Shown piece after piece: positions 1-64,000 of a DNA stretch of 64,000 bases. Position numbers and translations under genes: made by a program. The stretch covers positions 62,001 through 126,000 of the forward strand of contig NZ_JAGPXE010000011.1 of the NCBI RefSeq assembly GCF_018070075.1, written 5' to 3'. Under the pieces are notes generated by a model. The model ran no database searches and had not been told where the DNA came from. It was given only the letters and a program-made list of their open reading frames with translations. The stretch comes from Saccharopolyspora endophytica. Lineage in GTDB: Bacteria; Actinomycetota; Actinomycetes; Mycobacteriales; Pseudonocardiaceae. Within the stretch, counting starts at the first letter, position 1. Each line of letters starts with the position of its first letter.

Positions 1-870
1 TCAGGCTGCCGGGCGGGCGTTGCGGATCTCTTCGCGGAGGACGTCCGGGCGGTCGCTGATGATGCCGTCGACGCGGTTGGCGATCAGCGTCCGCATCAGG
101 GCGGGGTCGTTGACCGTGTACGGGTTGATGCGCATGCCGTGCTCGTGAACAGCGGCGACGTACTCCGGGGTCGCGGCCGAGTGGTGCGGGTTGACCTGGT
201 TGGAGTAGGTGGCCACCTCGGCGAGCTGGTCGGTGGTCGGCGCACCGAGCACGCCCACCTGGACCGCCGGGAGCAGGCCGTGGAAGTGGCGGATGAAGTC
301 CCAGTTGAAGCTCTGCACCACCAGGTGCTGCGCCATCGGGTCGGGCTGCATCCACTGAGGACGCTGCTGCAGCTCACCGGCGATGCGCTCGGCGATGCCC
401 GGGTAGAGCTCCGGCGCCTTGGCCTCCAGCAGCAGGCCGGAGGCGGTGCGCTCCAGCTCGTCGAGGACCTCGGCGAAGGTGGGCACGACGGCACCGGTGT
501 AGCGCGGGTCCTTCCAGGAACCCGCGTCCAACGTGCGGATCTCCTCCAGCGTGAAGTCCGAGACCCGCCACGGCGCCCGGTCGGGGAACTTCTGCTCGAC
601 GTCGGTGGTGCGCGACAGCGTGGTGTCGTGGATGACGACCAGCTGCTCGTCCTTGGTCTGCTGGACGTCGATCTCGACGAGGTCGGCCTGCATCTCAGCG
701 CCCAGCCGGACGGCGTCCAGGGTGTTCTCCGGCGCGTACGCCGACGCCCCGCGGTGGGCGATGTTGGTGACGGTGGCGGTCGGCTCCGCGGGAGCCGCGG
801 TCACCGCCGTCGTCACCGTCATCGTCGTGAGCAGCGCGGCTGCGGCCACCGCCGCGACCCGGTGCAGCAT
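1..870 (-). CDS. Secreted glycerophosphodiester phosphodiesterase
   Basis: This 289-residue protein should hydrolyse glycerophosphodiesters to glycerol-3-phosphate and an alcohol outside the membrane. Residues 1-25 form a signal peptide (short basic start, Ala/Thr-rich core, AxA-like end). The GDPD TIM-barrel follows with the family motifs HRGAS (39-43), ENT (48-50), VEIDV (65-69, metal-binding Glu/Asp) and the catalytic-type HD pair (81-82), and it ends with the usual DGIISDRPD motif. Length is normal for the family. The ATG is preceded by GAGGAG at a good distance. The stop codon lies exactly at the window edge, so the gene is complete. Its neighbour is a separate oxidoreductase 157 bases upstream; no operon is evident. 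Confidence 0.93.
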   Translation of the reverse strand: MLHRVAAVAAAALLTTMTVTTAVTAAPAEPTATVTNIAHRGASAYAPENTLDAVRLGAEMQADLVEIDVQQTKDEQLVVIHDTTLSRTTDVEQKFPDRAPWRVSDFTLEEIRTLDAGSWKDPRYTGAVVPTFAEVLDELERTASGLLLEAKAPELYPGIAERIAGELQQRPQWMQPDPMAQHLVVQSFNWDFIRHFHGLLPAVQVGVLGAPTTDQLAEVATYSNQVNPHHSAATPEYVAAVHEHGMRINPYTVNDPALMRTLIANRVDGIISDRPDVLREEIRNARPAA

Positions 871-1027
871 AGGTCGATCTCCTCGTCCGTGTCAGTTTTG
901 TCCGGAAGGACGGGAGAATACTGCGGAGGCCCGGTGTCGCGGGCCTGATCGCCGCCTGGCCCGACGGTGTCGCCCACCTGAACGTTGCACCGCCACCACC
1001 AGCTTCGATCTCGGTCACATGGCGACG

Positions 1028-2023
1028 TCAGCCCAGGGTGACGACGACCTTGCCGTTGGCGCGCCCCTGCTCGACGTGCGCCAGGGCTTCCGGGAGGTCG
1101 TCGAAGGGGAAGGTCCGGTCGAGCACGGGCCGCAACGCGCCGCTGTCGTAGAGGTCGGCCAGTTCCGCCAGCTGAGTCCCGTTGGCGCGCATGAAGAAGA
1201 ACGAGTAGCGCACCCCGAGCCTCTTGGCCCGCTTGCGGATCTTGCGGCTCATCAGCGACAGAACCGGCTTGAGCGCGGATCGGCCCAGCTGCTCGGCGAA
1301 GGCCGGGTCGGGCGGACCGACGGCGCTGATCGCCAGGCCACCCGGCTTGAGCACCGACAACGACTTCTCCAGGTTGGCTCCGCCCAGCGAATCGAGCACG
1401 ACGTCGTAACCGTCGAGCACGTCGCTGAAGTCCGTCGTCCGGTAGTCGATCACCTCGTCGGCACCGAGCTTCCGAAGCGCCTCGGCGTTCTCGGCGCGCG
1501 CCGTGGTGGCGACATGGGCGCCCAGGTGCTTGGCCACCTGCACGACGGTCGACCCCAAGCCCCCGGCCCCGGCGTGCACGAGGATCTTCTGCCCGGCCTC
1601 GACGTGAGCGACGTCGACGAGCGCCTGCCACGCGGCCAGCGCCACGAGCGGCACCGCGGCGGCCTCCTCGAACGACAACGACCGTGGCTTGTGCGCCACG
1701 TCGTCGGAGTCCATCGCGATGGACTCCGCGAACGCGCCGATCCGAAGATCGCGAGGCCGGGCGCAGACCTCGTCGCCGACCGCGAACCGGCGGACCGAGG
1801 CGCCCACCTGCGTCACGACACCGGCGACGTCGTGGCCGAGGACGAACGGCCGCTCGTAGCGCAGCAGCTGCTTGAACTCGCCGTTGCGGACCATCTTGTC
1901 CAACGGGTTGATCCCGGCCGCCCGGACCTGCACGAGGACGTCCCGATCCCCCGGCACCGGCTCCGGCACGTCGGCTGATCGCAAGCCGTCCGCACCGTAG
2001 GACTCGACGACGAACGCCTTCAT
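1028..2023 (-). CDS. NADP-dependent medium-chain oxidoreductase (quinone oxidoreductase-like)
   Basis: The 331-residue protein belongs to the zinc-free MDR/QOR branch of the alcohol dehydrogenase superfamily, expected to reduce quinones or enones with NAD(P)H. The GroES-like N-terminal part contains LGHDVAGVV (about 62-70) and the Rossmann motif AGAGGLGSTVVQVA lies near residues 150-165; cysteine ligands for structural zinc are missing. AGGAGG lies just upstream of the ATG. It is transcribed away from the TetR gene at 2123, with a clear palindrome (2056-2069) between them, so it is the likely target of that repressor. The true substrate cannot be read from sequence. Confidence 0.88.
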   Translation of the reverse strand: MKAFVVESYGADGLRSADVPEPVPGDRDVLVQVRAAGINPLDKMVRNGEFKQLLRYERPFVLGHDVAGVVTQVGASVRRFAVGDEVCARPRDLRIGAFAESIAMDSDDVAHKPRSLSFEEAAAVPLVALAAWQALVDVAHVEAGQKILVHAGAGGLGSTVVQVAKHLGAHVATTARAENAEALRKLGADEVIDYRTTDFSDVLDGYDVVLDSLGGANLEKSLSVLKPGGLAISAVGPPDPAFAEQLGRSALKPVLSLMSRKIRKRAKRLGVRYSFFFMRANGTQLAELADLYDSGALRPVLDRTFPFDDLPEALAHVEQGRANGKVVVTLG

Positions 2024-2055
2024 CGCACCCCTTCCTCCTGCGCCGATGCCATTGA

Positions 2056-2069
2056 ATTACGACCGTAAT
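2056..2069. promoter_or_regulatory. Putative TetR operator between divergent genes
   Basis: ATTACG-AC-CGTAAT is a perfect inverted repeat (6-base arms, 2-base spacer) in an AT-rich patch of the 99-base divergent region between the oxidoreductase and the TetR gene. Position, symmetry and half-site size are as expected for an autoregulatory TetR-family operator. Confidence 0.55.
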
Positions 2070-2122
2070 CCCATTAACCTAGCACGGGCCGCCGGTGGCG
2101 GACCTGCACGTGAGGAGCAGTG

Positions 2123-2707
2123 GTGCGGTACGACAAGGAGCACAAGGACGCCACGCGGCGGAGGATCATCGAGACCTCCGGCCGCCGGTTCAAGCAGGAC
2201 GGCATCGACGGCTCCGGCGTCGCCACGCTCATGAAGGACGCGGGCCTGACCAACGGCGCCTTCTACAAGCACTTCACGTCCAAGGACGACCTCGTCACGA
2301 CCGTCGTCAGCGAGCAGCTGACCGGGCAGCGGGCGATGCTCGACGAGCGCGCCCCGGACAGGGCCGGCCTCGAGCGGTTCATCCGCGACTACCTCTCCCC
2401 CAGGCATCGCGACGCGCCCGAGCGCGGCTGCCCGTCCGCGGCCCTGCTCGACGAGATCGGTCGCAGCGACGACACCGTCAAGCGGGCCTACACCGACGGG
2501 CTGGTCACCATCGCCGACGACATCGCCGCGCGCATCGCCCCGGACGACCCGCGCTCGGCACGCGAACGCGTCCTGAGCCTCTTCGCCGCGCTCTTCGGGA
2601 CGCTGCAGCTCGCCCGCGCGATGGCCGACCCGGCCCTCTCCGACGCGATCCTCGACCAGGGCATCAGCAACGCCCTGGCGATCCTGGACGGCGCGACGCC
2701 GAACTGA
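2123..2707 (+). CDS. TetR/AcrR family transcriptional repressor
   Basis: A 194-residue TetR repressor. The N-terminal helix-turn-helix is clear: residues 10-55 include RRRIIETSGRRF, GVATLMKDAGLTNGAFYKHF and SKDDLV, the typical signature in which TNGAFYKHF is the recognition helix region. The C-terminal ligand domain looks like the YxaF/LmrA type. Two GTG codons stand side by side (2120 and 2123); GAGGAG at 2112-2117 leaves a proper gap only for the second, so I start there. It is divergent from the oxidoreductase and probably represses it and itself through the palindrome at 2056-2069. The thioesterase-like gene follows after 28 bases and may be cotranscribed. Confidence 0.9.
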   Translation: MRYDKEHKDATRRRIIETSGRRFKQDGIDGSGVATLMKDAGLTNGAFYKHFTSKDDLVTTVVSEQLTGQRAMLDERAPDRAGLERFIRDYLSPRHRDAPERGCPSAALLDEIGRSDDTVKRAYTDGLVTIADDIAARIAPDDPRSARERVLSLFAALFGTLQLARAMADPALSDAILDQGISNALAILDGATPN

Positions 2708-2735
2708 CACGCACCACCAGCGAACGGATTCGACC

Positions 2736-3548
2736 ATGACCACCGCAAAGCGGACCACCTTCGCCGACGTCAGCCGCATCGACGAGATCTCGCCCGGCAC
2801 GTTCACCGCCGAAGCCGATCCGGAGTGGACCATCGGCGGCAAGCCCAACGGCGGCTACCTGCTGGCCATGCTCGGACGCGCGGCGACGCAGTCGGCCACG
2901 CACCAGCACGTGCTCGCCGCCAGCGCCCACTACCTGAGCTCCCCCAAACCCGGCCCCCTCCACCTCGCCACCGAAGTGCTGCGAACCGGCCGCTCGGCGA
3001 GCCAGGTGCGCGCCCGCATGAGCCAGGACGAGACCCCCTGCGTGGAAGCGACGTTCACCCTCGGAACGCTCGCGCAGGACTCGACCCCGCAGTGGACCGA
3101 CGGCATCCCCGAATCGGTGCCCTTCGCGCAGGACGACTGCGCGCCGGTCAACGGCGTCCGCGGCGTGGCCATCATGGACCAGGTCGACCTGCGCATCCAC
3201 CCGGACGACCTCGGTTTCAGCCGAGGCACCCCGAACGGTTCCGGCGTGCTGCGCGGATGGCTCGGACTCCCCGACGGCGAGCACTTCGACCCGATCTCAC
3301 TGCTCTACGCCGTCGACTCCTTCCCGCCGGCCACCATGAACATCGCGATCACCGGCTGGGTGCCCACCCTGGAACTCACCGCCTACGTCCGCGCGCTGCC
3401 CGCCCCCGGACCGGTGCGGATCCAGCACAAGGCACAGCTCATCGACGACAACCGCGTCGACCAGTCCTGCTTCGTCTGGGACAGCCGCGACCGCCTCGTC
3501 GTCCAGGCAACCCAACTCGCAGGAATCCGCCTCAACCCACCCGAATGA
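2736..3548 (+). CDS. Thioesterase family protein (TesB-like double hotdog)
   Basis: The 270-residue product resembles actinobacterial acyl-CoA thioesterase-like proteins with two hotdog domains. The first half carries the hotdog pattern WTIGGKPNGGYLLAML (about 29-44), which supplies the N-G-G-Y helix entry typical of TesB-type enzymes; the second half contains the second hotdog around residues 180-265. The role would be hydrolysis of acyl-CoA or a similar thioester in the cytoplasm; the substrate is unknown. It follows the TetR gene by 28 bases on the same strand, suggesting joint control with the oxidoreductase module. The Shine-Dalgarno sequence is weak, consistent with a downstream operon position. 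Confidence 0.75.
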   Translation: MTTAKRTTFADVSRIDEISPGTFTAEADPEWTIGGKPNGGYLLAMLGRAATQSATHQHVLAASAHYLSSPKPGPLHLATEVLRTGRSASQVRARMSQDETPCVEATFTLGTLAQDSTPQWTDGIPESVPFAQDDCAPVNGVRGVAIMDQVDLRIHPDDLGFSRGTPNGSGVLRGWLGLPDGEHFDPISLLYAVDSFPPATMNIAITGWVPTLELTAYVRALPAPGPVRIQHKAQLIDDNRVDQSCFVWDSRDRLVVQATQLAGIRLNPPE

Positions 3549-3736
3549 CGGGACGACCCGCCCACGCCGACCCCGCGGTGACTCCGCGCGCCGGGCACGG
3601 TCGCGGGTCTGATCAACGCCACCCGCGAACGCACTGAAACGAAACCGGCTCCGCCGGCTGAAATCGTTCAGGCACGTCGCCGACACCCCGGTCAACAACG
3701 CGTTCCGAGCTCGAGCCTGGCATGCATGATCCAGTG

Positions 3737-3770
3737 CGGGTGGACACGGGGTGAGCCCCGTGCCCACCCG
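3737..3770 (+). terminator. Strong hairpin upstream of the HAD gene
   Basis: CGGGTGGACACGGGG pairs with CCCCGTGCCCACCCG over 15 bases with one A/C mismatch and a 4-base loop. It lies 189 bases after the thioesterase-like gene and 41 bases before the HAD gene. It may end the upstream transcript or act in the leader of the downstream one; no T-run follows, which is normal for GC-rich actinomycete terminators. Confidence 0.45.
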
Positions 3771-3811
3771 GCAACGCCCACGAGCAGTGAATCCGCGGGA
3801 CAGGAGAGATC

Positions 3812-4498
3812 ATGCCCACTCGACCGAGCGTGGTGGCGTTCGACGTCGTCGAAACGCTCATGTCCCTGGAACCCCTGCGGCCCCGGTTCGCGGACGCGGG
3901 ACTCGCCCCCGAGCTGCTCGAGCGCTGGTTCGACCGGCTCCTGCGCGACGGCATGGCCCTGACCCTCGCCGGTGACTACGAGCCCTTCCCCGCCGTCGCC
4001 GCTGCCGCGCTGAGAACCCTCGCTCGCGGAGACCTCGACGACGACGCCGTCGCCCACGTCCTGGCCGGGTTCCACGACCTCCCCGCGCACCCCGACGTCG
4101 AACCCGCCATGCGCGCGCTCTCCGACGCGGGCATCTCCATGATCTGCCTGAGCAACGGCACCACCGAGACCACGACCAGGTTCCTCGAGCGCAACGAACT
4201 CGACCACCACATCGACCAGGTCATCAGCGTGGCCGACGTCCACAGCTGGAAGCCACCCGTCCGCGTCTACGAGCACGCCCTCCACCAGATCGGCCGCGCC
4301 CCGCACGACGTCGCCCTGGTCGCGGTGCACGCGTTCGACTGCCACGGCGCGAATCGAGCAGGACTCACCACCGGCTGGGCCCGCCGTCACGAAGGCCACT
4401 ACAGCGAGGTGTTCACCCCGGCGGACGTCGTCGGACGCGATCTCGTCGACGTCGCCCACCAGATCGCAGCGCTGCCCGAAGGCGGGCACGACGCGTGA
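3812..4498 (+). CDS. HAD-superfamily hydrolase, haloacid dehalogenase type II-like
   Basis: The 228-residue protein has the four HAD motifs of the L-2-haloacid dehalogenase class: motif I FDVVETL (10-16, the first Asp is the predicted nucleophile), motif II LSNGT (about 112-116), motif III lysine in SWKPPVRVYEHAL (about 148) and a motif IV-like region VAVHAFDCHGANRAG (about 170-184). The ATG follows CAGGAGAG. The family usually removes halide from 2-haloacids or has related, untested activities, so the substrate should be left open. It stands alone between the hairpin at 3737 and the methyltransferase. Confidence 0.85.
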   Translation: MPTRPSVVAFDVVETLMSLEPLRPRFADAGLAPELLERWFDRLLRDGMALTLAGDYEPFPAVAAAALRTLARGDLDDDAVAHVLAGFHDLPAHPDVEPAMRALSDAGISMICLSNGTTETTTRFLERNELDHHIDQVISVADVHSWKPPVRVYEHALHQIGRAPHDVALVAVHAFDCHGANRAGLTTGWARRHEGHYSEVFTPADVVGRDLVDVAHQIAALPEGGHDA

Positions 4499-4638
4499 GA
4501 GCGGGCGATCACAGGCCGCGTCCACGGGCGAGGCCTTGCCGCGAACCCCGGCGGGCATCACCCTTGTGGAGCACTCCCGGTTGGTGGGGCCGGTTGCGTA
4601 GGATCGCTGACCGCGATCGCGATCTTTGAGGGGGAACG

Positions 4639-5493
4639 ATGCCGGAGCGCCAGTTCGGCGAGCACCTCGATGCGTCCGCCGAGGCGAGCGGAACCCGTGA
4701 TGACATCGGGCTCTCGAAGCACGAGCTCGACGTCTCGCTGCCGAATCCGGCGCGCATCTACGACTACGGCCTGGGCGGCGACCACAACTTCGCCTCCGAC
4801 CGGGAGGCGTTCCACAAGCTCCTCGAGGTCGACCCCGATTCGCGGACCGTCGTGCGCTCCAACCGCGCTTTCCTCCGCCGTGCCGTGCGCTTCTGCCTGG
4901 AGCGCGGCATCACCCAGTTCCTCGACCTCGGTTCGGGCGTCCCGACCGTGGGCAACGTCCACGACGCCGCGCACGAGATGAACCCCGACGCCCGCGTGGT
5001 CTACGTGGACAACGAACCGATCGCCGCCGCGCACACCCGGCGCCTGCTCCAGGACCAGCCCACCACGGCGATCATCCAGGAGGACCTGCGCGATCCCGAA
5101 GCCGTGCTCACCGCACCGGAGACGACGGAGCTGCTCGACTTCTCGCAGCCGGTCGGGTTGATGATGGCCGCGGTGTTGCACTGGGTCGGCGATGACGTCA
5201 CCGACCTGCTCGCCCGGTACCGAGGAGCGCTCGCCCCCGGAAGCGCGCTCGCCATCAGCCACCTCACCGACGAGGACCTGCCGGAGCAGATGCGCGAGGT
5301 CGAAGCGATCTTCGACGAGACCAGCGTCCCGGTCACCTACCGGCCACGATCCCAGGCCCCCGAGCTGTTCGCCGGGTTCGACATCGTCGAGCCCGGAGCC
5401 GTGTACTGCTCGGAGTGGCGCTCAGAACCCCACGAATCCCTCGCCGAACCCGAGCGGACCAAGATCTGGGCGGCCGTCGGCATCAAGAGGTGA
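4639..5493 (+). CDS. SAM-dependent methyltransferase, DUF574 family
   Basis: This 284-residue protein shows the signature of the actinobacterial S-adenosyl methyltransferase family DUF574: PNPARIYDYGLGGDHNFASDR near residues 35-55, then FLDLGSGVPTVGN (about 95-107) as the SAM-binding motif I and ARVVYVDNEPIAAAHTR as the acidic loop. The family is abundant in actinomycetes and mostly of unknown target. GAGGGGGA precedes the ATG. A small methyl acceptor or a role in secondary metabolism is possible but not shown. Confidence 0.88.
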   Translation: MPERQFGEHLDASAEASGTRDDIGLSKHELDVSLPNPARIYDYGLGGDHNFASDREAFHKLLEVDPDSRTVVRSNRAFLRRAVRFCLERGITQFLDLGSGVPTVGNVHDAAHEMNPDARVVYVDNEPIAAAHTRRLLQDQPTTAIIQEDLRDPEAVLTAPETTELLDFSQPVGLMMAAVLHWVGDDVTDLLARYRGALAPGSALAISHLTDEDLPEQMREVEAIFDETSVPVTYRPRSQAPELFAGFDIVEPGAVYCSEWRSEPHESLAEPERTKIWAAVGIKR

Positions 5494-5611
5494 CCACCGG
5501 GTACCTGCTCGACGTGACGAAGCCTCCGTCATGGCTCTCCAGGCGATTCCGGCTCGCCAACATCGGCGACCCGAGTGGAGTTGCCGGGATTCGGCGGCTC
5601 AGGTTCTGCGG

Positions 5612-5767
5612 TTAGTCCAGGCCGCGGTGAATCGTGCGGCCGTCCTCTTCGAGCACGCGCTCGAAGGCGTCCAGGACCTCGCCGTCGGCGGCGGATCGGC
5701 GGTCGCCTCGGATGCCAGCGCCGCTCGGCGCGGGATCAGCGGATTCATCCGGTTCCACGACGGTCAT
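5612..5767 (-). CDS. 51-residue peptide coupled to hutG, function unknown
   Basis: A 51-residue acidic frame starts inside the stop of hutG (ATGA overlap, ATG at 5767-5765), so it is likely translated by coupling. The sequence starts MTVVEPDESADPAPSGAG and ends with a probable helix containing EVLDAFERVLEEDGR. I do not recognise a family. Its overlap with hutG and its position as last gene of the hutU-hutG transcript are the main support; it could be a small regulatory or enzyme-associated protein, or a non-functional tail frame. Confidence 0.45.
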   Translation of the reverse strand: MTVVEPDESADPAPSGAGIRGDRRSAADGEVLDAFERVLEEDGRTIHRGLD

Positions 5768-6732
5768 CGTCGTTCTCCGTTCCGGGTCGGCTCGGTGAGG
5801 ACGCGGTGCACGAGGCGTGCGGCCGTGCGCGCGGTGCGGGAATCGATGTCCAGGTCCGGGTTGAGCTCGGCGACGTCGCACAGCGCGAGCTTTCCGCTGG
5901 TCGCGACCCTGCGGCAGGCGTGCTCGACGGTCTCCACGGGAACCCCGAACGCGGCCGGTGCGCTCACCCCGGGTGCCGCGCCGGCCGGGAGGACGTCCAG
6001 GTCGATGGTGAGGTGGACCAGGTCGCAGCGGTCGAGGAAGTCGTCCAGGAAACCGTCCACCAGCGGCCGGTCGAGCACGCCGCAGCGGTCGTCGGTGAGG
6101 TAGCGGACCCCCAGCGAGTCGGCGGTGGCGAACAGTCCGGCCGTGTTGCTCGGCTGGCTGATCCCCAGCACCGCGTAGCGGAAGTCCGCTCCCCTGGCGC
6201 GTTCTCGTTCGGCCATCTGCCGGAACGGGGTGCCCGAGCTCGGGGTCTCGTCGGCGCGCAGGTCGAAGTGCGCGTCGAGGTTGAGCACGCCGATGCGGGC
6301 GCCTCGCGCCACCGGCTCCGAGTTCACCAGGCCCAGGTAGCTCCCGAAGGCCACCTCGTGCCCGCCGCCGAAGACGACCGGGAGCTGACCGGCGTCGACC
6401 AGACCGGTCACCACGCGCCCGAGTTCGCGCTGGCCCGACTCCAGGTCGCCCTCGGTGACCTCGACGTCACCGGCGTCGAAGGCGCGCTGCGGGGACGGCA
6501 GCGCCATCGAGGCGAGAGCGCCGCGCAGCGCGTCGGGACCCTGCGCGGCGCCCCGACGTCCTTTGTTGCGGCGCACGCCCTCGTCGCTGCGGAAGCCCAC
6601 GAAGGCGCAGGCCCCGGGTTCCGCGGTGCCGTCCCACCGCTGCACGACGTGGTGCCAGCGGAGGTGTTCGTCGCCGGGACCGTCGTCGCGACCGGTCCAC
6701 CCCGGCAACGACCTGCTCGCGGTGCCGCGCAT
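5764..6732 (-). CDS. hutG: Formimidoylglutamase (HutG), ureohydrolase fold
   Basis: The 322-residue protein should hydrolyse N-formimidoyl-L-glutamate to L-glutamate and formamide, the last step of the direct histidine pathway. It is an arginase/agmatinase-family enzyme with the manganese-binding motifs GGGHEVAFG (about residues 120-128), NLDAHFDLR (about 152-160) and LTIDLDVLPAGAAPG (about 240-254). I chose the ATG at 6732 because GAGAGGAG lies 7 bases before it; the frame is open further upstream without support. It lies 80 bases after hutU on the same strand with a long hairpin between, and its stop overlaps the start of a 51-residue frame. Confidence 0.92.
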   Translation of the reverse strand: MRGTASRSLPGWTGRDDGPGDEHLRWHHVVQRWDGTAEPGACAFVGFRSDEGVRRNKGRRGAAQGPDALRGALASMALPSPQRAFDAGDVEVTEGDLESGQRELGRVVTGLVDAGQLPVVFGGGHEVAFGSYLGLVNSEPVARGARIGVLNLDAHFDLRADETPSSGTPFRQMAERERARGADFRYAVLGISQPSNTAGLFATADSLGVRYLTDDRCGVLDRPLVDGFLDDFLDRCDLVHLTIDLDVLPAGAAPGVSAPAAFGVPVETVEHACRRVATSGKLALCDVAELNPDLDIDSRTARTAARLVHRVLTEPTRNGERR

Positions 6733-6761
6733 GGCCGAATCTCCTCTCATCGTCAGTGGTC

Positions 6762-6805
6762 CGGGTGCCCGGGCGGGGCTCGTGCCTGTGCCGCCCGGGC
6801 ACCCG
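6762..6805 (-). terminator. Perfect 15-base hairpin between hutU and hutG
   Basis: CGGGTGCCCGGGCGG pairs perfectly with CCGCCCGGGCACCCG around a 14-base loop. It fills most of the 80-base gap between hutU and hutG. It could be a partial terminator or an RNA stability/processing element that lowers hutG relative to hutU. Confidence 0.5.
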
Positions 6806-6812
6806 AGTCCGA

Positions 6813-8486
6813 TCAGCTGCTCAGCGTGGGGATGCGGATCCCCCGGTCCCTCGCGACCGAGGCCGCGCGCTCGTAACCGGCGTCGGTGTGGCGCAGCACC
6901 CCCATGGCCGGGTCGTTGGTCAGCACGCGGGCGAGCTTCTGCGCGGCGAGATCCGTTCCGTCGGCGATGCAGACCTGCCCGGCGTGCATGGAACGCCCCA
7001 TGCCGACACCACCGCCGTGGTGCAGCGACACCCACGACGCACCGGAGGAGGTGTTGACCAGCGCGTTGAGCAGCGGCCAGTCGGCGATCGCGTCGGACCC
7101 GTCGGCCATCGACTCGGTCTCGCGGTACGGCGAGGCGACGGAGCCGGAGTCGAGGTGGTCGCGGCCGATGGCGACCGGTGCCGACAGCTCGCCGGAGGCG
7201 ACCATCTCGTTGAACTTCAGCCCGGCGAGGTGGCGTTCGCCGTAACCAAGCCAGCAGATCCGCGCGGGCAGCCCCTCGAACTGAACCCGCTCACCCGCCA
7301 ACGTGATCCACCGGCGCAGGTGGTCGTTGTCCGGGAACAGCTCCAGGATCGCCTTGTCGGTGGCGGCGATGTCGGCCGGATCGCCGGAGAGCGCGGCCCA
7401 CCGGAACGGGCCGAGCCCCTCCTCGAAGAGGGGGCGGATGTGGGCGGGCACGAACCCCGGGAAGTCGAAAGCCCGCGCGTAGCCGCCCTTGCGGGCCTCG
7501 TCGCGGATCGAGTTGCCGTAGTCGAAGACCTCCGCGCCCTTGTCGAGGAATCCGACCATCGCCTCCACGTGCCGGGCCATGCTGGTGCGGGCGCGTTCGG
7601 TGAAACCGGCGGGATCCCGCTGCGCCTCCGCCTGCCAGCTGTCGAGCTCGACGCCCAGCGGCAGGTAGGACAGCGGGTCGTGGGCCGAGGTCTGATCGGT
7701 GACGATGTCGATGGGCACGTCCATGGCCAGCAGCTGCGGGAAGACCTCGGCGGCGTTGCCGCGCAGGCCGATCGACAGCGGCTCGCGCGCGTCGCGGGCG
7801 CGGCGGGCGAGCTCCACGGCCTGCTCGACGTCGGCGGCCTCGACGTCGAGGTAGCGGTGGTCGATGCGGCGCCGGATGCGCTGGGGATCGCAGTCCACGC
7901 AGATCGCGACGCCGTCGTTCATCGTCACGGCCAGCGGCTGGGCGCCGCCCATGCCGCCGAGGCCGGCGGTCAGCGTGATCGTGCCCGCCAGGGTCCCGCC
8001 GAACCGCTTTCGGGCGACGGCGCCGAAGGTTTCGTAGGTTCCCTGCAGGATTCCCTGGCTGCCGATGTAGATCCAGGAGCCCGCGGTCATCTGGCCGTAC
8101 ATCATCAGGCCCTCGGCCTCCAACCGGCGGAACTCCTCCCAGTTGGCCCAGTCGCCCACCAGGTTCGAGTTCGCGATCAGCACGCGCGGGGCCCACTCGT
8201 GCGTGCGCAGCACGCCGACCGGCTTGCCGGACTGCACCAGGAGGGTTTCGTCGTCGGCCAGCGTCCGCAACGACTCGACGATCGCGTCGAAGGCCGCCCA
8301 GGTGCGCGCCGCCTTCCCGGTACCGCCGTAGACGACGAGGGCGTCCGGGTTCTCGGCCACCTCGGGATCGAGGTTGTTCATCAACATCCGCAGCGCTCCC
8401 TCCTGCTGCCACCCGCGGCAGCTGGGGGTCGTGCCGCGCGGGGCGCTGACGGGCCGGGCGCCTTCGGTCGGGTGATCGCTGGTCAT
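6813..8486 (-). CDS. hutU: Urocanate hydratase (HutU)
   Basis: The 557-residue protein has the length of known urocanases and converts urocanate to 4-imidazolone-5-propionate using tightly bound NAD+. Visible family blocks are [12 protein letters not shown] near residue 52-63, the NAD-binding [13 protein letters not shown] (about 175-187), and [15 protein letters not shown], whose cysteine at residue 411 corresponds by position to the catalytic cysteine near 410 of the Pseudomonas enzyme. The C-terminal [11 protein letters not shown] block is intact. The gene heads the minus-strand hutU-hutG transcript and faces a GntR regulator; the palindrome at 8571-8584 is a likely operator. Confidence 0.96.
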
Positions 8487-8570
8487 GGGGAACTCCGAAG
8501 TCGAAGCGAACTGGTGACGAGGTCATGCAATCCCGGCGTCTGATCGACGGCCAAGGCCGGAGGGCGACAT

Positions 8571-8584
8571 TCTCGGATCCGAGA
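8571..8584. promoter_or_regulatory. Perfect palindrome, putative GntR/HutC operator
   Basis: TCTCGGATCCGAGA is a perfect 14-base palindrome, 85 bases upstream of hutU and 85 bases upstream of the preferred GntR start. Its central place in the divergent region suggests an operator for both genes. Confidence 0.5.
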
Positions 8585-8668
8585 CCGGTCCCGACTGCCT
8601 CGCACGACGAGTGGTCCACACCGGATAAACTGGCCGTCTGCTTTCGGCGGAGATCGACGGACGGGACG

Positions 8669-9433
8669 GTGATCGGCGTGGCCATCGACGCGCAGGACGT
8701 CGCCGCGCTGTTCGGAGCGAGCCGTCGCGAATCGGCACCCGCCTACCGCCGCCTGAAGAACGTGATCACCGAGCAGATCGGCACCGGCCGGTGGCCCGAG
8801 GGCGAGCTGCTGCCCTCGGAGAACCAGCTCGTCGACTCGCTGGGGTTGTCGCGCATGACGATCAACCGGGCGCTGCGCGAGCTGAGCTCGGACGGGCTCC
8901 TCGTGCGGATGCCCGGTGTGGGGACGTTCGTGGCCGAGCGCAGGAGCAGCTCGGCCCTCTACGGGGTGCGCAACATCGCCGAGGAGGTCAGCAGGCGCGG
9001 AGGCCGGCACCGCACGGACGTCGTGTTCGTGCGGGAGGAGCCCGCGGACCGGCGCGCGCACCGGATGTTCGGCATCCCCGAGGGCAGCCCGATCTTCCAC
9101 TCGCGCGTGGTCCACTTCGAGGACGACAGCGCGATCCAGCTCGAGGATCGCCACGTCCACCCCGATCTCGCCCCGGAGTACCTGCAGCAGGACTTCACCG
9201 AGCGCACGCCCAACGACTACCTCTCCCGGATCGCTCCGCTGGGCAAGGGAGAGCACATCGTCGAGGCAGTGCTGGGCACCGCCGAGGACTGCGCCTCGCT
9301 CGGCATCGATGCGGCGGAGCCGTGCCTGCTGATCCACCGCCGAACGTGGTCGGAGGGGCAGCTCGTCAGCGCGGCTCGGCTGCTGCACCCCGGTTCGCGC
9401 TTCCGCTTGGAAGGCACCTTCGACTCCGTGTGA
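8669..9433 (+). CDS. GntR-family regulator with UTRA domain (HutC-like)
   Basis: The 254-residue protein has an N-terminal winged helix (LPSENQLVDSLGLSRMTINRALREL, about residues 50-75) and a UTRA ligand domain with the usual FHSRVVHFED and PNDYLSR patterns. This architecture equals HutC, which in other bacteria senses urocanate and represses hut genes. The frame is open upstream to 8525, but that would place the operator palindrome inside the gene, so I prefer the GTG at 8669 (GTG 8678 is an alternative). It is divergent from hutU and converges with the IclR gene, only 11 bases apart. Confidence 0.88.
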   Translation: MIGVAIDAQDVAALFGASRRESAPAYRRLKNVITEQIGTGRWPEGELLPSENQLVDSLGLSRMTINRALRELSSDGLLVRMPGVGTFVAERRSSSALYGVRNIAEEVSRRGGRHRTDVVFVREEPADRRAHRMFGIPEGSPIFHSRVVHFEDDSAIQLEDRHVHPDLAPEYLQQDFTERTPNDYLSRIAPLGKGEHIVEAVLGTAEDCASLGIDAAEPCLLIHRRTWSEGQLVSAARLLHPGSRFRLEGTFDSV

Positions 9434-9444
9434 GCCGCAGGGCT

Positions 9445-10236
9445 TCAGGCCGTCGGCGCGCGTCCGTGCAGGCTCACCGTGAGCTTCGCCGCTCCTCGGC
9501 GGAGCACTTCGCCGACCTCGTTCGGATCGCGGTCACCGCTACGCCGGGACCAGGTCGTGCTCAGCGCCGCCACCGGCCTGCCCTCGTGGTCGTGGGCTGC
9601 CGCTCCGACCGACCGCAGGCCCTCCGAGACGAGCTCGACCTCCTCCGACCAGCCGCGACGGCGGTCCCGGTCGAGGATCCGGTGCAGGTCGCGCAGGCAG
9701 CGCGGGCCGCTGCCGGTGCGGGTGACGAAGGCGCCGGGGCGGGAGAACAGCGCGGCCAGCTGCGCGTCGGAGGTGCCGGCCAGCAGCGCCCGGCCGTTGG
9801 CGGTCAGGTGCGAGGGCAACCGGACCCCGACGTCGGTGATGAGCGCGACGTCCGCGGACGGACCCGACACCGGTCGTTCCTTGAGCAGGTACACGGTCTC
9901 GGTCCCGTGCAGGATCCCGAGGTGCACCGTCTGGCCGAGGCTGCGGGCCAGGCGCTCCAGGATCGGCTGGGCGAGTCGTTCCAGCGGTTCCTGCCGCAGG
10001 TAGGCCGATCCGATCTCGAACGACGACACCCCGAGGCCGTAGGCCTTCTCGCTGGGCACGTAGACGACGAAACCGCGATCTTCCAGGACCGACAGGATGT
10101 GGTACACCGACGAGCGCGGCAGCCCGAGGTCGCGGACCAGCGCCGATGCGCGCACGGGCCCGGGCCGCTGGGCGAGTCGGACCAGGATGTCCAGCGCACG
10201 GCCGACCGCCGGCGAGGTGCTCGATTCCGTTCCCAC
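9445..10236 (-). CDS. IclR-family transcriptional regulator
   Basis: The 263-residue protein has the IclR layout: winged helix at residues 8-65 (AVGRALDILVRLAQ, then LGLPRSSVYHILSVLEDRGFV) and the GAF-like effector domain with LGQTVHLGILHGTETVYL and SHLTANGRALLA. The GTG at 10236 is preceded by GGAGG at good spacing; upstream codons would run into the promoter region. It is divergent from the permease-hutH genes and so is the natural regulator of histidine uptake and HutH, while the GntR protein faces hutU. The effector is unknown. Confidence 0.88.
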   Translation of the reverse strand: MGTESSTSPAVGRALDILVRLAQRPGPVRASALVRDLGLPRSSVYHILSVLEDRGFVVYVPSEKAYGLGVSSFEIGSAYLRQEPLERLAQPILERLARSLGQTVHLGILHGTETVYLLKERPVSGPSADVALITDVGVRLPSHLTANGRALLAGTSDAQLAALFSRPGAFVTRTGSGPRCLRDLHRILDRDRRRGWSEEVELVSEGLRSVGAAAHDHEGRPVAALSTTWSRRSGDRDPNEVGEVLRRGAAKLTVSLHGRAPTA

Positions 10237-10253
10237 GGATCTGCCTCCACCCC

Positions 10254-10283
10254 TTGACGCAAATGTATATACAGCACTATACC
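10254..10283 (+). promoter_or_regulatory. Promoter with embedded palindrome upstream of the permease
   Basis: TTGACG (10254-10259) and TATACC (10278-10283) are separated by 18 bases, close to a housekeeping sigma promoter. The perfect palindrome TGTATATACA (10264-10273) lies in the spacer, and a wider GTATA-N8-TATAC repeat overlaps the -10 element. A repressor bound here, most simply the adjacent IclR protein, would block transcription of the permease and hutH. Confidence 0.5.
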
Positions 10284-10393
10284 TATCGCGTCGTTCGTGA
10301 GCGTGTTGCACGGCACAAGCCGATGGACGCTCCGGATGCCCACCCCCACATCCGGCCGCCAGCTAGGGGAACAATGTCGTTCCCGAGGAGGAC

Positions 10394-11797
10394 ATGGTGA
10401 AAGAACGCACGGCGGCGCTGAGTCGAGGTCTCAACGCACGGCACATCCGCTTCATCGCGCTCGGCTCGGCCATCGGCACCGGGCTGTTCTACGGATCGTC
10501 GGAAGCCATCGGCCAAGCGGGGCCGTCGGTGCTGCTGGCCTACCTGATCGGCGGCGCGGCGGTGTTCATGGTGCTGCGCGCGCTCGGCGAGATGGCCGTC
10601 GACGACCCGGTGCCCGGCTCGTTCGGCGAGTACGCGAGCAGGCACCTCGGTCGCCTGCCCGGGTTCTTGACGGGATGGACCTACGCCTTCGAGATGATCA
10701 TCGTCTGCATCGCGGACGTCACCGCGCTGGGCGTCTACATGGGGTTCTGGTTCCCCGACGTGCCCAGGTGGATCTGGGTGCTGGCGACCCTGTTCATCAT
10801 CGGCGCGGCCAACCTGCTCACCGTCAAGGTGTTCGGCGAGCTCGAGTTCTGGTTCAGCCTCGCCAAGGTCGGCGCGATCATCGCGATGATCCTCGGCGGC
10901 ACCGCCGTGCTGGTCTTCGGCTTCACCGGCGACCACGGCGCGGGCGTGAGCAACCTGTGGTCGAACGGCGGGTTCTTCCCAATGGGCTTCGAGGGCTTCG
11001 TGCTCTCGTTCGCGGTCGTGATGTTCGCCTTCGGCGGCACCGAGATCATCGGCGTCAGCGCCGGTGAGGCCGCCGACCCGCACAAGACGATCCCCCGCGC
11101 GGTCAACACCGTTCCGGTGCGGGTCCTGCTGTTCTACGTGCTGACCCTCGCGGTGATCATGTCGATCGCCCCGTGGCAGACGATCGGTTCATCCGGCAGC
11201 CCCTTCGTGCAGATCTTCGAGGACCTGGGGCTGAGCTCGGCCGCAGCCGTTCTCAACGTCGTCGTGATCACGGCGGCGCTGTCGGCGATCAACAGCGACA
11301 TCTTCGGCGCGGGCCGGATGCTCTACGGCATGGCCCAGCGCGGGCAGGCACCGGCGATCATGCGGCAGGTCTCGCGCAACGGCGTGCCCTGGATGACCGT
11401 GGTCATCATGACCGGCGCCCTGCTCGTCGGCGTGGTGCTCAACTACGTCATCCCGGAGAACGTCTTCGAGATCATCGCCTCGATCGCCACGTTCGCGACC
11501 GTGTGGGTCTGGCTGATGATCGCGCTCTCCCAGTACCGGGCGCGCCGGGCGATGAGCCCCGAACGGGCGGCCGCGCTGCGCTTCCCCGCTCCGCTCTGGC
11601 CGTACGGCCAGCTGATCACGATCGCCTTCCTGGTGTTCGTGTTCGCGGTCCTGGCCTTCTCGGCCGACACCCGCATCGCGCTCTACGTCGGCGCGGCGTG
11701 GATCGCGCTGCTCTCGCTCCTGTACTGGCTCCGCGTCCGCAACGACGAGGACGCCGCGCTGGACGCCGAACAGGTCGGCTCCCCCAGCACCCGCTGA
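10394..11797 (+). CDS. APC-family amino-acid permease, probable histidine transporter
   Basis: A 467-residue membrane protein with about 12 hydrophobic segments. The first segment contains [19 protein letters not shown], the classic N-terminal signature of the amino-acid transporter (AAT) subgroup of APC permeases, and [12 protein letters not shown] and [13 protein letters not shown] follow as in GABA/histidine/proline permeases. CGAGGAGG precedes the ATG. Its place between the IclR gene and hutH suggests proton-coupled uptake of histidine or urocanate; that specificity is inference from context. Confidence 0.88.
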
Positions 11798-11803
11798 GCG
11801 ACT

Positions 11804-11864
11804 CCCGTCCCCGCGGACGGGAACTCCCCTCCCGTCACCGCCGCGCGCACCCCACGCGCGGCGG
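11804..11864 (+). terminator. Two adjacent hairpins between permease and hutH
   Basis: CCCGTCC-CCGC-GGACGGG (11804-11821) directly follows the permease stop, and CCGCCGCGCG pairs with CGCGCGGCGG around a 7-base loop (11838-11864). They separate the permease from hutH and may terminate part of the transcripts or mark a processing site. Confidence 0.45.
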
Positions 11865-11927
11865 GGCTCCACCCTGCCTCGGCACCCGTGGCGCCGAGGA
11901 ATCAATCATGAGGAAGAAGGTGCGCGC

Positions 11928-13508
11928 ATGACTGCGCGGAACACGACCGAAACCGCTCCCGAGAACACCCCTTCGCCCGTCCAGGTGGGCATCGGCGCGG
12001 TCGGCGCGGCCGACGTGGTGCGCGTCGCGCGCGACGGCGCGCCGGTCGAGCTCACCGACGAGGCGCTGAAAGCGATCGCGGCCAGCCGCGTTCGGATCGA
12101 GAGCCTGGCCGAGGAGCCCAAGCCCGTCTACGGCGTATCCACCGGTTTCGGCGCGCTGGCGACCCGGCACATCCCGACCGAACTCCGGCAGCAGCTGCAG
12201 AAGAGCCTCGTGCGCTCGCACGCCGCCGGGACCGGGGCGGAGGTGGAGCGCGAGGTCGTCCGCGCGCTGATGCTGCTCCGACTGTCCACATTGGCCACCG
12301 GCCGCACCGGCGTCCGCCCGGAAGTCGCCACCGCCTACGCCGCGCTGCTGTCCGCCGGGATCACCCCGGTCGTCCACGAGTACGGCAGCCTCGGCTGCTC
12401 CGGGGACCTCGCCCCGCTCGCGCACGTCGCGCTGGCTCTGATGGGCGAGGGAACGGTCCGCGACGCCGACGGCCGGTCGATGCCGGCAGCCGAGGCGCTC
12501 GCAGCGGCGAACATCGCCCCGGTCGAGCTCGCCGAGAAGGAGGGGCTCGCGCTGATCAACGGCACCGACGGCATGCTCGGCCAGCTCGTGCTGGCCTGCC
12601 GCGACCTGCGCGACCTGCTCCGGCTCGCCGACATCACCGCCGCGATGAGCGTGGAAGCGCAGCTGGGCACCGACCGGGTCTTCGCCGCCGACCTGCAAGC
12701 GCTGCGCCCGCACCGAGGCCAGGCCAGCGCGGCGGCCAACATGCGGCTGTTGCTGGCGGGCTCGGGCATCGTGGCCAGCCACGCCGGCCCCGATTGCACC
12801 CGCGTGCAGGACGCCTACTCGCTGCGCTGCGCGCCCCAGGTGGCAGGAGGCGCCCGCGACACCCTCGCCCACGCCGAGGCGGTCGCGGACACCGAACTCG
12901 CCAGCGCGGTCGACAACCCCGTGGTCACCACCGACGGCCGCGTCGAGTCCAACGGCAACTTCCACGGCGCACCGGTGGCCTACGTCCTGGACTTCCTCGC
13001 CATCGTCACGGCCGACCTGGCGAGCATCAGCGAACGGCGCACCGACCGGTTCCTGGACCCCGCCCGCAACCACGGCCTGACCGCCTTCCTGGCCGACGAC
13101 CCCGGCGTGGACAGCGGCCACATGATCGCCCAGTACACCCAGGCGGCCATCGTCTCCGAGCTCAAGCGGCTGGCGGTACCGGCGAGCTCCGACTCGATCC
13201 CCTCGTCCGCGATGCAGGAGGACCACGTCTCCATGGGCTGGTCCGCGGCGCGCAAGCTCCGCCGCGCGGTGGACGGGCTCACGCGCGTCCTGGCGATCGA
13301 GGCGCTGACCGCGGCACGAGCGCTGGACATGCGGGAACCCCTGCGCCCCTCCCCCGCGACGGCGGCCGTGCGCGACCGCATCCGCCGCGAGGTCGCCGGT
13401 CCCGGCACCGACCGCCACCTCGCGCCCGAGATCGAGGCCGCGGTCGAGCTGTGCCGCACCGGCGAGCTGGTCGCCGCCGCCGAGAACGTCGTCGGCCCGC
13501 TGGCCTGA
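11928..13508 (+). CDS. hutH: Histidine ammonia-lyase (HutH)
   Basis: The 526-residue enzyme deaminates L-histidine to urocanate, the first step of the pathway. The MIO prosthetic group forms from a three-residue motif in GSLGCSGDLAPLAH; here it is Cys157-Ser158-Gly159 instead of Ala-Ser-Gly, a variant known from actinobacterial enzymes. The catalytic tyrosine region PVYGVSTGFGALA (about 64-76), the QDAYSLRC block and the FHGAPVAYVLDF block are all present. AGGAAGAAGG precedes the ATG. It follows the permease by 130 bases with two hairpins between, and is closed by a strong terminator at 13515. Confidence 0.96.
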   Translation: MTARNTTETAPENTPSPVQVGIGAVGAADVVRVARDGAPVELTDEALKAIAASRVRIESLAEEPKPVYGVSTGFGALATRHIPTELRQQLQKSLVRSHAAGTGAEVEREVVRALMLLRLSTLATGRTGVRPEVATAYAALLSAGITPVVHEYGSLGCSGDLAPLAHVALALMGEGTVRDADGRSMPAAEALAAANIAPVELAEKEGLALINGTDGMLGQLVLACRDLRDLLRLADITAAMSVEAQLGTDRVFAADLQALRPHRGQASAAANMRLLLAGSGIVASHAGPDCTRVQDAYSLRCAPQVAGGARDTLAHAEAVADTELASAVDNPVVTTDGRVESNGNFHGAPVAYVLDFLAIVTADLASISERRTDRFLDPARNHGLTAFLADDPGVDSGHMIAQYTQAAIVSELKRLAVPASSDSIPSSAMQEDHVSMGWSAARKLRRAVDGLTRVLAIEALTAARALDMREPLRPSPATAAVRDRIRREVAGPGTDRHLAPEIEAAVELCRTGELVAAAENVVGPLA

Positions 13509-13514
13509 TCCCGA

Positions 13515-13544
13515 CGCGGGGACCGCGCTCGCGCGGTCCCCGCG
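13515..13544 (+). terminator. Perfect 13-base terminator hairpin after hutH
   Basis: CGCGGGGACCGCG pairs perfectly with CGCGGTCCCCGCG with a CTCG tetraloop, seven bases after the hutH stop. It also faces the convergent SRPBCC gene and may serve both strands. Confidence 0.75.
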
Positions 13545-13595
13545 ATCACGGCCGGTGCCCACACCTCACCGCTTCGGCGGCAGCGACTCCGTCGC

Positions 13596-14231
13596 TCAGG
13601 ACGCGGGTGCGTAGAAGTTCGTCGTGGCCTCGACCGCGGCGGCCACCACGTCCGGGTCGGCGCCCGCGGCGAGGTGGGCCTCTCCCCAGGCTCGGCTGCT
13701 GCGCGTCAGGAAGTCCTTGGCCTCGGGAGTGTGCTGCCAGGCGTCCTCGTCGAAGTCCTCGCCGGCCACGTGCTCGGCCAGCCCGTGCAGGCCGGTGTCC
13801 CAGCCGACCCCGACGGCGCCAGGCCCGAACGTGCCCCAGAAGTCGGGGTCGACGACCGCGGCGTGCTCGAGCTCGAGGACCGCCGCACCACCGGCCCCCG
13901 CGGACAGCCGGAGCTCGACCTCGGAGACGTCCTTCTCGGTGGGGTTCTCGCCGAGTACCCACGTCACCTTCAGCAGCCTCGGCGGCTCGCAGCGCAGGAT
14001 CTCGCCCCCGGCGTTGCCCTCGAGCTGGTACTTCCCACCGACCCGGAGCTCTCCGGCGACCGGCAGGAACCAGCGCGCGAGCCGTTCGGGGTCCGTGCAG
14101 GCGTCCCAGACGTCCTCGACCGTCGCGTCGTAGCTGCGCCGCAGCAGCACGACCTTGCCCTCACCTGCGGGGATGCTCTTCGTGCCCAGTTCCCGGTGGA
14201 CGGCGTTGATCCTGTCCACGATCTCGTTCAT
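13596..14231 (-). CDS. SRPBCC/AHSA1-domain protein
   Basis: The 211-residue protein has a START-like AHSA1 fold typical of partners of ArsR regulators: VVLLRRSYDATVEDVWDACTDPERLARWFLPV (about residues 28-58) followed by GGKYQLEGNAGGEILRCEPPRLLKVTW. The C-terminal extension (about 150-211) contains the tryptophan-rich segment common in this subgroup. GAAGGAAG precedes the ATG. The preceding ArsR gene overlaps it by 71 bases in another frame. The pair is a common actinobacterial module whose ligand is unknown. Confidence 0.85.
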   Translation of the reverse strand: MNEIVDRINAVHRELGTKSIPAGEGKVVLLRRSYDATVEDVWDACTDPERLARWFLPVAGELRVGGKYQLEGNAGGEILRCEPPRLLKVTWVLGENPTEKDVSEVELRLSAGAGGAAVLELEHAAVVDPDFWGTFGPGAVGVGWDTGLHGLAEHVAGEDFDEDAWQHTPEAKDFLTRSSRAWGEAHLAAGADPDVVAAAVEATTNFYAPAS

Positions 14232-14562
14232 GGTGCTTCCTTCGTTCGCGCTTACCTCGGGCGAGTTCGGTCCCCAGCGCGTCCAGGCGCTGCGTCCAGA
14301 ACCCGCGGAAGTGGGCCAACCACTCATCGATCTCCTGCAGAGGCGCGGCATCCACCGCGTACAGCCGCCGAGTGCCCTCCGCTCGGACCACGGCGAACCC
14401 GTGCTCCCGCAGCACGCGCAGATGCTGCGAAACCCCCGGCTGGGAAATCCCGAACTCCGCCTGGACGACGGCGGTGATCGCACCGGAGGACTGCTCGCCC
14501 TCGGCGAGCAGCTCCAAGATCCGGCGCCGCACCGGGTCGCCGAGAACGTCGAACGCGTGCAC
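14161..14562 (-). CDS. ArsR-family winged-helix repressor
   Basis: The 133-residue protein contains DVLGDPVRRRILELLAEGE (about 5-23) and GISQPGVSQHLRVLREHGF (about 38-56), the ArsR helix-turn-helix, and a dimer helix WLAHFRGFWTQRLDALG. It lacks the arsenic-binding cysteine box, fitting the SRPBCC-associated subgroup. It starts with GTG and has a weak ribosome site. The last 23 codons overlap the SRPBCC gene, an unusually long overlap, so the natural end may be shorter or the tail dispensable. A perfect 16-base palindrome lies 20 bases upstream. Confidence 0.85.
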   Translation of the reverse strand: MHAFDVLGDPVRRRILELLAEGEQSSGAITAVVQAEFGISQPGVSQHLRVLREHGFAVVRAEGTRRLYAVDAAPLQEIDEWLAHFRGFWTQRLDALGTELARGKRERRKHHERDRGQDQRRPPGTGHEEHPRR

Positions 14563-14582
14563 AGCGACGAGGATGCCACTGA

Positions 14583-14598
14583 TGACTTATATAAGTCA
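14583..14598. promoter_or_regulatory. Perfect 16-base palindrome, ArsR operator
   Basis: TGACTTATATAAGTCA is fully symmetric and AT-rich in a GC-rich setting. It lies between the ArsR start (14562) and the divergent gene at 14664, and probably overlaps the -10 region of one or both. It is a very good candidate for the ArsR operator. Confidence 0.65.
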
Positions 14599-14663
14599 AA
14601 CCTGATATTGCCTGCTCGGACACCGAGGTGTTTGAGGGCCACCGGCCACGGCAACCCGAAATC

Positions 14664-15194
14664 ATGGACGCAGCACCGGCGAACGCCTCGCAACGGAAGT
14701 TGCTGGCGATCTACCTCAACGACCACCTCGCCGGCGCCACCGGTGGCGTGGAGCTGGCCGGTCGCGCCGCGCGTGCCAATCGAGGACGGACACCCGACAT
14801 CTCGGCGCGCGTCAGGGCGCTGACCGAGGAGGTCCGCGCAGATCGCCGAAGCTTGCGGGAGATCATGGCCGCGCTCGGCGTGACAACCGCGCACCACAAG
14901 GTGTTCGCGGCGTGGTTGGGTGAGAAGGCGGGCCGGTTCAAGCTGAACGCCGGAGTGCTCCGGCGCTCCCCGTTGAGCGCGTTGATCGAGGTGGAAGCCC
15001 TCCACTTGGCGGTGCAGGGCAAGGCCCGCGGTTGGCGCACCCTCCTCGCGGCCGCCGAGCGGGAACCAGGCCTCGACGCGCAACACCTGCGCACGCTGCT
15101 CGATCGCGCCCAGCAGCAGCTCATCGAACTCGAGGACCTGCACCACGAGGTGGCCACGCAGGTGTTCGGCACGCGCGGACACCGACCGGCCTGA
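14664..15194 (+). CDS. Conserved helical protein of unknown function
   Basis: A 176-residue, mostly helical protein that I associate with uncharacterised actinobacterial proteins. It contains RKLLAIYLNDHLAGATGGVEL near the start, VRADRRSLREIMAALGV in the middle and a conserved LSALIEVEALHLAVQGKARGW block, then paired helices; the pattern suggests a four-helix bundle. No signal peptide or membrane segment. ATG 14664 is preferred, GTG 14628 being an alternative. It is divergent from ArsR and shares the palindrome, so it may belong to the same regulon. Function is not known. Confidence 0.7.
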   Translation: MDAAPANASQRKLLAIYLNDHLAGATGGVELAGRAARANRGRTPDISARVRALTEEVRADRRSLREIMAALGVTTAHHKVFAAWLGEKAGRFKLNAGVLRRSPLSALIEVEALHLAVQGKARGWRTLLAAAEREPGLDAQHLRTLLDRAQQQLIELEDLHHEVATQVFGTRGHRPA

Positions 15195-15346
15195 CAACAG
15201 CGCGGACGCGCCCGTCCAGGTCATCGCCCCGCTGCTGCGACAACGTCGACGTTCCGGGCGCTCGGCACCGGTTTCCCGACCACTCGGCGCGGTCCACTGG
15301 GGACTCCACCTTCCGGGGACGAGCGAAGTGCATCGCCCGCCCAGCT

Positions 15347-15372
15347 GGTTCGCCTCGGCGCAGCTCGGGTAC
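15347..15372 (+). promoter_or_regulatory. Stress-sigma (SigB/SigF-type) promoter candidate
   Basis: GGTT (15347-15350), 16 bases, GGGTAC (15367-15372), ending 30 bases before the MBL-fold gene. The element matches the actinobacterial SigB/SigF promoter type with one change in the -35 part. Confidence 0.42.
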
Positions 15373-15401
15373 CCGGGGCGCCCAGGCGCTGTGGAGGACG
15401 C

Positions 15402-16256
15402 ATGACCATCGAACTGCCGAGCACCGACCAGGCGACCACCGGCGACGGCGAGGTCCACTTCGTCGGCAACGCCACGACGGTGATCCGCTACAACGGATTC
15501 TCGATCCTCACCGACCCCGCCTTCCTGCACGCGGGCGACCACGTGCACCTCGGCCACGGCGCCTACGCTCGCCGCGAGGTCGAACCCGCCTGCCAGATCG
15601 CCGATCTGCCCCCGATCGACCTCGTCGTGCTCTCCCACCACCACGGCGACCACTTCGACGACGTCGCGGCCCGGGAACTCGACAAGGGACTCCCCATCAT
15701 CACCAACCACCACGCGGTCCCCCTGCTCCGGGAGCAGGGCTTCTCCCGCGGGCATCCGCTCGACACCTGGGAGTCGCAGGACGTCGTGCGCGGTGACGCC
15801 CGGCTCAGGGTGACGTCCATGCCCGGCAAGCACGCCCCCGATCACGTCGCGCAGCTGCTTCCGCCGGTGATGGGCAGCATCCTCGACTTCAGCACCGGCG
15901 GGCAGCACCAGTTCCGCCTGTACATCAGCGGTGACACCTTGCTCCACGACCGGCTGCACGACATCCCGCGCTGGTTCCCCGACATCGACCTCGCGCTCAT
16001 CCACGCCGGTGGCACCACGCTGCTGGGAACGGTCGTCACCATGACCGGGGAACAGGCGGTGCGCGCGGTCGAGATCATCGGCCCCTCGACGGCGATTCCC
16101 ATTCACTACAACGACTTCTCGGTCTTCCGGTCCGGCCTCGACGACTTCCGCGAGGCGGCGTCCCGAGCGCAGGTCGGCACCGAGTTCCACTACCTCGCCC
16201 ACGGAGAGAGATACCTCTTCCACAGCAACCGCGCGAGCGCTCCCGTGAGCCGCTGA
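15402..16256 (+). CDS. MBL-fold metallohydrolase (UlaG-like)
   Basis: The 284-residue protein is a metallo-beta-lactamase-fold hydrolase. The metal motif is LSHHHGDHFD (about 73-82, HxHxDH variant HHHGDHFD), later ligands are in YISGDTLLHD (about 173-182, Asp) and IPIHYNDFSVF (about 227-237, His), as in UlaG-type lactonases and RNase-like relatives. GGAGG precedes the ATG and a stress-type promoter lies just upstream. It has a close paralogue at 53143. The physiological substrate is unknown; a phosphodiesterase or lactonase role is possible. Confidence 0.85.
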   Translation: MTIELPSTDQATTGDGEVHFVGNATTVIRYNGFSILTDPAFLHAGDHVHLGHGAYARREVEPACQIADLPPIDLVVLSHHHGDHFDDVAARELDKGLPIITNHHAVPLLREQGFSRGHPLDTWESQDVVRGDARLRVTSMPGKHAPDHVAQLLPPVMGSILDFSTGGQHQFRLYISGDTLLHDRLHDIPRWFPDIDLALIHAGGTTLLGTVVTMTGEQAVRAVEIIGPSTAIPIHYNDFSVFRSGLDDFREAASRAQVGTEFHYLAHGERYLFHSNRASAPVSR

Positions 16257-16315
16257 GGAGTCCGGCGCCGCACGCGCGTGGAGCGGCCTCGGTACCGCCC
16301 ACTTCGGACGGAACG

Positions 16316-17350
16316 TCAGAGCCGGCGTCGCCGCGACACCGCGGCAGCCGCCAACGCGGCCGCACCGACGACCGCGAGAGCCAGGGAACCGTGACGTTGT
16401 GACGCCCACAGCTGCCAACTGCGGTTCTTCGACCTCTCGTCGAACACGCCTCGAGCCCCGTAGTCCCGGCCCGAAACGCCGTCGGCGGGAGCCCACAGGT
16501 TCGCGGGCCGGTCGGGATCGGAGCGCACGTCCGCCTGCTGGGCCGCACATCCGTTGCGCGCGAGGTAGCGGTCCACGACGCCCGGCGCGACGGCGTTGGC
16601 GATCAAGGTGCCCACCGTGCTGCCCCCGCACCAGTGCTCACGACGACGAGGGTGATCGGCCGCGTGCACCACGGCCCGGGCCGCCACCTCCGGCTGGAAG
16701 ATCGGCGGCAGCGGCTGGGGGTGCTTCGGCAACCGGGACAGCACCCACGAGAACTGCGGCGTGTTCACGGCGGGAAGCTGCACCATCGTCACCCGAACAC
16801 CACTGCGGTCGTGCAGCAGCTCGCACCGCAGCGATTCGTGGAACCCTTGGACGGCGTGCTTGGAGGCGCAGTAGGCCGACTGCAGCGGAACTCCCCGGTA
16901 CGCCAACGCCGAACCCACCTGCACGATCGTGCCTCGATCGCGCGGACGCATCCGCTCCAGCGCCGCCTTCGTCCCGTGGACGAATCCGAGGAGGTCCACC
17001 TCCACGACACGGCGGAACTCCTCCGGAGCGATCTGCGAGAACGGCGCGAACACCGAGGTGAACGCCGCGTTCACCCAGACGTCGATCGGGCCCAGGCGTT
17101 CCTCGACCTCGTCGGCGGCGTCGCTGACCTGCTCCTCATCGGCGACGTCGACCTCCAGGGGCAACGCTTCACATCCGGCGGCCCGGGCCTCCTTCGCGGC
17201 GGCCTCCAAACCTGCCCTGCCCCGGGCCAGCAAGGCCACGCCCCGAGCGCGCCGAGCGTATTCGCGGACCACCGCGCGCCCCACACCACCGCTCGCGCCC
17301 GTGATCACGACGACCTGCGACCGCGCTGCGTTTCGCACTCCCGGACCCAC
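16316..17350 (-). CDS. SDR oxidoreductase with C-terminal membrane anchor
   Basis: A 344-residue classical short-chain dehydrogenase with the cofactor motif TGASGGVGRAV (18-28), NAA block VNAAFTSV (about 93-100), serine in QVGSALAYRG and the catalytic YCASK (about 160-164). After the SDR domain (to about 255) comes a linker and a terminal hydrophobic segment LALAVVGAAALAAAAV followed by RRRRL, which looks like a tail anchor. The layout is common in actinobacterial stress islands. A stress-type promoter lies about 76 bases upstream. The substrate is unknown. Confidence 0.83.
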   Translation of the reverse strand: MGPGVRNAARSQVVVITGASGGVGRAVVREYARRARGVALLARGRAGLEAAAKEARAAGCEALPLEVDVADEEQVSDAADEVEERLGPIDVWVNAAFTSVFAPFSQIAPEEFRRVVEVDLLGFVHGTKAALERMRPRDRGTIVQVGSALAYRGVPLQSAYCASKHAVQGFHESLRCELLHDRSGVRVTMVQLPAVNTPQFSWVLSRLPKHPQPLPPIFQPEVAARAVVHAADHPRRREHWCGGSTVGTLIANAVAPGVVDRYLARNGCAAQQADVRSDPDRPANLWAPADGVSGRDYGARGVFDERSKNRSWQLWASQRHGSLALAVVGAAALAAAAVSRRRRL

Positions 17351-17425
17351 CTTCCTGCCGTCGAGGGTGGAGCCACGATCGACCCCCTCGCGCTCAGCGC
17401 GCTGATCGACCCCTTCTACCGGGGG

Positions 17426-17452
17426 CTACCCGCGAGAACCGTCACCGCAACC
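17426..17452 (-). promoter_or_regulatory. Stress-sigma promoter candidate upstream of the SDR gene
   Basis: On the minus strand GGTT, 17 bases, GGGTAG, about 76 bases before the SDR start. The match is imperfect in the -35 part and the spacer is at the upper limit. Confidence 0.3.
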
Positions 17453-17511
17453 GGGTGCCGGCAGGAGCGGTCGGCGCGAGAGGGTGCCGGTCGGCCGATC
17501 TCGGGACGGGG

Positions 17512-17538
17512 GTTTGCAGCCCTCTCCGCACCGGGTAG
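17512..17538 (+). promoter_or_regulatory. Stress-sigma promoter candidate
   Basis: GTTT (17512-17515), 17 bases, GGGTAG (17533-17538), 39 bases before the small acidic protein gene at 17578. Exact GTTT -35 box, long spacer. Confidence 0.45.
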
Positions 17539-17577
17539 CTCGACGGCGTTCGGGAAAGGACGTCTTGGGAGGCGATC

Positions 17578-17799
17578 ATGGACCGCGGTGCACGTGAACA
17601 TGAGCAGACTCCGGCGGAAGGTGAGCCGACGACGCAGAACCCGACCGCCGGATCGGACGACGACACGTCCTACGACGAGGGAACCGGTGACCAGGTCAGG
17701 CCGGAGGCGGAGGAAACGGAAGCAACCGAGGAATCCCGGGGCAAGGCGACCCACCACCTGCCGGCGGACATCCCACCGGGCGAGCTCCCGGAGCGGTGA
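17578..17799 (+). CDS. Small acidic, disordered protein
   Basis: A 73-residue protein almost without hydrophobic residues, rich in Glu, Asp, Thr and Pro, ending HHLPADIPPGELPER. It has GGGAGG at proper distance before the ATG and a stress-type promoter, which argue that it is real. It is expected to be intrinsically disordered; similar small hydrophilic proteins occur in actinobacterial stress regulons. I do not recognise a family and assign no function. Confidence 0.65.
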   Translation: MDRGAREHEQTPAEGEPTTQNPTAGSDDDTSYDEGTGDQVRPEAEETEATEESRGKATHHLPADIPPGELPER

Positions 17800-17845
17800 G
17801 CTCCAGGACGCGGTCAGCTGGGCGAGCGTGAGCGTCCGGACGTCC

Positions 17846-18409
17846 TCATCGCTGCCGTCCGGACAGCGCGTCCCGCAGCCGATCGATCATGCCGGCCCCC
17901 GGGTCGAGGAGCATGTTCACCGGCGGCGTGTCCGGCGCCGACGGGTGAGGGCGCGTGGGGGCACGCTCCTTCGCCTCGAGAATCTTGCCTCCCAGGTCTT
18001 GGAGCTCCTGCACCGTGCACGCCGCTTGAAGACGGGGGAACAAGCCGCGTTCCTCCTCTTCGACGTGGTGGCGGATGTCTCGGGCGAGCTTGAAGACCTT
18101 CTGGTCGAAGTTCGCGTCCGAGACCTCAAGCCGCTCGAGCTCCTTCATGAGCTTCTCGGCCTCGGCGTGCTCCTCGATCTCGTGGTCGGCCAACTCATCG
18201 CCGCCCGGCAGGTGCGTGCGCGCGGCCGGGTAGAGGTACTGCTCCTCGGCGACCGAATGCCGAACCAGCTCGGTGATGATGTGATCGACGAGGTCACGGC
18301 GCTGCTTCTCGGAAAGACCACCGTTCTCGTACTTCTCGAACGCCGAGTCCACTGCCCGGTGGTCATCGGTCAGGACGGCGACGAGATCGCCCTCGTGCGT
18401 TCGTGCCAT
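17846..18409 (-). CDS. Hemerythrin-domain protein
   Basis: The protein (187 residues from the ATG at 18409; GTG 18418 is an alternative) carries a hemerythrin/HHE domain: LTDDHRAVDSAF (about 14-25), HSVAEEQYLYP (about 50-60), DHEIEEHAEAEKLM (about 74-87) and IRHHVEEEERGLFP (about 110-123) supply the His/Glu di-iron ligands. Such proteins bind oxygen, nitric oxide or peroxide and are frequent in stress islands. The C-terminal 50 residues are a Pro-rich tail. It converges with the small acidic protein gene. Confidence 0.87.
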   Translation of the reverse strand: MARTHEGDLVAVLTDDHRAVDSAFEKYENGGLSEKQRRDLVDHIITELVRHSVAEEQYLYPAARTHLPGGDELADHEIEEHAEAEKLMKELERLEVSDANFDQKVFKLARDIRHHVEEEERGLFPRLQAACTVQELQDLGGKILEAKERAPTRPHPSAPDTPPVNMLLDPGAGMIDRLRDALSGRQR

Positions 18410-18569
18410 GGCGCGCACCGATCCCTTCGGTCATGTGCAGGTCGTCGCGCAGACGCGCACTTCGAGGTTGCCCACCAGCGGCAGATCCCCAAACGGCCCG
18501 AGCGCTGGGCACACCTGGGGAATCGTCACCGAAAGGCCGTCCACGACCCTCGGACTGGAACGGTGCACG

Positions 18570-18594
18570 GGTTGATCGGGTCGATCTCGGGTAA
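18570..18594 (+). promoter_or_regulatory. Stress-sigma promoter candidate upstream of the patatin gene
   Basis: GGTT, 15 bases, GGGTAA followed by CCGG, about 90 bases before the patatin start. The GGGTAACCG core recurs at 28326 and 52860. Confidence 0.42.
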
Positions 18595-18684
18595 CCGGTG
18601 CGGGAGGACGGGACGCTCCGCGCGAAATCCGCTGTGGGGTCCCAGGAGGACGAGGCGACCCGTACCGACCTTACGGAGGCTCCC

Positions 18685-19677
18685 ATGCTCACGCGAGGCG
18701 ATGCGCAGTCCACTCCCACGAATTCCGCACCCGGTATCGGGCTCGTGCTGGGAGCCGGAGGGGTGTTGGGAGCGTGTTGGAGCATAGGCGCGTTGCGCGC
18801 TCTGGAAACCGCGGGTCACTGCGATCCTCGCGACTGTGACACGATCGTGGGCACGTCATCCGGTGCGGTGCTCTCCGCGATGCTGGCCTGCGGCATCGGC
18901 GCCCAGGACCTCGACACCAGCCAGCGCTGCCCTGACGAAGGAATCCTGGCCGAACACGGGTTCAACTGCGCCAACCCCTTGCTGCTGCGCAGTCCGCTGA
19001 GCTTTCCCGGGCTGGGCTCACCGAGGTTGCTGGCGCGATGCCTGGCCAACCCCCTCGGAGCGCCCCTCCTGCACTGGTGCACCGCACTGGCGCCGTGCGG
19101 CCGCGGCTCGCTGGGCGCACTTCATGAGCTCGTGGAGCACATCGCCGGCTCGCGAGGCGCTGGTTCTCCTCTGAACGTGGTCACCACCGACTACGACAGC
19201 GGCCGGCGAGAGGTCTTCCACCCGGGAACCGATGACGCTCCGTCCCTCGCCGAGGCCGTCGTCGCCTCCTGCTCGGTACCGGGGTTGTTCCCGCCGGTGA
19301 CCATCGCGGACAGGCGCTACGTCGACGGCGCGGTCGGCTCGAGCACGAACGCCGACCTGCTCCTCGACCAGGGCGTGGACACCGCCGTCGTGGTGGCGCC
19401 GATGGCCGCGAACTCGCTCGACCGTCCGCTGTCACCGGTGACCCACGCCGAACGGCTCCTCCGCAGAAGGGTGACGAGCCGACTCACCGCCGAGGTCGCC
19501 CAGCTGGAGGAAGCCGGAATCAGCACCACGGTGCTCGCCCCGACCGCCGAGGACCTCGCCGCCATCGGCGTCAACATGCTCAACTGCTCCCGCAGGTTAT
19601 CGGTCATGGACACGGCGCTGCGCACGACCGGCCAGCAGTTGGAAGAGCGGCCACCTCGCATCCGAACCGCGATCTGA
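18685..19677 (+). CDS. Patatin-like phospholipase
   Basis: A 330-residue patatin-domain acyl hydrolase. The oxyanion motif GLVLGAGGVLGACW is near residues 17-30, the nucleophile elbow GTSSGA (about 56-61, Ser is the third residue pair of GxSxG) follows, and the catalytic aspartate lies in the DGA motif of YVDGAVGSS (about 211-219). ACGGAGG precedes the ATG. It should cleave phospholipid or other acyl esters, possibly at the membrane. It converges with the SpoIIE phosphatase gene. Confidence 0.88.
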   Translation: MLTRGDAQSTPTNSAPGIGLVLGAGGVLGACWSIGALRALETAGHCDPRDCDTIVGTSSGAVLSAMLACGIGAQDLDTSQRCPDEGILAEHGFNCANPLLLRSPLSFPGLGSPRLLARCLANPLGAPLLHWCTALAPCGRGSLGALHELVEHIAGSRGAGSPLNVVTTDYDSGRREVFHPGTDDAPSLAEAVVASCSVPGLFPPVTIADRRYVDGAVGSSTNADLLLDQGVDTAVVVAPMAANSLDRPLSPVTHAERLLRRRVTSRLTAEVAQLEEAGISTTVLAPTAEDLAAIGVNMLNCSRRLSVMDTALRTTGQQLEERPPRIRTAI

Positions 19678-19722
19678 GCCACGTGCGGCCGGTCATCCCG
19701 TGCGCACGCGAGTCCGTGGTCG

Positions 19723-20943
19723 TCACCTGCTCAGGACCAGCAGCGTGACGTCGTCACCGGATGACGCCGAGGTCATCAGCTGGTTCATCACCGCAGCGCA
19801 GACGTCGCTCGCGGATGCGCAGAGGACCGATTCGCACAGGGCCTTCAGCCCGATGTCGATCGGCTGCTGGCGGCGTTCGATGAGCCCGTCGGTGTAGAAG
19901 CACACCACCGACTCCGGCGGCACGTCGATCTCGGTCGAGCGACGCCGCCGCTTCGACACCGCGACGCCGACCGGTGGGTCGACCGCGGCGTCGACGACCT
20001 CGCCGCGCTCTCCGGGACGAGCCATCACCGGTGCCAGGTGCCCGGCGAGCGAGAACTCGAGTCGCGCCGCGTCCGGGTCGTAGACCGCGTAGCAGACGGT
20101 GGCCATGGCATCGGGCTCGAAGTGGGTGACCTTGCGGTCGAGCTTGTGCAGCACGCGTGCGGGGTCCTCGTCGTCGAGCGCGTAGGCCCGCAGCGCGCTG
20201 CGCAGCCGCCCCATGACCACGGCCGCCGACAGACCGTGCCCGACGACGTCACCCACGACGATCCCGACCCGCCCCGACGGAAGCCGGAAGACGTCGTACC
20301 AGTCACCGCCCACCCCGTTGTCCGCGCCGCCGACGTAGCGACCGTCCATCGAAACGCCGGGGATCGCGGGCAACCTGCCGGGGAGCAGGCTGTGCTGCAA
20401 CACGGTCGCCGCGATGCGCTCGGCCCGCGAAGCGCCCGCCTGGGAGACCGTGGCGATGCGGTCGGCGGCGACCTGGACCAGCCGTGCGTCCTCGTCGGCG
20501 AACTCGCGCTCGTTGAAGGAACCGACGCACAGCACTCCGATCGTGTCGCCGTCGGCGACCATGGGCGCGCCCACGAGCGAGCTGATGCCCTTGTCCCGCA
20601 GCGCTCGGCTGACCAGCAGCTCGTCGACCACGCGGTCGAAAACGCATGCCTCGCGGCCGGCCAGCACGGTGCCGGCGAAACCGTGGCCCACCGGCATCCG
20701 AACACCTTGCTTGACGTCGTCCTCGATGCCGACCGCTGCGGTGGCGATCAGCTCCTCGCCGTCGGCGTCGAGCAGCAGGACGGTCGCCATGTCCACGTCC
20801 AGGACATCGCGCACTCGCGCCAGGATTTCGCGCAGCAGTTCGTTGACATCCAGGTGTGCGAGCGAGGTGTCCGTGACCAGTTCAATGCGTCGCAAACGCT
20901 CCTCGGCGGAAGATTCCGCGGAAGCATGCATGTCGGCCAGCAT
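19723..20943 (-). CDS. GAF-SpoIIE (PP2C-type) serine phosphatase
   Basis: The 406-residue protein has a GAF domain (about residues 20-165) and a C-terminal SpoIIE/PP2C phosphatase domain with GVGGDWYDVFRL (metal-binding Asp), VVGDVVGHGLSAA, and the final SGDDVTLLVL motif. Proteins of this layout dephosphorylate STAS anti-anti-sigma factors in partner-switching systems; the GAF domain senses a signal. ATG 20943 is chosen, ATG 20931 is possible. The gene is divergent from a STAS protein and an anti-sigma protein, which are its probable partners. Confidence 0.9.
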   Translation of the reverse strand: MLADMHASAESSAEERLRRIELVTDTSLAHLDVNELLREILARVRDVLDVDMATVLLLDADGEELIATAAVGIEDDVKQGVRMPVGHGFAGTVLAGREACVFDRVVDELLVSRALRDKGISSLVGAPMVADGDTIGVLCVGSFNEREFADEDARLVQVAADRIATVSQAGASRAERIAATVLQHSLLPGRLPAIPGVSMDGRYVGGADNGVGGDWYDVFRLPSGRVGIVVGDVVGHGLSAAVVMGRLRSALRAYALDDEDPARVLHKLDRKVTHFEPDAMATVCYAVYDPDAARLEFSLAGHLAPVMARPGERGEVVDAAVDPPVGVAVSKRRRRSTEIDVPPESVVCFYTDGLIERRQQPIDIGLKALCESVLCASASDVCAAVMNQLMTSASSGDDVTLLVLSR

Positions 20944-21015
20944 AACCGTGGCGCGGCAGCGGTGTCCGCCCCACGGCGGGCGGCCTCTTCGCCAGCGCGG
21001 ACCGCGACCGCCACC

Positions 21016-21399
21016 ATGGAGCACATGACTCCCGACATCACCGAAGAGCAGGCACCTTTCAGCACGGTGACCGAGTGGTCGGGCCGCACGTCGTTCGTCA
21101 CCGCGAACGGTGAGGTCGAACTGGTCAACGCACCTCGACTGGGAGCGGTCCTAAACCAGGTGGTCGACGAACGACCTGACGTGCTGGTGCTCGACATCAC
21201 GGCAGTCACGTTCCTGTCCTCCGCAGGCCTGGCAGTGCTCGTGCGCGCTCACCGCAACTCCTCCGCGGTCGGTGCGCTCTTCCGGGTCGTCGCGAACAAC
21301 CCGGCCACCCTGCGCCCGATCCAGCTCATGGGGTTGGACCAGGAGTTCGAGGTCTTCGCCGACGGGGAAGGGGCACTCGTCGGCGCGGCGGGTTTGTGA
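21016..21399 (+). CDS. STAS-domain anti-anti-sigma factor
   Basis: The 127-residue protein is a SpoIIAA/RsbV-like antagonist: DVLVLDITAVTFLSSAGLAVLVRAH carries the usual DxSxLxFLSSAG signature, with the serine pair (about residues 63-64) as the expected phosphorylation site. When dephosphorylated it would bind the anti-sigma factor and release sigma. The start is either ATG 21016 or ATG 21025; no strong ribosome site marks either. The anti-sigma gene follows on the same strand and the cognate phosphatase lies opposite. Confidence 0.87.
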   Translation: MEHMTPDITEEQAPFSTVTEWSGRTSFVTANGEVELVNAPRLGAVLNQVVDERPDVLVLDITAVTFLSSAGLAVLVRAHRNSSAVGALFRVVANNPATLRPIQLMGLDQEFEVFADGEGALVGAAGL

Positions 21400-21458
21400 T
21401 CGGACGAGCCCGCCTACCCTGGAAGCGGGAACTCAGCCCGGACGATGAGGACACATCT

Positions 21459-22283
21459 ATGGCACGCGCTCAACCAGGCGGGCCGGAGCCGGCTTCCGAG
21501 GAACGCGACGACCTCCGCCGCCACGGCGTGCGCGCAACCGCCGACAACCTGCCGGTGCTGCGCGACGAAGTGGACGAGTGGGCCCGCGCCGCGGGGCTCG
21601 AAGACGGGATCGTCGAATCGTTGGCGTTGGCCACCTACGAGGCGATGGCCAACGCCGTCGAGCACGCTTACGGCGGCGCTTGCGGAGTTCTCGACGTGGA
21701 CGCGGTCCTCAGTGGAACCGGGGTCGAGGTCGCCGTGACCGACCACGGCACGTGGCGCGCACCGGATGACAGCGACGATCAGCGCAGGCGCGGCCTGCCG
21801 CTCGTCGAGCGGCTCGCCGACGAGGCGGTGGTGACCTCCGGGGAGCACGGCACCCGGGTGCGGATGCGCTGGAGCACCTCGGAGCCGCGAAACGACGCCG
21901 CGGCGCCGCGGATGCTTGAGTCCGACGTGGACGGTGCGAGCCGTCCACCTCGGACTCGTGGCCCGCTGATCACATCACCGCAGCGTGCGTCCGGTTCCTC
22001 GCCAGATCATCCCCTCGCGCGTGAGCGCGCGGGGGTCGAGCTGGTTGCGAGCGTCGACGAGGACCGGTGCCCGCATCACCTCGGCGACCTTCGCCCAGTC
22101 CAGCACCGCGAACTCCGCCCAGTCGGTCAGCAGCACCACGACGTCAGCGTCCTCCGCGGCCAGGTACGGATCGGCGACGCACCGAATCCGCTCCACCTCG
22201 GACCGCTCCGCGCACGTCGGGTCGTAACCGCGCAGTCGCGCGCCCAGGTCGGACAGCATCCGCGCCACCGCGAGGGCCGGTGA
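21459..22283 (+). CDS. HATPase anti-sigma factor kinase (RsbW-like); C-terminus doubtful
   Basis: The first 145 residues form a complete HATPase_c anti-sigma domain: N-box YEAMANAVEHAYGG, G1 box VTDHGTWRAP and G2 box RRGLPLVERLADE. It should bind a stress sigma factor and phosphorylate the STAS antagonist. ATGAGGAC precedes ATG 21459 (a GTG at 21396 overlaps the STAS stop). The frame does not end after the domain but continues for about 125 codons through a strong hairpin and antisense into the UDP-glucose dehydrogenase gene. A TGA at 21917-21919 in a neighbouring frame would give a natural end, so a frameshift is suspected. Confidence 0.75.
   Translation: MARAQPGGPEPASEERDDLRRHGVRATADNLPVLRDEVDEWARAAGLEDGIVESLALATYEAMANAVEHAYGGACGVLDVDAVLSGTGVEVAVTDHGTWRAPDDSDDQRRRGLPLVERLADEAVVTSGEHGTRVRMRWSTSEPRNDAAAPRMLESDVDGASRPPRTRGPLITSPQRASGSSPDHPLARERAGVELVASVDEDRCPHHLGDLRPVQHRELRPVGQQHHDVSVLRGQVRIGDAPNPLHLGPLRARRVVTAQSRAQVGQHPRHREGR
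21918..21957. terminator. Long bidirectional hairpin between convergent genes
   Basis: GAGTCCGA-C-GTGGACGG pairs with CCGTCCAC-C-TCGGACTC over two 8-base stems with one C/C mismatch and a 6-base loop. It stands where the anti-sigma gene should end and just beyond the UDP-glucose dehydrogenase stop, so it probably ends both transcripts. Confidence 0.65.
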
Positions 22284-23264
22284 TTCGCGCAGGTCGCCGG
22301 TGCCCGCCTTGAACGTCAGACCGAGCAGACCGATCCGCGAGCCCGACACGTCACCGCCGCAGCAGTCCACCACCTTGCGCACCACCCGTGCCTGGTGGTG
22401 CGCGTTCGCGCGGACGGCGGCGCCCAGCAGCGGAAACCCCACGCCTGCGGAATCGGCGGTGTGGAGCAGGGCTGCGGTGTCCTTCGGCAGGCAGGAGCCT
22501 CCCCAGCCCGGCCCGGCGCTCAGGAACGACGGCGCGACGCGGTGATCGCGCTTCATCCCCTCGGTGACCACGTCGATGTCGCCGCCGGTGCGCTCGCAGA
22601 GCTCGGCGAGGTCGTTGACGTAGGAGAGCTTGGTGGCCAGGAAGCCGTTGGCGGCGTACTTGACGAGTTCGGCGCTGACCGGGTCGATCAGCACCGCGCG
22701 CGCGTCCAGCGGGTCGTAGAGCGAGGCCACGCGTTCGGCCGCCTGCTGCTCCTCGGCACCGACCACGACGCGGGCCGGGTGCAGGAAGTCCTGGACCGCG
22801 AAGCCCTCGCGCAGGAACTCCGGGTTGCTGACCACGGCTACGTCCTCGCGCCCCAACAACCGGGTGAGGCGCATGGCCGTTCCCACCGGCACGGTCGACT
22901 TGGTGACCACCACCGCTCCGCGCGGCAGCAGCTCGCGGACCTCGTCGGCGACGGTTTCCACGGCGCTGAGGTCGGCTGCGCCGTCGGCGCCCATCGGTGT
23001 CGGCAGGCACAGGAACAGGATCTCGGCCGCGGCGACGGCCCGCGCGCTGTCCCGGGTGAATCGCAGGGAGCCTGCGGCCACCGCTTCCGAGACGAGCTCG
23101 TCGAGGTCGGGCTCGCGGATCCCCACCTCCCCCCGCGCCAACTTCGCGATCTTGTCCCCGTCGACGTCGCAGCAGGTCACGTCGTGGCCGAGCCTGGCCA
23201 GGCACGCGCCCGTGGTGAGGCCGACGTAGCCGCAACCGATCACGACGACCCGTTCCGCATCCAT
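21975..23264 (-). CDS. UDP-glucose 6-dehydrogenase
   Basis: The 429-residue enzyme oxidises UDP-glucose to UDP-glucuronate with two NAD+. The N-terminal Rossmann motif GCGYVGLTTGACLA is at residues 8-21, the NPEFLREG block near 151-158, the lysine/asparagine block ELVKYAANGFLATK near 203-216 and the catalytic cysteine in GWGGSCLPKD near 255-264. The third (UDP-binding) domain with FKAGTGDLRESPAL is intact. GGAGGAG precedes the ATG. It is the last gene of the minus-strand glycan operon that begins at 28070 and would supply UDP-glucuronate, also the substrate of the UXS-like enzyme at 41379. Confidence 0.93.
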   Translation of the reverse strand: MDAERVVVIGCGYVGLTTGACLARLGHDVTCCDVDGDKIAKLARGEVGIREPDLDELVSEAVAAGSLRFTRDSARAVAAAEILFLCLPTPMGADGAADLSAVETVADEVRELLPRGAVVVTKSTVPVGTAMRLTRLLGREDVAVVSNPEFLREGFAVQDFLHPARVVVGAEEQQAAERVASLYDPLDARAVLIDPVSAELVKYAANGFLATKLSYVNDLAELCERTGGDIDVVTEGMKRDHRVAPSFLSAGPGWGGSCLPKDTAALLHTADSAGVGFPLLGAAVRANAHHQARVVRKVVDCCGGDVSGSRIGLLGLTFKAGTGDLRESPALAVARMLSDLGARLRGYDPTCAERSEVERIRCVADPYLAAEDADVVVLLTDWAEFAVLDWAKVAEVMRAPVLVDARNQLDPRALTREGMIWRGTGRTLR

Positions 23265-23292
23265 CCGCTCCTCCTGCGAAAACCCCTCGCCA

Positions 23293-24021
23293 TCACAAGG
23301 TTTCGAGCTCCGCGAGCACCGGTGGTGGCCGGTCCTCCCGCAGCCGCGTCGCAGGTGCGCACCGTGGCGAATCCCCGCGCTGCCCGGTGTCGGCACCGAT
23401 GCGCGGGTCCGCCCGGACGCACTCGATCACCCTGTCCACGTCCGCGCCGACCGCACGGCACAGTTCGGCCAGCTCGTGGAAGTACTCGCGCTCCACTTCG
23501 AGGAGCCCGTTGGTCGCGTGCAGCACCAGGTCGGCGCTGTCGAGGTCGCAGTGCAGCGGCGGCACGGGCACACCCGCCAGGACCACGTCGGCACGCACCA
23601 AGGCCTCGGCGTCGTCGGCGCCGAGCACGGCGTAGTCGGCACTCAGGAAGTCCTCCAGCGCAGAGCCTTCTCGCAGCAGCTGCGGGTGGCTCACCACCGG
23701 CCTGCCCAGCGCCGCCTGGAGATCCCGGGTGCACTCCCAGGGCGGGAGCGCGCAGTTGATCACGGAGCTGCCCGGTGGGGTGGTGACCTCATCGGCTCCG
23801 CAGACGAACACGGCATCGGGATCGGCCAGCTCGCCGAAGCTCAACGCACCGCTGCGGCGCAGGCTCCGCACCAGGTCCTGCAGCCGCGGTTCGCTCGCCG
23901 GCACCGCCGGGTCCGGGCGGGCGCAGCTCACCCGGAGACCGCTCCAGGCCAGTCCGGTGGCGACCGCGATGGCGGTCAGCCCGTCACCCAGCACGCGGGC
24001 GCGCAGTTCTCTCACGGCCAT
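23293..24021 (-). CDS. Degenerate UDP-glucose dehydrogenase paralogue (pseudoenzyme)
   Basis: A 242-residue protein that resembles the first two domains of the neighbouring UDP-glucose dehydrogenase: SHPQLLREGSALEDFLSADYAVLGA aligns with SNPEFLREGFAVQDFLHPARVVVGA, and DLVLHATNGLLEVEREYFHELAELC aligns with ELVKYAANGFLATKLSYVNDLAELC. The glycine-rich cofactor motif is eroded (VLGDGLTAIAVATG), the active-site lysine is replaced by His, and the cysteine-bearing third domain is absent. Its ATG overlaps the end of the SDR gene by 10 bases, so it is translated within the operon. It is probably non-catalytic, perhaps a regulator or scaffold. Confidence 0.7.
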   Translation of the reverse strand: MAVRELRARVLGDGLTAIAVATGLAWSGLRVSCARPDPAVPASEPRLQDLVRSLRRSGALSFGELADPDAVFVCGADEVTTPPGSSVINCALPPWECTRDLQAALGRPVVSHPQLLREGSALEDFLSADYAVLGADDAEALVRADVVLAGVPVPPLHCDLDSADLVLHATNGLLEVEREYFHELAELCRAVGADVDRVIECVRADPRIGADTGQRGDSPRCAPATRLREDRPPPVLAELETL

Positions 24022-24698
24022 GACGACTCCTCCGAGTGGCACACGACGAGCTCGCGGACCTCGCAGCCGACCGGCTGCCGCAGTGCGAACAGCACCGCTT
24101 CGGCCACGTGCTCGGGACGGTTGAGCTTGGCGTCCTGCGGTGGCTTGTACTGCTCGGGCCTGCCGTCGAAGAACGCGGTGCGCATCCCGCCCGGTACCAG
24201 CATCGTCACCCCGACCCGGCCGCTGAGCTCGGCGGCCAGCGCCCGGGACAGGCCGACGACGCCGAACTTCGAGGCGCAGTAGGCGGAGGCGTCGGGCAAG
24301 CCCTTGAGCCCGAGAGTGGACGAGCAGGTGACCACCGTGCCCCGGCTCTCCTCCAGGTACGGCAAGGCGGCCCGCACGACGGCGGCCGTCCCCAGCAGGT
24401 TGACCTCCACCACGCGTTCCCAGTCCTCGGCGGGAACCGACTGCAGCGAACCGCAGGCATCGGTGCCCGCGGCGGTGAACACACCGTCGAGACCGCCGGC
24501 TGCGTCGGCCATCTCGCGCACCGCGCGCTCGGCCGCGCGTCGGTCGGCCAGGTCGACCTGGGCGTGCTTCACCGGAGCCGAGGGCACCTCGCGGTCGAGG
24601 ACCAGCGGGGTACCACCGGCCGCGATCACCGCCTCGACGACCGCCGCACCGAGGCCCGACGCGCCTCCGGTGATCACGACATTACCCGGCCCGTTCAT
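24012..24698 (-). CDS. Classical short-chain dehydrogenase/reductase
   Basis: The 228-residue protein has TGGASGLGAAV (10-20) for cofactor binding, the acidic LDREV end of strand 2, FTAAGTDACGS instead of the usual NNAG, SSTLGLKGLP with the catalytic serine and YCASK (about 142-146). It is too short for a nucleotide-sugar epimerase such as HldD. It overlaps hldE by 17 bases and the degenerate dehydrogenase by 10 bases, so it belongs to the glycan operon and may reduce a sugar intermediate; the substrate is unknown. Confidence 0.85.
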   Translation of the reverse strand: MNGPGNVVITGGASGLGAAVVEAVIAAGGTPLVLDREVPSAPVKHAQVDLADRRAAERAVREMADAAGGLDGVFTAAGTDACGSLQSVPAEDWERVVEVNLLGTAAVVRAALPYLEESRGTVVTCSSTLGLKGLPDASAYCASKFGVVGLSRALAAELSGRVGVTMLVPGGMRTAFFDGRPEQYKPPQDAKLNRPEHVAEAVLFALRQPVGCEVRELVVCHSEESSWP

Positions 24699-26043
24699 GG
24701 AGTTCCTCCCGTTTGACGTCCACTTCCAGCAGGTTCCGCAAGATCCGCGTGGTCGAGTACCCGCCGACGAGCGGGACCCGGACGATTTCGCCGCCGTACT
24801 GCTCGACCACCTTCGCCTCGGGCAGCCGAGACGGTTCGTAGTCGCCGCCCTTGACCCACACGTCCGGTCTGAGGGTGGCCAGCAGCTCGCACGGGGTCGT
24901 CTCCTCGAAGACCGCGACTGCGTCGACGGATTCGAGCGCCTCCAGCAGGCACTTGCGGTCCTCCACCCCCACCAGCGGACGCGGAGCGCCCTTGAGCCTG
25001 CGCACCGAGGCGTCGGAGTTCAGGCAGACGACGAGGGCGTCGCCGAGCCGCCTGGCCTGGTTGAGCAGGTCGACGTGGCCAGGGTGGAGCAGGTCGAAGC
25101 AGCCACCTGCCGCGACGAGCCTGCCGCCGCGCTCCCGGACCCGCTCGACCACGTCCAGACCGTTCTCGGACGCCGGTCGGTCGTCCACTGTCCAGGCACC
25201 GGCGCCGCCGGAAGCCACGAACCTGCTGGCCGCCAGCACCGCGTCGGCGACGGCGTCCGATGTGGTCTCGCCGCGGGCCAGCGCGAGGGCGACGGCGACG
25301 GCGAAAGCGTCTCCGGCCCCGCAGGTGTCGGTCGTGGTGTCCAGCTGCGGCGCTGCGACGAGCTCGCAGCTCGGTGCGAGGGCGGCGCCGCGCTCGCCCA
25401 TGGTCACGGCTACCGCTGCGCACTCCCACTCGCGCCACAGCGCCATCGCGCCCGCCGGTTGCGCGGTCATGCCGCTGAACCGCATCGCTTCGGCTTCGTT
25501 GGGCACCACGAGGTCCGCCCGGGCCACCGGCGCGGCTCCTCGCGGGTGCGGGTCCCAGATCATCGGTGTGCCTGGCGGCAGGCGGGAGAGCTCGTGGCGC
25601 AGCCGGGAGTTGCTCGCGGCTCCGCGACCGTAGTCGGCGATGAGCACGGCATCGGCGCTGCGCAGTTCCCGCACGACCGCCGGCCCCGGGACCACGTCCG
25701 GCACGGCTCCCGCGCCGGAGTCCAGCCGCACGACCGATTGGCCGCCGGCGCGCACCCGGGTCTTGCTGGGCGTCCCACCGGTGAACGGCAGGTCCACCAA
25801 GCGGACGCCGGCCGGCAGCAGGCGGTCGATCTCGTACCCGGCGGGATCGGCACCGCGGCCGCTGATCAAGGTCACCTCGATGCCCTGGTCCGCGGCCAGC
25901 GCCGCGGCGAGCGCGGCTCCGCCGGGCCTCCCGCGTCGCGACTCGACGTCGACCACCGGCACGGGCGCGTCGGGGCACAGGCGGGAGGCGCTCCCGGTCA
26001 GGTCCAGGTCCAGCAGGGCGTCGCCCACGATGACGACCTTCAC
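24682..26043 (-). CDS. hldE: Bifunctional heptose-7-phosphate kinase / heptose-1-phosphate adenylyltransferase (HldE-like)
   Basis: The 453-residue protein has an N-terminal PfkB/ribokinase domain (1-290) with GGAALAAALAA, GGTPSKTRV and the catalytic DTCGAGDAFA (about 237-246), and a C-terminal nucleotidyltransferase domain (from about 310) with GCFDLLHPGHV (HxGH) and VYVKGGDY-like VWVKGGDYEPS. This is the layout of HldE, which phosphorylates D-glycero-D-manno-heptose 7-phosphate and later joins the 1-phosphate to AMP. Together with GmhA (36257) and the GmhB domain (38058) it completes ADP-heptose synthesis in this window. Confidence 0.88.
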   Translation of the reverse strand: MKVVIVGDALLDLDLTGSASRLCPDAPVPVVDVESRRGRPGGAALAAALAADQGIEVTLISGRGADPAGYEIDRLLPAGVRLVDLPFTGGTPSKTRVRAGGQSVVRLDSGAGAVPDVVPGPAVVRELRSADAVLIADYGRGAASNSRLRHELSRLPPGTPMIWDPHPRGAAPVARADLVVPNEAEAMRFSGMTAQPAGAMALWREWECAAVAVTMGERGAALAPSCELVAAPQLDTTTDTCGAGDAFAVAVALALARGETTSDAVADAVLAASRFVASGGAGAWTVDDRPASENGLDVVERVRERGGRLVAAGGCFDLLHPGHVDLLNQARRLGDALVVCLNSDASVRRLKGAPRPLVGVEDRKCLLEALESVDAVAVFEETTPCELLATLRPDVWVKGGDYEPSRLPEAKVVEQYGGEIVRVPLVGGYSTTRILRNLLEVDVKREELHERAG

Positions 26044-26058
26044 GTCGACCTCCTCGGG

Positions 26059-27066
26059 TCACCGGCGCACTTCGTGCAGGAGCGCCGTCCAGTCGGTCAA
26101 GAACCTCTCCAGCGAGTACTGGCTCAGCACCGCTCGCCGGGCCGCCTCACCGGCTTCCCGGGCGCGGTCAGGATCAGCGGTGAAGGCGGCGACCGCGTCG
26201 ATCAGCGCGTCCATCCGCGTGGAGACGACACCCGCTTCGGGTGGCACGGCCTCGGAGACCTCGGTGGCCGCGACGGCCACGACCGGCATGCCCAGGTGCA
26301 TGGCCTCCAGCAGCGCCAGCCCGAGCGAGGTCCACCGGTAGGGGTGCAGGTACACGCGGCGGGCCGCCAGTTCGGCGTGCATCTTCGGCTGCGGCAGGTC
26401 TTCGTGGGGCGTGATGCGGTCGCAGCCCAGCACCTGCGGGAGGTCCCGCACCTGCATGCCGAACACGTCCAGCGGCGCCCCTCCGCTCAATCGGGGCAGC
26501 AGGTCGGTTCCGGCGATGTGACTGCGCCGCACCGGTTCGTTGACCACCACCCCGGCGTGCGGCACGGTTCCGGTCCAGCGGTGGCCGGGATCGACGATCC
26601 CGTGCTCGATGACGGTGTTCGGCGCTCGCCCGTTGTCCCACCACATCTGGTTGAAGTGGGTGACGTGCGCGATCGGGATGTCGTCGCGGTCGGCCACGGG
26701 ATGCCGGTCGGGGCCCGCGGGACCGCGCGGCGTGTCGTGCTCCACGTAGACGGCCGGGAGGTCGACGCCCGGTCGGCGGCCGGTCCACAGCCGGGTGAGC
26801 TCGAGCTCGTCGGGGCGTTGGAGCACCACGACGTCGATGCGCTCGTCGTGCAGCCGGCCGGGTTCGACCTCCACGGCGTTGTCCGGCCACGTGACGGTCT
26901 GCGAGCGCCCTCTCCCGTCGGGTCCGCGATCGGCGGTGGCGGGCACCAGGTAGGTGTGCGGCCCGTGCACGAACGACGTCGTCCACGACCCGTGCCTGTG
27001 CCACACCAGGATTCGCAGTCCTCCCTGCGAATTCGGCGTGGTGCCGGGTGTTACGGAGCTCGTCAT
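26059..27066 (-). CDS. GT4-type glycosyltransferase
   Basis: The 335-residue protein is a GT-B glycosyltransferase: ILVWHRHGSWTTSFVHGPHTYLVP at the N-terminus and, in the C-terminal domain, YLHPYRWTSLGLALLEAMHLGMPVVAVAATEV (about 240-272), the donor-binding E-x7-E-like region of GT4 enzymes. The ATG overlaps the GT9 stop (ATGA), giving translational coupling. Its acceptor is unknown; it should work in the cytoplasm on a lipid-linked or nucleotide-derived glycan made with the heptosyltransferase next to it. Confidence 0.82.
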   Translation of the reverse strand: MTSSVTPGTTPNSQGGLRILVWHRHGSWTTSFVHGPHTYLVPATADRGPDGRGRSQTVTWPDNAVEVEPGRLHDERIDVVVLQRPDELELTRLWTGRRPGVDLPAVYVEHDTPRGPAGPDRHPVADRDDIPIAHVTHFNQMWWDNGRAPNTVIEHGIVDPGHRWTGTVPHAGVVVNEPVRRSHIAGTDLLPRLSGGAPLDVFGMQVRDLPQVLGCDRITPHEDLPQPKMHAELAARRVYLHPYRWTSLGLALLEAMHLGMPVVAVAATEVSEAVPPEAGVVSTRMDALIDAVAAFTADPDRAREAGEAARRAVLSQYSLERFLTDWTALLHEVRR

Positions 27067-28070
27067 GACGTCACCTCCGCGACCGCGGCGGCGACCTCTT
27101 CCGGGGTCACCAGCGTCAGGCACGGGTGGCCGGGCACCGGGCAGTACCGCGCGCGGGTGTTGCGGCACGGGGCGAACTGCTCGCCGAGCACGACCCGCGG
27201 AACGCCGTAGGGAGCCCAGCGGGCCGCGCTGACCACGGGTGCGAACAACGAGACCACGGGTGTTCCCACCGCCGCGGCAAGGTGGGCAGGCCCTGTGTTG
27301 GGCGCGACGACGGCGTCGGCGCCGTCGAGAACCGCCGCCAGCTCCGGGAGGTCCGTGCGCCCGCCGAGGTCGATGCCGGAGTGCCCGGCCACGTGCGCGG
27401 TGAGCTCCCGATCGGCCGGTGCGCCCGTGACGACCACCGCCCGTCCGGCCGCGGCCAGTTCGCGCACCGCCCCTCGGCAGCGGAACATCGGCCACTCCCG
27501 CGCGGGGACCGAAGCGGCGGGGTGCACCACGACGTAACGCCGCCGGCCGACGAGGTGACCGACGTCGGGGAGCGGGCGGCGCACCGCCAACCTCCCGTCA
27601 TCGCCGTCCGGCAGTTCGAATCCGGCGGCGCGCGCCAGCGACAGCGCGCGTTCGGGCTCGGCCGGATCACCCTCGACCCGGTGCCGCACGTCCAGCAGCG
27701 ATCCCGGGTAGTCCTCGCTGATCGCCGCGATCCGCTCCACACCGGCCATCCGCAGCAGCAGCGCCAGCGGCAGCGCGCTCTGGTGGAACGAGGTGAACAC
27801 CACCGCCGAATCGGCGTCGATCTTGCGCAGCACCTCGGAGAACTCGTGGATCGCCGATTCGGTGACCGGCGGTGGTGCCGGGTCGATCCACGGCGCGCAC
27901 CAGGTCACGACCTCGTCCACGCCGGGCAGCATCTCCGCCGCCGCCGCACCGCGCGGTCCGGCGAGCATGACCACGGATTCGGCGTGCGCCGCCACGGCCC
28001 GCACCGCCGGACCCGCGAGCAGCACGTCGCCGAGGTTGTCCTGGCGTGCGACCAGCACCCGGCCCTTCAC
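27063..28070 (-). CDS. GT9 heptosyltransferase-like protein
   Basis: The 335-residue protein belongs to the ADP-heptose:LPS heptosyltransferase family GT9. RVLVARQDNLGDVLLAGPAVRAVA (about 4-27) has the typical LGD motif, and the C-terminal half has VVHPAASVPAREWP, a TGAPAD motif and APNTGPAHLAAAVGTPVVSLFAP, the GPxH signature of the donor site. GTG 28070 is preceded by GAGGTGGGA. It heads the operon ending at UDP-glucose dehydrogenase and, with a stress-type promoter at 28209, is divergent from the GT2 block. Confidence 0.87.
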   Translation of the reverse strand: MKGRVLVARQDNLGDVLLAGPAVRAVAAHAESVVMLAGPRGAAAAEMLPGVDEVVTWCAPWIDPAPPPVTESAIHEFSEVLRKIDADSAVVFTSFHQSALPLALLLRMAGVERIAAISEDYPGSLLDVRHRVEGDPAEPERALSLARAAGFELPDGDDGRLAVRRPLPDVGHLVGRRRYVVVHPAASVPAREWPMFRCRGAVRELAAAGRAVVVTGAPADRELTAHVAGHSGIDLGGRTDLPELAAVLDGADAVVAPNTGPAHLAAAVGTPVVSLFAPVVSAARWAPYGVPRVVLGEQFAPCRNTRARYCPVPGHPCLTLVTPEEVAAAVAEVTS

Positions 28071-28208
28071 CGTCCCACCTCGGCGTGGTGCCGCAGGCGG
28101 GGAAGAACGGGTGCTGCGTGCGTAACCGGAACGAGCACAGCTGCGCCTCCCGCGTGTCGTCCTGCTCGGTGCGATCGGCGTCCGCATCGGCGACGCCCGT
28201 CCATACCG

Positions 28209-28235
28209 CTACCCAGCGAAGCGGCTCCCCTACAC
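28209..28235 (-). promoter_or_regulatory. Stress-sigma promoter candidate for the heptose-glycan operon
   Basis: On the minus strand GTGT, 17 bases, GGGTAGC. The block GGGTAGCGGTAT is identical to that in front of the carbamoyltransferase operon (41293-41304). It lies 139 bases before the GT9 start. The 28071-28375 intergenic region (305 bases) holds this and the plus-strand promoter at 28308 and no gene that I can support. Confidence 0.4.
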
Positions 28236-28307
28236 ATGTGCGCACGAGTTTCGCCTCCGCAGGAGTCCACCCGGGGCGATCGAGCACGCTGTGCGAGCGA
28301 CTGCGGA

Positions 28308-28331
28308 GTTTTTCGCGCCCGGTGCGGGTAA
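28308..28331 (+). promoter_or_regulatory. Stress-sigma promoter candidate for the GT2 block
   Basis: GTTT (28308-28311), 14 bases, GGGTAA (28326-28331), 44 bases before the GT2 start. This is an exact SigB/SigF-type element. Confidence 0.52.
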
Positions 28332-28375
28332 CCGCGAGAAGGTGGCTCTCCGCCGCCGTTCTCCGGGAGTGCAGA

Positions 28376-29233
28376 ATGGATCGACGAACCAACACCGACG
28401 TGGTGATCGCGACGCGCAACCGGCGCGAAGAGCTGCTCCGCACCGTGCGCAACCTCCTCGACCTGCGTCCCCGCCCGCGGATCGTCGTGGTCGACAACGC
28501 CTCGACCGACGGCACCGCCGAAGCGGTCGCGGAGCTGCACCCGCGCGTGGAGCTGATCCGCGCGCCGCACAACCTCGGGGCAGCCGCGCGCAACCTCGGT
28601 GTGCTGAGCTGCCGGGCCGAGCACGTCGCCTTCAGCGATGACGACTCGTGGTGGGAGCACGACGCGCTGCCGCGCGCCGAACAACTCTTCGCCGCCCACC
28701 CCGACGTGGGGTTGATCGCGGGCAAGACCCTGGTCGGCGAGCTCGAGCGCACCGATCCGGTCAACGACCTCATGGCGCGCTCACCGCTGCGGAGCTCGGC
28801 GGAGCTGCCAGGCCCGCGAGTGCTGGGTTTCACGGCGTGCGCAGCCGTGGTCCGGAGGCGAGCTTTCCACGAGGTCGGCGGCTTCGACCCGATGCTCTTC
28901 TTCGGCGCCGAGGAGAAGCTGCTCGCGTGCGATCTCGCGGCTGCGGGATGGGAACTGGTCTACGCCGAGGACGTCGTCGCTCACCACCACCCGTCCGACG
29001 CCCGGTTGAGCCGTTCCGAGCGGGAAGCCCTGGAACTGCGCAACAATCTGCTGATCTCCTGGATGCGCAGATCCCCGTCGGCGGCGGCGTCCGAGACGCT
29101 GCGCGCCCTGCGCCGCTCCCGGCCTGCGGTCGCCGGTGCGCTGCGGCGGTTCCCGATGGCGATGCGCCGCAGACGGCGGCTCCCCCGGCGAGTGGAGCGC
29201 GAGCTGACCGCCGTGGAGTCCCAGACGTCATGA
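28376..29233 (+). CDS. GT2-family glycosyltransferase (first of a pair)
   Basis: The 285-residue protein has DVVIATRNRREELLRTV and IVVVDNASTDGTAE at the N-terminus (nucleotide-sugar part of GT-A), FSDDDSWWEHD as the DxD motif near 82-90, and EEKLLACDLAAAGW with the catalytic base region. GGGAG precedes the ATG. The neighbour at 29649 is a clear paralogue (VVIATHERREELLRTL), with a small GAF-like protein between and ATGA overlap. They probably add sugars to the same surface glycan. Confidence 0.88.
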   Translation: MDRRTNTDVVIATRNRREELLRTVRNLLDLRPRPRIVVVDNASTDGTAEAVAELHPRVELIRAPHNLGAAARNLGVLSCRAEHVAFSDDDSWWEHDALPRAEQLFAAHPDVGLIAGKTLVGELERTDPVNDLMARSPLRSSAELPGPRVLGFTACAAVVRRRAFHEVGGFDPMLFFGAEEKLLACDLAAAGWELVYAEDVVAHHHPSDARLSRSEREALELRNNLLISWMRRSPSAAASETLRALRRSRPAVAGALRRFPMAMRRRRRLPRRVERELTAVESQTS

Positions 29234-29646
29234 CGACCTACGAGACCCCGTCCCACGTCCCCCGGCTCTCCGAGCTGCTGCGGTACGTCCCGCACGCCGA
29301 CATGGCCGTGCTCGGCACGACCGCCCCGGAACCGGCGGTCCTCGCCCACACCGACGAGCGTGCTCGGTCCCTGGAAGTCGACCAGCTGCGCACCGGCAAG
29401 GGGCCGAGCGTGGAGGTCGCCACCTCGCAGCGCGCGGTTCTCGCCGATCTCAACCAGATCAGGACCTACTGGCCGGACTTCGCCCGCCGCGCCCGCGAGC
29501 TGCGGTTGCACAGCCTGCTCATCGTGCCGCTGGAACCCGCCTTCCCCGCCGGTGCGCTGAGCCTCTACGCGCACCGCTCGCACGCGTTCGGCGACCACGA
29601 CGAGGACGTGGTGCGCCGATCCCTGCCCGACCTGGTGCGGAGGTGA
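29230..29646 (+). CDS. GAF-like small protein between two glycosyltransferases
   Basis: A 138-residue protein starting with the ATG that overlaps the previous stop (ATGA). It contains a likely GAF-type ligand domain: ADMAVLGTTAPEPAVLAHTDERA, VEVATSQRAVLADLNQIRTYWPDFARRARELRLHSLLIVPL and GALSLYAHRSHAFGDHDEDVVRR, as in GAF-ANTAR or sigma-regulator sensors. It has no output domain. Its place between two homologous GT2 genes suggests a sensor of the same stress or a binding partner; this is inference. Confidence 0.75.
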   Translation: MTTYETPSHVPRLSELLRYVPHADMAVLGTTAPEPAVLAHTDERARSLEVDQLRTGKGPSVEVATSQRAVLADLNQIRTYWPDFARRARELRLHSLLIVPLEPAFPAGALSLYAHRSHAFGDHDEDVVRRSLPDLVRR

Positions 29647-29648
29647 GC

Positions 29649-30539
29649 ATGTTCGGGACCACGGTGGTCATCGCGACGCACGAACGCCGCGAGGAGCTCC
29701 TGCGCACCCTCGGCCACATGACCGCGCTGCCCGACGCGGCACCGATCATCGTGGTCGACAACGCCTCCCGCGACGGGACGGCTCCCGCGGTGCGACGCCA
29801 CTTCCCCGAGGTCGAGCTCCTGGCGCAAGACCGCAACCTCGGCGCGTGCGCCCGCAACGTCGCCGTCGACCGGGTCCGCACCCAGAACGTGACCTTCTGC
29901 GACGACGACACCCGCTGGCAACCGGGCTCGCTGCGGCGGGCCACCGAGCTGCTGGACCGCCACCCCGAGATCGGCGCGGTCATGGGCCGCTGCCTGGTCG
30001 AACCCGATCTCGTCGAGGACCCGCTGACCCCGGAGCTGCGCTCCTCACCGGTGCCCGCGCCGCACTGGCTGCCCGGCCCGGCGTTGCTGAGCGTGATGGC
30101 CGGGCTCACCACCTTCCGCACCAGCGCCTTCCGCGAAGCCGGGGGGTTCTCCGAACGGCTGTGGCTCGGCGGCGAGGAGGAGCTGCTGGCCCTGGACCTG
30201 GCAGCGCGTGGCTGGTGGTTGTGCTGGTCGCCGGACGTGGTGATCCACCACGCGCCTTCCCGCGCGCGGGACCCCCGACGGCGCAGGGGCCTCGGCATCC
30301 GCAACACGCTGCTGACCGCGTGGCTGCGCCGACCGGCTGGTAGCGCCCTGCGGCGCACCGCCCAGGTCCTCCGTTCGGCTCCGAAGGACCGGTGCACGGC
30401 CGCCGCAGTGCTGGAAGCGCTGCGGTCGTGCCGGTGGGTGCTGCGGGAACGCCACGTGGTGCCCGCCGAGGTCGAACGCGGTCTGCGCCTGCTGGAGGAG
30501 CCGCAGCACCATTCCGCAGCGCGCCGCTACGTGGGCTGA
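29649..30539 (+). CDS. GT2-family glycosyltransferase (second of a pair)
   Basis: The 296-residue protein is homologous to the one at 28376: TVVIATHERREELLRTL, IIVVDNASRDGTAPAV, FCDDDTRWQPG (DxD region) and GEEELLALDLAARGWWL. I start at ATG 29649, where GCGGAGGTGAGC gives a good ribosome site; GTG 29643 overlaps the preceding stop. The end overlaps the convergent MFS gene by 13 bases. It probably extends the same glycan as its paralogue. Confidence 0.87.
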   Translation: MFGTTVVIATHERREELLRTLGHMTALPDAAPIIVVDNASRDGTAPAVRRHFPEVELLAQDRNLGACARNVAVDRVRTQNVTFCDDDTRWQPGSLRRATELLDRHPEIGAVMGRCLVEPDLVEDPLTPELRSSPVPAPHWLPGPALLSVMAGLTTFRTSAFREAGGFSERLWLGGEEELLALDLAARGWWLCWSPDVVIHHAPSRARDPRRRRGLGIRNTLLTAWLRRPAGSALRRTAQVLRSAPKDRCTAAAVLEALRSCRWVLRERHVVPAEVERGLRLLEEPQHHSAARRYVG

Positions 30540-31924
30540 TGCGCACGCGCGCGGGCGGCGCGACGTCCGCCGGTGATCCGCTGCCCCGGTCGCGTCCACC
30601 GCGGCCCGCGACCGGGTCGCGCAGTCGCTCTGCCGGGCAGCGGTGGGTGCACGGGCTGCGGTGGCGTGGGGTGCACCCCGGCCAGCCGCGCCCAGCGCTG
30701 CTCGGCGGGCATGGCGCGGCGCTGCGGGGAACGGGCGAACAGCAACCAGGCCACGGCGGTGGCCACGACGGTGGCGGCGCCGGCGATCTCCAACGCCGGT
30801 CCGGGCCCGGCGAACTCCGACAGCCAGCCCAGCAGCGGGCCGCCGATGGCACCCGACGCCGCGGTCACGATCCCCTTGGCGGCCAGGACTCGACCGCGCA
30901 TGTCCTCATCGGTGTCGAGCTGGATGCGGGTGCTGGTCGCGGTGTCGAGGACCACCGCACCGATCGCGATCGGCACCAGCAGCGTCGCGAAGCTCCACAG
31001 GGTGGGGGTGGCACCGCTGAAGAACTGCAAGACGCTGGTGCCCAGCGCACTCCACAGCACCAACCGCAGCGTCAAGTTCTTGCAGGCCGCCGCGACGAAG
31101 CCGCCGAGAACCGTCCCGGCGGAGAAGATCACCGACAGCATCCCGTAGCCCTCCGGCCCGGCCGCGAGCGGGCCTTCGCTCATCGCCGCCATCGTGACCT
31201 GGTAGTTGCGCCCCAGGCAGGACAGCACGAAACCGAGCAGGAACATCAGAACCAGCGGCCGGTGGCCGAGCACGTACCGGACGCCCGCCTTGATGCCGGT
31301 CCGCTCCGCCGTGCTCGTGGCGAGGTGGAACATCCCCTCCGGACGGACCTTGCCGATCGCCAGCAGCACAGCGCCGAAGCTCACCGCGTTGATCACGAAC
31401 AGCAGCGGGACGCCGGTGACGGCCACCAGTGCGCCTGCCAACCCCATGCCGAGGATCCGGCCACCCGAGCTCAGGATCGACCCCAGGCCCAACGCGTTGC
31501 TCAAGTCCTCGCGCGGCACCAGCTGCGAGCCGAAGCGGCCGAGCGCGGGGCCGTCGAAGACCGTCACCACCCCGCCGGCCAGCGCCAGCGCGTAGACGGC
31601 CGACAGCGGGCCGTCGACCCACGCCACCCCCGCCAGCACCAGCGCGAGCACGCCGTGGAGTGATTGGGTGACCAGCAGCACGCGCTTGGTCGGCCACCGG
31701 TCGGCGACGGATCCGGCCACCGAGCCCAGCAGCACGCCGGGCAGCAGTTGGAACAGCAGGGAGAGTCCGAGCAGTCCGGGCGAACCGGTCTTGACGAGCA
31801 CGAACCAGTTCAGCGCGAGGTTCTGCATCCACGCACCGGTGACGGAGACGAGATCGGCGACCGCCCAACGGCGGTAGTTGGGATGTCGGAGCGCGCGGAA
31901 CATCGGGGCCACGGCTGCGCGCAC
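30527..31924 (-). CDS. MFS transporter, MFS_3-like exporter
   Basis: The 465-residue protein begins MFRALRHPNYRRWAVADLVSVTGAWMQNLALNWFV (GTG eight residues before), typical of MFS_3 exporters, and has about 12 hydrophobic segments with the loop motif GSVAGSVADRWPTKRVLLV. The C-terminal 50 residues are Pro/Arg-rich and cytoplasmic. GGAAAGGA precedes the GTG. It probably exports a small compound; no regulator is adjacent. The stop lies within the end of the convergent GT2 gene. Confidence 0.83.
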   Translation of the reverse strand: MRAAVAPMFRALRHPNYRRWAVADLVSVTGAWMQNLALNWFVLVKTGSPGLLGLSLLFQLLPGVLLGSVAGSVADRWPTKRVLLVTQSLHGVLALVLAGVAWVDGPLSAVYALALAGGVVTVFDGPALGRFGSQLVPREDLSNALGLGSILSSGGRILGMGLAGALVAVTGVPLLFVINAVSFGAVLLAIGKVRPEGMFHLATSTAERTGIKAGVRYVLGHRPLVLMFLLGFVLSCLGRNYQVTMAAMSEGPLAAGPEGYGMLSVIFSAGTVLGGFVAAACKNLTLRLVLWSALGTSVLQFFSGATPTLWSFATLLVPIAIGAVVLDTATSTRIQLDTDEDMRGRVLAAKGIVTAASGAIGGPLLGWLSEFAGPGPALEIAGAATVVATAVAWLLFARSPQRRAMPAEQRWARLAGVHPTPPQPVHPPLPGRATARPGRGPRWTRPGQRITGGRRAARARAHQPT

Positions 31925-32219
31925 GTGGAATTCCTTTCCGGAAGGCGAATGGTCGATTTCCGGCGCAGTTCTGCTCGGAAACCGACACGAAGGTGCCACC
32001 CGATTCGCCGAGATCGACACGTTTTGTGCCCGGGCTCTCAGCAATTGCGGGGAAATTCGAGAACATTCCCACGCACAGCCGAATGACTGCGCACGAAGAG
32101 TCAATGACTGGCCGATGGAGCGCTCACCGAGGGTGAAACGCCCCCGCGCCGGGTTTGACCGCTTCCGCCGCTGCCAACCCCGGGGGTGCGAGCGGAAATC
32201 CGCGACGAGGAGGAATCCC

Positions 32220-32450
32220 ATGGCCGGCGAACCCGAAAGCCCGGTGAAGGACAAGAACTACAACCTCATCACCGTGTTGCAGTTGTCCTTGCACCACGCG
32301 TGGATGCTGGACCAGTACGTCAAGGATGCCGAGTCGCAAGGCGATGACGAACTCGCCAAGTGGCTGCACCGGATTCAGGACAACAACCTGAAAGCCGGTG
32401 AACAGGGCAAGCAGATGCTGCTGAAGCGACTGCAGCACGAGAACGGTTGA
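32220..32450 (+). CDS. Small conserved KDKNYNLI-family protein
   Basis: A 76-residue protein: MAGEPESPVKDKNYNLITVLQLSLHHAWMLDQYVKDAE and a helical tail ending KRLQHENG. The pattern KDKNYNLI plus two helices with conserved Asp/Glu resembles small ferritin-like proteins of unknown function found in actinobacteria and proteobacteria. AGGAGG stands six bases before the ATG. It heads a stretch of small genes with the 64-residue protein 13 bases downstream. Confidence 0.8.
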   Translation: MAGEPESPVKDKNYNLITVLQLSLHHAWMLDQYVKDAESQGDDELAKWLHRIQDNNLKAGEQGKQMLLKRLQHENG

Positions 32451-32463
32451 GAGGGATCAGCAC

Positions 32464-32658
32464 ATGCCTGGTGACCGGATCCGGCAGTTGACCGAGCGAG
32501 TGCGCAACGGCCTCGCACAGCGCGCGCCCGCGAAGTCCGAGGAAGAGAACGCCTCCCCCGATCAGCAGAAGCGTCGATCCGGCAGGGCGAACTCGCTGCT
32601 CGAAACCGGTCCGCGCGTCCCGCCGGAGTCGGGACCCCACGAGAAGAAGAAGCGCTGA
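32464..32658 (+). CDS. Small basic hydrophilic protein
   Basis: A 64-residue protein rich in Arg, Lys, Gln and Pro, ending with EKKKR; it has no hydrophobic segment and is probably disordered. GAGAGGG precedes the ATG by the right distance and it follows the KDKNYNLI gene by 13 bases, which supports expression. It is closed by a strong terminator. No family recognised. Confidence 0.6.
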   Translation: MPGDRIRQLTERVRNGLAQRAPAKSEEENASPDQQKRRSGRANSLLETGPRVPPESGPHEKKKR

Positions 32659-32660
32659 TG

Positions 32661-32690
32661 GGTGGTGCCCCGGAGGACCGGGGCACCACC
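32661..32690 (+). terminator. Perfect 13-base terminator hairpin
   Basis: GGTGGTGCCCCGG pairs perfectly with CCGGGGCACCACC around an AGGA loop, three bases after the stop of the 64-residue protein. Confidence 0.8.
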
Positions 32691-32710
32691 TCCTTCACGA
32701 CGGGGGCCCG

Positions 32711-33604
32711 ATGCGAGCGCTGGTGACGGGGTGGGCGAGCTTCCTGCACGGGGAAGCCACCGCCGGTGACGTCGCGAGTCTGCACCGGGTGGCCGCACGG
32801 CTGGCCACCGACGGCATCGACCACGACATCGTGCTCAGCCCCGCATTCGCCCCAGGCGCAACGCACTTCGACGACGCTGATCCGAACGACTACACCCACG
32901 TCATCTTCTGCTGCGGGCCCGCGCACGGCTGGCAGGTCGACGAGCTGCACCACCGGTACTCGGGGTGCACCCGGATCGCCGTGGGCGTCTCCGTGATCGA
33001 CCCGGAATCGCCCGCCACCAAGGGCTTTCACGTGCTCCTGCCGCGAGACGGGCCGGGCCTGCGCGCCTCACCGGACCTCGCCGCCGGTCTGGACCCTCGC
33101 CGTACCCCCGTGGTGGGAGTCGTGCTCGCACCGGCGCAACCGGAGTACGCCGACCGCACCAGGCACGGCGAGACGCACGAGATCCTGCAGCGCTGGTTGG
33201 CCGGGCTGGACGCAGCGCGAATCCCGCTGGACACAAGGCTGGCTCGCGGCGACTGGCGGCTGTGCTCGACGCCCGAAGCGTTCGCCGCCCTCGTCGAGCG
33301 CACCGACGTCGTGGTCACCACTCGTCTGCACGGACTCGTTGTCGCGCTGTCCGCGGGCGTTCCCGCGCTCGCCGTCGATCCCGTCTCCGGCGGGGGCAAG
33401 GTCACCGCGCAGGCGGGCGCGCAGGACTGGCCCGCGGTCATCGGCGCCGACGAGCTCTCGGAAACCGAGCTGGATCGCTGGTGGCGGTGGTGCAGGTCCG
33501 ACGAGGGAGCCTGCCGAGCCGCTGCGGCCCGCCGCTCGGCAGGCACCGATTCGAGTCCGCTGGACGCGCTGGCACGCCACCTGCACGCCGCCGCGCTGGG
33601 GTGA
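32711..33604 (+). CDS. Polysaccharide pyruvyl transferase family protein
   Basis: The 297-residue protein has the layout of PS_pyruv_trans proteins: VTGWASFLHGEATAGDVASL at the N-terminus and the C-terminal signature DVVVTTRLHGLVVALSAGVPALAVDPVSGGGKV (about 200-232). It probably transfers pyruvate from PEP onto a sugar of a surface polysaccharide, or is a related transferase. It starts just after the terminator at 32661, so it should have its own promoter, and it converges with the DUF2267 gene. Confidence 0.78.
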   Translation: MRALVTGWASFLHGEATAGDVASLHRVAARLATDGIDHDIVLSPAFAPGATHFDDADPNDYTHVIFCCGPAHGWQVDELHHRYSGCTRIAVGVSVIDPESPATKGFHVLLPRDGPGLRASPDLAAGLDPRRTPVVGVVLAPAQPEYADRTRHGETHEILQRWLAGLDAARIPLDTRLARGDWRLCSTPEAFAALVERTDVVVTTRLHGLVVALSAGVPALAVDPVSGGGKVTAQAGAQDWPAVIGADELSETELDRWWRWCRSDEGACRAAAARRSAGTDSSPLDALARHLHAAALG

Positions 33605-33619
33605 CGGCAGGCGCGCGCG

Positions 33620-34009
33620 TCAGGCCAGTTCCGGATGGCCGAAGAACGTCGCGAACCCGCTGGGCAGCTGGCTGAGCACGTGGTTGAGCTCGCCGCCGTC
33701 GATGCTCTCGGTCACCGTGGTGAGCACGGCGCTGACGTCCCAGCGGGCCGTCTCCGTGCTCGCGCCCTCCAAGCGGGCGGCGACAGCTCCTGCGAACCCG
33801 TCCGGGGACAGGTCCGGCATCGGCCGCTCCTCCGCGCGCAGAGCCCCGGCCAGGTCGCCGGGCAGCTGCGCGGCGAGGTCCTCGGCCTCCTGAGCGGTGA
33901 TGCGGGCGCCGAGCACACCCAGCACGCAGCGCGTGACGTGCTCGGCGCGCTCCCTCGACTCGTACTCACCGAGCCGACGGACGGTCGCGATGAACTCGTC
34001 ATACCTCAT
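33620..34009 (-). CDS. DUF2267 family protein
   Basis: A 129-residue protein with the DUF2267 pattern: MRYDEFIATVRRLGEYESRERAEHVTRCVLGVLGARI, followed by LAAQLPGDLA and GFAGAVAARLEG and a second half-repeat with LSQLPSGF. The family is widespread in stress islands of actinobacteria and cyanobacteria and is of unknown biochemical function. It converges with the pyruvyl transferase gene 15 bases away. Confidence 0.85.
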   Translation of the reverse strand: MRYDEFIATVRRLGEYESRERAEHVTRCVLGVLGARITAQEAEDLAAQLPGDLAGALRAEERPMPDLSPDGFAGAVAARLEGASTETARWDVSAVLTTVTESIDGGELNHVLSQLPSGFATFFGHPELA

Positions 34010-34119
34010 GACGCACCTCCCGAAACGCGGTCGTGCGTGGCCACCCCGGGGGTTTCCACCGGCGGCCGAGGTGAAAACAGCCGGAGGAACCGGAAGTTGA
34101 TGCCGGGCAACGCGATCGT

Positions 34120-35244
34120 TCAGTGCTGCCCGGACTCGCGCTGCTCGCGGCGGCGCCGGGCGCGGCGTTCCCGCTCGCGCTTGCTGTAGGTGGCCCGCCG
34201 CACCGCTGACTCGGTCTCCAGGCTCGACCCCAGGGCCCCCGCGACGGTGCCCATCGAGCTCGCCAACCAGGACAGACCCAGGTAGTCCAGAGGGGTCGCC
34301 GGGTGCCCGAGCCGACCGCTGAGGTATTCAGGGCTGATGACCGTCGCCGAGCCCAGCGCGGTCAGCCCGAACAGCAGCACGTACATGCACAGCACGCCGA
34401 TGGACACCGTCAGCAACGTCGCGGCGTTGTACATCCGGGTCTTGTGCACCGCCGCGCCGCCACCGGGACGCTCCCACAGGCTGTTGTGGACGATCAGCCA
34501 GCCGACCATCACCGCCACGGCGAAGAGGTTGATCAGGACCAGGCGCACCGGTGCGAGGCTGTCGGCCAGGCTCCAGATGCTGGGGAAGAACACGCCGAAG
34601 GCGGCCGTCCCGGCAGCCGCCGCCACCGCGCGCGACAGCCCGGGCACCAGCCACCAGGGCCGGTTGTCGCGGACCATGCCGAACAGCAGGCGCATCCTGC
34701 CGACCCGGCCAGGCAGCACCAGGTTCGAGTCGATGTTCTCCTCGCTGGATCGCACCTGCCGGATTCGAACGCCGAACACGCCCCAGGCGCCGGAGTGGTA
34801 CCCGTCGCGCTCGCGGTCCGATGCGATCCCCAGCGTTTCCCTGGCGAGCAGACCGACCAGGTGCACCACGACGCGGCGGGCGTAGGGCAGCAGCCGGATC
34901 GAGCCGATCGCCGGCACCGACGCCAAAGCCGCTCCGCTGCTCGTGTCCGCGTCGGCGACCACCGCTCCCTCGGGTTCGATCCTCGGGAGGTCGGTCAGGC
35001 AGACCAGCAGGTCCCAGTGCTCGCTGCGCCCCTTCTCCTCGGCCTTCTCGGCGATGTCGATCGTGCCGTCGTCGCCCAGCGGCAGTTCCTCCGAACTCGC
35101 CAGCACGCGCCAGTCGACGTCCTCGGAGACCCGGGAGCGGAGTTGGTCCGGGACCTCCTCCGCGAGCCGCTCGGCGATCTCGGTCGGAACACCGGGATCG
35201 GCGACGATGCCGACGGTGACCCTCCTGTCCACGTCCGAACCCAT
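34120..35244 (-). CDS. Membrane protein of unknown function
   Basis: The 374-residue protein has a soluble N-terminal half (about 1-190) that starts VTVGIVADPGVPTEIAERL and contains WDLLVCLTDLPR, then four predicted membrane segments (about 205-225, 232-250, 280-305, 315-335) and a very basic tail with repeats of Arg and Glu (KRERERRARRRREQRESG). The N-terminal half looks like a binding domain, but I cannot name the family. Possibly linked to the glycan genes; function is open. Confidence 0.72.
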   Translation of the reverse strand: MGSDVDRRVTVGIVADPGVPTEIAERLAEEVPDQLRSRVSEDVDWRVLASSEELPLGDDGTIDIAEKAEEKGRSEHWDLLVCLTDLPRIEPEGAVVADADTSSGAALASVPAIGSIRLLPYARRVVVHLVGLLARETLGIASDRERDGYHSGAWGVFGVRIRQVRSSEENIDSNLVLPGRVGRMRLLFGMVRDNRPWWLVPGLSRAVAAAAGTAAFGVFFPSIWSLADSLAPVRLVLINLFAVAVMVGWLIVHNSLWERPGGGAAVHKTRMYNAATLLTVSIGVLCMYVLLFGLTALGSATVISPEYLSGRLGHPATPLDYLGLSWLASSMGTVAGALGSSLETESAVRRATYSKRERERRARRRREQRESGQH

Positions 35245-35333
35245 CGAATCTCGCTCTCGTCACATCGGCCACGACGGGGAATTTCCACCTCGGGGAGCGG
35301 CGAAACCCGCAACGGCCGACGAGCGAGCTCGGC

Positions 35334-36260
35334 TCACGCCAGCCGCACCGCTCTGCGCGCAGCGTCGATCACCTGCCCGGTCGTGATGGCCAGCAGTCCG
35401 GGATCTGGGTCGGAGGCGAAGGTGTCGCCGCTGCGCCCGTGCCACAGCGCGACGTGCCGGGCGTCGGCAGGCGGCCCCCAGCAGCGGGGCGCGACCGGTC
35501 CGAACAGCACCACCGACGGCGTCCGGAAAGCGCTGGCCAGGTGCGCGATGCCGGTGTCGCCGCAGATCAGCAGGCGGGCGTGGGCCACCAGGGCGGCCAG
35601 CTCGCGCAACCCGGTGCGTCCGGCCAGCACGGAGTTCGCCGGCAGCCCCGCGAGCTCGGCCACCCGCGCAGCGCGCTCGTGCTCGGATTCGGAACCGGTG
35701 AGCACCACGTCGAAATCCGCGTCCGCGGCCCAGCGCGCCACCTCGGCGTAGCGCTCCACCGGCCACAGCCGAGCGCCGTGGCTGGCACCCGGGTGCACGA
35801 TCGCCACGCCGGCTCGGGGGCGGTTCAGCGGCGTCGGCAGCAGCAGGTCGTCCGGGTCGGCGTCGATGTCGTAGTGCCGCAGCAGCCGGCACCAGCGCTG
35901 CCGCTCGTGCTGCTCGGCCTCCCAGTCCGGGCCGGCGACGGGGGGAGCCGCCGGGTGCCGGTGGGACAGGACCCGGCGCGCTCCCGTCGAACACACCGCG
36001 CGCACCGACTCCGGCCCGCTGCCGTGCAGGTTCACCGCGACGTCCGGGCCGGACCGCTGCCAGCGGAAGTCCACCAGCCCGCCGGTGGGCACCCACTCGT
36101 CCACCTCGGGCAGCAGGGGCAGCAGCTCCGCCAGCGGTTCGGGTGCGGCCAGCAGCACCCCGTGGTCGGGAAAAGCGCGCCGCAGGCCGCGCAACGCGGG
36201 CACCGCGGTGAGCAGGTCGCCCAGGCCGAGGGCCCGGAGCACGAGAACCGTGTCGATCAC
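35334..36260 (-). CDS. GT9 heptosyltransferase-like protein
   Basis: The 308-residue protein is a second GT9 enzyme: VLVLRALGLGDLLTAVPALRGLRRAFPDH (LGD motif, about 5-33), VHPGASHGARLWP, TGSESE and ICGDTGIAHLASAFRTPSVVLFGP (about 225-250), the heptosyltransferase donor signature. Its GTG overlaps the gmhA stop (GTGA). It is the last gene of the operon that begins at the carbamoyltransferase and is the probable user of the ADP-heptose made by its neighbours. Confidence 0.88.
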   Translation of the reverse strand: MIDTVLVLRALGLGDLLTAVPALRGLRRAFPDHGVLLAAPEPLAELLPLLPEVDEWVPTGGLVDFRWQRSGPDVAVNLHGSGPESVRAVCSTGARRVLSHRHPAAPPVAGPDWEAEQHERQRWCRLLRHYDIDADPDDLLLPTPLNRPRAGVAIVHPGASHGARLWPVERYAEVARWAADADFDVVLTGSESEHERAARVAELAGLPANSVLAGRTGLRELAALVAHARLLICGDTGIAHLASAFRTPSVVLFGPVAPRCWGPPADARHVALWHGRSGDTFASDPDPGLLAITTGQVIDAARRAVRLA

Positions 36261-36832
36261 CGACGTTCCGGTACCCGATCGATCGTCAGCGCGTCGAACT
36301 CACCGCACAGCGCGTGGATCAGCGCCAGGTGGATCTCCTGCACCGTGGCCACGCCGGGCGCTTCCACGGCGATCACGTCATCGCAGACCGCGGCGAGATC
36401 GTTGGGAGCAGGCCCGGTCAACGCCCAGGTCAGCACACCCAGCTCCCGCGCGGTCTTGGCAGCGGCGAGCACGTTCTGGCTGCGGCCGCTGGTGGACAAC
36501 GCGACCAGCACATCACCGGAACGACCGTGCGCGCGCACGGCCCGAGCGAAGACCTCCTGCTCGCCGTAGTCGTTGAGCGTGGCGGTGAACGCCGAGGTGT
36601 CGGCGTGCAGCGCGATGGCCGAGTACGGCCTGCGATCGCGGAGGAACCGCCCGGTCAGCTCACCCGACAGGTGCTGCGCTTCCGCAGCGCTGCCACCGTT
36701 CCCGCAGGTCAGCAAGCGCGCTCCGGCCGTGAGGCGGCCCGCGAGCGTTCCCGCCCAACTCCGCAGCTTCGGCGCTGTGGAGCTGATCTGCCACGCGGCT
36801 GCGCCCAGGTCTTGGAAGTGCTGCTCGATCAC
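36257..36832 (-). CDS. gmhA: Sedoheptulose-7-phosphate isomerase (GmhA), SIS domain
   Basis: The 191-residue SIS-domain protein has LLTCGNGGSAAEAQHLSGELTGRF (about 39-62), the GNGGSAxxAxHxxxE signature of GmhA, and ALSTSGRSQNVLAAAKTARELG (about 110-131). GmhA turns sedoheptulose 7-phosphate into D-glycero-D-manno-heptose 7-phosphate, the first step to ADP-heptose. The GTG start is preceded by GGGAGGGGGAG and overlaps the preceding stop. A DiaA-like role is unlikely given the neighbours. Confidence 0.9.
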   Translation of the reverse strand: MIEQHFQDLGAAAWQISSTAPKLRSWAGTLAGRLTAGARLLTCGNGGSAAEAQHLSGELTGRFLRDRRPYSAIALHADTSAFTATLNDYGEQEVFARAVRAHGRSGDVLVALSTSGRSQNVLAAAKTARELGVLTWALTGPAPNDLAAVCDDVIAVEAPGVATVQEIHLALIHALCGEFDALTIDRVPERR

Positions 36833-38061
36833 GGTGCTCCCCCTCCCGGCGCGGCGGCGACCGCGGCCCGCCTGGACCGCGCCGAACGCACCTGCTGGTA
36901 GATGTCCTCGGCTTCGCCGACGAGCCGATCCCACCCGTAGCGAGCCCGAACGCGGTGCGCGCCTGCGGTTCCCAGCTCCGCGCGCAGGCCCGGCCGATCC
37001 AGCAGCTCCCGCACGGCACGGGCGGTCGCCGTCGGATCGTGCGGTGGCACGTGCAGTCCCGTCCTGCGGTCGACGACGGTGTCGAGGTGACCCCCGACCG
37101 CGCTGACGACGACCGGAACGCCGCAGGCCATCGCCTCCGGCGGCACGGTGCCGAACGGCTCGTACCACGGCACGCTGACGACGACGTCGACCGACCGGTA
37201 GAGGTCGGGCGCGTCGTCGTGGGGCACTGGGCCGAGGAACTCGGTGCGGTCGGCGACACCGGATTGACGCGCCACCGCCTGCAACCGGTTGACCTCCGGA
37301 TCGTCAGGCCACTCCCGCTCCGGCGGCCCGCCTGCGATGAGCAGCCGAGCGTCGGGGAGATCGCGCATCGCCCGGATCATCACGTCCACGCCCTTGCGCT
37401 CGACCAGCCTGCCGATGCTCAGGATTCGCGGGGCGCCCCGCTTCGGCTCGCGCGGCGCGGCCGGGGAGAACCGGTCGACGTCGATGCCGCACGGCAGCAC
37501 GGCGGTGCGTTCCGGTGCCACGCCCATCTCGGCGAGCTCACCGACCTCGTCGGTGCAGGTGGCGATGACGAGGTCGGCCGCGCGGGCGATCTGCGCTTCC
37601 AGCTCGACGCGGCGCGGCGGGCTGGTGTCCTTCGCCCCCTGCTCGCGGCGCTTGACGCGGCCCAACGCGTGGAAGGTCTGCAGCACCGGCACGCCGAGCC
37701 CCGCGGCGCCGCGCTGCGCGGCGAGCCCGCTCATCCAGAAGTGCGCGTGCACCAGGTCCGGCAGTCGACGCCCCCAGTCCTCGGCGAGCCGCGCGGCGAA
37801 GGCGTCCATGTGGGGCAGCAGTTCGTCCTTGGGCACCGGCGCGGACGGGCCGGCCGGCACGTGCCGGACCGTGAAGCCCTCGTCCGTGCGCACCCGCTCC
37901 GGGAGCGTCGGCGAGTCGCGGCGGGTGTGCACGACGACGTCGTGGCCGCGCCGGGCGAGCCCGGTCGCCAGTTCGGCCACCTGCACGTTCTGCCCGCCGG
38001 CGTCGGCTCCCCCGAGAGCCGCCAGCGGGCTGGCGTGCTCGGAAACCATGTCGATCCTCAT
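36829..38061 (-). CDS. GT4 glycosyltransferase
   Basis: The 410-residue protein is a GT-B enzyme of family GT4 with MRIDMVSEHASPLAALGGADAGGQNVQVAELATGLARRGHDV at the start (sucrose/trehalose-synthase-like GGxxxxV acceptor loop) and, in the C-terminal domain, ILSIGRLVERKGVDVMIRAM and VVVSVPWYEPFGTVPPEAMACGVPVVVSAVGG (about 320-350), with the EPFGxxxxEAM donor signature. ATGA overlaps with the preceding gene. It probably acts on the heptose-containing glycan. Confidence 0.88.
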   Translation of the reverse strand: MRIDMVSEHASPLAALGGADAGGQNVQVAELATGLARRGHDVVVHTRRDSPTLPERVRTDEGFTVRHVPAGPSAPVPKDELLPHMDAFAARLAEDWGRRLPDLVHAHFWMSGLAAQRGAAGLGVPVLQTFHALGRVKRREQGAKDTSPPRRVELEAQIARAADLVIATCTDEVGELAEMGVAPERTAVLPCGIDVDRFSPAAPREPKRGAPRILSIGRLVERKGVDVMIRAMRDLPDARLLIAGGPPEREWPDDPEVNRLQAVARQSGVADRTEFLGPVPHDDAPDLYRSVDVVVSVPWYEPFGTVPPEAMACGVPVVVSAVGGHLDTVVDRRTGLHVPPHDPTATARAVRELLDRPGLRAELGTAGAHRVRARYGWDRLVGEAEDIYQQVRSARSRRAAVAAAPGGGAP

Positions 38062-39599
38062 CGCGGCACCTCCTGCCGGACGGGACGCCGCGTCGCCGCG
38101 CGCACCCGGCCGTCCCGCAACACGCGGGCCACAGCCGCCTCGAGGGTCGGTGCCACCTCGGCTTCGACCAGCGCCCTGGTCGTCTCCTCCGTCCTGGTCC
38201 GCTCGGTGGGCACCAGGATCGCCCTGGCGCCCGCGGCCAGCGCTGCCGCGACGTCCGCTCCGGTGTCGCCGATGACCACGCAACTCCGCGGCAGCACGCG
38301 CAACCGGGCGGCGGCTCGTTCGATGAGCCCGGGTTTCGGCTTGCGGCAACCGCATCCGTCTTCCTCGTCGTGCGGGCACCACTGCCAGATGTCGAACGGC
38401 CCCAAAAGCCGCTGCACCGCTCCGTTGACGGCGGCGACGTCCTCGTCCCGGAGGAGTCCGCGCGCCACTCCGGACTGGTTGCTCACCACACCGATCGGGA
38501 TTCCGGCCACCCGGAGCCGGTCCAGCGCTTCCCGCGCTCCGCTGACCGGACGCACGCGGGCCGGGTCACCGTTGTAGGGGACGTCGTGGACGAGCGTGTC
38601 GTCCCGGTCGAACAGCACCGCAGCAGGCATTTCCCTCGCGCCCGCGCGCACTTCCACCTCGCCGCGCAGTCGGTGCAGGCACGCTGCGGGCGGGATCAAG
38701 ACGCTGGTGACCAGCATTCGAGCCACCTCGTCCGGCGTGCCCGGTCCCGGAGCGATCCGGCGGGCTGCGAACTCAGCGGTCAAACCGAGCCACACGGCAC
38801 CACCGCAGGCGGCGGCTCGGCGCGCGCCGAGCGCCGAAGCCACGAGCGCGATCCCGCCTGCCACCGTGATGGCCAGGTGGCGGCGGATCCTGCCCCGGCC
38901 TTCACCGATCCGCATGCGCCACCGCTTTCCGTACTTGCGGCGCATGATGGCGTTGTCGGCGTTGCCCCGTTGCGCGCGCACGCTGGCGAAGAAGCCGGCG
39001 GGGCGCGCGGGGTGGCTGGTCACACGCGCGCCGTTGACCAACCGCCACCCCGCGGCCTGCACCCGCAGCGCCAGGTCGGCGTCCTCCCGGAAGGCGCGCC
39101 GGAACTCCTCGTCGAAGCCCCCGCAGGCCGACAGCACCTCGCGCCGGTAGGCCATGTCCGCAGTGATCCACAGCGCGTCGGCGAGCGCGGCGGTGTCGCG
39201 TTCGCCATCGGTGGGCCGCCGCTCGGTCGGCAGCGGGACGACGATGTCGGCCTGGCAGGCCCCCACGTCCGGACCGACGTCGAGGTCGTCCTCGATCCGC
39301 TCGCGCCAGTCCGCGGCGGGCACGACGTCGTCGTCCAGGAACACGACCCACTCGGCGTCCGCTTCGCGCCAACCGATGTTGCGCGCTGCGGCAGGACCGC
39401 GTCCGCCGGAACGCACGACGCGGATCGGCAGCTCGCTGCGCGGTAGCGGAAGCGGTTCGCGCGGGCCGGGCCGGTCGTCGACCAGCACGACCTCGCGGGG
39501 ACCGGGGCCGCGCCCGGTGTCGAGGGCGGCCAGGGTTCCGGCGAGGCTGTCCCGGCCCATCGTCGGGATGACCACCGCGTAGTCGCCGCGGGCGGTCAT
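38058..39599 (-). CDS. Fusion: GT2 glycosyltransferase + GmhB-type heptose-bisphosphate phosphatase
   Basis: The 513-residue protein has two enzymes. Residues about 1-240 are a GT2 domain with VVIPTMGRDSLAGTL, VVLVDDRPG, VVFLDDDVVP (DxD) and FREDADLALRVQAAGW; a short hydrophobic region follows. Residues about 330-490 are a HAD-IIIA phosphatase: LFDRDDTLVHDVPYNGDP (nucleophile Asp), VSNQSGVARGLL and the zinc motif CPHDEEDGCGCRKPKPGL, diagnostic for D-glycero-D-manno-heptose-1,7-bisphosphate phosphatase. ATGA overlaps both neighbours. The fusion joins heptose synthesis and transfer in one chain. Confidence 0.9.
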   Translation of the reverse strand: MTARGDYAVVIPTMGRDSLAGTLAALDTGRGPGPREVVLVDDRPGPREPLPLPRSELPIRVVRSGGRGPAAARNIGWREADAEWVVFLDDDVVPAADWRERIEDDLDVGPDVGACQADIVVPLPTERRPTDGERDTAALADALWITADMAYRREVLSACGGFDEEFRRAFREDADLALRVQAAGWRLVNGARVTSHPARPAGFFASVRAQRGNADNAIMRRKYGKRWRMRIGEGRGRIRRHLAITVAGGIALVASALGARRAAACGGAVWLGLTAEFAARRIAPGPGTPDEVARMLVTSVLIPPAACLHRLRGEVEVRAGAREMPAAVLFDRDDTLVHDVPYNGDPARVRPVSGAREALDRLRVAGIPIGVVSNQSGVARGLLRDEDVAAVNGAVQRLLGPFDIWQWCPHDEEDGCGCRKPKPGLIERAAARLRVLPRSCVVIGDTGADVAAALAAGARAILVPTERTRTEETTRALVEAEVAPTLEAAVARVLRDGRVRAATRRPVRQEVPR

Positions 39600-41233
39600 G
39601 ACCGCTCACTCCCGCGGTGGACCACGAACGGCCCGATCACGAGCAGGTCGATCGGCGACGCTCCGAAGCACTCCAAGGCGTCGACCGGGCTGTCGACCAT
39701 GGGGCGTCCCGCGGTGTTGAAGCTGGTGTTGATCAGCGCCGGCACACCGGTGCGAGCCGCGAAGGAGTCGAGCAGCCTGGCCACCAGCGGTTCGGCGGCC
39801 CGGTCGACGGTCTGCGGCCGCGCGGTGCCGTCGATGTGCACGGCGGCGGGTATGCGGTCCTGCCACTGCGGCGTCACGTCGTGCACGAACAGCATGTGCG
39901 GGCTGCTCTCCGGCCCCCGGGTGAACAGCTCACCGGCGCGTTCTGCCAAGACCATGGGTGCGACCGGGCGGAACTGCTCGCGGCCCTTGATGTCGTTGAG
40001 GCGCTCGACGTTGTCGGCGTTGCCGGGGTGGGCGAGCAGGGATCGGTGTCCGAGCGCACGCGGGCCGAACTCGCTGCGCCCCTGGAACCAGCCCACCGAC
40101 GCGTCGCGCGCCAGCGCTTCGGCTGCGACCTCGGCGACGTCGCTCGGGCGTTCGTAGGCGAGGTTCGCGGTGCGGAGGGCGTTCTCGATCTCCTCGTCGC
40201 TCCACCCGCGCCCGAGGTCGGCGCCGGGCATCGGCCTGATGGGCTCGTCGTGCTGCGCCGCGACCTGCAACGCTGCGCCGAGCGCGGTGCCCGAGTCACC
40301 CGCCGCGGGTTGCACCCACACCTCGTCGAACGGTCCTTCGCGAACGATCCGGGTGTTGGCCACGCAGTTCAACGCCACTCCCCCGGCCATCGCCAACCGA
40401 CGTTCCCCGGTCGCCTCGTGCAGCCACCGCGCGAGATCGAGCAGCACTTCCTCCACCCGGGCCTGCACGCTCGCGGCGAGCTGAGCGTGCTTGTCCCCCA
40501 GCCGTTCCTGAGCGCTGCGACGGGGAGCCCAGCGCTGCCAATCGATGGGCTCGATCTCGTAGTGCCCATCGCCGGTGCTGCGCACCAAGTCCCTGAGATC
40601 CGGCAGGAACGCGGGTTCGGCGTAGGAGGCCAGCGCCATCACCTTGTACTCGTCGCTGGAACGGCGGAAGCCCAGGTGCTCGGTCAGCTCCTCGTACATC
40701 AGGCCGAGCGAGTGCGGCAGTCGCTGCTCGGTCAACGTGGTAAGCCGGCCACCGGTGCACCGTCCGGCAAGTCCTGAGGTGCTCTCACCGCGGCCGTCGG
40801 CGGTGAGCACGGCGCAGTCGCCGAAGGGCGCGGCGAGCGCGGCGGAAGCGGCGTGCGCCACGTGGTGCGGCACGAACACCACCGCATCGGGATCGAGCCC
40901 GGGCAGCGCGGTGGCCAGGAAGTGCGGCGCCCGTTGGGCGAACGTCGTGCGCAACCACTCCCACCCGGGATCCAGGCCCTCCACGGTCTCGTCCACCAGC
41001 GCCGGGTCGTAGGAGAAGGCCACCGCGTCCAGATCGGACGCCTCGATCCCGCCCTGGCGCAAGCACCACGCCGCGGCCTGCTCGGGCTGTTCCCACGCCG
41101 AGAACGGGACGGGCGTCTTGCCGTGCTTGCGGCGGGAGAAGCGCTCCTCCTCTGCCGCGGCCTCGGTGCGGCCGTCGACCACCAGTGCGGCGGCCGGGTC
41201 GTGGAAAACGGCGTTGATCCCGAGGATTCGCAC
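39596..41233 (-). CDS. NodU/CmcH-family carbamoyltransferase
   Basis: The 545-residue protein begins VRILGINAVFHDPAAALVVDG and has AAEEERFSRRKH, HHVAHAASAALAAPF (metal-binding His pair), ADGRGESTSG and the C-terminal GRSEFGPRALGHRSLLAHP and NTSFNTAGRPMVDSP, all typical of O-carbamoyltransferases that use carbamoyl phosphate and ATP. GTG 41233 follows GGGAGG. It heads the operon carbamoyltransferase, GT2-GmhB, GT4, GmhA, GT9, all joined by 4-base overlaps, and has a stress-type promoter. It probably carbamoylates a sugar of the glycan. Confidence 0.92.
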   Translation of the reverse strand: MRILGINAVFHDPAAALVVDGRTEAAAEEERFSRRKHGKTPVPFSAWEQPEQAAAWCLRQGGIEASDLDAVAFSYDPALVDETVEGLDPGWEWLRTTFAQRAPHFLATALPGLDPDAVVFVPHHVAHAASAALAAPFGDCAVLTADGRGESTSGLAGRCTGGRLTTLTEQRLPHSLGLMYEELTEHLGFRRSSDEYKVMALASYAEPAFLPDLRDLVRSTGDGHYEIEPIDWQRWAPRRSAQERLGDKHAQLAASVQARVEEVLLDLARWLHEATGERRLAMAGGVALNCVANTRIVREGPFDEVWVQPAAGDSGTALGAALQVAAQHDEPIRPMPGADLGRGWSDEEIENALRTANLAYERPSDVAEVAAEALARDASVGWFQGRSEFGPRALGHRSLLAHPGNADNVERLNDIKGREQFRPVAPMVLAERAGELFTRGPESSPHMLFVHDVTPQWQDRIPAAVHIDGTARPQTVDRAAEPLVARLLDSFAARTGVPALINTSFNTAGRPMVDSPVDALECFGASPIDLLVIGPFVVHRGSERS

Positions 41234-41298
41234 GGTCGTCCTCCCGTCGTGCGCGGTGTCCACCCGAGCGCAGGCCCTGGTCCGTCCTGCCTATACCG

Positions 41299-41323
41299 CT
41301 ACCCTGTGCAGCGACTCGTAAAC
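41299..41323 (-). promoter_or_regulatory. Stress-sigma promoter candidate of the carbamoyltransferase operon
   Basis: On the minus strand GTTT, 15 bases, GGGTAG, 66 bases before the start. Exact -35 box and ideal spacer; the GGGTAGCGGTAT block is repeated at 28203-28214 before the other heptose operon. Confidence 0.52.
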
Positions 41324-41378
41324 ACAGCCGGAGGCGTTCCTCCTTGGGGTGCAAGGAGAATTCGCCGACCCCTGGTGA

Positions 41379-42332
41379 TCACGCGGCAGCGGGACGGTCG
41401 GCGAACCAGTCGATCGTGCGGCGCAGTCCCTCGACGACGTCGACCTGGGGCCGCCAGCCGAGCCGCTGCGTCGCGATGCTGATGTCCGGGCATCGACGGC
41501 TCGGTTCGTCGGCGACGGCAGCGGAATGGCTGATCGGCGAGGAAGTCCCGGTCAGCGACCGCACGAGCTCGGCGATCTCCAGCACCGTCATCTCGTCCGG
41601 GCGACCGATGTTGACCGGTTCGGTGTGGTCACCTGCTGCCGCGGCCAGCAGTCCGCGCACCGTGTCGTCCACATAGCACAGTGAACGCGTCTGGCTCCCA
41701 TCACCGTTGACGGTGATGGGGTCGCCCGCCAGCGCTTGCGAGACGAAGGTGGAGACCAAACGCCCGTCGGTCGGCCGCATCCCGGGGCCGTAGCTGTTGA
41801 ACAGCCGCACGATGCGGGTGTCGACCTGCCGGTGCGCGCGGTAGCAGGACGTCAACGCCTCGGCGTAGCGCTTGGCCTCGTCGTAGACCGCGCGCGGACC
41901 GACCGGGTTGACGTTGCCCCAGTAGTCCTCGCGCTGCGGGTGTTGCAGCGGGTCGCCGTAGACCTCGCTGGTGGAGGCCAGCAGGAACCGCGCGCCGGTG
42001 CGCTCGGCCAAGTCCAGCGCGTGCGCGGTGCCGTGGCTGCCCGCCTGCAAGGTCTCCACCGGCATCCGCAGGTAGTCCACCGGTGATGCGGGAGAGGCCA
42101 GGTGCAGGACGAGATCGACGTCCTCCGCGGACCAGGGTTCGCGGGAGATGTCGTGTTCGACCAGTTCGAACCGGGGGTCCGACTGCAGCTCCCGGACGTT
42201 CTCGACCCCGCTGCTGCTGAAGTTGTCCAGGCAGTGCACCACCGCGCCGCGGCGGAGGAGCTCCGCGCACACCGGCGCTCCCAGGAATCCTGCGCCACCG
42301 GTCACCACAGCGCGTCCGAACACCCACGACAC
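41379..42332 (-). CDS. UDP-glucuronate decarboxylase-like (UXS) NAD-dependent epimerase/dehydratase
   Basis: The 317-residue extended SDR has TGGAGFLGAPVCAELL (cofactor motif, about 10-25), LHLASPASPVDYLRMPVETL, LLASTSEVYGDPLQHPQREDYWGNVNPVGPRAVYDEAKRYAE (catalytic Ser and YxxxK) and RLFNSYGPGMRPTDGRLVSTF. These blocks are those of UDP-xylose synthase. It would use the UDP-glucuronate made by the enzyme at 21975. GTG 42332 is preferred to GTG 42341, which overlaps the ribosome site. It is divergent from the PGDH-DUF1015 pair. Confidence 0.85.
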   Translation of the reverse strand: MSWVFGRAVVTGGAGFLGAPVCAELLRRGAVVHCLDNFSSSGVENVRELQSDPRFELVEHDISREPWSAEDVDLVLHLASPASPVDYLRMPVETLQAGSHGTAHALDLAERTGARFLLASTSEVYGDPLQHPQREDYWGNVNPVGPRAVYDEAKRYAEALTSCYRAHRQVDTRIVRLFNSYGPGMRPTDGRLVSTFVSQALAGDPITVNGDGSQTRSLCYVDDTVRGLLAAAAGDHTEPVNIGRPDEMTVLEIAELVRSLTGTSSPISHSAAVADEPSRRCPDISIATQRLGWRPQVDVVEGLRRTIDWFADRPAAA

Positions 42333-42617
42333 CGCGACCACTCCCCTCGTCCCGCCGATCGCTCACCGGAGTTCCCCCTCCTGACCGGTCGACAAACGTT
42401 CGCCGGTGGCGGTCCCCGAGCCGGGTCGCGGCATCGCACTCGATTTCAGTCATCACTGATGCCGCAGGCCTATTCGAACAGTGCCCCGAACGAGGTGTTG
42501 ACGCGTCCGGAAAGCCGGCCGCACCATTGCGTCATCAGCACCGAGGTGCGCTATGAGCAACACATATGTCCGCGTCTCCACCGCGCCGGGCGGTGCGCTG
42601 ATCGTCTGGAGGGCCCG

Positions 42618-43625
42618 ATGAGGATCCTGATCGCCGACGCCTTCCCCGAGGAACACCGGAACCGGCTCGCCGCAGCGCACGACTGCGACTACGCACCCGA
42701 CACGACCGCGGAGCAGCTGCCCGCAGAGCTCTCCGGGTACGACTCGCTGGTCGTGCGCAGCACCCGCGTCACGGCTCAGGCGCTGGACTCCGCCGACGCG
42801 CTGCGGCTGGTGATCCGAGCCGGTTCGGGAACCAACACGATCGACACCGACGCCGCTTCCCGCCTGGGGATCCGCGTGTGCAACGTGCCCGGCCGCAACG
42901 CGATCGCGGTCGCCGAGCTGGCCTGCGCGCTGCTGCTGGCCATCGACCGCGACATCGCCGACAACGTGGCCGATCTGCGCGCGGGCAGGTGGGACAAGAA
43001 GCGCCACTCGCAGGCGCGCGGGATCTTCGGGCGCGACGTCGGCGTCGTCGGGCTCGGCCAGGTCGGCCTCGCGTTCGCCGAACGAGCCGCCGCGTTCGGC
43101 ACGCGCGTGCACGCCGTGGCCAAGCCCGGCCGCGACCGGCAGACCCTGGAGCGCGCCCAGGACATCGGGATCACCTTCGTCGACGACCTCCCCGCGCTCG
43201 CACGCACCTGCGACGTGCTCTCGCTGCACGTGCCCGCGACCGACACCACCAGGCGGCTCGTCGACCGCGACCTGCTGGCTCAGGTGCGGCCCGGGACGAT
43301 CATCCTCAACACCGCGCGCGGCGACCTGATCGACGAGGACGCGCTGATCGAGGCGATGGAGACCAAGGGAGTGCGGGCCGGCATCGACGTCTTCGCCGAC
43401 GAACCCACCACCGGCACGGGCACCTTCACGTCCCGGCTCGCCGCGCACCCCAACGTCTGCGGCACCCACCACATCGGAGCGTCGACCGAGCAAGCCCAGC
43501 AGGCGGTGGCCGCCGAGACCGTGCGCGTGATCGAGGAGTACGCCGCGGGAACCGTCTTGCACTGCGTGAACCCGCAACCGCCCCGGGAGTTCGCCCCGTC
43601 CCTGCCCGCGAACGAGCGGTCATGA
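42618..43625 (+). CDS. D-3-phosphoglycerate dehydrogenase-like 2-hydroxyacid dehydrogenase
   Basis: The 335-residue protein has the D-2-hydroxyacid dehydrogenase fold: VIRAGSGTNTID, the NAD motif VGVVGLGQVGLAFAE (about 142-156), the catalytic Arg in NTARGDLIDEDAL, Glu in VFADEPTT and His in CGTHHIGASTEQAQ. It lacks the ACT regulatory domain of SerA. TGGAGGG precedes the ATG. It is coupled to a DUF1015 gene (ATGA), a pairing known from other bacteria and linked to serine or phosphoserine metabolism; the exact substrate is uncertain. Confidence 0.87.
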   Translation: MRILIADAFPEEHRNRLAAAHDCDYAPDTTAEQLPAELSGYDSLVVRSTRVTAQALDSADALRLVIRAGSGTNTIDTDAASRLGIRVCNVPGRNAIAVAELACALLLAIDRDIADNVADLRAGRWDKKRHSQARGIFGRDVGVVGLGQVGLAFAERAAAFGTRVHAVAKPGRDRQTLERAQDIGITFVDDLPALARTCDVLSLHVPATDTTRRLVDRDLLAQVRPGTIILNTARGDLIDEDALIEAMETKGVRAGIDVFADEPTTGTGTFTSRLAAHPNVCGTHHIGASTEQAQQAVAAETVRVIEEYAAGTVLHCVNPQPPREFAPSLPANERS

Positions 43626-44710
43626 GCACCCCGCGCGCCGAGGCGACCGGCGCAGGAGTCATCGCGCGGCTTCCGCTCGGCCTGCGCGTGGACCGCCGTT
43701 GCGGCGAGGACCCGGCCGATGCGAGGCGGGCCCGGGAGGCGCAGGCCTCCGGTCGGTACCAGCGCTTGTCCGGTCCGGCTGTGGTCGTGTACCGCATCGC
43801 CAACGGGAACCACCAGCAGACCGGTGTCGTCGTGGAGGTTTCGCTCGAGCACTACCGGGCCGGGCGCATCCGGCCGCACGAGGCCACGCGGCCCGACCGC
43901 GACCGGCTGATGGATGAGCACATCGAGGAGTCCCGGATCGAGCGGACGCCGGTGACGCTCACCCACTCCCCCGACCGAGCCCTGCGATCGCTGACCGAGA
44001 AGGTCACCGCGACCGAGCCCGACGTGGACCTCACCGCCGAAGACGGGACGCGGCACACGGCGTGGTTCCCGCAGGACCCCGGCCTGGCGCGGGCCACCGA
44101 ACTGGGCTTGGGCGGGGTCGATGCGCTGTACATCGCCGACGGACACCACAGGTTGGCCGCGGCCCGGCGCTTCGCCGCCCGCCACGACCTCGGCCCGGAC
44201 CACCCGGCCGCGTTCACGCTCGCCGCGCTGTTCCCCGCCGACGAGATGCGCGTCTTCGGCTACCACCGCTGCCTGCCGGTGTCCCGCGAATCCGCTCCAG
44301 GGGTGCTCGAGAAGCTGAAGTCCCTGGCGGTGACCGAGAGGTGGGAGGAGCGCTCGGCGGCGCCCCCGGAGCCCGGGGTCGTGGTGGTGCGCTTCGCCGA
44401 CGAGCACCACCGCCTGAAGCTGCGGCCGCACGGTCCGGACGGCCACGTGCGCACCTCGCTGGACATCGTCGCCCTCGACGAGGAGGTGCTGCCGGAGCTC
44501 GGGATCACGCCGACGTCCTGCGGCAACGGCCCGCCCGAGAGCTGTCGGAACCCCGCCGACCGGGCGGTGCTGTTCGCAGCCCACCCGCCCAGCGTCGAGC
44601 AGATCATGGCGGTCTCCGACGCAGGCCTGGTGATGCCACCGAAATCGACGTGGTTCGCACCCAAACCCGCCCGCGGCCTGTTCCTGCGCGACCTGACCGC
44701 CCCGGCCTGA
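43622..44710 (+). CDS. DUF1015 family protein
   Basis: The 362-residue protein has the DUF1015 hallmarks: YRIANGNHQQTGVVVEVSLEHYRAGRIRPHEATRPDRDRL, YIADGHHRLAAARRFAARH (GHHR motif), and near the end GLVMPPKSTWFAPKPARGLFLRDL. The central GHHR and the final PPKSTWFxPK motifs are the conserved parts of the family. It is translationally coupled to the hydroxyacid dehydrogenase. A kinase-like (ParB/Srx) fold is likely; the function is not settled. Confidence 0.87.
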   Translation: MSTPRAEATGAGVIARLPLGLRVDRRCGEDPADARRAREAQASGRYQRLSGPAVVVYRIANGNHQQTGVVVEVSLEHYRAGRIRPHEATRPDRDRLMDEHIEESRIERTPVTLTHSPDRALRSLTEKVTATEPDVDLTAEDGTRHTAWFPQDPGLARATELGLGGVDALYIADGHHRLAAARRFAARHDLGPDHPAAFTLAALFPADEMRVFGYHRCLPVSRESAPGVLEKLKSLAVTERWEERSAAPPEPGVVVVRFADEHHRLKLRPHGPDGHVRTSLDIVALDEEVLPELGITPTSCGNGPPESCRNPADRAVLFAAHPPSVEQIMAVSDAGLVMPPKSTWFAPKPARGLFLRDLTAPA

Positions 44711-44783
44711 CCCGCCGATGTCCCCCGATCATCTGAGTGCGCTGTGCGAGCAGGCTCGCCGGAGCGGTCCGCGCTCCGGCGAT

Positions 44784-44809
44784 GCGTAGAACGTGATCGC
44801 GGTGGGTAG
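44784..44809 (+). promoter_or_regulatory. Weak stress-sigma promoter candidate
   Basis: GCGT, 16 bases, GGGTAG, about 110 bases before the phospholipase D gene. The -35 part is weak. Confidence 0.25.
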
Positions 44810-44920
44810 CTCTGAGCGACGGGCGACCGACCCGGAGAGGACGGCAACCGCGAACGCGCGCGGAGCCGTGCTCCTCGTCTTCGGCCACCCGACGACACCC
44901 GCGGCACTTCTGGCAGGGAC

Positions 44921-46597
44921 ATGACCGAGACGACGAGAGCTTCCCCGGCAGAGTGGTTCTTGACGCACGCGGAGCGCGGCAACCCGTGGTCGAGGCTCGA
45001 CGGTCGCGACCCGGGAGACGTCGCGTGGTCCGGTTACAACCTCGCGCAACCCTTGATCGACGGCGCGGAGTACTTCCCCCGGCTCGTCACCGAGCTGGCC
45101 GACGTCCGCGCCGGTGACCAGGTCTACCTCTCGGCCTGGATCGTCGATCAGGACAAGCAGCTCGACGGGACCGGAACGTCGATGAGGGAGCAGTTCGCCC
45201 GCGTTCTGCGCGACGGGGCGTCGGTCCACGCGCTGCTGTGGTGGCCGTACCTGGACCTCGACCACGACCTCGTCTCAGCGAACCGGGAATTTGCCTCCTC
45301 GTTGCGGGATATGGGCGGCAGCGTGGTGCTGGACCAGCGAGTTCGTCCAGCGGGCTGTCACCACCAGAAGTTCCTGGTGATCCGCCGCCCGGGGCGTCCC
45401 GAGCGCGACGTCGCCTTCCTGGGCGGGATCGACCCGTGCCCGAGCCGACTGGACCGGCACGAACATCACGGGGACGGCGACGTTCAGCTCTCCATCGACA
45501 GGGAGCGCTACGGCCGGCGGCCGGCCTGGCACGACGCGCACCTGCAGGTGCGCGGTCCCGCGGTGGCCGACGTCGAGCACTGCTTCCGGGAACGCTGGCA
45601 GGACGCCGCGATACGCCTGCGCGGTCCGCTCTCGCGACTCCGACGCCGCTTCGGTCGCGGCGAACCCGAGGCCGCGGAACTCCCCGCACAGCTGCCCCCG
45701 CCACCTCGCAGCGGCTCGCACTCGGTGCAGCTGCTGCGCACCTACCCGACGAAGCACCCCCCGTACCTGTTCGCCAGGCGCGGGGAGCGCAGCGTCGCGA
45801 AGGGCTACGCCAAAGCCCTCCAGCGCGCCCGGCGACTCGTCTACGTCGAGGACCAGTTCCTCTGGTCACCCATGGTGGCCGAAGTCTTCGCCGCGGCGCT
45901 GCGCCGCGAACCCGAGCTCCGCTTGGTCGCCGTGGTGCCCGCTCACCCGGAGAAGGGCGGAGCCGTGGAGGTCGCCACCTGCGACGCCGCGCAGGACAAG
46001 GCGCTGAGGCTGCTGTACGCCGCCGGTGGCGATCGCGTCGACGTCTTCGAGCTGGAGAACGACCGGGGGCTCCCGACCTACCTGCACTCGAAGGTGTGCG
46101 TCATGGACGACAGGTGGGCGGCCGTGGGCTCGGCGAACCTCAACCGCCGGTCCTGGACCTACGATTCCGAACTGACCGCAGCGGTGCTCGATGAACGGCA
46201 GCCGACGACCGGCTTCGCGCGCGACCTGCGCCTTCGGCTGTGGCGCGAGCACCTGGGACGGGATCGCGGGGAGGACTCGGGACTGACCGATCCGCGGGAC
46301 GGCGTTGAGCTGTTGCGCAGCGCCGCCGCGGAACTCGACGCGTGGCACGAATCCGGTCGGAGGACGCCCCGACCTCGCGGGCAGTTGCGCAGCCACCCCC
46401 GGCGCGCGAAGTCCGCGGCGACGCGGTTGTGGGCGGTCCCCCTGGGCCGGCTGATGATCGACCCCGATGGCCGTCCACTGCGGGCCCGCCTGGCCGAATG
46501 GTCTCGCGACCGGGGGCCGGTCCGGGCTTGCGAGTCCGCGCACTCACCGCCGGGCCCCGAACCTCCCTGCGAGCCGCCGGACGGCAGCCGAAGCTGA
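44921..46597 (+). CDS. Phospholipase D-like protein
   Basis: The 558-residue protein has two PLD half-sites. The first, CHHQKFLVIRRPGRPERDVAFLGGIDPCPSR (about 146-176), keeps His and Lys but has Arg where the Asp of HxKxxxxD is usual. The second, TYLHSKVCVMDDRWAAVGSANLNRRSW (about 388-414), is a complete HKD site. The C-terminus is basic. It may make or turn over phosphatidyl lipids at the membrane. No signal peptide is seen. Confidence 0.88.
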   Translation: MTETTRASPAEWFLTHAERGNPWSRLDGRDPGDVAWSGYNLAQPLIDGAEYFPRLVTELADVRAGDQVYLSAWIVDQDKQLDGTGTSMREQFARVLRDGASVHALLWWPYLDLDHDLVSANREFASSLRDMGGSVVLDQRVRPAGCHHQKFLVIRRPGRPERDVAFLGGIDPCPSRLDRHEHHGDGDVQLSIDRERYGRRPAWHDAHLQVRGPAVADVEHCFRERWQDAAIRLRGPLSRLRRRFGRGEPEAAELPAQLPPPPRSGSHSVQLLRTYPTKHPPYLFARRGERSVAKGYAKALQRARRLVYVEDQFLWSPMVAEVFAAALRREPELRLVAVVPAHPEKGGAVEVATCDAAQDKALRLLYAAGGDRVDVFELENDRGLPTYLHSKVCVMDDRWAAVGSANLNRRSWTYDSELTAAVLDERQPTTGFARDLRLRLWREHLGRDRGEDSGLTDPRDGVELLRSAAAELDAWHESGRRTPRPRGQLRSHPRRAKSAATRLWAVPLGRLMIDPDGRPLRARLAEWSRDRGPVRACESAHSPPGPEPPCEPPDGSRS

Positions 46598-46626
46598 CCC
46601 ACCGCCGCGTCCTGCGGAGGAGCCCC

Positions 46627-46652
46627 GTTTCACCCGCGGACACCCCGGTTAC
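46627..46652 (+). promoter_or_regulatory. Stress-sigma-like element close to a start
   Basis: GTTT, 16 bases, GGTTAC, ending 9 bases before the DUF6480 start. The -10 has one change (GGTTAC for GGGTAC) and the leader would be almost absent, so it is a weak candidate. Confidence 0.25.
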
Positions 46653-46661
46653 CCGTCAGGC

Positions 46662-46901
46662 ATGTCGTCACAGCCGTCCGAGCCCGACCCGGAGCCGCAC
46701 CGCACTCCCGGGCTGCTGCCCGGTGGGTCCGTCCCGCCCGGCGAGACCCCGCCGGAGTCGGCCCAGGCGACCAGAGCGCTGTCCCACGAGCAACGGGCCG
46801 GTGCGCACGCGACGAAATGGGCGTGGTTGACCCTGCTGGCGGCCGTGGTGCTCCTGGTAGCGGGCTTGTTCACCTACCTCGCCCTCGCCCTGCTCGTGTG
46901 A
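46662..46901 (+). CDS. Small membrane protein, DUF6480 family
   Basis: A 79-residue protein with a Pro-rich N-terminus PDPEPHRTPGLLPGGSVPPGETPPE typical of DUF6480, and one C-terminal membrane segment WAWLTLLAAVVLLVAGLFTYLALALLV. The family is common in Streptomyces and relatives and is of unknown function. The ribosome site is weak. It is followed by another membrane protein. Confidence 0.82.
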   Translation: MSSQPSEPDPEPHRTPGLLPGGSVPPGETPPESAQATRALSHEQRAGAHATKWAWLTLLAAVVLLVAGLFTYLALALLV

Positions 46902-46954
46902 TCCCCCCATCGCTGCCGAAGATCGGGCACCGCCCGAGACGTTGTGGAGGAGCC

Positions 46955-47431
46955 ATGACACACCTGCTGCGCGGACTGGCCGCGGGAGCCGCGGGCACGA
47001 CCGCGCTCAACGCCGCCACCTACCTCGACATGGTCCTGCGGGGACGACCTGCCAGCAGCACTCCGGAGGAGACCGTGCGCAGCGCTGAGCGGATCGCGAA
47101 CACCAGCCTCGGCTCCGAAGCCGCCCAGAGCGCGGGCGAGAACCGGCGCACCGGGACCGGCGCGCTGCTGGGGATCGCCAGCGGCCTCGGTGCCGGCCTG
47201 CTGCACGCCATCCTGCGCCACCGGCTACCTCACGCCCCCGGTCCGCTGCTCGCGCTGGCCACCGCCGCAGCCGCCAACGCGATCAGCGTGGTGCCGATGA
47301 CCGCGTTGGGCGTCACCCAGCCGCGGTCGTGGCCCGCCTCCTCGTGGGCGAGCGATCTGATCCCGCACTTGGTCTTCGGCGTCGTCACCGCCGCGACCTA
47401 CGACCTGCTCGGTCCGCGCTCCGGGCACTGA
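46955..47431 (+). CDS. Small integral membrane protein, unknown function
   Basis: The 158-residue protein contains membrane segments around residues 4-22, 66-84, 95-114 and 126-145, interrupted by a charged loop with STPEETVRSAERIA and ENRRTGTGALLG. GTGGAGGAG precedes the ATG. I do not recognise a functional family; it appears similar to conserved actinobacterial proteins of stress islands. Confidence 0.72.
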   Translation: MTHLLRGLAAGAAGTTALNAATYLDMVLRGRPASSTPEETVRSAERIANTSLGSEAAQSAGENRRTGTGALLGIASGLGAGLLHAILRHRLPHAPGPLLALATAAAANAISVVPMTALGVTQPRSWPASSWASDLIPHLVFGVVTAATYDLLGPRSGH

Positions 47432-47574
47432 CCACGGCGCCGGAACTCCACGCGCAGCCATCGGTTGACAGGAGACCGCGGCGGGAAACCCGGAGACGCC
47501 CGAACGGAGGCATTTCCCACCAACCGTTCTCACGCTCGCCTGCGGATCGACCGCCGACAGCTGAGAGGTGCGGC

Positions 47575-49023
47575 ATGGCTGGCACAGCATCGGGCCGCGG
47601 GCGGCGTTCCCGCGGACGAAAACCGACTCGGCCGACGCCCGAAGACGTCACGAAGGTCGAGGAGTCGAAGGTCCGCAAGGCGGTCGCGGCCGCGGCCATC
47701 GGCAACACGATGGAATGGTTCGACTTCGGCGTCTTCAGCTACCTCACCGTCGTGATCAGCCAGGTCTTCTTCCCCTCGAACAGCCCGACCGCGCAACTGC
47801 TGTCCACTTTCGCCACCTTCGCCGTCGCCTTCCTGGTGCGCCCGCTGGGTGGTTTCTTCTTCGGGCCGCTCGGAGACCGCATCGGGCGCCGCAAGGTGCT
47901 CGCCATCACCATGATCACCATGGCTGTCGGAACCTTCGCCATCGGTCTCATCCCCAGCTACGCCAGCATCGGGATCGGCGCACCGGTCCTGCTGCTCGTC
48001 GCCCGCCTCGTCCAGGGGTTCTCCACCGGCGGCGAGTACGGCGGCGCGACCACCTTCGTGTCCGAGTACGCCCCGGACAGGCGGCGCGGCTTCATGGCGA
48101 GCTGGTTGGAGTTCGGAACCCTGACCGGGTACTCGCTGGGCGCGGCGGTCGTCACCGTCCTCACGATCACCCTCTCCCAACCGGACATGGTGAGCTGGGG
48201 CTGGCGCATCCCCTTCCTGCTCGGCGGGCCGCTCGGGCTCATCGGTCTCTACCTGCGGTTCCGCCTGGAGGAAACGCCCGCCTTCGAGCAGGAGGGCTCC
48301 CGAGCTGAAGACGACCGCGGGGCGAACCGGCGCAACAGCTACCGCGAGATCTTCGTGACGTGCTGGCGGCCGCTGCTGGTCTGCGTCGGGCTGGTGCTGG
48401 TCTTCAACGTCACCAACTACACGCTCACCGCCTACATGCCCACCTACCTGACGGTCGTGCTCGGTTTCAGCCACCCGCAGTCGCTGGTGCTGATCATGAC
48501 CGTGATGATCCTGGTGATCGGCTTGGTCGTGGCGCTCGGCAGGCATTCCGACCGGGTGGGTCGGCTCCCCGTCATCGGGTTCGGCAGCGGCGCGCTCATC
48601 GTGCTCGCCGTACCGGCCTTCCTGCTGATGAGCACCGGCACCTGGTGGGCCGTGCTCCTGGGCGTCCTGGTGCTGGGCCTGGTCCTGGTCTGCTTCAGCA
48701 GCACGCTGCCGTCGACCATTCCGGCTCTGTTCCGCACATCGGTTCGCTACGGCGGTGTCTCGATCGGCTACAACCTGTCGGTTGCCCTGTTCGGCGGCAC
48801 GGCACCGCTGATCTCCGAGGCCCTGATCGGAGCGACCGGAAGCAGGATCGCCCCGGCGTTCGTGCTCGTGGTCGCCGGGGCGGTCGGTATCGTCGCGGTG
48901 CTGTTCGCCCGCGAGTCGGCTCGCCGGGCCCTTCCAGGATCGAGCCCCAGCGCCACCACCGACGCCGAGGCGCGCAAGACCGCCCGCGATCAGCGCAGGG
49001 ACCAGGACGGGCCGGACGCCTGA
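47575..49023 (+). CDS. MFS transporter, ProP-like
   Basis: The 482-residue protein belongs to the metabolite:H+ symporter group: AAAIGNTMEWFDFGVFSYL (about 40-58), RPLGGFFFGPLGDRIGRRKVLA (loop 2-3 signature, about 92-113), RLVQGFSTGGEYGGA and VSWGWRIPFLLGGPLGLIGLYLR. ProP-like members import proline or betaine under osmotic stress, or other organic acids. GAGAGG precedes the ATG. A long basic N-terminal extension of about 35 residues is unusual. Substrate remains open. Confidence 0.88.
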   Translation: MAGTASGRGRRSRGRKPTRPTPEDVTKVEESKVRKAVAAAAIGNTMEWFDFGVFSYLTVVISQVFFPSNSPTAQLLSTFATFAVAFLVRPLGGFFFGPLGDRIGRRKVLAITMITMAVGTFAIGLIPSYASIGIGAPVLLLVARLVQGFSTGGEYGGATTFVSEYAPDRRRGFMASWLEFGTLTGYSLGAAVVTVLTITLSQPDMVSWGWRIPFLLGGPLGLIGLYLRFRLEETPAFEQEGSRAEDDRGANRRNSYREIFVTCWRPLLVCVGLVLVFNVTNYTLTAYMPTYLTVVLGFSHPQSLVLIMTVMILVIGLVVALGRHSDRVGRLPVIGFGSGALIVLAVPAFLLMSTGTWWAVLLGVLVLGLVLVCFSSTLPSTIPALFRTSVRYGGVSIGYNLSVALFGGTAPLISEALIGATGSRIAPAFVLVVAGAVGIVAVLFARESARRALPGSSPSATTDAEARKTARDQRRDQDGPDA

Positions 49024-49045
49024 GCGGTGCTTCGCAGCGGTCGGT

Positions 49046-49390
49046 TCAGCCCTGGTCCGATTCGGAGTCCCCGCTGACCCGGGCGTGAACCTCGCTCCAG
49101 CGGCTTGCCACGTCCGCCTGCGCCTCGGCGACCTCCGAGAAGTCCTGACCTGAGCGCTCGTTGAGCGCATCGGCGATACCGGCCAAGGCCTGGGAGCCCT
49201 TCACACCCGCGTTGGTGAGGGCCAGCACCAGCCCGTCGGGAAACCGCGGAACCGAACCCGCACTGCCCTCGCCGTCCTCCGAGGAAGCCGCAACGTTCCC
49301 CCAAGCCGCGTCGAGCTGACCCAGGGCGTCCAGCACGTTGCGCCAGATCGTCAGCTGCTCGATATCGGGCTCCGGCGTCTGCTCGCTCAT
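49046..49390 (-). CDS. Small acidic protein of unknown function
   Basis: A 114-residue acidic protein with LTIWRNVLDALGQLDAAWGNVAASS at the N-terminus and helical segments NAGVKGSQALAGIADAL and FSEVAEAQADVASRWSEVHARV. GAGAGGAACGC precedes the ATG, which supports the start. It lacks membrane segments. It converges with the ProP-like gene and I cannot name a family. Confidence 0.65.
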   Translation of the reverse strand: MSEQTPEPDIEQLTIWRNVLDALGQLDAAWGNVAASSEDGEGSAGSVPRFPDGLVLALTNAGVKGSQALAGIADALNERSGQDFSEVAEAQADVASRWSEVHARVSGDSESDQG

Positions 49391-49541
49391 TGCGTTCCTC
49401 TCGGTGGAAGGACGGGTGCGAACCGACTGCGTGCGAGCACGTCGGCATCGCCATTCGTACCACGCTCCACAGGCTTGGCCCCACGCCTCGAACGTGGGGC
49501 CACGGTCGCAGCGCCGCTCGCACCGCCGTGACGTGCTGTTC

Positions 49542-49566
49542 GTGTGCCGCCGCTGCGGTCGGGTAC
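49542..49566 (+). promoter_or_regulatory. Stress-sigma promoter candidate of udgX
   Basis: GTGT, 15 bases, GGGTAC, 49 bases before the udgX start. Confidence 0.38.
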
Positions 49567-49615
49567 CCGGACGGGACCGACCGCGCGTGGGAGAACCGGG
49601 ACAAACGGAGGGGCC

Positions 49616-50266
49616 ATGCCACCACGAGAGGCCGGCGCCGAGGCGTTCGTGCCCGCAACAGGGGGTCTGTCCGCACTGTCGAGCGCGGTCCAGGCCTGCC
49701 GCGGGTGCGCCCTCCACGAGAACGCCACCCAAGCCGTCTTCGGAGAGGGCTCGGCCCGAGCTCGCGTCCTGCTCGTCGGCGAGCAGCCAGGTGATTCCGA
49801 GGACGTGGAGGGCCATCCCTTCGTCGGCCCCGCAGGCCGCACGCTCGACCGCGCGTTCCGGGAAACCGGCCTGCGCCGCGACGATGTGTACTTGACCAAC
49901 GTGGTGAAGCACTTCAAGTTCACCCCCGCCGAGAGGGGCAAGCGGCGCATCCACAAGAAGCCGAGCGCCGCCGAGGTGCGCGCGTGCACGCCCTGGTTGA
50001 CCGCCGAACTGCGTCTGGTGCGACCCGAGCTCGTCGTCTGCCTGGGTGCGACGGCGGCCAAAGCGCTGTTGGGTGGGTCCTTCCTCGTCACCCAGCACCG
50101 CGGAGTCCTGCTCGACTTCCCCGAGAGCTTCGAGCTCGGCGAGCGCGGTCCGGACTCCGTCCTCGCGACGGTGCACCCCTCCTCCGTCCTGCGCGCCACG
50201 GACCGCGAGGCCGCGTACCTCGACTTCCGGAACGATCTGCGCACCGCGGCGGAAGCCGTCGGCTGA
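49616..50266 (+). CDS. udgX: UdgX-type uracil-DNA glycosylase
   Basis: The 216-residue protein is a UDG-superfamily enzyme with GEQPGDSEDVEGHPFVGPAGRTLD (about 60-83) and the diagnostic KRRIHKKPS loop (about 105-113). In UdgX, the histidine of KRRIH forms a covalent bond with the sugar after uracil removal, so it marks uracil-containing DNA. The C-terminal VHPSSVLRA block is intact. ACGGAGG precedes the ATG. It converges with ectC, and a stress-type promoter lies upstream. Confidence 0.93.
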   Translation: MPPREAGAEAFVPATGGLSALSSAVQACRGCALHENATQAVFGEGSARARVLLVGEQPGDSEDVEGHPFVGPAGRTLDRAFRETGLRRDDVYLTNVVKHFKFTPAERGKRRIHKKPSAAEVRACTPWLTAELRLVRPELVVCLGATAAKALLGGSFLVTQHRGVLLDFPESFELGERGPDSVLATVHPSSVLRATDREAAYLDFRNDLRTAAEAVG

Positions 50267-50275
50267 GGGGCCGCG

Positions 50276-50665
50276 TCAGCGGTCGGTGATCAGCGGGTAC
50301 ACACCGTCCTCGTCGTGGACCTCCCTGCCCGTGAGCGGCGGGTTGAACACGCACACCGCCCGCATCTCGGTCGTCGGTCGCAGTTGGTGGTGCTCGTGGC
50401 CGTCGAGCAGGTAGACGGTCCCGGGTCGGAGCGGGTACGTCTTCCCGGTCTCCTGGTCGGTGAGCTCCCCCTCCCCGTGGGTGATGAACACGGCCTCCAC
50501 GTGGTGGGCGTACCAGAAGTCGTTGACGGTGTTGGCCTGGAGGGTCGTCTCGTGCACCGAGAAACCCGCGCCGTGCTTGGCGAGCAGGAGGCGCTTGCTG
50601 CGCCAGTTCGGTGTTTCGACATCGTCCTCGGTGCCGGTGACGTCGTCCAGGTCGCGTACGAACAC
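50276..50665 (-). CDS. ectC: Ectoine synthase homologue, orphan
   Basis: The 129-residue cupin protein is of EctC length and has the typical blocks: VFVRDLDDVTGTEDDVETPNW, SKRLLLAKHGAGFSVHETTL, and GEGELTDQETGKTYPLRPGTVYLLDGHEHHQLR, which contains the metal-binding Tyr and His region. Before GEGE the family usually has Cys-Val-Glu or a similar group, here Ile-Thr-His. GTG 50665 follows GGGAGGG. No ectA, ectB or ectD lies in the window, so it is a solitary EctC; a stress-type promoter (50704) precedes it. Confidence 0.83.
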   Translation of the reverse strand: MFVRDLDDVTGTEDDVETPNWRSKRLLLAKHGAGFSVHETTLQANTVNDFWYAHHVEAVFITHGEGELTDQETGKTYPLRPGTVYLLDGHEHHQLRPTTEMRAVCVFNPPLTGREVHDEDGVYPLITDR

Positions 50666-50703
50666 GTTCCCTCCCAGGCCGTCGGTCTTGCGCAGCACGG
50701 TTG

Positions 50704-50729
50704 TTACCCCGAACGCGCCGTCTCGAAAC
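50704..50729 (-). promoter_or_regulatory. Stress-sigma promoter candidate of ectC
   Basis: On the minus strand GTTT, 16 bases, GGGTAA, 38 bases before the ectC GTG. Exact SigB/SigF-type element. Confidence 0.52.
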
Positions 50730-50835
50730 AGCAGCAGCTCACCGGCACCGCCGGTTCCGCGGCGGTGGGTTTGTGACGCGCCACGACCGGGAAACACGGC
50801 GGTGGAAGCTGACGCGATGTCGGGGAGCGAAAGTC

Positions 50836-51048
50836 GTGCCTGCAGGTCAACGCGAAACGGGTGAACGTCACGTGATTCCGGATCAGCGCGGAGGTGGCTG
50901 GAAGGTCACCGGTGACGGTGCTGAGTTCAACGTGCCGCGGCAATGCGACGCGATCGATGAGGCGTGCTCGCAGCTCCGCCACAACGGAGGGGGAGCTGTG
51001 ATCATCCACGGCCTGTCCGGTCAGGTCCAGGACCGGCGAACCGTGTGA
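50836..51048 (+). CDS. DUF2188 family protein
   Basis: A 70-residue protein that contains the DUF2188 pattern: RHVIPDQRGGGWKVTGDGAE, EACSQLRHNGGGAVIIHGLSGQVQDRRTV, with the HVxPxxxGGWxV and xxVxIHGxxGxIxDxxT positions. The GTG at 50836 is preceded by GGGGAG; GTG 50872 is an alternative and would remove the first part. The family is widespread in bacteria and often stress-linked; function is unknown. It is divergent from ectC. Confidence 0.75.
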   Translation: MPAGQRETGERHVIPDQRGGGWKVTGDGAEFNVPRQCDAIDEACSQLRHNGGGAVIIHGLSGQVQDRRTV

Positions 51049-51211
51049 GAAGCGGACTGCTGCGCTGCCGGTGCTGCGGGTGGTTCGTCCCGCAGCACCG
51101 TGCGGGGTCCCCGAAGCGGTCACTCCCCGGGGTACGTCCCGGTCTCAAGCTCGTGCGGCGATGTGCCGATATCAGTGCACACCCACAGCACCGGGGCAGG
51201 ACGGTGACACC

Positions 51212-51424
51212 ATGGCTGAGGACTTCTGGGACGCTCTCGTGACCGGCGTCTGGTTCGCCGACCGCAGTCGACCCGGCGCGAACCCAGTGCTGGCCTCGAT
51301 CTGGTTCGACGTCCTGGTGGCCGAGAACGGCCACCTCGCGGTCGGAGCCGTCCTGAGCGACACGGCTCCGCGCACCCGTTCCACTGGTGCGATCGCCACC
51401 CGCACCGGCCCACCCACGACGTGA
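51212..51424 (+). CDS. Possible small protein, unknown
   Basis: A 70-residue frame, MAEDFWDALVTGVWFADRS and SIWFDVLVAENGHLAVGAVLSDTAP, with a basic tail. The ribosome site is weak. I know no family; coding potential is suggested by the tryptophan- and Asp-rich order and by the lack of any other gene on this stretch. Confidence 0.4.
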   Translation: MAEDFWDALVTGVWFADRSRPGANPVLASIWFDVLVAENGHLAVGAVLSDTAPRTRSTGAIATRTGPPTT

Positions 51425-51546
51425 TCGCGCCGCGTCCACGCGCGACACCCGCAGGACGATCCGATTCGGACACGCGCTCCGGGACCACCGCGCGTTCTCC
51501 CCGGTCGGCGGAGAGCGGTCCTCGCTCCCCCGCCGCGGCGGGATGC

Positions 51547-52647
51547 CTACGCGCGGCGACCCAGGAGTTCCCGGATCCGAGCGGTCAGCCGTCGAGGGCC
51601 GGGCCCCTCGTTCTGCCGGGCGGGCAGCGGCGGGAACGGGGTGTGCGGTTCGGTCTGGTACCAGAACGCCGTCGTGGCGATGTCGGCGTCCACCAGCGGC
51701 AGGTACCGCCGGCCCGCCTTCCACCCGAGCGCCTGGACGGTGACCCGCAGATCGCGCTCGAAGCAGATCGGGTCGCGCAGGTGCCAGCGGTACATGCCGA
51801 ACCGCTGGTGCGGCCGGTAGACCTCCTTCGGCGGCAGCACTTGGTGCAACCCCAGCTGCGCGGTCGAGAAGGTCCCGTAGCGACCGCCCACGTCGAAGTT
51901 CCAGGCGCCGCCGAAGTAGTCCTCCGTGCCGGTCCCGCAGATCGTCGGGTGCTCCCGATCACCGTCGAGGAAGAACTTGACCTCGCCCTCGCCCCACCAG
52001 CCCGGGGCACCCGGTCGGATGGCCAGGTAGGTCCCCACGTACCGGCCGGTGCCGCCGACGCCATCGAGGATCGTGTGCACCGCGGGATCGCCGAGCGGGT
52101 TGCTGCGGCGCCAGCTCGCGTGGAAGAAGCCGACCTGCTCCGGCAGGCCCGTCTCCTGGTAGGTCACCTGGTAGTAGACGGGAAAGCTGCGGCTCGTCGT
52201 GTTCTCCAGCGTGATCGTGGCGCGCCTGCGGAACGGCATCGGCCAGTAGCTGTTGAACCCTCCCGCAGGGGCGACGACCACGACCTCGGAGTCGACCGGC
52301 GCGAGTTCCGCCCACCCGTTGCAGAAGAAGTCGCCGAGCGGCACCTCGACGGACGGGTCTCCTTCGCCGTCCCAGTACATCCGCAGCACCAGCTGCCGCA
52401 CGCCGGCCACGTCGGTGGTCAGCCAGATGTGCTGGATCACGCCGGGGCCGGCGACGTCGGCCAGCGTCTCGGTTCGTCCCGCGGCCAGCTCGATCGAGGG
52501 CGAGACCTTCCACCCGACGCCCAGCTCGCGGGCCGCCGAGGCACCGGTGCCCTCGACCGCCTGCGCTCCCCCGCCCTTCGCGCCGGTCGGGTTCTCCGGG
52601 GAGACCGACCGCGTGCGCATGTTCTGCAGCTTCCAGAGCTCGTCCAC
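51547..52647 (-). CDS. Glycoside hydrolase family 172 (DUF2961) protein
   Basis: The 366-residue protein has the DUF2961 blocks: AGPGVIQHIWLTTD, LRMYWDGEGDPSVEVPLGDFFCNGWAE, NSYWPMPFRRRATITLEN and CGTGTEDYFGGAWNF with paired Glu/Asp residues, the proposed catalytic area of GH172 enzymes that act on fructofuranose or arabinofuranose compounds. No signal peptide, so it is cytoplasmic. GTG 52647 gives a better distance to GGGAGG than GTG 52650. The natural substrate is unknown. Confidence 0.83.
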   Translation of the reverse strand: MDELWKLQNMRTRSVSPENPTGAKGGGAQAVEGTGASAARELGVGWKVSPSIELAAGRTETLADVAGPGVIQHIWLTTDVAGVRQLVLRMYWDGEGDPSVEVPLGDFFCNGWAELAPVDSEVVVVAPAGGFNSYWPMPFRRRATITLENTTSRSFPVYYQVTYQETGLPEQVGFFHASWRRSNPLGDPAVHTILDGVGGTGRYVGTYLAIRPGAPGWWGEGEVKFFLDGDREHPTICGTGTEDYFGGAWNFDVGGRYGTFSTAQLGLHQVLPPKEVYRPHQRFGMYRWHLRDPICFERDLRVTVQALGWKAGRRYLPLVDADIATTAFWYQTEPHTPFPPLPARQNEGPGPRRLTARIRELLGRRA

Positions 52648-52838
52648 CACGCCTCCCGTCACGGCTCGTACAAGGCTGGCCGGGCGATCCGACCTTCGCA
52701 CATCCAGATCGGGACCGAGCCGCTGAAGCTCGGTGGGCGTGCCCGCCGCGCCAGGTCATGACCTTGCGCGTGCTGCGGAGGTTCGCGCGCGGCGGACCGG
52801 GCTCGTCCTCGGCCGGGGAACTCACCACGCGCGAGCGG

Positions 52839-52865
52839 GATTGACCGGCCCGTGCGCGCGGGTAA
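52839..52865 (+). promoter_or_regulatory. Stress-sigma promoter candidate
   Basis: GATT, 17 bases, GGGTAACCGG, 33 bases before the Pro-rich protein at 52899. The GGGTAACCG core equals that at 18589 and 28326. Confidence 0.38.
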
Positions 52866-52898
52866 CCGGTGAGGACCAGAGACGAGGGTGGAGGAACG

Positions 52899-53132
52899 AT
52901 GTCCAGCACTCCGCTGCTCGGCCGTTGGCGGGGAGACCCGGGAGAACCTGAGCAACCGGAAAAGCCCGCCAGCCCGGACAAGCCGACGGCACCGAGCAAG
53001 CCCAAGTTCCCGAACAAGCCGGAGAGCCCGGACGAACCGCAGGCACCCGACCCGGAGCAACCGGACGCCCCGGAGCTCCCGGACGCGCCCGAAGGCCCCG
53101 ACGAGGACCGCATGCCCTCGCAGGTGGGGTGA
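52899..53132 (+). CDS. Pro-rich repeat protein
   Basis: A 77-residue protein with repeats of Pro-x-Glu/Asp/Lys-Pro every three or four residues (PEQPEKPASPDKP, PNKPESPDEPQAP, PEQPDAPELPDAPEGP) and no hydrophobic core; it must be extended and disordered. GGTGGAGG precedes the ATG. It is followed by the MBL gene after 10 bases, so the two are probably cotranscribed from the promoter at 52839. Function is unknown. Confidence 0.62.
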   Translation: MSSTPLLGRWRGDPGEPEQPEKPASPDKPTAPSKPKFPNKPESPDEPQAPDPEQPDAPELPDAPEGPDEDRMPSQVG

Positions 53133-53142
53133 GGGGGCCCGG

Positions 53143-53943
53143 ATGCCTGGCGAATGCGCGGTCACGTTCGTGGGCACGGCGACCACGCTGCTCCGGCTCG
53201 GGCCGTTCACGCTCCTCACCGACCCGAACTTCGTGCGGCGAGGTCAGTGGATCCACATCGGGCACGGGATCGTCACCCGGCGCCGCACCGATCCGGCGAT
53301 GACGATCGGGGAACTTCCCGAGTTGGACGCCGTGGTGCTCTCGCACCTGCACGGAGACCACTTCGACCGCGTCGCGGCGCGGGAGCTCGACCGCGCGTTG
53401 CCCCTGTTCACCACGCCCCACGCAGCGGGACGGCTGCGCAAGCGCGGTTTTGCCGAGTCGGTGCCGATGCCGCGGTGGAGCGAGCGGTCGACGACCAAGG
53501 ACGGTGCCCGCCTCACGGTCACCTCGCTGCCGGCCCGGCACGCGCGCGGGCTGGTGGGAGCCGTCGCGCCACCGGTCATGGGGACGTTGCTGGACTACGA
53601 GCGAGCCGGGCACCGCCTCCGGTTGTACCTGAGCGGGGACACGGTCCTGCACGACGACCTCGCCGAGATCCGGCGTCGATGCCCGGACATCGACCTCGCC
53701 GTCGTGCACCTCGGAGGAACGCGGATCCTCGGCCACTTGATCAGCATGGACGGCCGGGAAGGCGCCGATCTCGTGGAGCTGCTGCGCCCGCTGCAGGCGC
53801 TCCCGGTCCACCACGATGATTACGGGTTGTTCACCTCGCCGCTCTCGGAGTTCCAGGTCGAAGTCGTCCGCCGCGGAATTCCGGGCGTGGAGTGCGTGGT
53901 CCCGGGCATGACGCTCGACGTTCCCACGCGCAAGACCGCTTGA
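53143..53943 (+). CDS. MBL-fold metallohydrolase (paralogue of 15402)
   Basis: The 266-residue protein is closely similar in order to the MBL enzyme at 15402: VTFVGTATTLLRLGPFTLLTDPNF, LSHLHGDHFDRVAARELDRALPLFTTPHA (about 63-91, HxHxDH), LYLSGDTVLHD and LPVHHDDYGLF. The metal ligands are all present. GAGGGGG precedes the ATG. It follows the Pro-rich gene. Substrate unknown; both copies have a stress-type promoter. Confidence 0.87.
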   Translation: MPGECAVTFVGTATTLLRLGPFTLLTDPNFVRRGQWIHIGHGIVTRRRTDPAMTIGELPELDAVVLSHLHGDHFDRVAARELDRALPLFTTPHAAGRLRKRGFAESVPMPRWSERSTTKDGARLTVTSLPARHARGLVGAVAPPVMGTLLDYERAGHRLRLYLSGDTVLHDDLAEIRRRCPDIDLAVVHLGGTRILGHLISMDGREGADLVELLRPLQALPVHHDDYGLFTSPLSEFQVEVVRRGIPGVECVVPGMTLDVPTRKTA

Positions 53944-53985
53944 TGCCGGTCCCAGCTCGGAGCCTCGGGCTTTGCGGCCTGGAGC

Positions 53986-54011
53986 GTTTCCACGGCGCGG
54001 CGGACGGGTAC
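53986..54011 (+). promoter_or_regulatory. Stress-sigma promoter candidate
   Basis: GTTT, 16 bases, GGGTAC, 41 bases before the gene at 54053. Exact element. Confidence 0.52.
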
Positions 54012-54052
54012 CTCTCTCGGAGGCGATCGACGCTTTTCTGGAGGGATTTCCC

Positions 54053-54337
54053 ATGGGCGCCGAAACCCGTACGACCTCGGACCACGACGAGATCCGCCGG
54101 TGGGTCGAAGAGCACGACGGCGTGCCGGCCACAGTGCGGGGAACCCACGACGGCAAGGACGCCGCAGGCGTGCTCCGGTTCGACTTTCCCGGTGGTGCGG
54201 GCGAGGACTCGTTGGAGCACATCAGTTGGGACGCGTGGTTCCTGAAGTTCGACGCCGAGGGGCTGCAACTGCTCTACCAGCTCGAGAAGTCCGACGGCGG
54301 GGACAGCACCTTCTTCAAGGTCGTCTCCCCGGACTGA
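54053..54337 (+). CDS. Small conserved protein, DHDEIRRWVE family
   Basis: A 94-residue protein beginning MGAETRTTSDHDEIRRWVEEHDG and containing PATVRGTHDGKDAAGVLRFDFPG and EDSLEHISWDAWFLKFDAEGLQLLYQ. This order is seen in a conserved family of small bacterial proteins of unknown function. TGGAGGG precedes the ATG. It has an exact stress-type promoter upstream; the oxidoreductase gene follows after 153 bases. Confidence 0.82.
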   Translation: MGAETRTTSDHDEIRRWVEEHDGVPATVRGTHDGKDAAGVLRFDFPGGAGEDSLEHISWDAWFLKFDAEGLQLLYQLEKSDGGDSTFFKVVSPD

Positions 54338-54490
54338 ACGCTCAACCCGGTTCGACAATCCCGATGCCCGGTGTCGGGCGGTGGGGCGGACCGCGATCGG
54401 TCGACGACCGCGTCGGCCGATCGCATCGCGAAGCGCCCGCCCGCGGCGGCACCGAGGGCGCAGCTGGTCACGCACACGAGGAGCACCCGC

Positions 54491-56875
54491 ATGGCCGCAC
54501 GAGATGGCGTATCGCAACCGTGGGGCGCTCGAACCCCCTACGCCGCGGGCGGCGCTTGGCCGTCCAGAGTGGACACCCATCTCGCGGCGGGCGTGGCCGA
54601 GGACGACGTCGACGACTGGGTACCGACAGCATCGGTCCTGCACTCCAACGGTGACGGCCTCGACATCGCCGTGCGCCGAGGCCGCATGGTGGGCGTGCGT
54701 GGGCGCGCCCACGATCGCGTCAACCGCGGAAGGCTGGACCCGAAGGACCTCTTCGGATGGCAAGCCAACCACCACCCCGACCGGCTCACCCGGCCGCTGG
54801 TCCGCGAAGGCGGGGAGCTCGTCGAAACGACCTGGGACGAGGCCATGAGCCGGATCGCCGAGCACGCCAGGCAGCTGCTCGATCGTCACGGACCCAGCGC
54901 GCTCGGCTTCTACACCAGCGGCCAGTTGTTCCTGGAGGAGTACTACACGCTGGCCACGATCGCGCGCGGTGCGATCGGCACGCACCACCTCGACGGCAAC
55001 ACCCGGCTGTGCACGTCCACCGCCGCCACGGCGTTGAAGGAATCATTCGGCAGCGATGGCCAGCCCGGCTCCTACACCGACATCGATCACGCGGACGTGA
55101 TCGCCTTGTACGGCCACAACGTCGCCGAGACGCAGCCGGTGCTCTGGACGCGGATCCTCGACCGACTCGCCGGCACCGACCCGCCCGCCCTCGTCTGCGT
55201 CGATCCCCGGCGAACGCCCGTCGCCGAAGCGGCGACGGTGCACCTCGCACCGCTACCGGGGACCAACGTCGCCCTGGTCAACTCCCTGCTGCACGAGATC
55301 ATCCGGAACGGGTGGGTCGACGAGCAGTGGATCAGCGAGCGAACGGTGGGCTATTCCGAGCTCGTGGAGCAGGTGCGCGATTGCACCCCGGCCTGGGCCG
55401 GACGGATCTGCGACGTGCCCCGGGAGGAGATCGAGGAGGCGGCCCGACTGATCGGCGGCTCCCGCCGGCTGGTCTCGACGGTGCTGCAGGGCTTCTACCA
55501 ATCGCACCAAGCCACGGCCGCGTCGGTGCAGGTGAACAACATCCACCTCGTGCGGGGCATGATCGGCGAGCCCGGGGCCGGGGTCCTGCAGATGAACGGT
55601 CAGCCCACGGCGGAGAACACCAGGGAATGCGGCGCCGACGGCGATCTCACCGGTTTCCGCAACTGGGCCAACGAGAAGCACATCGAAGAACTGGCGTCGC
55701 AGTGGAACGTGTCGCCGACTCACATCCCCCACTACGCACCCCCGACCCATCTCATGCAGATCATGCGCTACGCCGAGCAAGGCAGTCTGCGCATGTTGTG
55801 GGTCAGCGCCACGAACCCCGCGGCGTCCCTCCCCGACCTCGCACGAATCCGATCGATCCTGTCCCAGCAGGGCCTCTTCCTCGTCGTGCAGGACATCTTC
55901 CCCACCGAGACGACCGAGCACGCTGACGTCGTGCTCCCCGCCGCCGCCTGGGGTGAGAAGCTCGGGACCTTCACCAACGCCGACCGCACCGTCCACCTGT
56001 CGGAGAAAGCGGTCGACCCACCCGGTGACGCGAGGCCCGATCTCGACATCTTCCTGGACTTCGCCAGGCGCATGGACTTCCGCGACCTCAGCGATCAACC
56101 ACTGCCCGCGTGGAACGACGCCGAATCCGCCTTCGAAGCGTGGAAGCGCGCCAGCGCCGGCCGCCCGTGCGACTACAGCGGCATGAGCTACGCGCTGCTG
56201 CGGGAGTCCGGAGGGCTCCAGTGGCCGTGCACCGCCGAACACCCCACCGGCACCGAACGGCTCTACACCGACGGGAAGTTCTGGGCTCACCCGGACACCT
56301 GCGAGAGCTACGGCAAGGACCTGCTCACCGGTGCCCCGAACGAACCGGAGCAGTACAGGGCCATGAACCCCCACGGGAAGGCGCTCATCAAAGCAGCGGC
56401 CTACCTCCCGCCCCACGAGGTCCCGAGTCGCGAGCACCCGTGGTGGTTGATCACCGGCAGGACCCTCGTCCACTTCCACACGCGGACCAAGACAGCTCGC
56501 GCACCGCAGCTCCAGAACGCCGCACCCGAGGTGTGGGTGCAGGTCTCCGAGGCCGATGCCGCCGATCTCGGGATCTCCGAGGACGACGGGGTCGAGATCA
56601 CCTCGCCCCGGGGCAGAGTGCTCGCCACGGCGCGGATCGGCGGGATCCGGGACGGCGTGGTGTTCCTGCCCTTCCACTACGGCAACTGGGACAGTCAGGA
56701 CCCCCGGTCGGCGAACGAACTGACACCGACCGACTGGGACCCCGTCTCGAAGCAACCGCTGTTCAAGACCGGGATCGCGCTCGTCCGCCGGACCGATGCC
56801 GAAACCACCAGGGCCACCCGCGCAACGGTCGCGAGCAAGACGGTCGACGAGGAGATCGGCCGGGGGTCCCCATGA
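54491..56875 (+). CDS. Molybdopterin oxidoreductase without N-terminal iron-sulfur ligands
   Basis: The 794-residue protein has the bis-MGD fold of the nitrate reductase/formate dehydrogenase family: TRPLVREGGELVETTWDEAMSRI (98-121), HHLDGNTRLCTSTA with Cys174 as the likely molybdenum ligand, and the C-terminal molydopterin dinucleotide-binding domain (LITGRTLVHFHTRTKT onwards). The usual N-terminal motif CxxCxxxC for a [4Fe-4S] cluster is here Ser48, His51 and Asp55, with Asp83 at the place of the fourth ligand. The protein therefore lacks the cluster. Start ATG 54491 follows GAGGAG. It is coupled to a 160-residue protein. Confidence 0.85.
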   Translation: MAARDGVSQPWGARTPYAAGGAWPSRVDTHLAAGVAEDDVDDWVPTASVLHSNGDGLDIAVRRGRMVGVRGRAHDRVNRGRLDPKDLFGWQANHHPDRLTRPLVREGGELVETTWDEAMSRIAEHARQLLDRHGPSALGFYTSGQLFLEEYYTLATIARGAIGTHHLDGNTRLCTSTAATALKESFGSDGQPGSYTDIDHADVIALYGHNVAETQPVLWTRILDRLAGTDPPALVCVDPRRTPVAEAATVHLAPLPGTNVALVNSLLHEIIRNGWVDEQWISERTVGYSELVEQVRDCTPAWAGRICDVPREEIEEAARLIGGSRRLVSTVLQGFYQSHQATAASVQVNNIHLVRGMIGEPGAGVLQMNGQPTAENTRECGADGDLTGFRNWANEKHIEELASQWNVSPTHIPHYAPPTHLMQIMRYAEQGSLRMLWVSATNPAASLPDLARIRSILSQQGLFLVVQDIFPTETTEHADVVLPAAAWGEKLGTFTNADRTVHLSEKAVDPPGDARPDLDIFLDFARRMDFRDLSDQPLPAWNDAESAFEAWKRASAGRPCDYSGMSYALLRESGGLQWPCTAEHPTGTERLYTDGKFWAHPDTCESYGKDLLTGAPNEPEQYRAMNPHGKALIKAAAYLPPHEVPSREHPWWLITGRTLVHFHTRTKTARAPQLQNAAPEVWVQVSEADAADLGISEDDGVEITSPRGRVLATARIGGIRDGVVFLPFHYGNWDSQDPRSANELTPTDWDPVSKQPLFKTGIALVRRTDAETTRATRATVASKTVDEEIGRGSP

Positions 56876-57354
56876 CGTTCACACGCACGATGCGACGACT
56901 GCACCGAACCGAGGCCGCGTTCGCGCTCTCCCTCGAACAGCTCGCCGAGCGGCATCGAGCGGAGGCCGAGGTCCACCACGTGGCGAAGGACCTCGCACCG
57001 TGGTCGCGCCGGCACCTCCACGACCTGAGCTCCGATGCCCGGCGGCACGGGCTGCGCCTGGCCCGCCACCCCGGGCTGGCGGCCAGGGCACGAGTCCACC
57101 TCGCACGACTCGCTGCCGACGCGTCGGATCGTGGGCTCCCGGAGAGCGTGAAGCTCGTCGCCGACCTGCGTCGCGCGTACGTGCACGCCACCGAGGTCAA
57201 CCTGTACTGGGAGATGGTGGGTCAACGCGCGCAGGCGATCGAGGACGCCGCTCTCGTCGACACCGCCGCGGTCACGCGAACCGAGGTGGTGCGCCAGCGC
57301 CAGTGGCTGGACTCGATGATCAAAATGCTCACCCCGCAGGCGCTCGCGAGCTGA
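56872..57354 (+). CDS. Helical partner protein of the molybdopterin oxidoreductase
   Basis: A 160-residue, highly helical, basic protein starting with ATGA overlap at the oxidoreductase stop. It contains MRRLHRTEAAFALSLEQLAERHRAEAEVHHVAKDLAPWSRRHL and RAYVHATEVNLYWEMVGQRAQAIEDAAL. The helices with paired His/Glu suggest a ferritin-like bundle, but I cannot confirm metal binding. Coupling indicates that it works with the oxidoreductase. Confidence 0.75.
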   Translation: MTFTRTMRRLHRTEAAFALSLEQLAERHRAEAEVHHVAKDLAPWSRRHLHDLSSDARRHGLRLARHPGLAARARVHLARLAADASDRGLPESVKLVADLRRAYVHATEVNLYWEMVGQRAQAIEDAALVDTAAVTRTEVVRQRQWLDSMIKMLTPQALAS

Positions 57355-57359
57355 CGCGC

Positions 57360-58235
57360 TCAGGGCTCGACGCGTCGGATGGAGATCCGCCCGGCTTCCA
57401 CGCGGGTCTCGTAGCGCGGCTGCGGGAAGACGGCGGGGCCGTCGACGACGTCGCCGGTCTCCATCTCGAAGCAGGAGCCGTGCCACGGGCACACCACCCG
57501 ATCACCGTCCCGCTCGCCCTCCTCGAGCGGGCCACCGGCGTGACTGCACACCGCCGCGATGGCCATCGGCGCACCCGCGCGCGAGCGCGCGAGCAGCACG
57601 GACTCGCCCGCGACCTCCACTCGCCTCAGCTCGTCGGATCCGAGATCCGCCTCCGCGAGGACGTCGGTGAACTCCGCAGGTCCGGTGTGCGCCGCGTCCT
57701 GGTTGACCCGGACGCCCATGCCGTAGCTCAGCTCGCCTCCGATGTGGGCCGCGATCGAGGACAGCGCGAACGCCGCTCCGGAACTCGCCTTGGCGCATCG
57801 GCGACTGCCCCGCGCGCGTCCCACGACGGAGGCGATGTTCAGCACGAGGCCGCCCACGTTGAGCAAGGCGTGCGCACTGGCGACGCGCCTGGACTCACCC
57901 AGGAGGTCTCGCCAGTCGGAAGTGCCGGTGAGCGCCGCGGGCAGGGTCGCCAGCACCCCCACCGCCAGCGCGCCGTCCGCGGCCATGCCGCACCGTTGCG
58001 ATCCCGACAGCGACTCCGCGGAGTCGAGGATGAGCGCCGTCGTCATCGCGCCCACCGGGATGTCGGTCAACGCGGGGTGCAGCGGAGCGCCCAGCCAGGT
58101 CCCGTCGAGGAAGTTCCGCAGCGGCATGGTCTTCCGGAGCGCGCTGCGCACCAGCGGTTGGAGCTTGTCCTCGACCGGGTCCAACCAGGTCAGTCGTCGC
58201 GCCAATCGTCGGCCGAGCATCTCCTGCTGTGGCAT
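57360..58235 (-). CDS. DUF2231 membrane domain fused to Rieske [2Fe-2S] domain
   Basis: The 291-residue protein has an N-terminal membrane part of DUF2231 type: PLRNFLDGTWLGAPLHPALTDIPVGAMTTALILD (about 35-68) and several membrane helices up to about 170. The C-terminal Rieske domain (about 190-290) has CSHAGGPLEEG and CPWHGSCFEM, the CxH and CxxH cluster ligands. ATG 58235 follows GAGGAG at 7 bases. It is probably an electron-transfer protein at the membrane, possibly partner to the oxidoreductase on the other strand. Confidence 0.87.
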   Translation of the reverse strand: MPQQEMLGRRLARRLTWLDPVEDKLQPLVRSALRKTMPLRNFLDGTWLGAPLHPALTDIPVGAMTTALILDSAESLSGSQRCGMAADGALAVGVLATLPAALTGTSDWRDLLGESRRVASAHALLNVGGLVLNIASVVGRARGSRRCAKASSGAAFALSSIAAHIGGELSYGMGVRVNQDAAHTGPAEFTDVLAEADLGSDELRRVEVAGESVLLARSRAGAPMAIAAVCSHAGGPLEEGERDGDRVVCPWHGSCFEMETGDVVDGPAVFPQPRYETRVEAGRISIRRVEP

Positions 58236-58575
58236 CGTTATCTCCTCGTTCGACATCCGCTCCGGGCTCCCACGTCGCCCACCCATGGTGGGCGCAGGGC
58301 CGCGTTCGAGCGAACCGATCGCGGTGCTGGTCAGGCGAACGAGGAGACCGTCACCGACACCACGACAGCCCCGGGTGCTCGGATCACCAGGACCAGAACG
58401 GAATTCACGATTCCGCGTTCGAGTTCACGAACCCCCTCGCCGAGCACGACCGAGCCGACCCGGTTCGGCGTTCAGCCCGCCCCGCGTTCTCGGCGTGCGG
58501 GCGTCAGATGTGATCGGATGCCGGGTGGCGCTCACCGACCGGAGCGCCTCACCGTTCGACGAGGAAGGAACCGGC
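58236..58575. other. Intergenic region without supportable gene
   Basis: The 340 bases between the divergent Rieske and OsmC genes hold no frame with a ribosome site or recognisable family. A short inverted repeat GCCCACC-CAT-GGTGGGC lies at 58277-58293 but its 3-base loop makes it a poor hairpin; it could be a protein-binding site. Promoters for both genes must lie here but no clear motif is seen. Confidence 0.5.
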
Positions 58576-59004
58576 ATGGCCACAACACGCACCGCGCACA
58601 CCGTCTGGCAGGGCACGCTGCTGGAGGGCACCGGCGAGGTGACCCTGGATTCGTCCGGCGTCGGGCAGTACCCGGTGTCCTGGCCGTCCCGCGCGGAGGA
58701 CCCCAACGGCAAGACCAGCCCCGAGGAGCTGATCGCCGCCGCGCACTCCAGCTGCTTCTCCATGGCGCTCTCGAACGGGCTCAGCCAGGCCGGCACTCCG
58801 CCCACCAAGCTCGAAACGCACGCGGAGGTCACCTTCAAGCCCGGTGACGGCATCACCGGCATCCAGCTGACGGTGCGGGGCGAGGTGCCCGGAGTCGACG
58901 AGGCCGCCTTCGTCAAGGCCGCCGAGGACGCCAAGGCCAACTGCCCGGTGAGCCAGGCGCTGGCGGGCACGACGATCTCCCTCTCGGCTTCGCTGGCTTC
59001 CTGA
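58576..59004 (+). CDS. OsmC/Ohr-family peroxidase
   Basis: The 142-residue protein is an OsmC-type thiol peroxidase. The two cysteines are in AAAHSSCFSMALS (about 53-65) and AKANCPVSQAL (about 117-127), and TARTVWQGTLLEGTGEVTLDS-like N-terminal residues are typical. It reduces organic hydroperoxides in the cytoplasm. GAGGAAGG precedes the ATG. It ends with a strong terminator. Confidence 0.92.
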   Translation: MATTRTAHTVWQGTLLEGTGEVTLDSSGVGQYPVSWPSRAEDPNGKTSPEELIAAAHSSCFSMALSNGLSQAGTPPTKLETHAEVTFKPGDGITGIQLTVRGEVPGVDEAAFVKAAEDAKANCPVSQALAGTTISLSASLAS

Positions 59005-59008
59005 GGCC

Positions 59009-59048
59009 GCGCTGCTGCCGCCGTCCGCGATCCGGGCGGCGGCAGCGC
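59009..59048 (+). terminator. Terminator hairpin after osmC
   Basis: GCGCTGCTGCCGCC pairs with GGCGGCGGCAGCGC over 14 bases (one G/U) with a 12-base loop, directly after the OsmC stop. Confidence 0.7.
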
Positions 59049-59307
59049 CGTCACTCCTCAGGCCGAGGGCGCCGTGAAGTCGAACGACACCCGCCCCGGA
59101 TGGCCACTCCGACAGCGGACCAACTGGTTTCACAGTCCCCTTTGGACTGACTTCCCCCGGCTCGTGCGGGTCGACGGCCACCCGAATATTCTGGCGATCA
59201 CGGTCTCGCCGCGTCCGACCTCGGCGACAATCACGCGCTCTCAGCAGGTTTCGATCGCCTCACTCCGAGCGACCGCACGCCTTCAGAACCGATGGGTCGG
59301 GCAGACG

Positions 59308-59784
59308 TCAACTCCCGCCCTGGTCGACGGGGAGGACCGTGGTGCTGCGGATGTGCTCGTAGACGATCGAGGTCCGCACGTCGGCGACCTCGGGCTTCCC
59401 CGTCAGCCGGTCGATGACGAAGGCGTAGAGGTGGTTGTTGTCCGGAACGGCGACGTGGATCAGGAAGTCCTCGCCGCCGCTGGTCACGAACACCCCCAGC
59501 ACCTCGGGCAGGTCAGCGGCCCACTCCCTGAACCCCTCGATGTTGGCGCGCGTCGGCGGACGCACCCGCACCGCGACCAGCGCCTGCACGGGGCGGCCGA
59601 TCTTGGCAAGGTCGACGTCCAGGCGAGCGCCGGTGATGATCCCGCGCTCCTTCAGCGACCTCGTTCGGTCGAGGGACGTGGTCGGTGCGACGCCGACCAC
59701 GGCGGCGACATCTCGGTTGGTGCGCCGTGCGTCGTGCTGGAGTTCCCGCAGGATCGCCGTATCAAGTTCATCCAGGTCAGCCAC
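59308..59784 (-). CDS. Lrp/AsnC-family regulator
   Basis: The 158-residue protein has the AsnC winged helix at 1-55 (MADLDELDTAILRELQHDARRTNRDVAAVVGVAPTTSLDRTRSLKERGII) and the RAM domain with VRVRPPTRANIEGFREWA and GGEDFLIHVAVPDNNHLYAFVIDRL. It is divergent from an EamA transporter, so it likely controls export of a metabolite or amino acid and itself via the palindromes in between. The effector is unknown. Confidence 0.9.
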   Translation of the reverse strand: MADLDELDTAILRELQHDARRTNRDVAAVVGVAPTTSLDRTRSLKERGIITGARLDVDLAKIGRPVQALVAVRVRPPTRANIEGFREWAADLPEVLGVFVTSGGEDFLIHVAVPDNNHLYAFVIDRLTGKPEVADVRTSIVYEHIRSTTVLPVDQGGS

Positions 59785-59807
59785 ACGAGCATCGTACCCG
59801 AATTAAG

Positions 59808-59844
59808 TACGAATTCGTATTCACATCACGTATCTGTCGATACG
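59808..59844. promoter_or_regulatory. Two inverted repeats between Lrp and EamA genes
   Basis: TACGAATTCGTA (59808-59819) is a perfect palindrome and CGTATC-TGTC-GATACG (59829-59844) a perfect 6-base inverted repeat. They lie in the AT-rich divergent region and share TACG/CGTA half-sites, as expected for Lrp-type operators. Confidence 0.55.
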
Positions 59845-59892
59845 CTTGCGCTCATATCCCGTATTCCATTCGCGCTGAGAGGCGATTTCGGT

Positions 59893-60993
59893 ATGAGTGA
59901 CCAACCCGCGCTCGCAGGTGGATCGGATCGTCGGCGGGCTGGGATCGCTGCCGTGACCGACACCGCCGACGAGGCACCGACAACCCGCGCGGGCAACACG
60001 ACCATCGGGGCCGCCGCCGTGCTGACCGCCGCGGCGCTGTGGGGCACCGTCGGCCCCGCCCAGGTCCTGGCCGCTTCCGCCGCCGACCCCGGCGCACTGG
60101 GAGTCGCGAGGTTGCTCCTGGGCGGGCTCGGGCTCGCGCTGTTCTGCCGGCGACCCGCTGCCTGGCGTGCTGTGATGCGCCGGGACGTGATCGGCTGGGT
60201 GTTCCTCGCGGCGCTGGCCACCGGGGTGTACCAGATCGCGTTCATGCACGCCGTCGACGAGCTCGGCGCGGCTCTCGGCACGACCATCGCGCTCGGCGTC
60301 GCACCGATCACCACCGGCCTGTGCGCGCACTGGTGGGCCCGTGAGCACCTCACCCTCGGCTGGACCCTCGGCACCGTCGCTGCGGTAGCCGGGTGCGTCG
60401 TCCTGCTCAACCCGTGGGGAGCCGAGCGGATCAGCGCCACCGGTGTCGGCATCGCGCTGATCTCCGGGAGCTGCTACGGCGTCTACACCGTCGCGGCGAA
60501 GCGATTCCTCCAAGCGGGCGCGCCCGCTCTTCCCGCCACCACCATCACCCTGCTCATCGCCGGCATCGCGCTGTCACCACTGCTGTGGCTGCACGGCGGC
60601 CACCTCACCGACGCCAACTCGTTGCTGCTCATCGCCTGGATCGCGCTCGCCGGCACCACGACCGCCTACGCGGCCTTCGTCCACGGCCTGCACCGCACCA
60701 CCGCGCCCACCGCCGGAACCCTGAGCCTCGCCGAGCCGCTCCTGTCCGCAGTGCTCGGCGTGCTCGTCCTGCACGAACGGCTCTCGCTACCCGCAACCCT
60801 CGGATGCCTCATCCTCCTGGCCGGCCTGGCGACGGTCACCCTCGTCGATGCCCGACCTCGCAGCACCCGTGGCCGTGACACCGGCCGGCGAGCTGAACGC
60901 CGGATGGCGCAGGCGATGGTCGCGCGGAGCGGACCAGGTGCCCCGCCGCGCAGCACGAGCACCCGGATGCCCGAGGGACCTCCGAGCAGCTGA
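59893..60993 (+). CDS. EamA/DMT-family transporter
   Basis: The 366-residue protein has ten predicted membrane segments from about residue 35 to 310 in two repeats, each with the EamA pattern (AALWGTVGPAQVLAAS, and later SGSCYGVYTVAAKRFL). A basic tail follows. ATG 59893 is preceded by GAGAGG; a GTG 20 codons later is possible. Divergent from Lrp, so it likely exports an amino acid or related metabolite. Confidence 0.88.
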   Translation: MSDQPALAGGSDRRRAGIAAVTDTADEAPTTRAGNTTIGAAAVLTAAALWGTVGPAQVLAASAADPGALGVARLLLGGLGLALFCRRPAAWRAVMRRDVIGWVFLAALATGVYQIAFMHAVDELGAALGTTIALGVAPITTGLCAHWWAREHLTLGWTLGTVAAVAGCVVLLNPWGAERISATGVGIALISGSCYGVYTVAAKRFLQAGAPALPATTITLLIAGIALSPLLWLHGGHLTDANSLLLIAWIALAGTTTAYAAFVHGLHRTTAPTAGTLSLAEPLLSAVLGVLVLHERLSLPATLGCLILLAGLATVTLVDARPRSTRGRDTGRRAERRMAQAMVARSGPGAPPRSTSTRMPEGPPSS

Positions 60994-61025
60994 CTTCCGC
61001 CGTGACCGCCCGATAGGCTCCCGGC

Positions 61026-62285
61026 ATGGGCGTGAGCGCGGGCGGGTCGGCAGGCGTTCCCGAGCCCGTGGCGACCGAGATGCGCCGCACCGCCGCCGAA
61101 CTGCTGGGACACGTCTCGTCGTACGCCGACGACATGCTCGACTACATCCTCGAACGCATTCCGGAAGCCGGGGCTGACGACGATCTCCTCGGGCTGACGC
61201 TCGGGTCCTGCTCGTCGAACCTGGAGGCCGCGCTATCCATGGTGCGCCACGGGATCGACGTGAGCGCCGCGACCGCGCCGGTCACCGCCCTCGAGCACGC
61301 GCGGGCGATGGCCGCGCGCGGCTACAGCGTCGACGTGATGCTGCGCTTCTACCGGACCGGTCACGCCTACTTCAGCGAGCGCGTCCTGGCCGGGCTGTCC
61401 GATCTCGTGAGCGACCCGGCTCTCGCGCTCGCGGTGGTGGCCGGCCTGCAGCGCTACGCGTTCGCCTACATCGACCGCATCTCCAGCGAGGTCGCCGCCG
61501 AGTACGTCGCCGAGCTCGAGCGGATGCAGAACCGGGCGCGCGCGGCCCGGACCGATGCGGTGCGCGGGTTGATCGCCGGCGATCACCTCGACCTCCGGCG
61601 CGCCGAGCTGACCTTGTCCCACCGGCTCACCGGGTGGCAGACCGCGTTCCTCTGCTGGACCGATCGCGAGGACGCCGACCTCGTGGGTCTCGGCACGGCG
61701 ATCGGCAAACACCTCGGTTCACCTCATCCCCTGCTCGTCCCGGACGGCGCGCAGGCGCTGTGGGGCTGGGTGTCCACCACGCGCGCTCCCGAGGTGACGG
61801 CCGAGGAGATCGCGCGGCTGTCCGAGCGGGTCCCCGAGACCGTCCGGATCACCATCGGGACGCCGGCGCAGGGCGCTCAGGGCTTTCGCAGCTCCCACGC
61901 CCAGGCGCAGCGGGGCCGTCGGATCGTCGAACTCGCCGACCGGGCCTCTCCGGTGACCTCGTACCCCGACATCGCGTTGGTCGACACGATGAGCGGCGAT
62001 CTGGACCTCGCCCGCGGGTTCGTCGCGGCCGAGCTCGGCGCCTTGGCCGTCCTGGGGCAGCGGGAGGACGAGGAACGACGGGCGATGCTGGCGGTGCTCG
62101 ACGCGCAGGGAGGACTCGCGGCGGCAGCCGAGGAGCTGGGGGTGCATCGCAACACCGTGCTCCAGCGCGTCCGGCGAGCCGAGGAACGGCGCGGGCGTGC
62201 TGCGAACGAGCGCGTTGCCGAGCTGCACGCTGCGTTGCGCCTCGTGCACGCGCTCGGCCCGGTGGTGCTGGTGCCGAAGGCCTAG
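61026..62285 (+). CDS. PucR/CdaR-type transcriptional regulator
   Basis: The 419-residue protein has a long sensory N-terminal part and the PucR C-terminal HTH: LAAAAEELGVHRNTVLQRVRRAEE (about 358-381), the typical HxNTVxYRLxR form. The N-terminal half (about 20-160) is the helical domain common to RsbRD/PucR-like regulators. It lies just before a desaturase-reductase fusion (87 bases), which it probably activates. Confidence 0.88.
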   Translation: MGVSAGGSAGVPEPVATEMRRTAAELLGHVSSYADDMLDYILERIPEAGADDDLLGLTLGSCSSNLEAALSMVRHGIDVSAATAPVTALEHARAMAARGYSVDVMLRFYRTGHAYFSERVLAGLSDLVSDPALALAVVAGLQRYAFAYIDRISSEVAAEYVAELERMQNRARAARTDAVRGLIAGDHLDLRRAELTLSHRLTGWQTAFLCWTDREDADLVGLGTAIGKHLGSPHPLLVPDGAQALWGWVSTTRAPEVTAEEIARLSERVPETVRITIGTPAQGAQGFRSSHAQAQRGRRIVELADRASPVTSYPDIALVDTMSGDLDLARGFVAAELGALAVLGQREDEERRAMLAVLDAQGGLAAAAEELGVHRNTVLQRVRRAEERRGRAANERVAELHAALRLVHALGPVVLVPKA

Positions 62286-62372
62286 CGGACTGAACGGCGA
62301 TGTGCTGCGCGCACATCGGCATGGGCTCGGCACCCCTCGCGGGGCGGGTTCGCGGTTCGTACGTTTCGGTCC

Positions 62373-64000
62373 ATGCCAGTGATCACGGAGAAACCCGCAG
62401 CCGTCCCTCACTCGCTCCCCGACCCGGGCGAGAAGGTCCCGACGATCTCGTGGCCCATCGTCGCGATCTTCTCCGGTGCGATCGCGGTGTTCGCCTTCTC
62501 CACGTGGGCGGCGCTGGGCGGCAGGCTGCCCGTCCCGGTCACGGTCCTGCTCAGCGCGATCGCGATCTTCGTGCTCTTCACCGTGCTGCACGACGCCGCG
62601 CACTACTCGGTGAGCACCCGCCGCTGGGTCAACGTGGCCTTCGGCCGGGTCGCGATGCTCTTCGTCTCGCCGCTCATCTCGTTCAAGTCGTTCGCGTTCA
62701 TCCACATCGAGCACCACCGCAACACCAACGACGACGAGAACGACCCCGACCACTTCGTCAGCGGTGCTCCGCTGTGGCAGGTGCCGGTGCGGTTCGCGCT
62801 CATGGACGTGCCGTACCTGTCCTTCCTGGTGCGCAACGTGCGCCGCCGTCCTCGGGCGGAGGTGCTGGAGACGTCGTTCCTGCTCGCGGTGAGCGCCGGT
62901 GTCATCGTCGCGTGCGCTCTCACCGGTGATCTGTGGACGCTGGCGGTGCTGTACCTCATCCCCGAGCGCGTCGCGATGTTCGTCCTGGCCTGGTGGTTCG
63001 ACTGGTTGCCGCACCACGACCTGCAGGACACCCAGCAGCAGAACCGCTACCGCGCCACGCGCAACCGCGTCGGTTCGGAGTGGATCCTCACGCCGTTGCT
63101 GCTCTCGCAGAACTACCACCTCGTCCACCACCTGCACCCCTCGATCCCCTTCCACCGCTACGTCGCCGCGTGGCGACGCAACGAGGAGGCGTACCTGGAG
63201 CGAGAGGCGGCCATCGGCACCGTGTTCGGCCGGCAGTTCGCCCCGGACGAGTACCGCGAGTGGAAGCGGTTGAACGGCAAGCTGACTCGCCTCCTCCCCG
63301 TCCGCGCGCCGAAGCGCTCGACGGCCGGTGCCGCCGAGTTCCACACGCTCCGGGTCGCCCGCGTCGACCGGCTGACCGAGGACAGCGTGCTGGTCGGGTT
63401 CGACGTGCCCGACAACCTGCGCGACCGGTTCTCCTTCGAGCCCGGGCAGCACATCACCCTCCGCGCCGAGCTCGGTGGGGAGACCGTGCGGCGCAACTAC
63501 TCCCTCTGCTCGGCGGCCACCTCCGACGCCCTGGAGATCGCCGTCAAGCACGTCCCCGGCGGCGCGTTCTCCAGCTTCGCGACCGAACAGCTCCAGGCCG
63601 GCGACACCCTCGAGGTGATGACACCGACCGGCTCCTTCGGCACGGAGCTCGACCCGATCGCCAGGAAGAGCTACGTGGCGATCGCTGCCGGGAGCGGGAT
63701 CACCCCGGTGCTCTCGATCCTGCGGACGACGCTCGCCGTCGAACCCGAGAGCGAGTTCACGCTGGTCTACGGCAACCGCGACGCAGCAGGCACGATGTTC
63801 CGCCACGAGCTGGACGACCTGGAGACCCGCTACGCGGACCGGCTCGCAGTCGTCCACGTCCGCTCCCGCGATCCCCGGCACCCGGAACACCTGCGCGGTC
63901 GCATCGATCGCACGAAGCTCGAGTCCTGGCTACCCGACGCGGTCGATGACTGGTTCCTGTGCGGACCGGTCGAGATGGTGACCGGCCTGCACCAGCTGCT
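62373..64000 (+). CDS. Fatty-acid desaturase fused to ferredoxin reductase, partial
   Basis: 542 codons are visible, the gene is cut by the window end. The N-terminal membrane desaturase has the three His boxes HDAAH (about 70-74), HIEHHRNTN (about 110-118) and NYHLVHHLHPSIPFH (about 248-262). From about 325 a ferredoxin-NADP reductase-type domain follows with FSFEPGQHITLRAELGG, RRNYSLCS (FAD-binding RxYS) and AAGSGITPVLSILRT (NAD binding). A C-terminal 2Fe-2S ferredoxin domain is expected beyond the window. The fused design makes a self-sufficient desaturase or hydroxylase. ATG 62373 has a weak ribosome site. Confidence 0.87.
   Translation, partial: MPVITEKPAAVPHSLPDPGEKVPTISWPIVAIFSGAIAVFAFSTWAALGGRLPVPVTVLLSAIAIFVLFTVLHDAAHYSVSTRRWVNVAFGRVAMLFVSPLISFKSFAFIHIEHHRNTNDDENDPDHFVSGAPLWQVPVRFALMDVPYLSFLVRNVRRRPRAEVLETSFLLAVSAGVIVACALTGDLWTLAVLYLIPERVAMFVLAWWFDWLPHHDLQDTQQQNRYRATRNRVGSEWILTPLLLSQNYHLVHHLHPSIPFHRYVAAWRRNEEAYLEREAAIGTVFGRQFAPDEYREWKRLNGKLTRLLPVRAPKRSTAGAAEFHTLRVARVDRLTEDSVLVGFDVPDNLRDRFSFEPGQHITLRAELGGETVRRNYSLCSAATSDALEIAVKHVPGGAFSSFATEQLQAGDTLEVMTPTGSFGTELDPIARKSYVAIAAGSGITPVLSILRTTLAVEPESEFTLVYGNRDAAGTMFRHELDDLETRYADRLAVVHVRSRDPRHPEHLRGRIDRTKLESWLPDAVDDWFLCGPVEMVTGLHQL

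Follow-up and report, generated by a model that had tools for sequence, protein, structure and literature searches.

The gene cluster described here, in a 64,000-nucleotide stretch of the Saccharopolyspora endophytica genome (the window), corresponds to the actinobacterial cwg (cell wall glycan) operon in the form that this takes in Saccharopolyspora. It probably encodes a D,D-heptose pathway, would be controlled from a SigB/SigF-type promoter and was probably split in two by duplication and complementary loss.

All the enzymes named in a preliminary description of this DNA are found on the minus strand of the window (Table 1; some gene start codons are our choice). Its UXS-like enzyme is borne out by top PDB matches to UDP-glucuronate decarboxylases (310 bits, E 1.6e-91 for the best), and the gene sits just beyond the range 21975–41233 that the description had covered.

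Table 1. Genes and promoter-like sites of the cwg-type cluster, in window positions
Feature	Position	Strand	Remarks
UXS-like sugar-nucleotide decarboxylase (Epi)	41379..42329	-	First cwg position; best PDB match 4gll
Operon 1 promoter-like block	41293..41323	-	GTTT-N15-GGGTAG; includes GGGTAGCGGTAT
NodU/TobZ-type carbamoyltransferase (Carb)	39596..41233	-	Operon 1
GT2 glycosyltransferase + GmhB-type heptose-bisphosphate phosphatase fusion	38058..39599	-	Operon 1
GT4 glycosyltransferase a	36829..38061	-	Operon 1; MshA-like, under MshA cutoff
GmhA, sedoheptulose-7-phosphate isomerase family	36257..36859	-	Operon 1
GT9 heptosyltransferase-like a	35334..36260	-	Final cwg gene of operon 1
Pyruvyltransferase-like gene (PST)	32711..33604	+	Adjoins cwg in relatives, other place in window
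MFS transporter	30527..31912	-	Close to cluster in several Saccharopolyspora
GT2 glycosyltransferase d	29643..30539	+	
GT2 glycosyltransferase c	28376..29233	+	Divergent from operon 2
Promoter-like site upstream of GT2c	28308..28330	+	GTTT-N14-GGGTA; also in both sister genomes
Operon 2 promoter-like block	28203..28235	-	Second GGGTAGCGGTAT; -35 degenerate
Mini-ORF	28067..28138	-	23 codons; stop overlaps GT9b start (GTGA)
GT9 heptosyltransferase-like b	27063..28070	-	First full gene of operon 2
GT4 glycosyltransferase b	26059..27111	-	Operon 2
HldE, heptose 7-phosphate kinase / heptose 1-phosphate adenylyltransferase family	24682..26043	-	Operon 2
Short-chain dehydrogenase (SDR)	24012..24698	-	Operon 2; kept in operons of most listed relatives
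UGDx, truncated UGD-like protein	23293..24042	-	
UGD, UDP-glucose 6-dehydrogenase family	21975..23396	-	End of operon 2

Every one of the 12 positions of the Streptomyces cwg operon (SCO6179–6190) has a homolog in the window, with GT2 and GmhB fused. Because of this match the cluster is not a new system, and we rejected the idea of a new heptose system. The preliminary description had overlooked the cwg identity; its reading of the pathway, the missing HldD, the UXS-like enzyme and the promoter holds up as a sequence prediction. Gene order of SCO6179–6190 is retained inside each half but not over the whole cluster. The annotations of SCO6183, SCO6186 and SCO6187 fit the window genes, whereas SCO6182, at the GmhB gene position, is annotated ‘dehydratase’. 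The window cluster further differs from that of Streptomyces coelicolor in the GT2–GmhB fusion, in its division into two operons and in having a SigB/SigF-like motif where the latter has a sigma-E promoter. UGD, UGDx and SDR are also present in the window, but tblastn found none of them in 20 kb of the Streptomyces-type cwg locus of G592.

The first cwg paper is reportedly that of Hong et al. in 2002. In the parts of the later papers available to us, the Streptomyces product is predicted to be a cell wall glycan, the operon is induced by vancomycin and cwgA is up under salt (PMC6767563, PMC5839063, PMC5882110, PMC13011467). We searched 297 genomes for the published SCO6179 sigma-E promoter with at most three mismatches and found it in eight. 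A cwg-like cluster lies directly behind the match in five of them. Four of these loci are complete, with 12/12 positions in the Streptomyces-type order Epi-Carb-GT2-GmhB-GT9b-GT4b-GT4a-GmhA-HldE-GT9a-GT2c-GT2d; the fifth ends at a contig edge. The stretches extracted at the other three matches, one of them just 2.6 kb, contain no cwg homolog.

A search of related genomes, which the preliminary description had proposed, recovered the gene set in 34 of 60 family genomes and 43 of 296 phylum genomes (the window genome and partial matches counted in both), spread over many actinobacterial genera. This conservation bears on whether the genes instead make a heptose-containing secondary metabolite. 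Heptose is used in that way by the hygromycin B pathway of Streptomyces. Septacidin, also from Streptomyces, is made via NDP-heptose according to the available part of its source (PMC11461863), and PDB relatives of the window carbamoyltransferase include the antibiotic enzymes TobZ, GdmN and decarbamoylnovobiocin carbamoyltransferase. However, the septacidin and hygromycin B products are secondary metabolites whereas the window set is conserved across genera, Pfam identifies no scaffold-forming enzyme (30 ORF entries, ~15.4–46.6 kb of the window), and the S. coelicolor set is, in the available excerpts, part of the sigma-E envelope-stress regulon. We consider a secondary metabolite very improbable.

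Pseudomonas WapO presumably belongs to the same protein family as the window carbamoyltransferase. The Pseudomonas LPS inner core likewise involves heptosyltransferases and a carbamoyltransferase on a heptose-containing core, as far as the available part of the source describes it (PMC8005017). Unlike Pseudomonas, the window host has no LPS, and its heptose is expected to be the D,D- rather than the L,D-form.

In the predicted pathway, GmhA would convert sedoheptulose 7-phosphate to D,D-heptose 7-phosphate, the HldE kinase would form the 1,7-bisphosphate, the GmhB domain would strip the 7-phosphate and the HldE adenylyltransferase would produce ADP-D,D-heptose, to be consumed without epimerization. 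UDP-GlcA and UDP-xylose would come from UGD and the UXS-like enzyme, and the two GT9s, the two GT4s and the GT2s would assemble an oligosaccharide, which the NodU/TobZ-type enzyme would carbamoylate. The epimerase HldD is required only for L,D-heptose. Its absence, suggested earlier, holds genome-wide: no protein in the assembly (34 contigs, 99.5% complete) reaches the HldD cutoff, the best scoring 124.4 of 274.6 bits.

Judged by eye, GmhA, HldE and GmhB line up with solved relatives at the known motif positions of these families. Top PDB matches are heptose enzymes for GmhA, the GmhB domain and the HldE kinase, and a ‘putative cytidylyltransferase’ for the HldE adenylyltransferase domain. That domain exceeds its NCBIfam cutoff (TIGR02199, 181.7/181.5), the sole pass among models of the ADP-heptose pathway. 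Scores lie under the equivalog cutoffs for whole HldE (258.8/521), the HldE kinase domain (119.9/345), GmhA (151.6/209.45) and GmhB (108.6/178). The window GT9 proteins are above the cutoff for the Pfam GT9 domain and under the NCBIfam equivalog cutoffs for LPS heptosyltransferases I–III. Since most equivalog cutoffs are unmet, the substrates could differ. The enzymes might act on other sugars and produce no D,D-heptose, as both these scores and the cytidylyltransferase match would allow; we judge this improbable, because the GmhA, HldE and GmhB families co-occur with GT9 genes and stay together in relatives, and because three of the four activities best match heptose enzymes in PDB. The ADP-D,D-heptose reading of the preliminary description stands as a sequence prediction, though with most of the enzymes under curated equivalog cutoffs, and the structure of the glycan, its envelope location and its heptose and carbamoyl groups are likewise predicted.

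Ahead of each operon lies one copy of GGGTAGCGGTAT, and these are the only two in the 7.17 Mb assembly; the reversed control has 0 copies there. The operon 1 block has GTTT, a spacer and GGG at -10, all elements of the SigB/SigF-type consensus given in the available part of its source (PMC8346170). The operon 2 block has GGGTAG, but its -35 is GTGT with a 17-base spacer and no GTTT in all three genomes with a split cluster (see below). The idea of a shared stress-type promoter block stands as a prediction, with the operon 2 version degenerate. Both leaders contain this exact 12-mer, whereas one-operon relatives differ in the bases 3' of GGGTAG. The start signals of the two operons resemble duplicates of a single ancestral promoter of the stress type. 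Transcription would begin at a SigB/SigF-type promoter, presumably with a sigma factor of that type; no sigma-E site (AAC-N16-18-CGTC) occurs in the 300 bases upstream of window Epi, Carb or GT9b. As a genus-wide element, GGGTAGCGGTAT was rejected: 12 of 22 genus genomes have 16 copies, of which five lie at the cluster, only in genomes where it is split. The remaining 11 resemble chance (three reversed-control matches; our estimate is ~0.6 per genome).

For other loci we used the looser SigB/SigF-like pattern GTTT-N13-17-GGGTA, devised after inspection of the window and mostly ending GGGTAG. It occurs upstream of Carb in 49 of 74 usable loci (drawn from 91, after removal of seven duplicate stretches) versus 0.64 expected, and in 41 of 66 with Saccharopolyspora excluded. 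We named 80 loci, the best 80 of at least 497 matches, and judged head or follower status by cluster genes alone. Among these, the motif precedes 0 of 568 follower genes other than Carb, all 17 separate GT2GmhB units (all Amycolatopsis) and Carb in just 3 of 14 Actinomadura loci. It is upstream of Carb in none of three Streptomyces-like loci. Upstream regions from 79 of 98 loci were compared with shuffles that preserve base composition only. The stricter published pattern GNNT-N14-16-GGGTAY was not clearly enriched upstream of Carb (5/79 versus 2.4 in shuffles), and a close sigma-E variant was found in 0/79 (versus 2.4). Genome-wide, the loose motif has 28 matches versus 14 for its reversed control. 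A single sigma gene, the SigF/SigB homolog at 323019–323687 of contig C29, exceeds the SigBFG cutoff; it lies downstream of an anti-sigma-like gene that has the motif 52–64 bases upstream.

HldE is carried by nine of 22 genus genomes. In six of the nine the cluster is one operon; the other three, which are the window genome plus the two relatives nearest to it (G356 and G025), have an identical two-operon order. The preliminary description's two operons do share a promoter block, but they are halves of what is a single operon in related species. The split operons de-interleave the ancestral gene order, and trees built from either half group the three genomes as a single clade within Saccharopolyspora. 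In that clade, a tandem duplication would have copied the one operon together with its promoter, after which each copy would have lost the genes that the other kept, giving the present pair of operons.

Boundary remnants are short. The last 18 bases of the GT2+GmhB gene are similar to the 3' end of GT4b in one-operon relatives (17/18 identical in three; 13, 14 and 16 in the others). This stretch spans a ribosome-binding site. The mini-ORF, which has 23 codons in one sister genome and 24 in the other, is possibly a remnant of deleted genes; poor spacer homology outside the promoter makes it weak as a Carb remnant. The operon 2 spacer resembles the Carb spacer of the relative G374 (score 92, against a maximum of 54 in 100 shuffles), also with the promoter removed (44 versus 39). 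Outside the promoter, comparisons beat shuffles in 4/18 upstream and 0/18 downstream for the operon 2 spacer, and in 0/18 and 2/18, respectively, for the operon 1 spacer.

Most spacer comparisons outside the promoter thus fail to beat shuffles, as might be expected if GT9b-GT4b, HldE-SDR and UGDx-UGD had moved block by block to another location, where a promoter was gained either by copying or independently. One-operon relatives carry the moved genes as adjacent pairs, and the pyruvyltransferase gene, whose place does not fit simple duplication and loss, shifted independently. However, this would require three moves to one site with order conserved, the operon 2 spacer is like the G374 Carb spacer along its length, and the 12-mer is exact in both leaders where one-operon relatives differ. 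Block moves are therefore unlikely, and tandem duplication with complementary gene loss fits best.

The gene set itself is already known from actinobacteria and is chemically uncharacterized. We found no structure for the cwg product in the literature, though cwg is a cited envelope-stress target. In the texts available, searches for heptose with ‘cell wall glycan’, for Saccharopolyspora with heptose and for operon duplication with differential loss returned nothing relevant. Two findings add to the papers that we located: the operon split in Saccharopolyspora and the SigB/SigF-like motif ahead of the carbamoyltransferase gene. Taken as a whole, a more detailed account is plausible but tentative: the product would be a carbamoylated D,D-heptose/xylose envelope glycolipid or oligosaccharide, controlled by general-stress factors (SigB/SigF) in Pseudonocardiaceae, Nocardia and some mycobacteria and rewired to sigma-E in Streptomyces, and the stress regulon would have been kept despite operon break-up, which in Saccharopolyspora came from whole-operon tandem duplication and complementary loss. 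With D,D-heptose, GlcA/xylose and carbamate named as likely components, and SigB/SigF-type control as likely outside Streptomyces, both the cwg product and its regulation become testable. As an example of a single operon turning into two with related start signals retained, the split is a good candidate.

The window gene set appears to be a version of the cell wall glycan (cwg) operon known from Streptomyces coelicolor. A search of 297 genomes from the family around G305 for the published sigma-E promoter of SCO6179, the first gene of that operon (PMC6767563, in excerpt), found it with at most three mismatches in eight, and exactly in one (G592). A cwg-like cluster lies directly behind it in five of the eight (G592, G646, G423, G657 and G541), and four of these share the order Epi-Carb-GT2-GmhB-GT9b-GT4b-GT4a-GmhA-HldE-GT9a-GT2c-GT2d (Epi, UXS-like; Carb, carbamoyltransferase); the G657 contig ends after GmhB. 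cwg homologues were not found in the stretches taken behind the promoter in G641, G471 and G650 (the last only 2.6 kb). The promoter near-copies at G641:C19:276943 and G471:C1:2206501 have 2 and 3 mismatches. This arrangement of 12 genes is consistent with cwg, itself a 12-gene operon, and with how SCO6183, SCO6186 and SCO6187 are annotated, and we therefore take the window set to be cwg; SCO6182, annotated as a dehydratase, occupies the position held by GmhB in the compared loci. The excerpted literature describes cwg as induced by vancomycin and partly sigma-E dependent (PMC6767563). Expression of cwgA is also described, in excerpt, as rising with salt. In a salt-tolerant Frankia, expression of an 'ADP-heptose:LPS heptosyltransferase' gene likewise goes up with salt (PMC5563000, in excerpt).

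The GT2-GmhB fusion protein is matched in 34/60 family and 43/296 phylum genomes, counting the window genome itself as well as partial matches to GT2 or GmhB alone. Its relatives place the window genome in Saccharopolyspora, and HldE is carried by 9/22 genomes of that genus, own included.

A motif similar to published SigB-family promoters, which in the excerpted source include GGGTAG forms (PMC8346170), precedes many of these clusters. Of 74 loci, 49 have GTTT-N13-17-GGGTA no further than 250 bases from the start of the carbamoyltransferase gene, where its frequency in the remaining sequence of these loci predicts 0.64. It is present in 8/8 Saccharopolyspora loci, hence 41/66 others. Before Carb, the motif occurs in 3/14 Actinomadura and 0/3 Streptomyces-like loci. 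Among the best 80 of at least 497 loci, GTTT-N14-16-GGGTA precedes 83/179 genes treated as unit heads (Epi 22/30, Carb 23/35, GT2c 13/22, GT4b 6/26, GT4a 1/2, pyruvyltransferase-like 1/28, GT2d 0/15, and GT2-GmhB 17/17, all Amycolatopsis) and 23/598 followers. All 23 positive followers are Carb behind Epi (23/30), leaving 0/568 for the rest. GT2-GmhB-GT9b stands apart with its own motif in 17/19 Amycolatopsis loci (L080, L087 and L088 among them). The stricter GNNT-N14-16-GGGTAY showed no clear enrichment, and the loose motif occurs 28 times across the window genome against 14 for a reversed control. Window operon 2 has GTGT in the -35 place and a 17-base spacer.

A single sigma gene of the window genome exceeds the SigBFG cut-off. 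It follows an anti-sigma-like gene (HATPase domain), and the motif lies 52-64 bases upstream of the pair, as expected of an autoregulated operon. The phosphatase adjoining the cluster (table) might feed a SigB/SigF switch. It is likewise near the cluster in G356 (87%) and G025 (75%).

Features in and beside the window cluster
Feature	Position	Strand
GAF + SpoIIE-type phosphatase, RsbU-like in make-up	19723-21024	-
Truncated UDP-glucose-dehydrogenase-like protein (UGDx)	23293-24042	-
374-aa protein, hydrophobic stretches, no Pfam match	34120-35244	-
Enzyme just upstream of the noted cluster; closest solved structure UDP-glucuronate decarboxylase	41379-42329	

In six of the nine HldE-bearing genus genomes the genes form a single operon, Carb-GT2GmhB-GT9b-GT4b-GT4a-GmhA-HldE-SDR-GT9a-(UGDx)-UGD (G369 retains only pieces of UGD, where its contig ends, and G362 shows two genes as two pieces each). 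In the window genome, G356 and G025 the set is divided between Carb-GT2GmhB-GT4a-GmhA-GT9a and a separate GT9b-GT4b-HldE-SDR-UGDx-UGD, each half retaining the one-operon order; in trees of either half these three genomes form one clade inside the genus. Both leaders hold a block related to the pre-Carb block of one-operon genomes. Whole-leader comparisons exceed the best of 100 shuffles in 12/18 cases for operon 1 and 13/18 for operon 2; the part upstream of the promoter alone does so in 0/18 and 4/18 (mainly against G374), and the downstream part in 2/18 and 0/18. When the final 18 bases of GT2-GmhB are set against the end of GT4b in the one-operon genomes, 17, 17, 17, 16, 14 and 13 of them agree. 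In all three split genomes a mini-ORF (23, 23 and 24 codons) precedes operon 2, its stop overlapping the GT9b start, and the operon-2 spacer carries GTTT-N14-GGGTA in the GT2c-side direction, a site that faces the pyruvyltransferase gene in G374. Tandem duplication with complementary loss is the most likely origin of the split and accounts for most of these observations; the pyruvyltransferase-like gene's position is not explained by it, and the remnants are short. Saccharopolyspora loci other than G369, where the contig stops at this point, retain UGDx next to the full-length enzyme. The 374-aa protein has a 78% counterpart in G025 and only fragments in G356.

Domain searches recovered the enzymes named in the preliminary description, and HldD, which it had not seen, has no protein over its cut-off in the whole genome. 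Best solved-structure matches are heptose enzymes for GmhA, the GmhB domain and the HldE kinase, and a 'putative cytidylyltransferase' for the HldE adenylyltransferase domain; the carbamoyltransferase is a TobZ-type enzyme. The window enzymes miss most curated equivalog cut-offs, so their substrates are predictions. UGD and the enzyme at 41379-42329 could supply UDP-xylose, given the latter's closest solved structure. A third, weaker GT9 match lies elsewhere in the genome (G000:C14:47931-48350, L003; 36.6 bits). The window cluster itself is best read as a cwg operon with a stress-type promoter motif, most likely split through duplication and loss.
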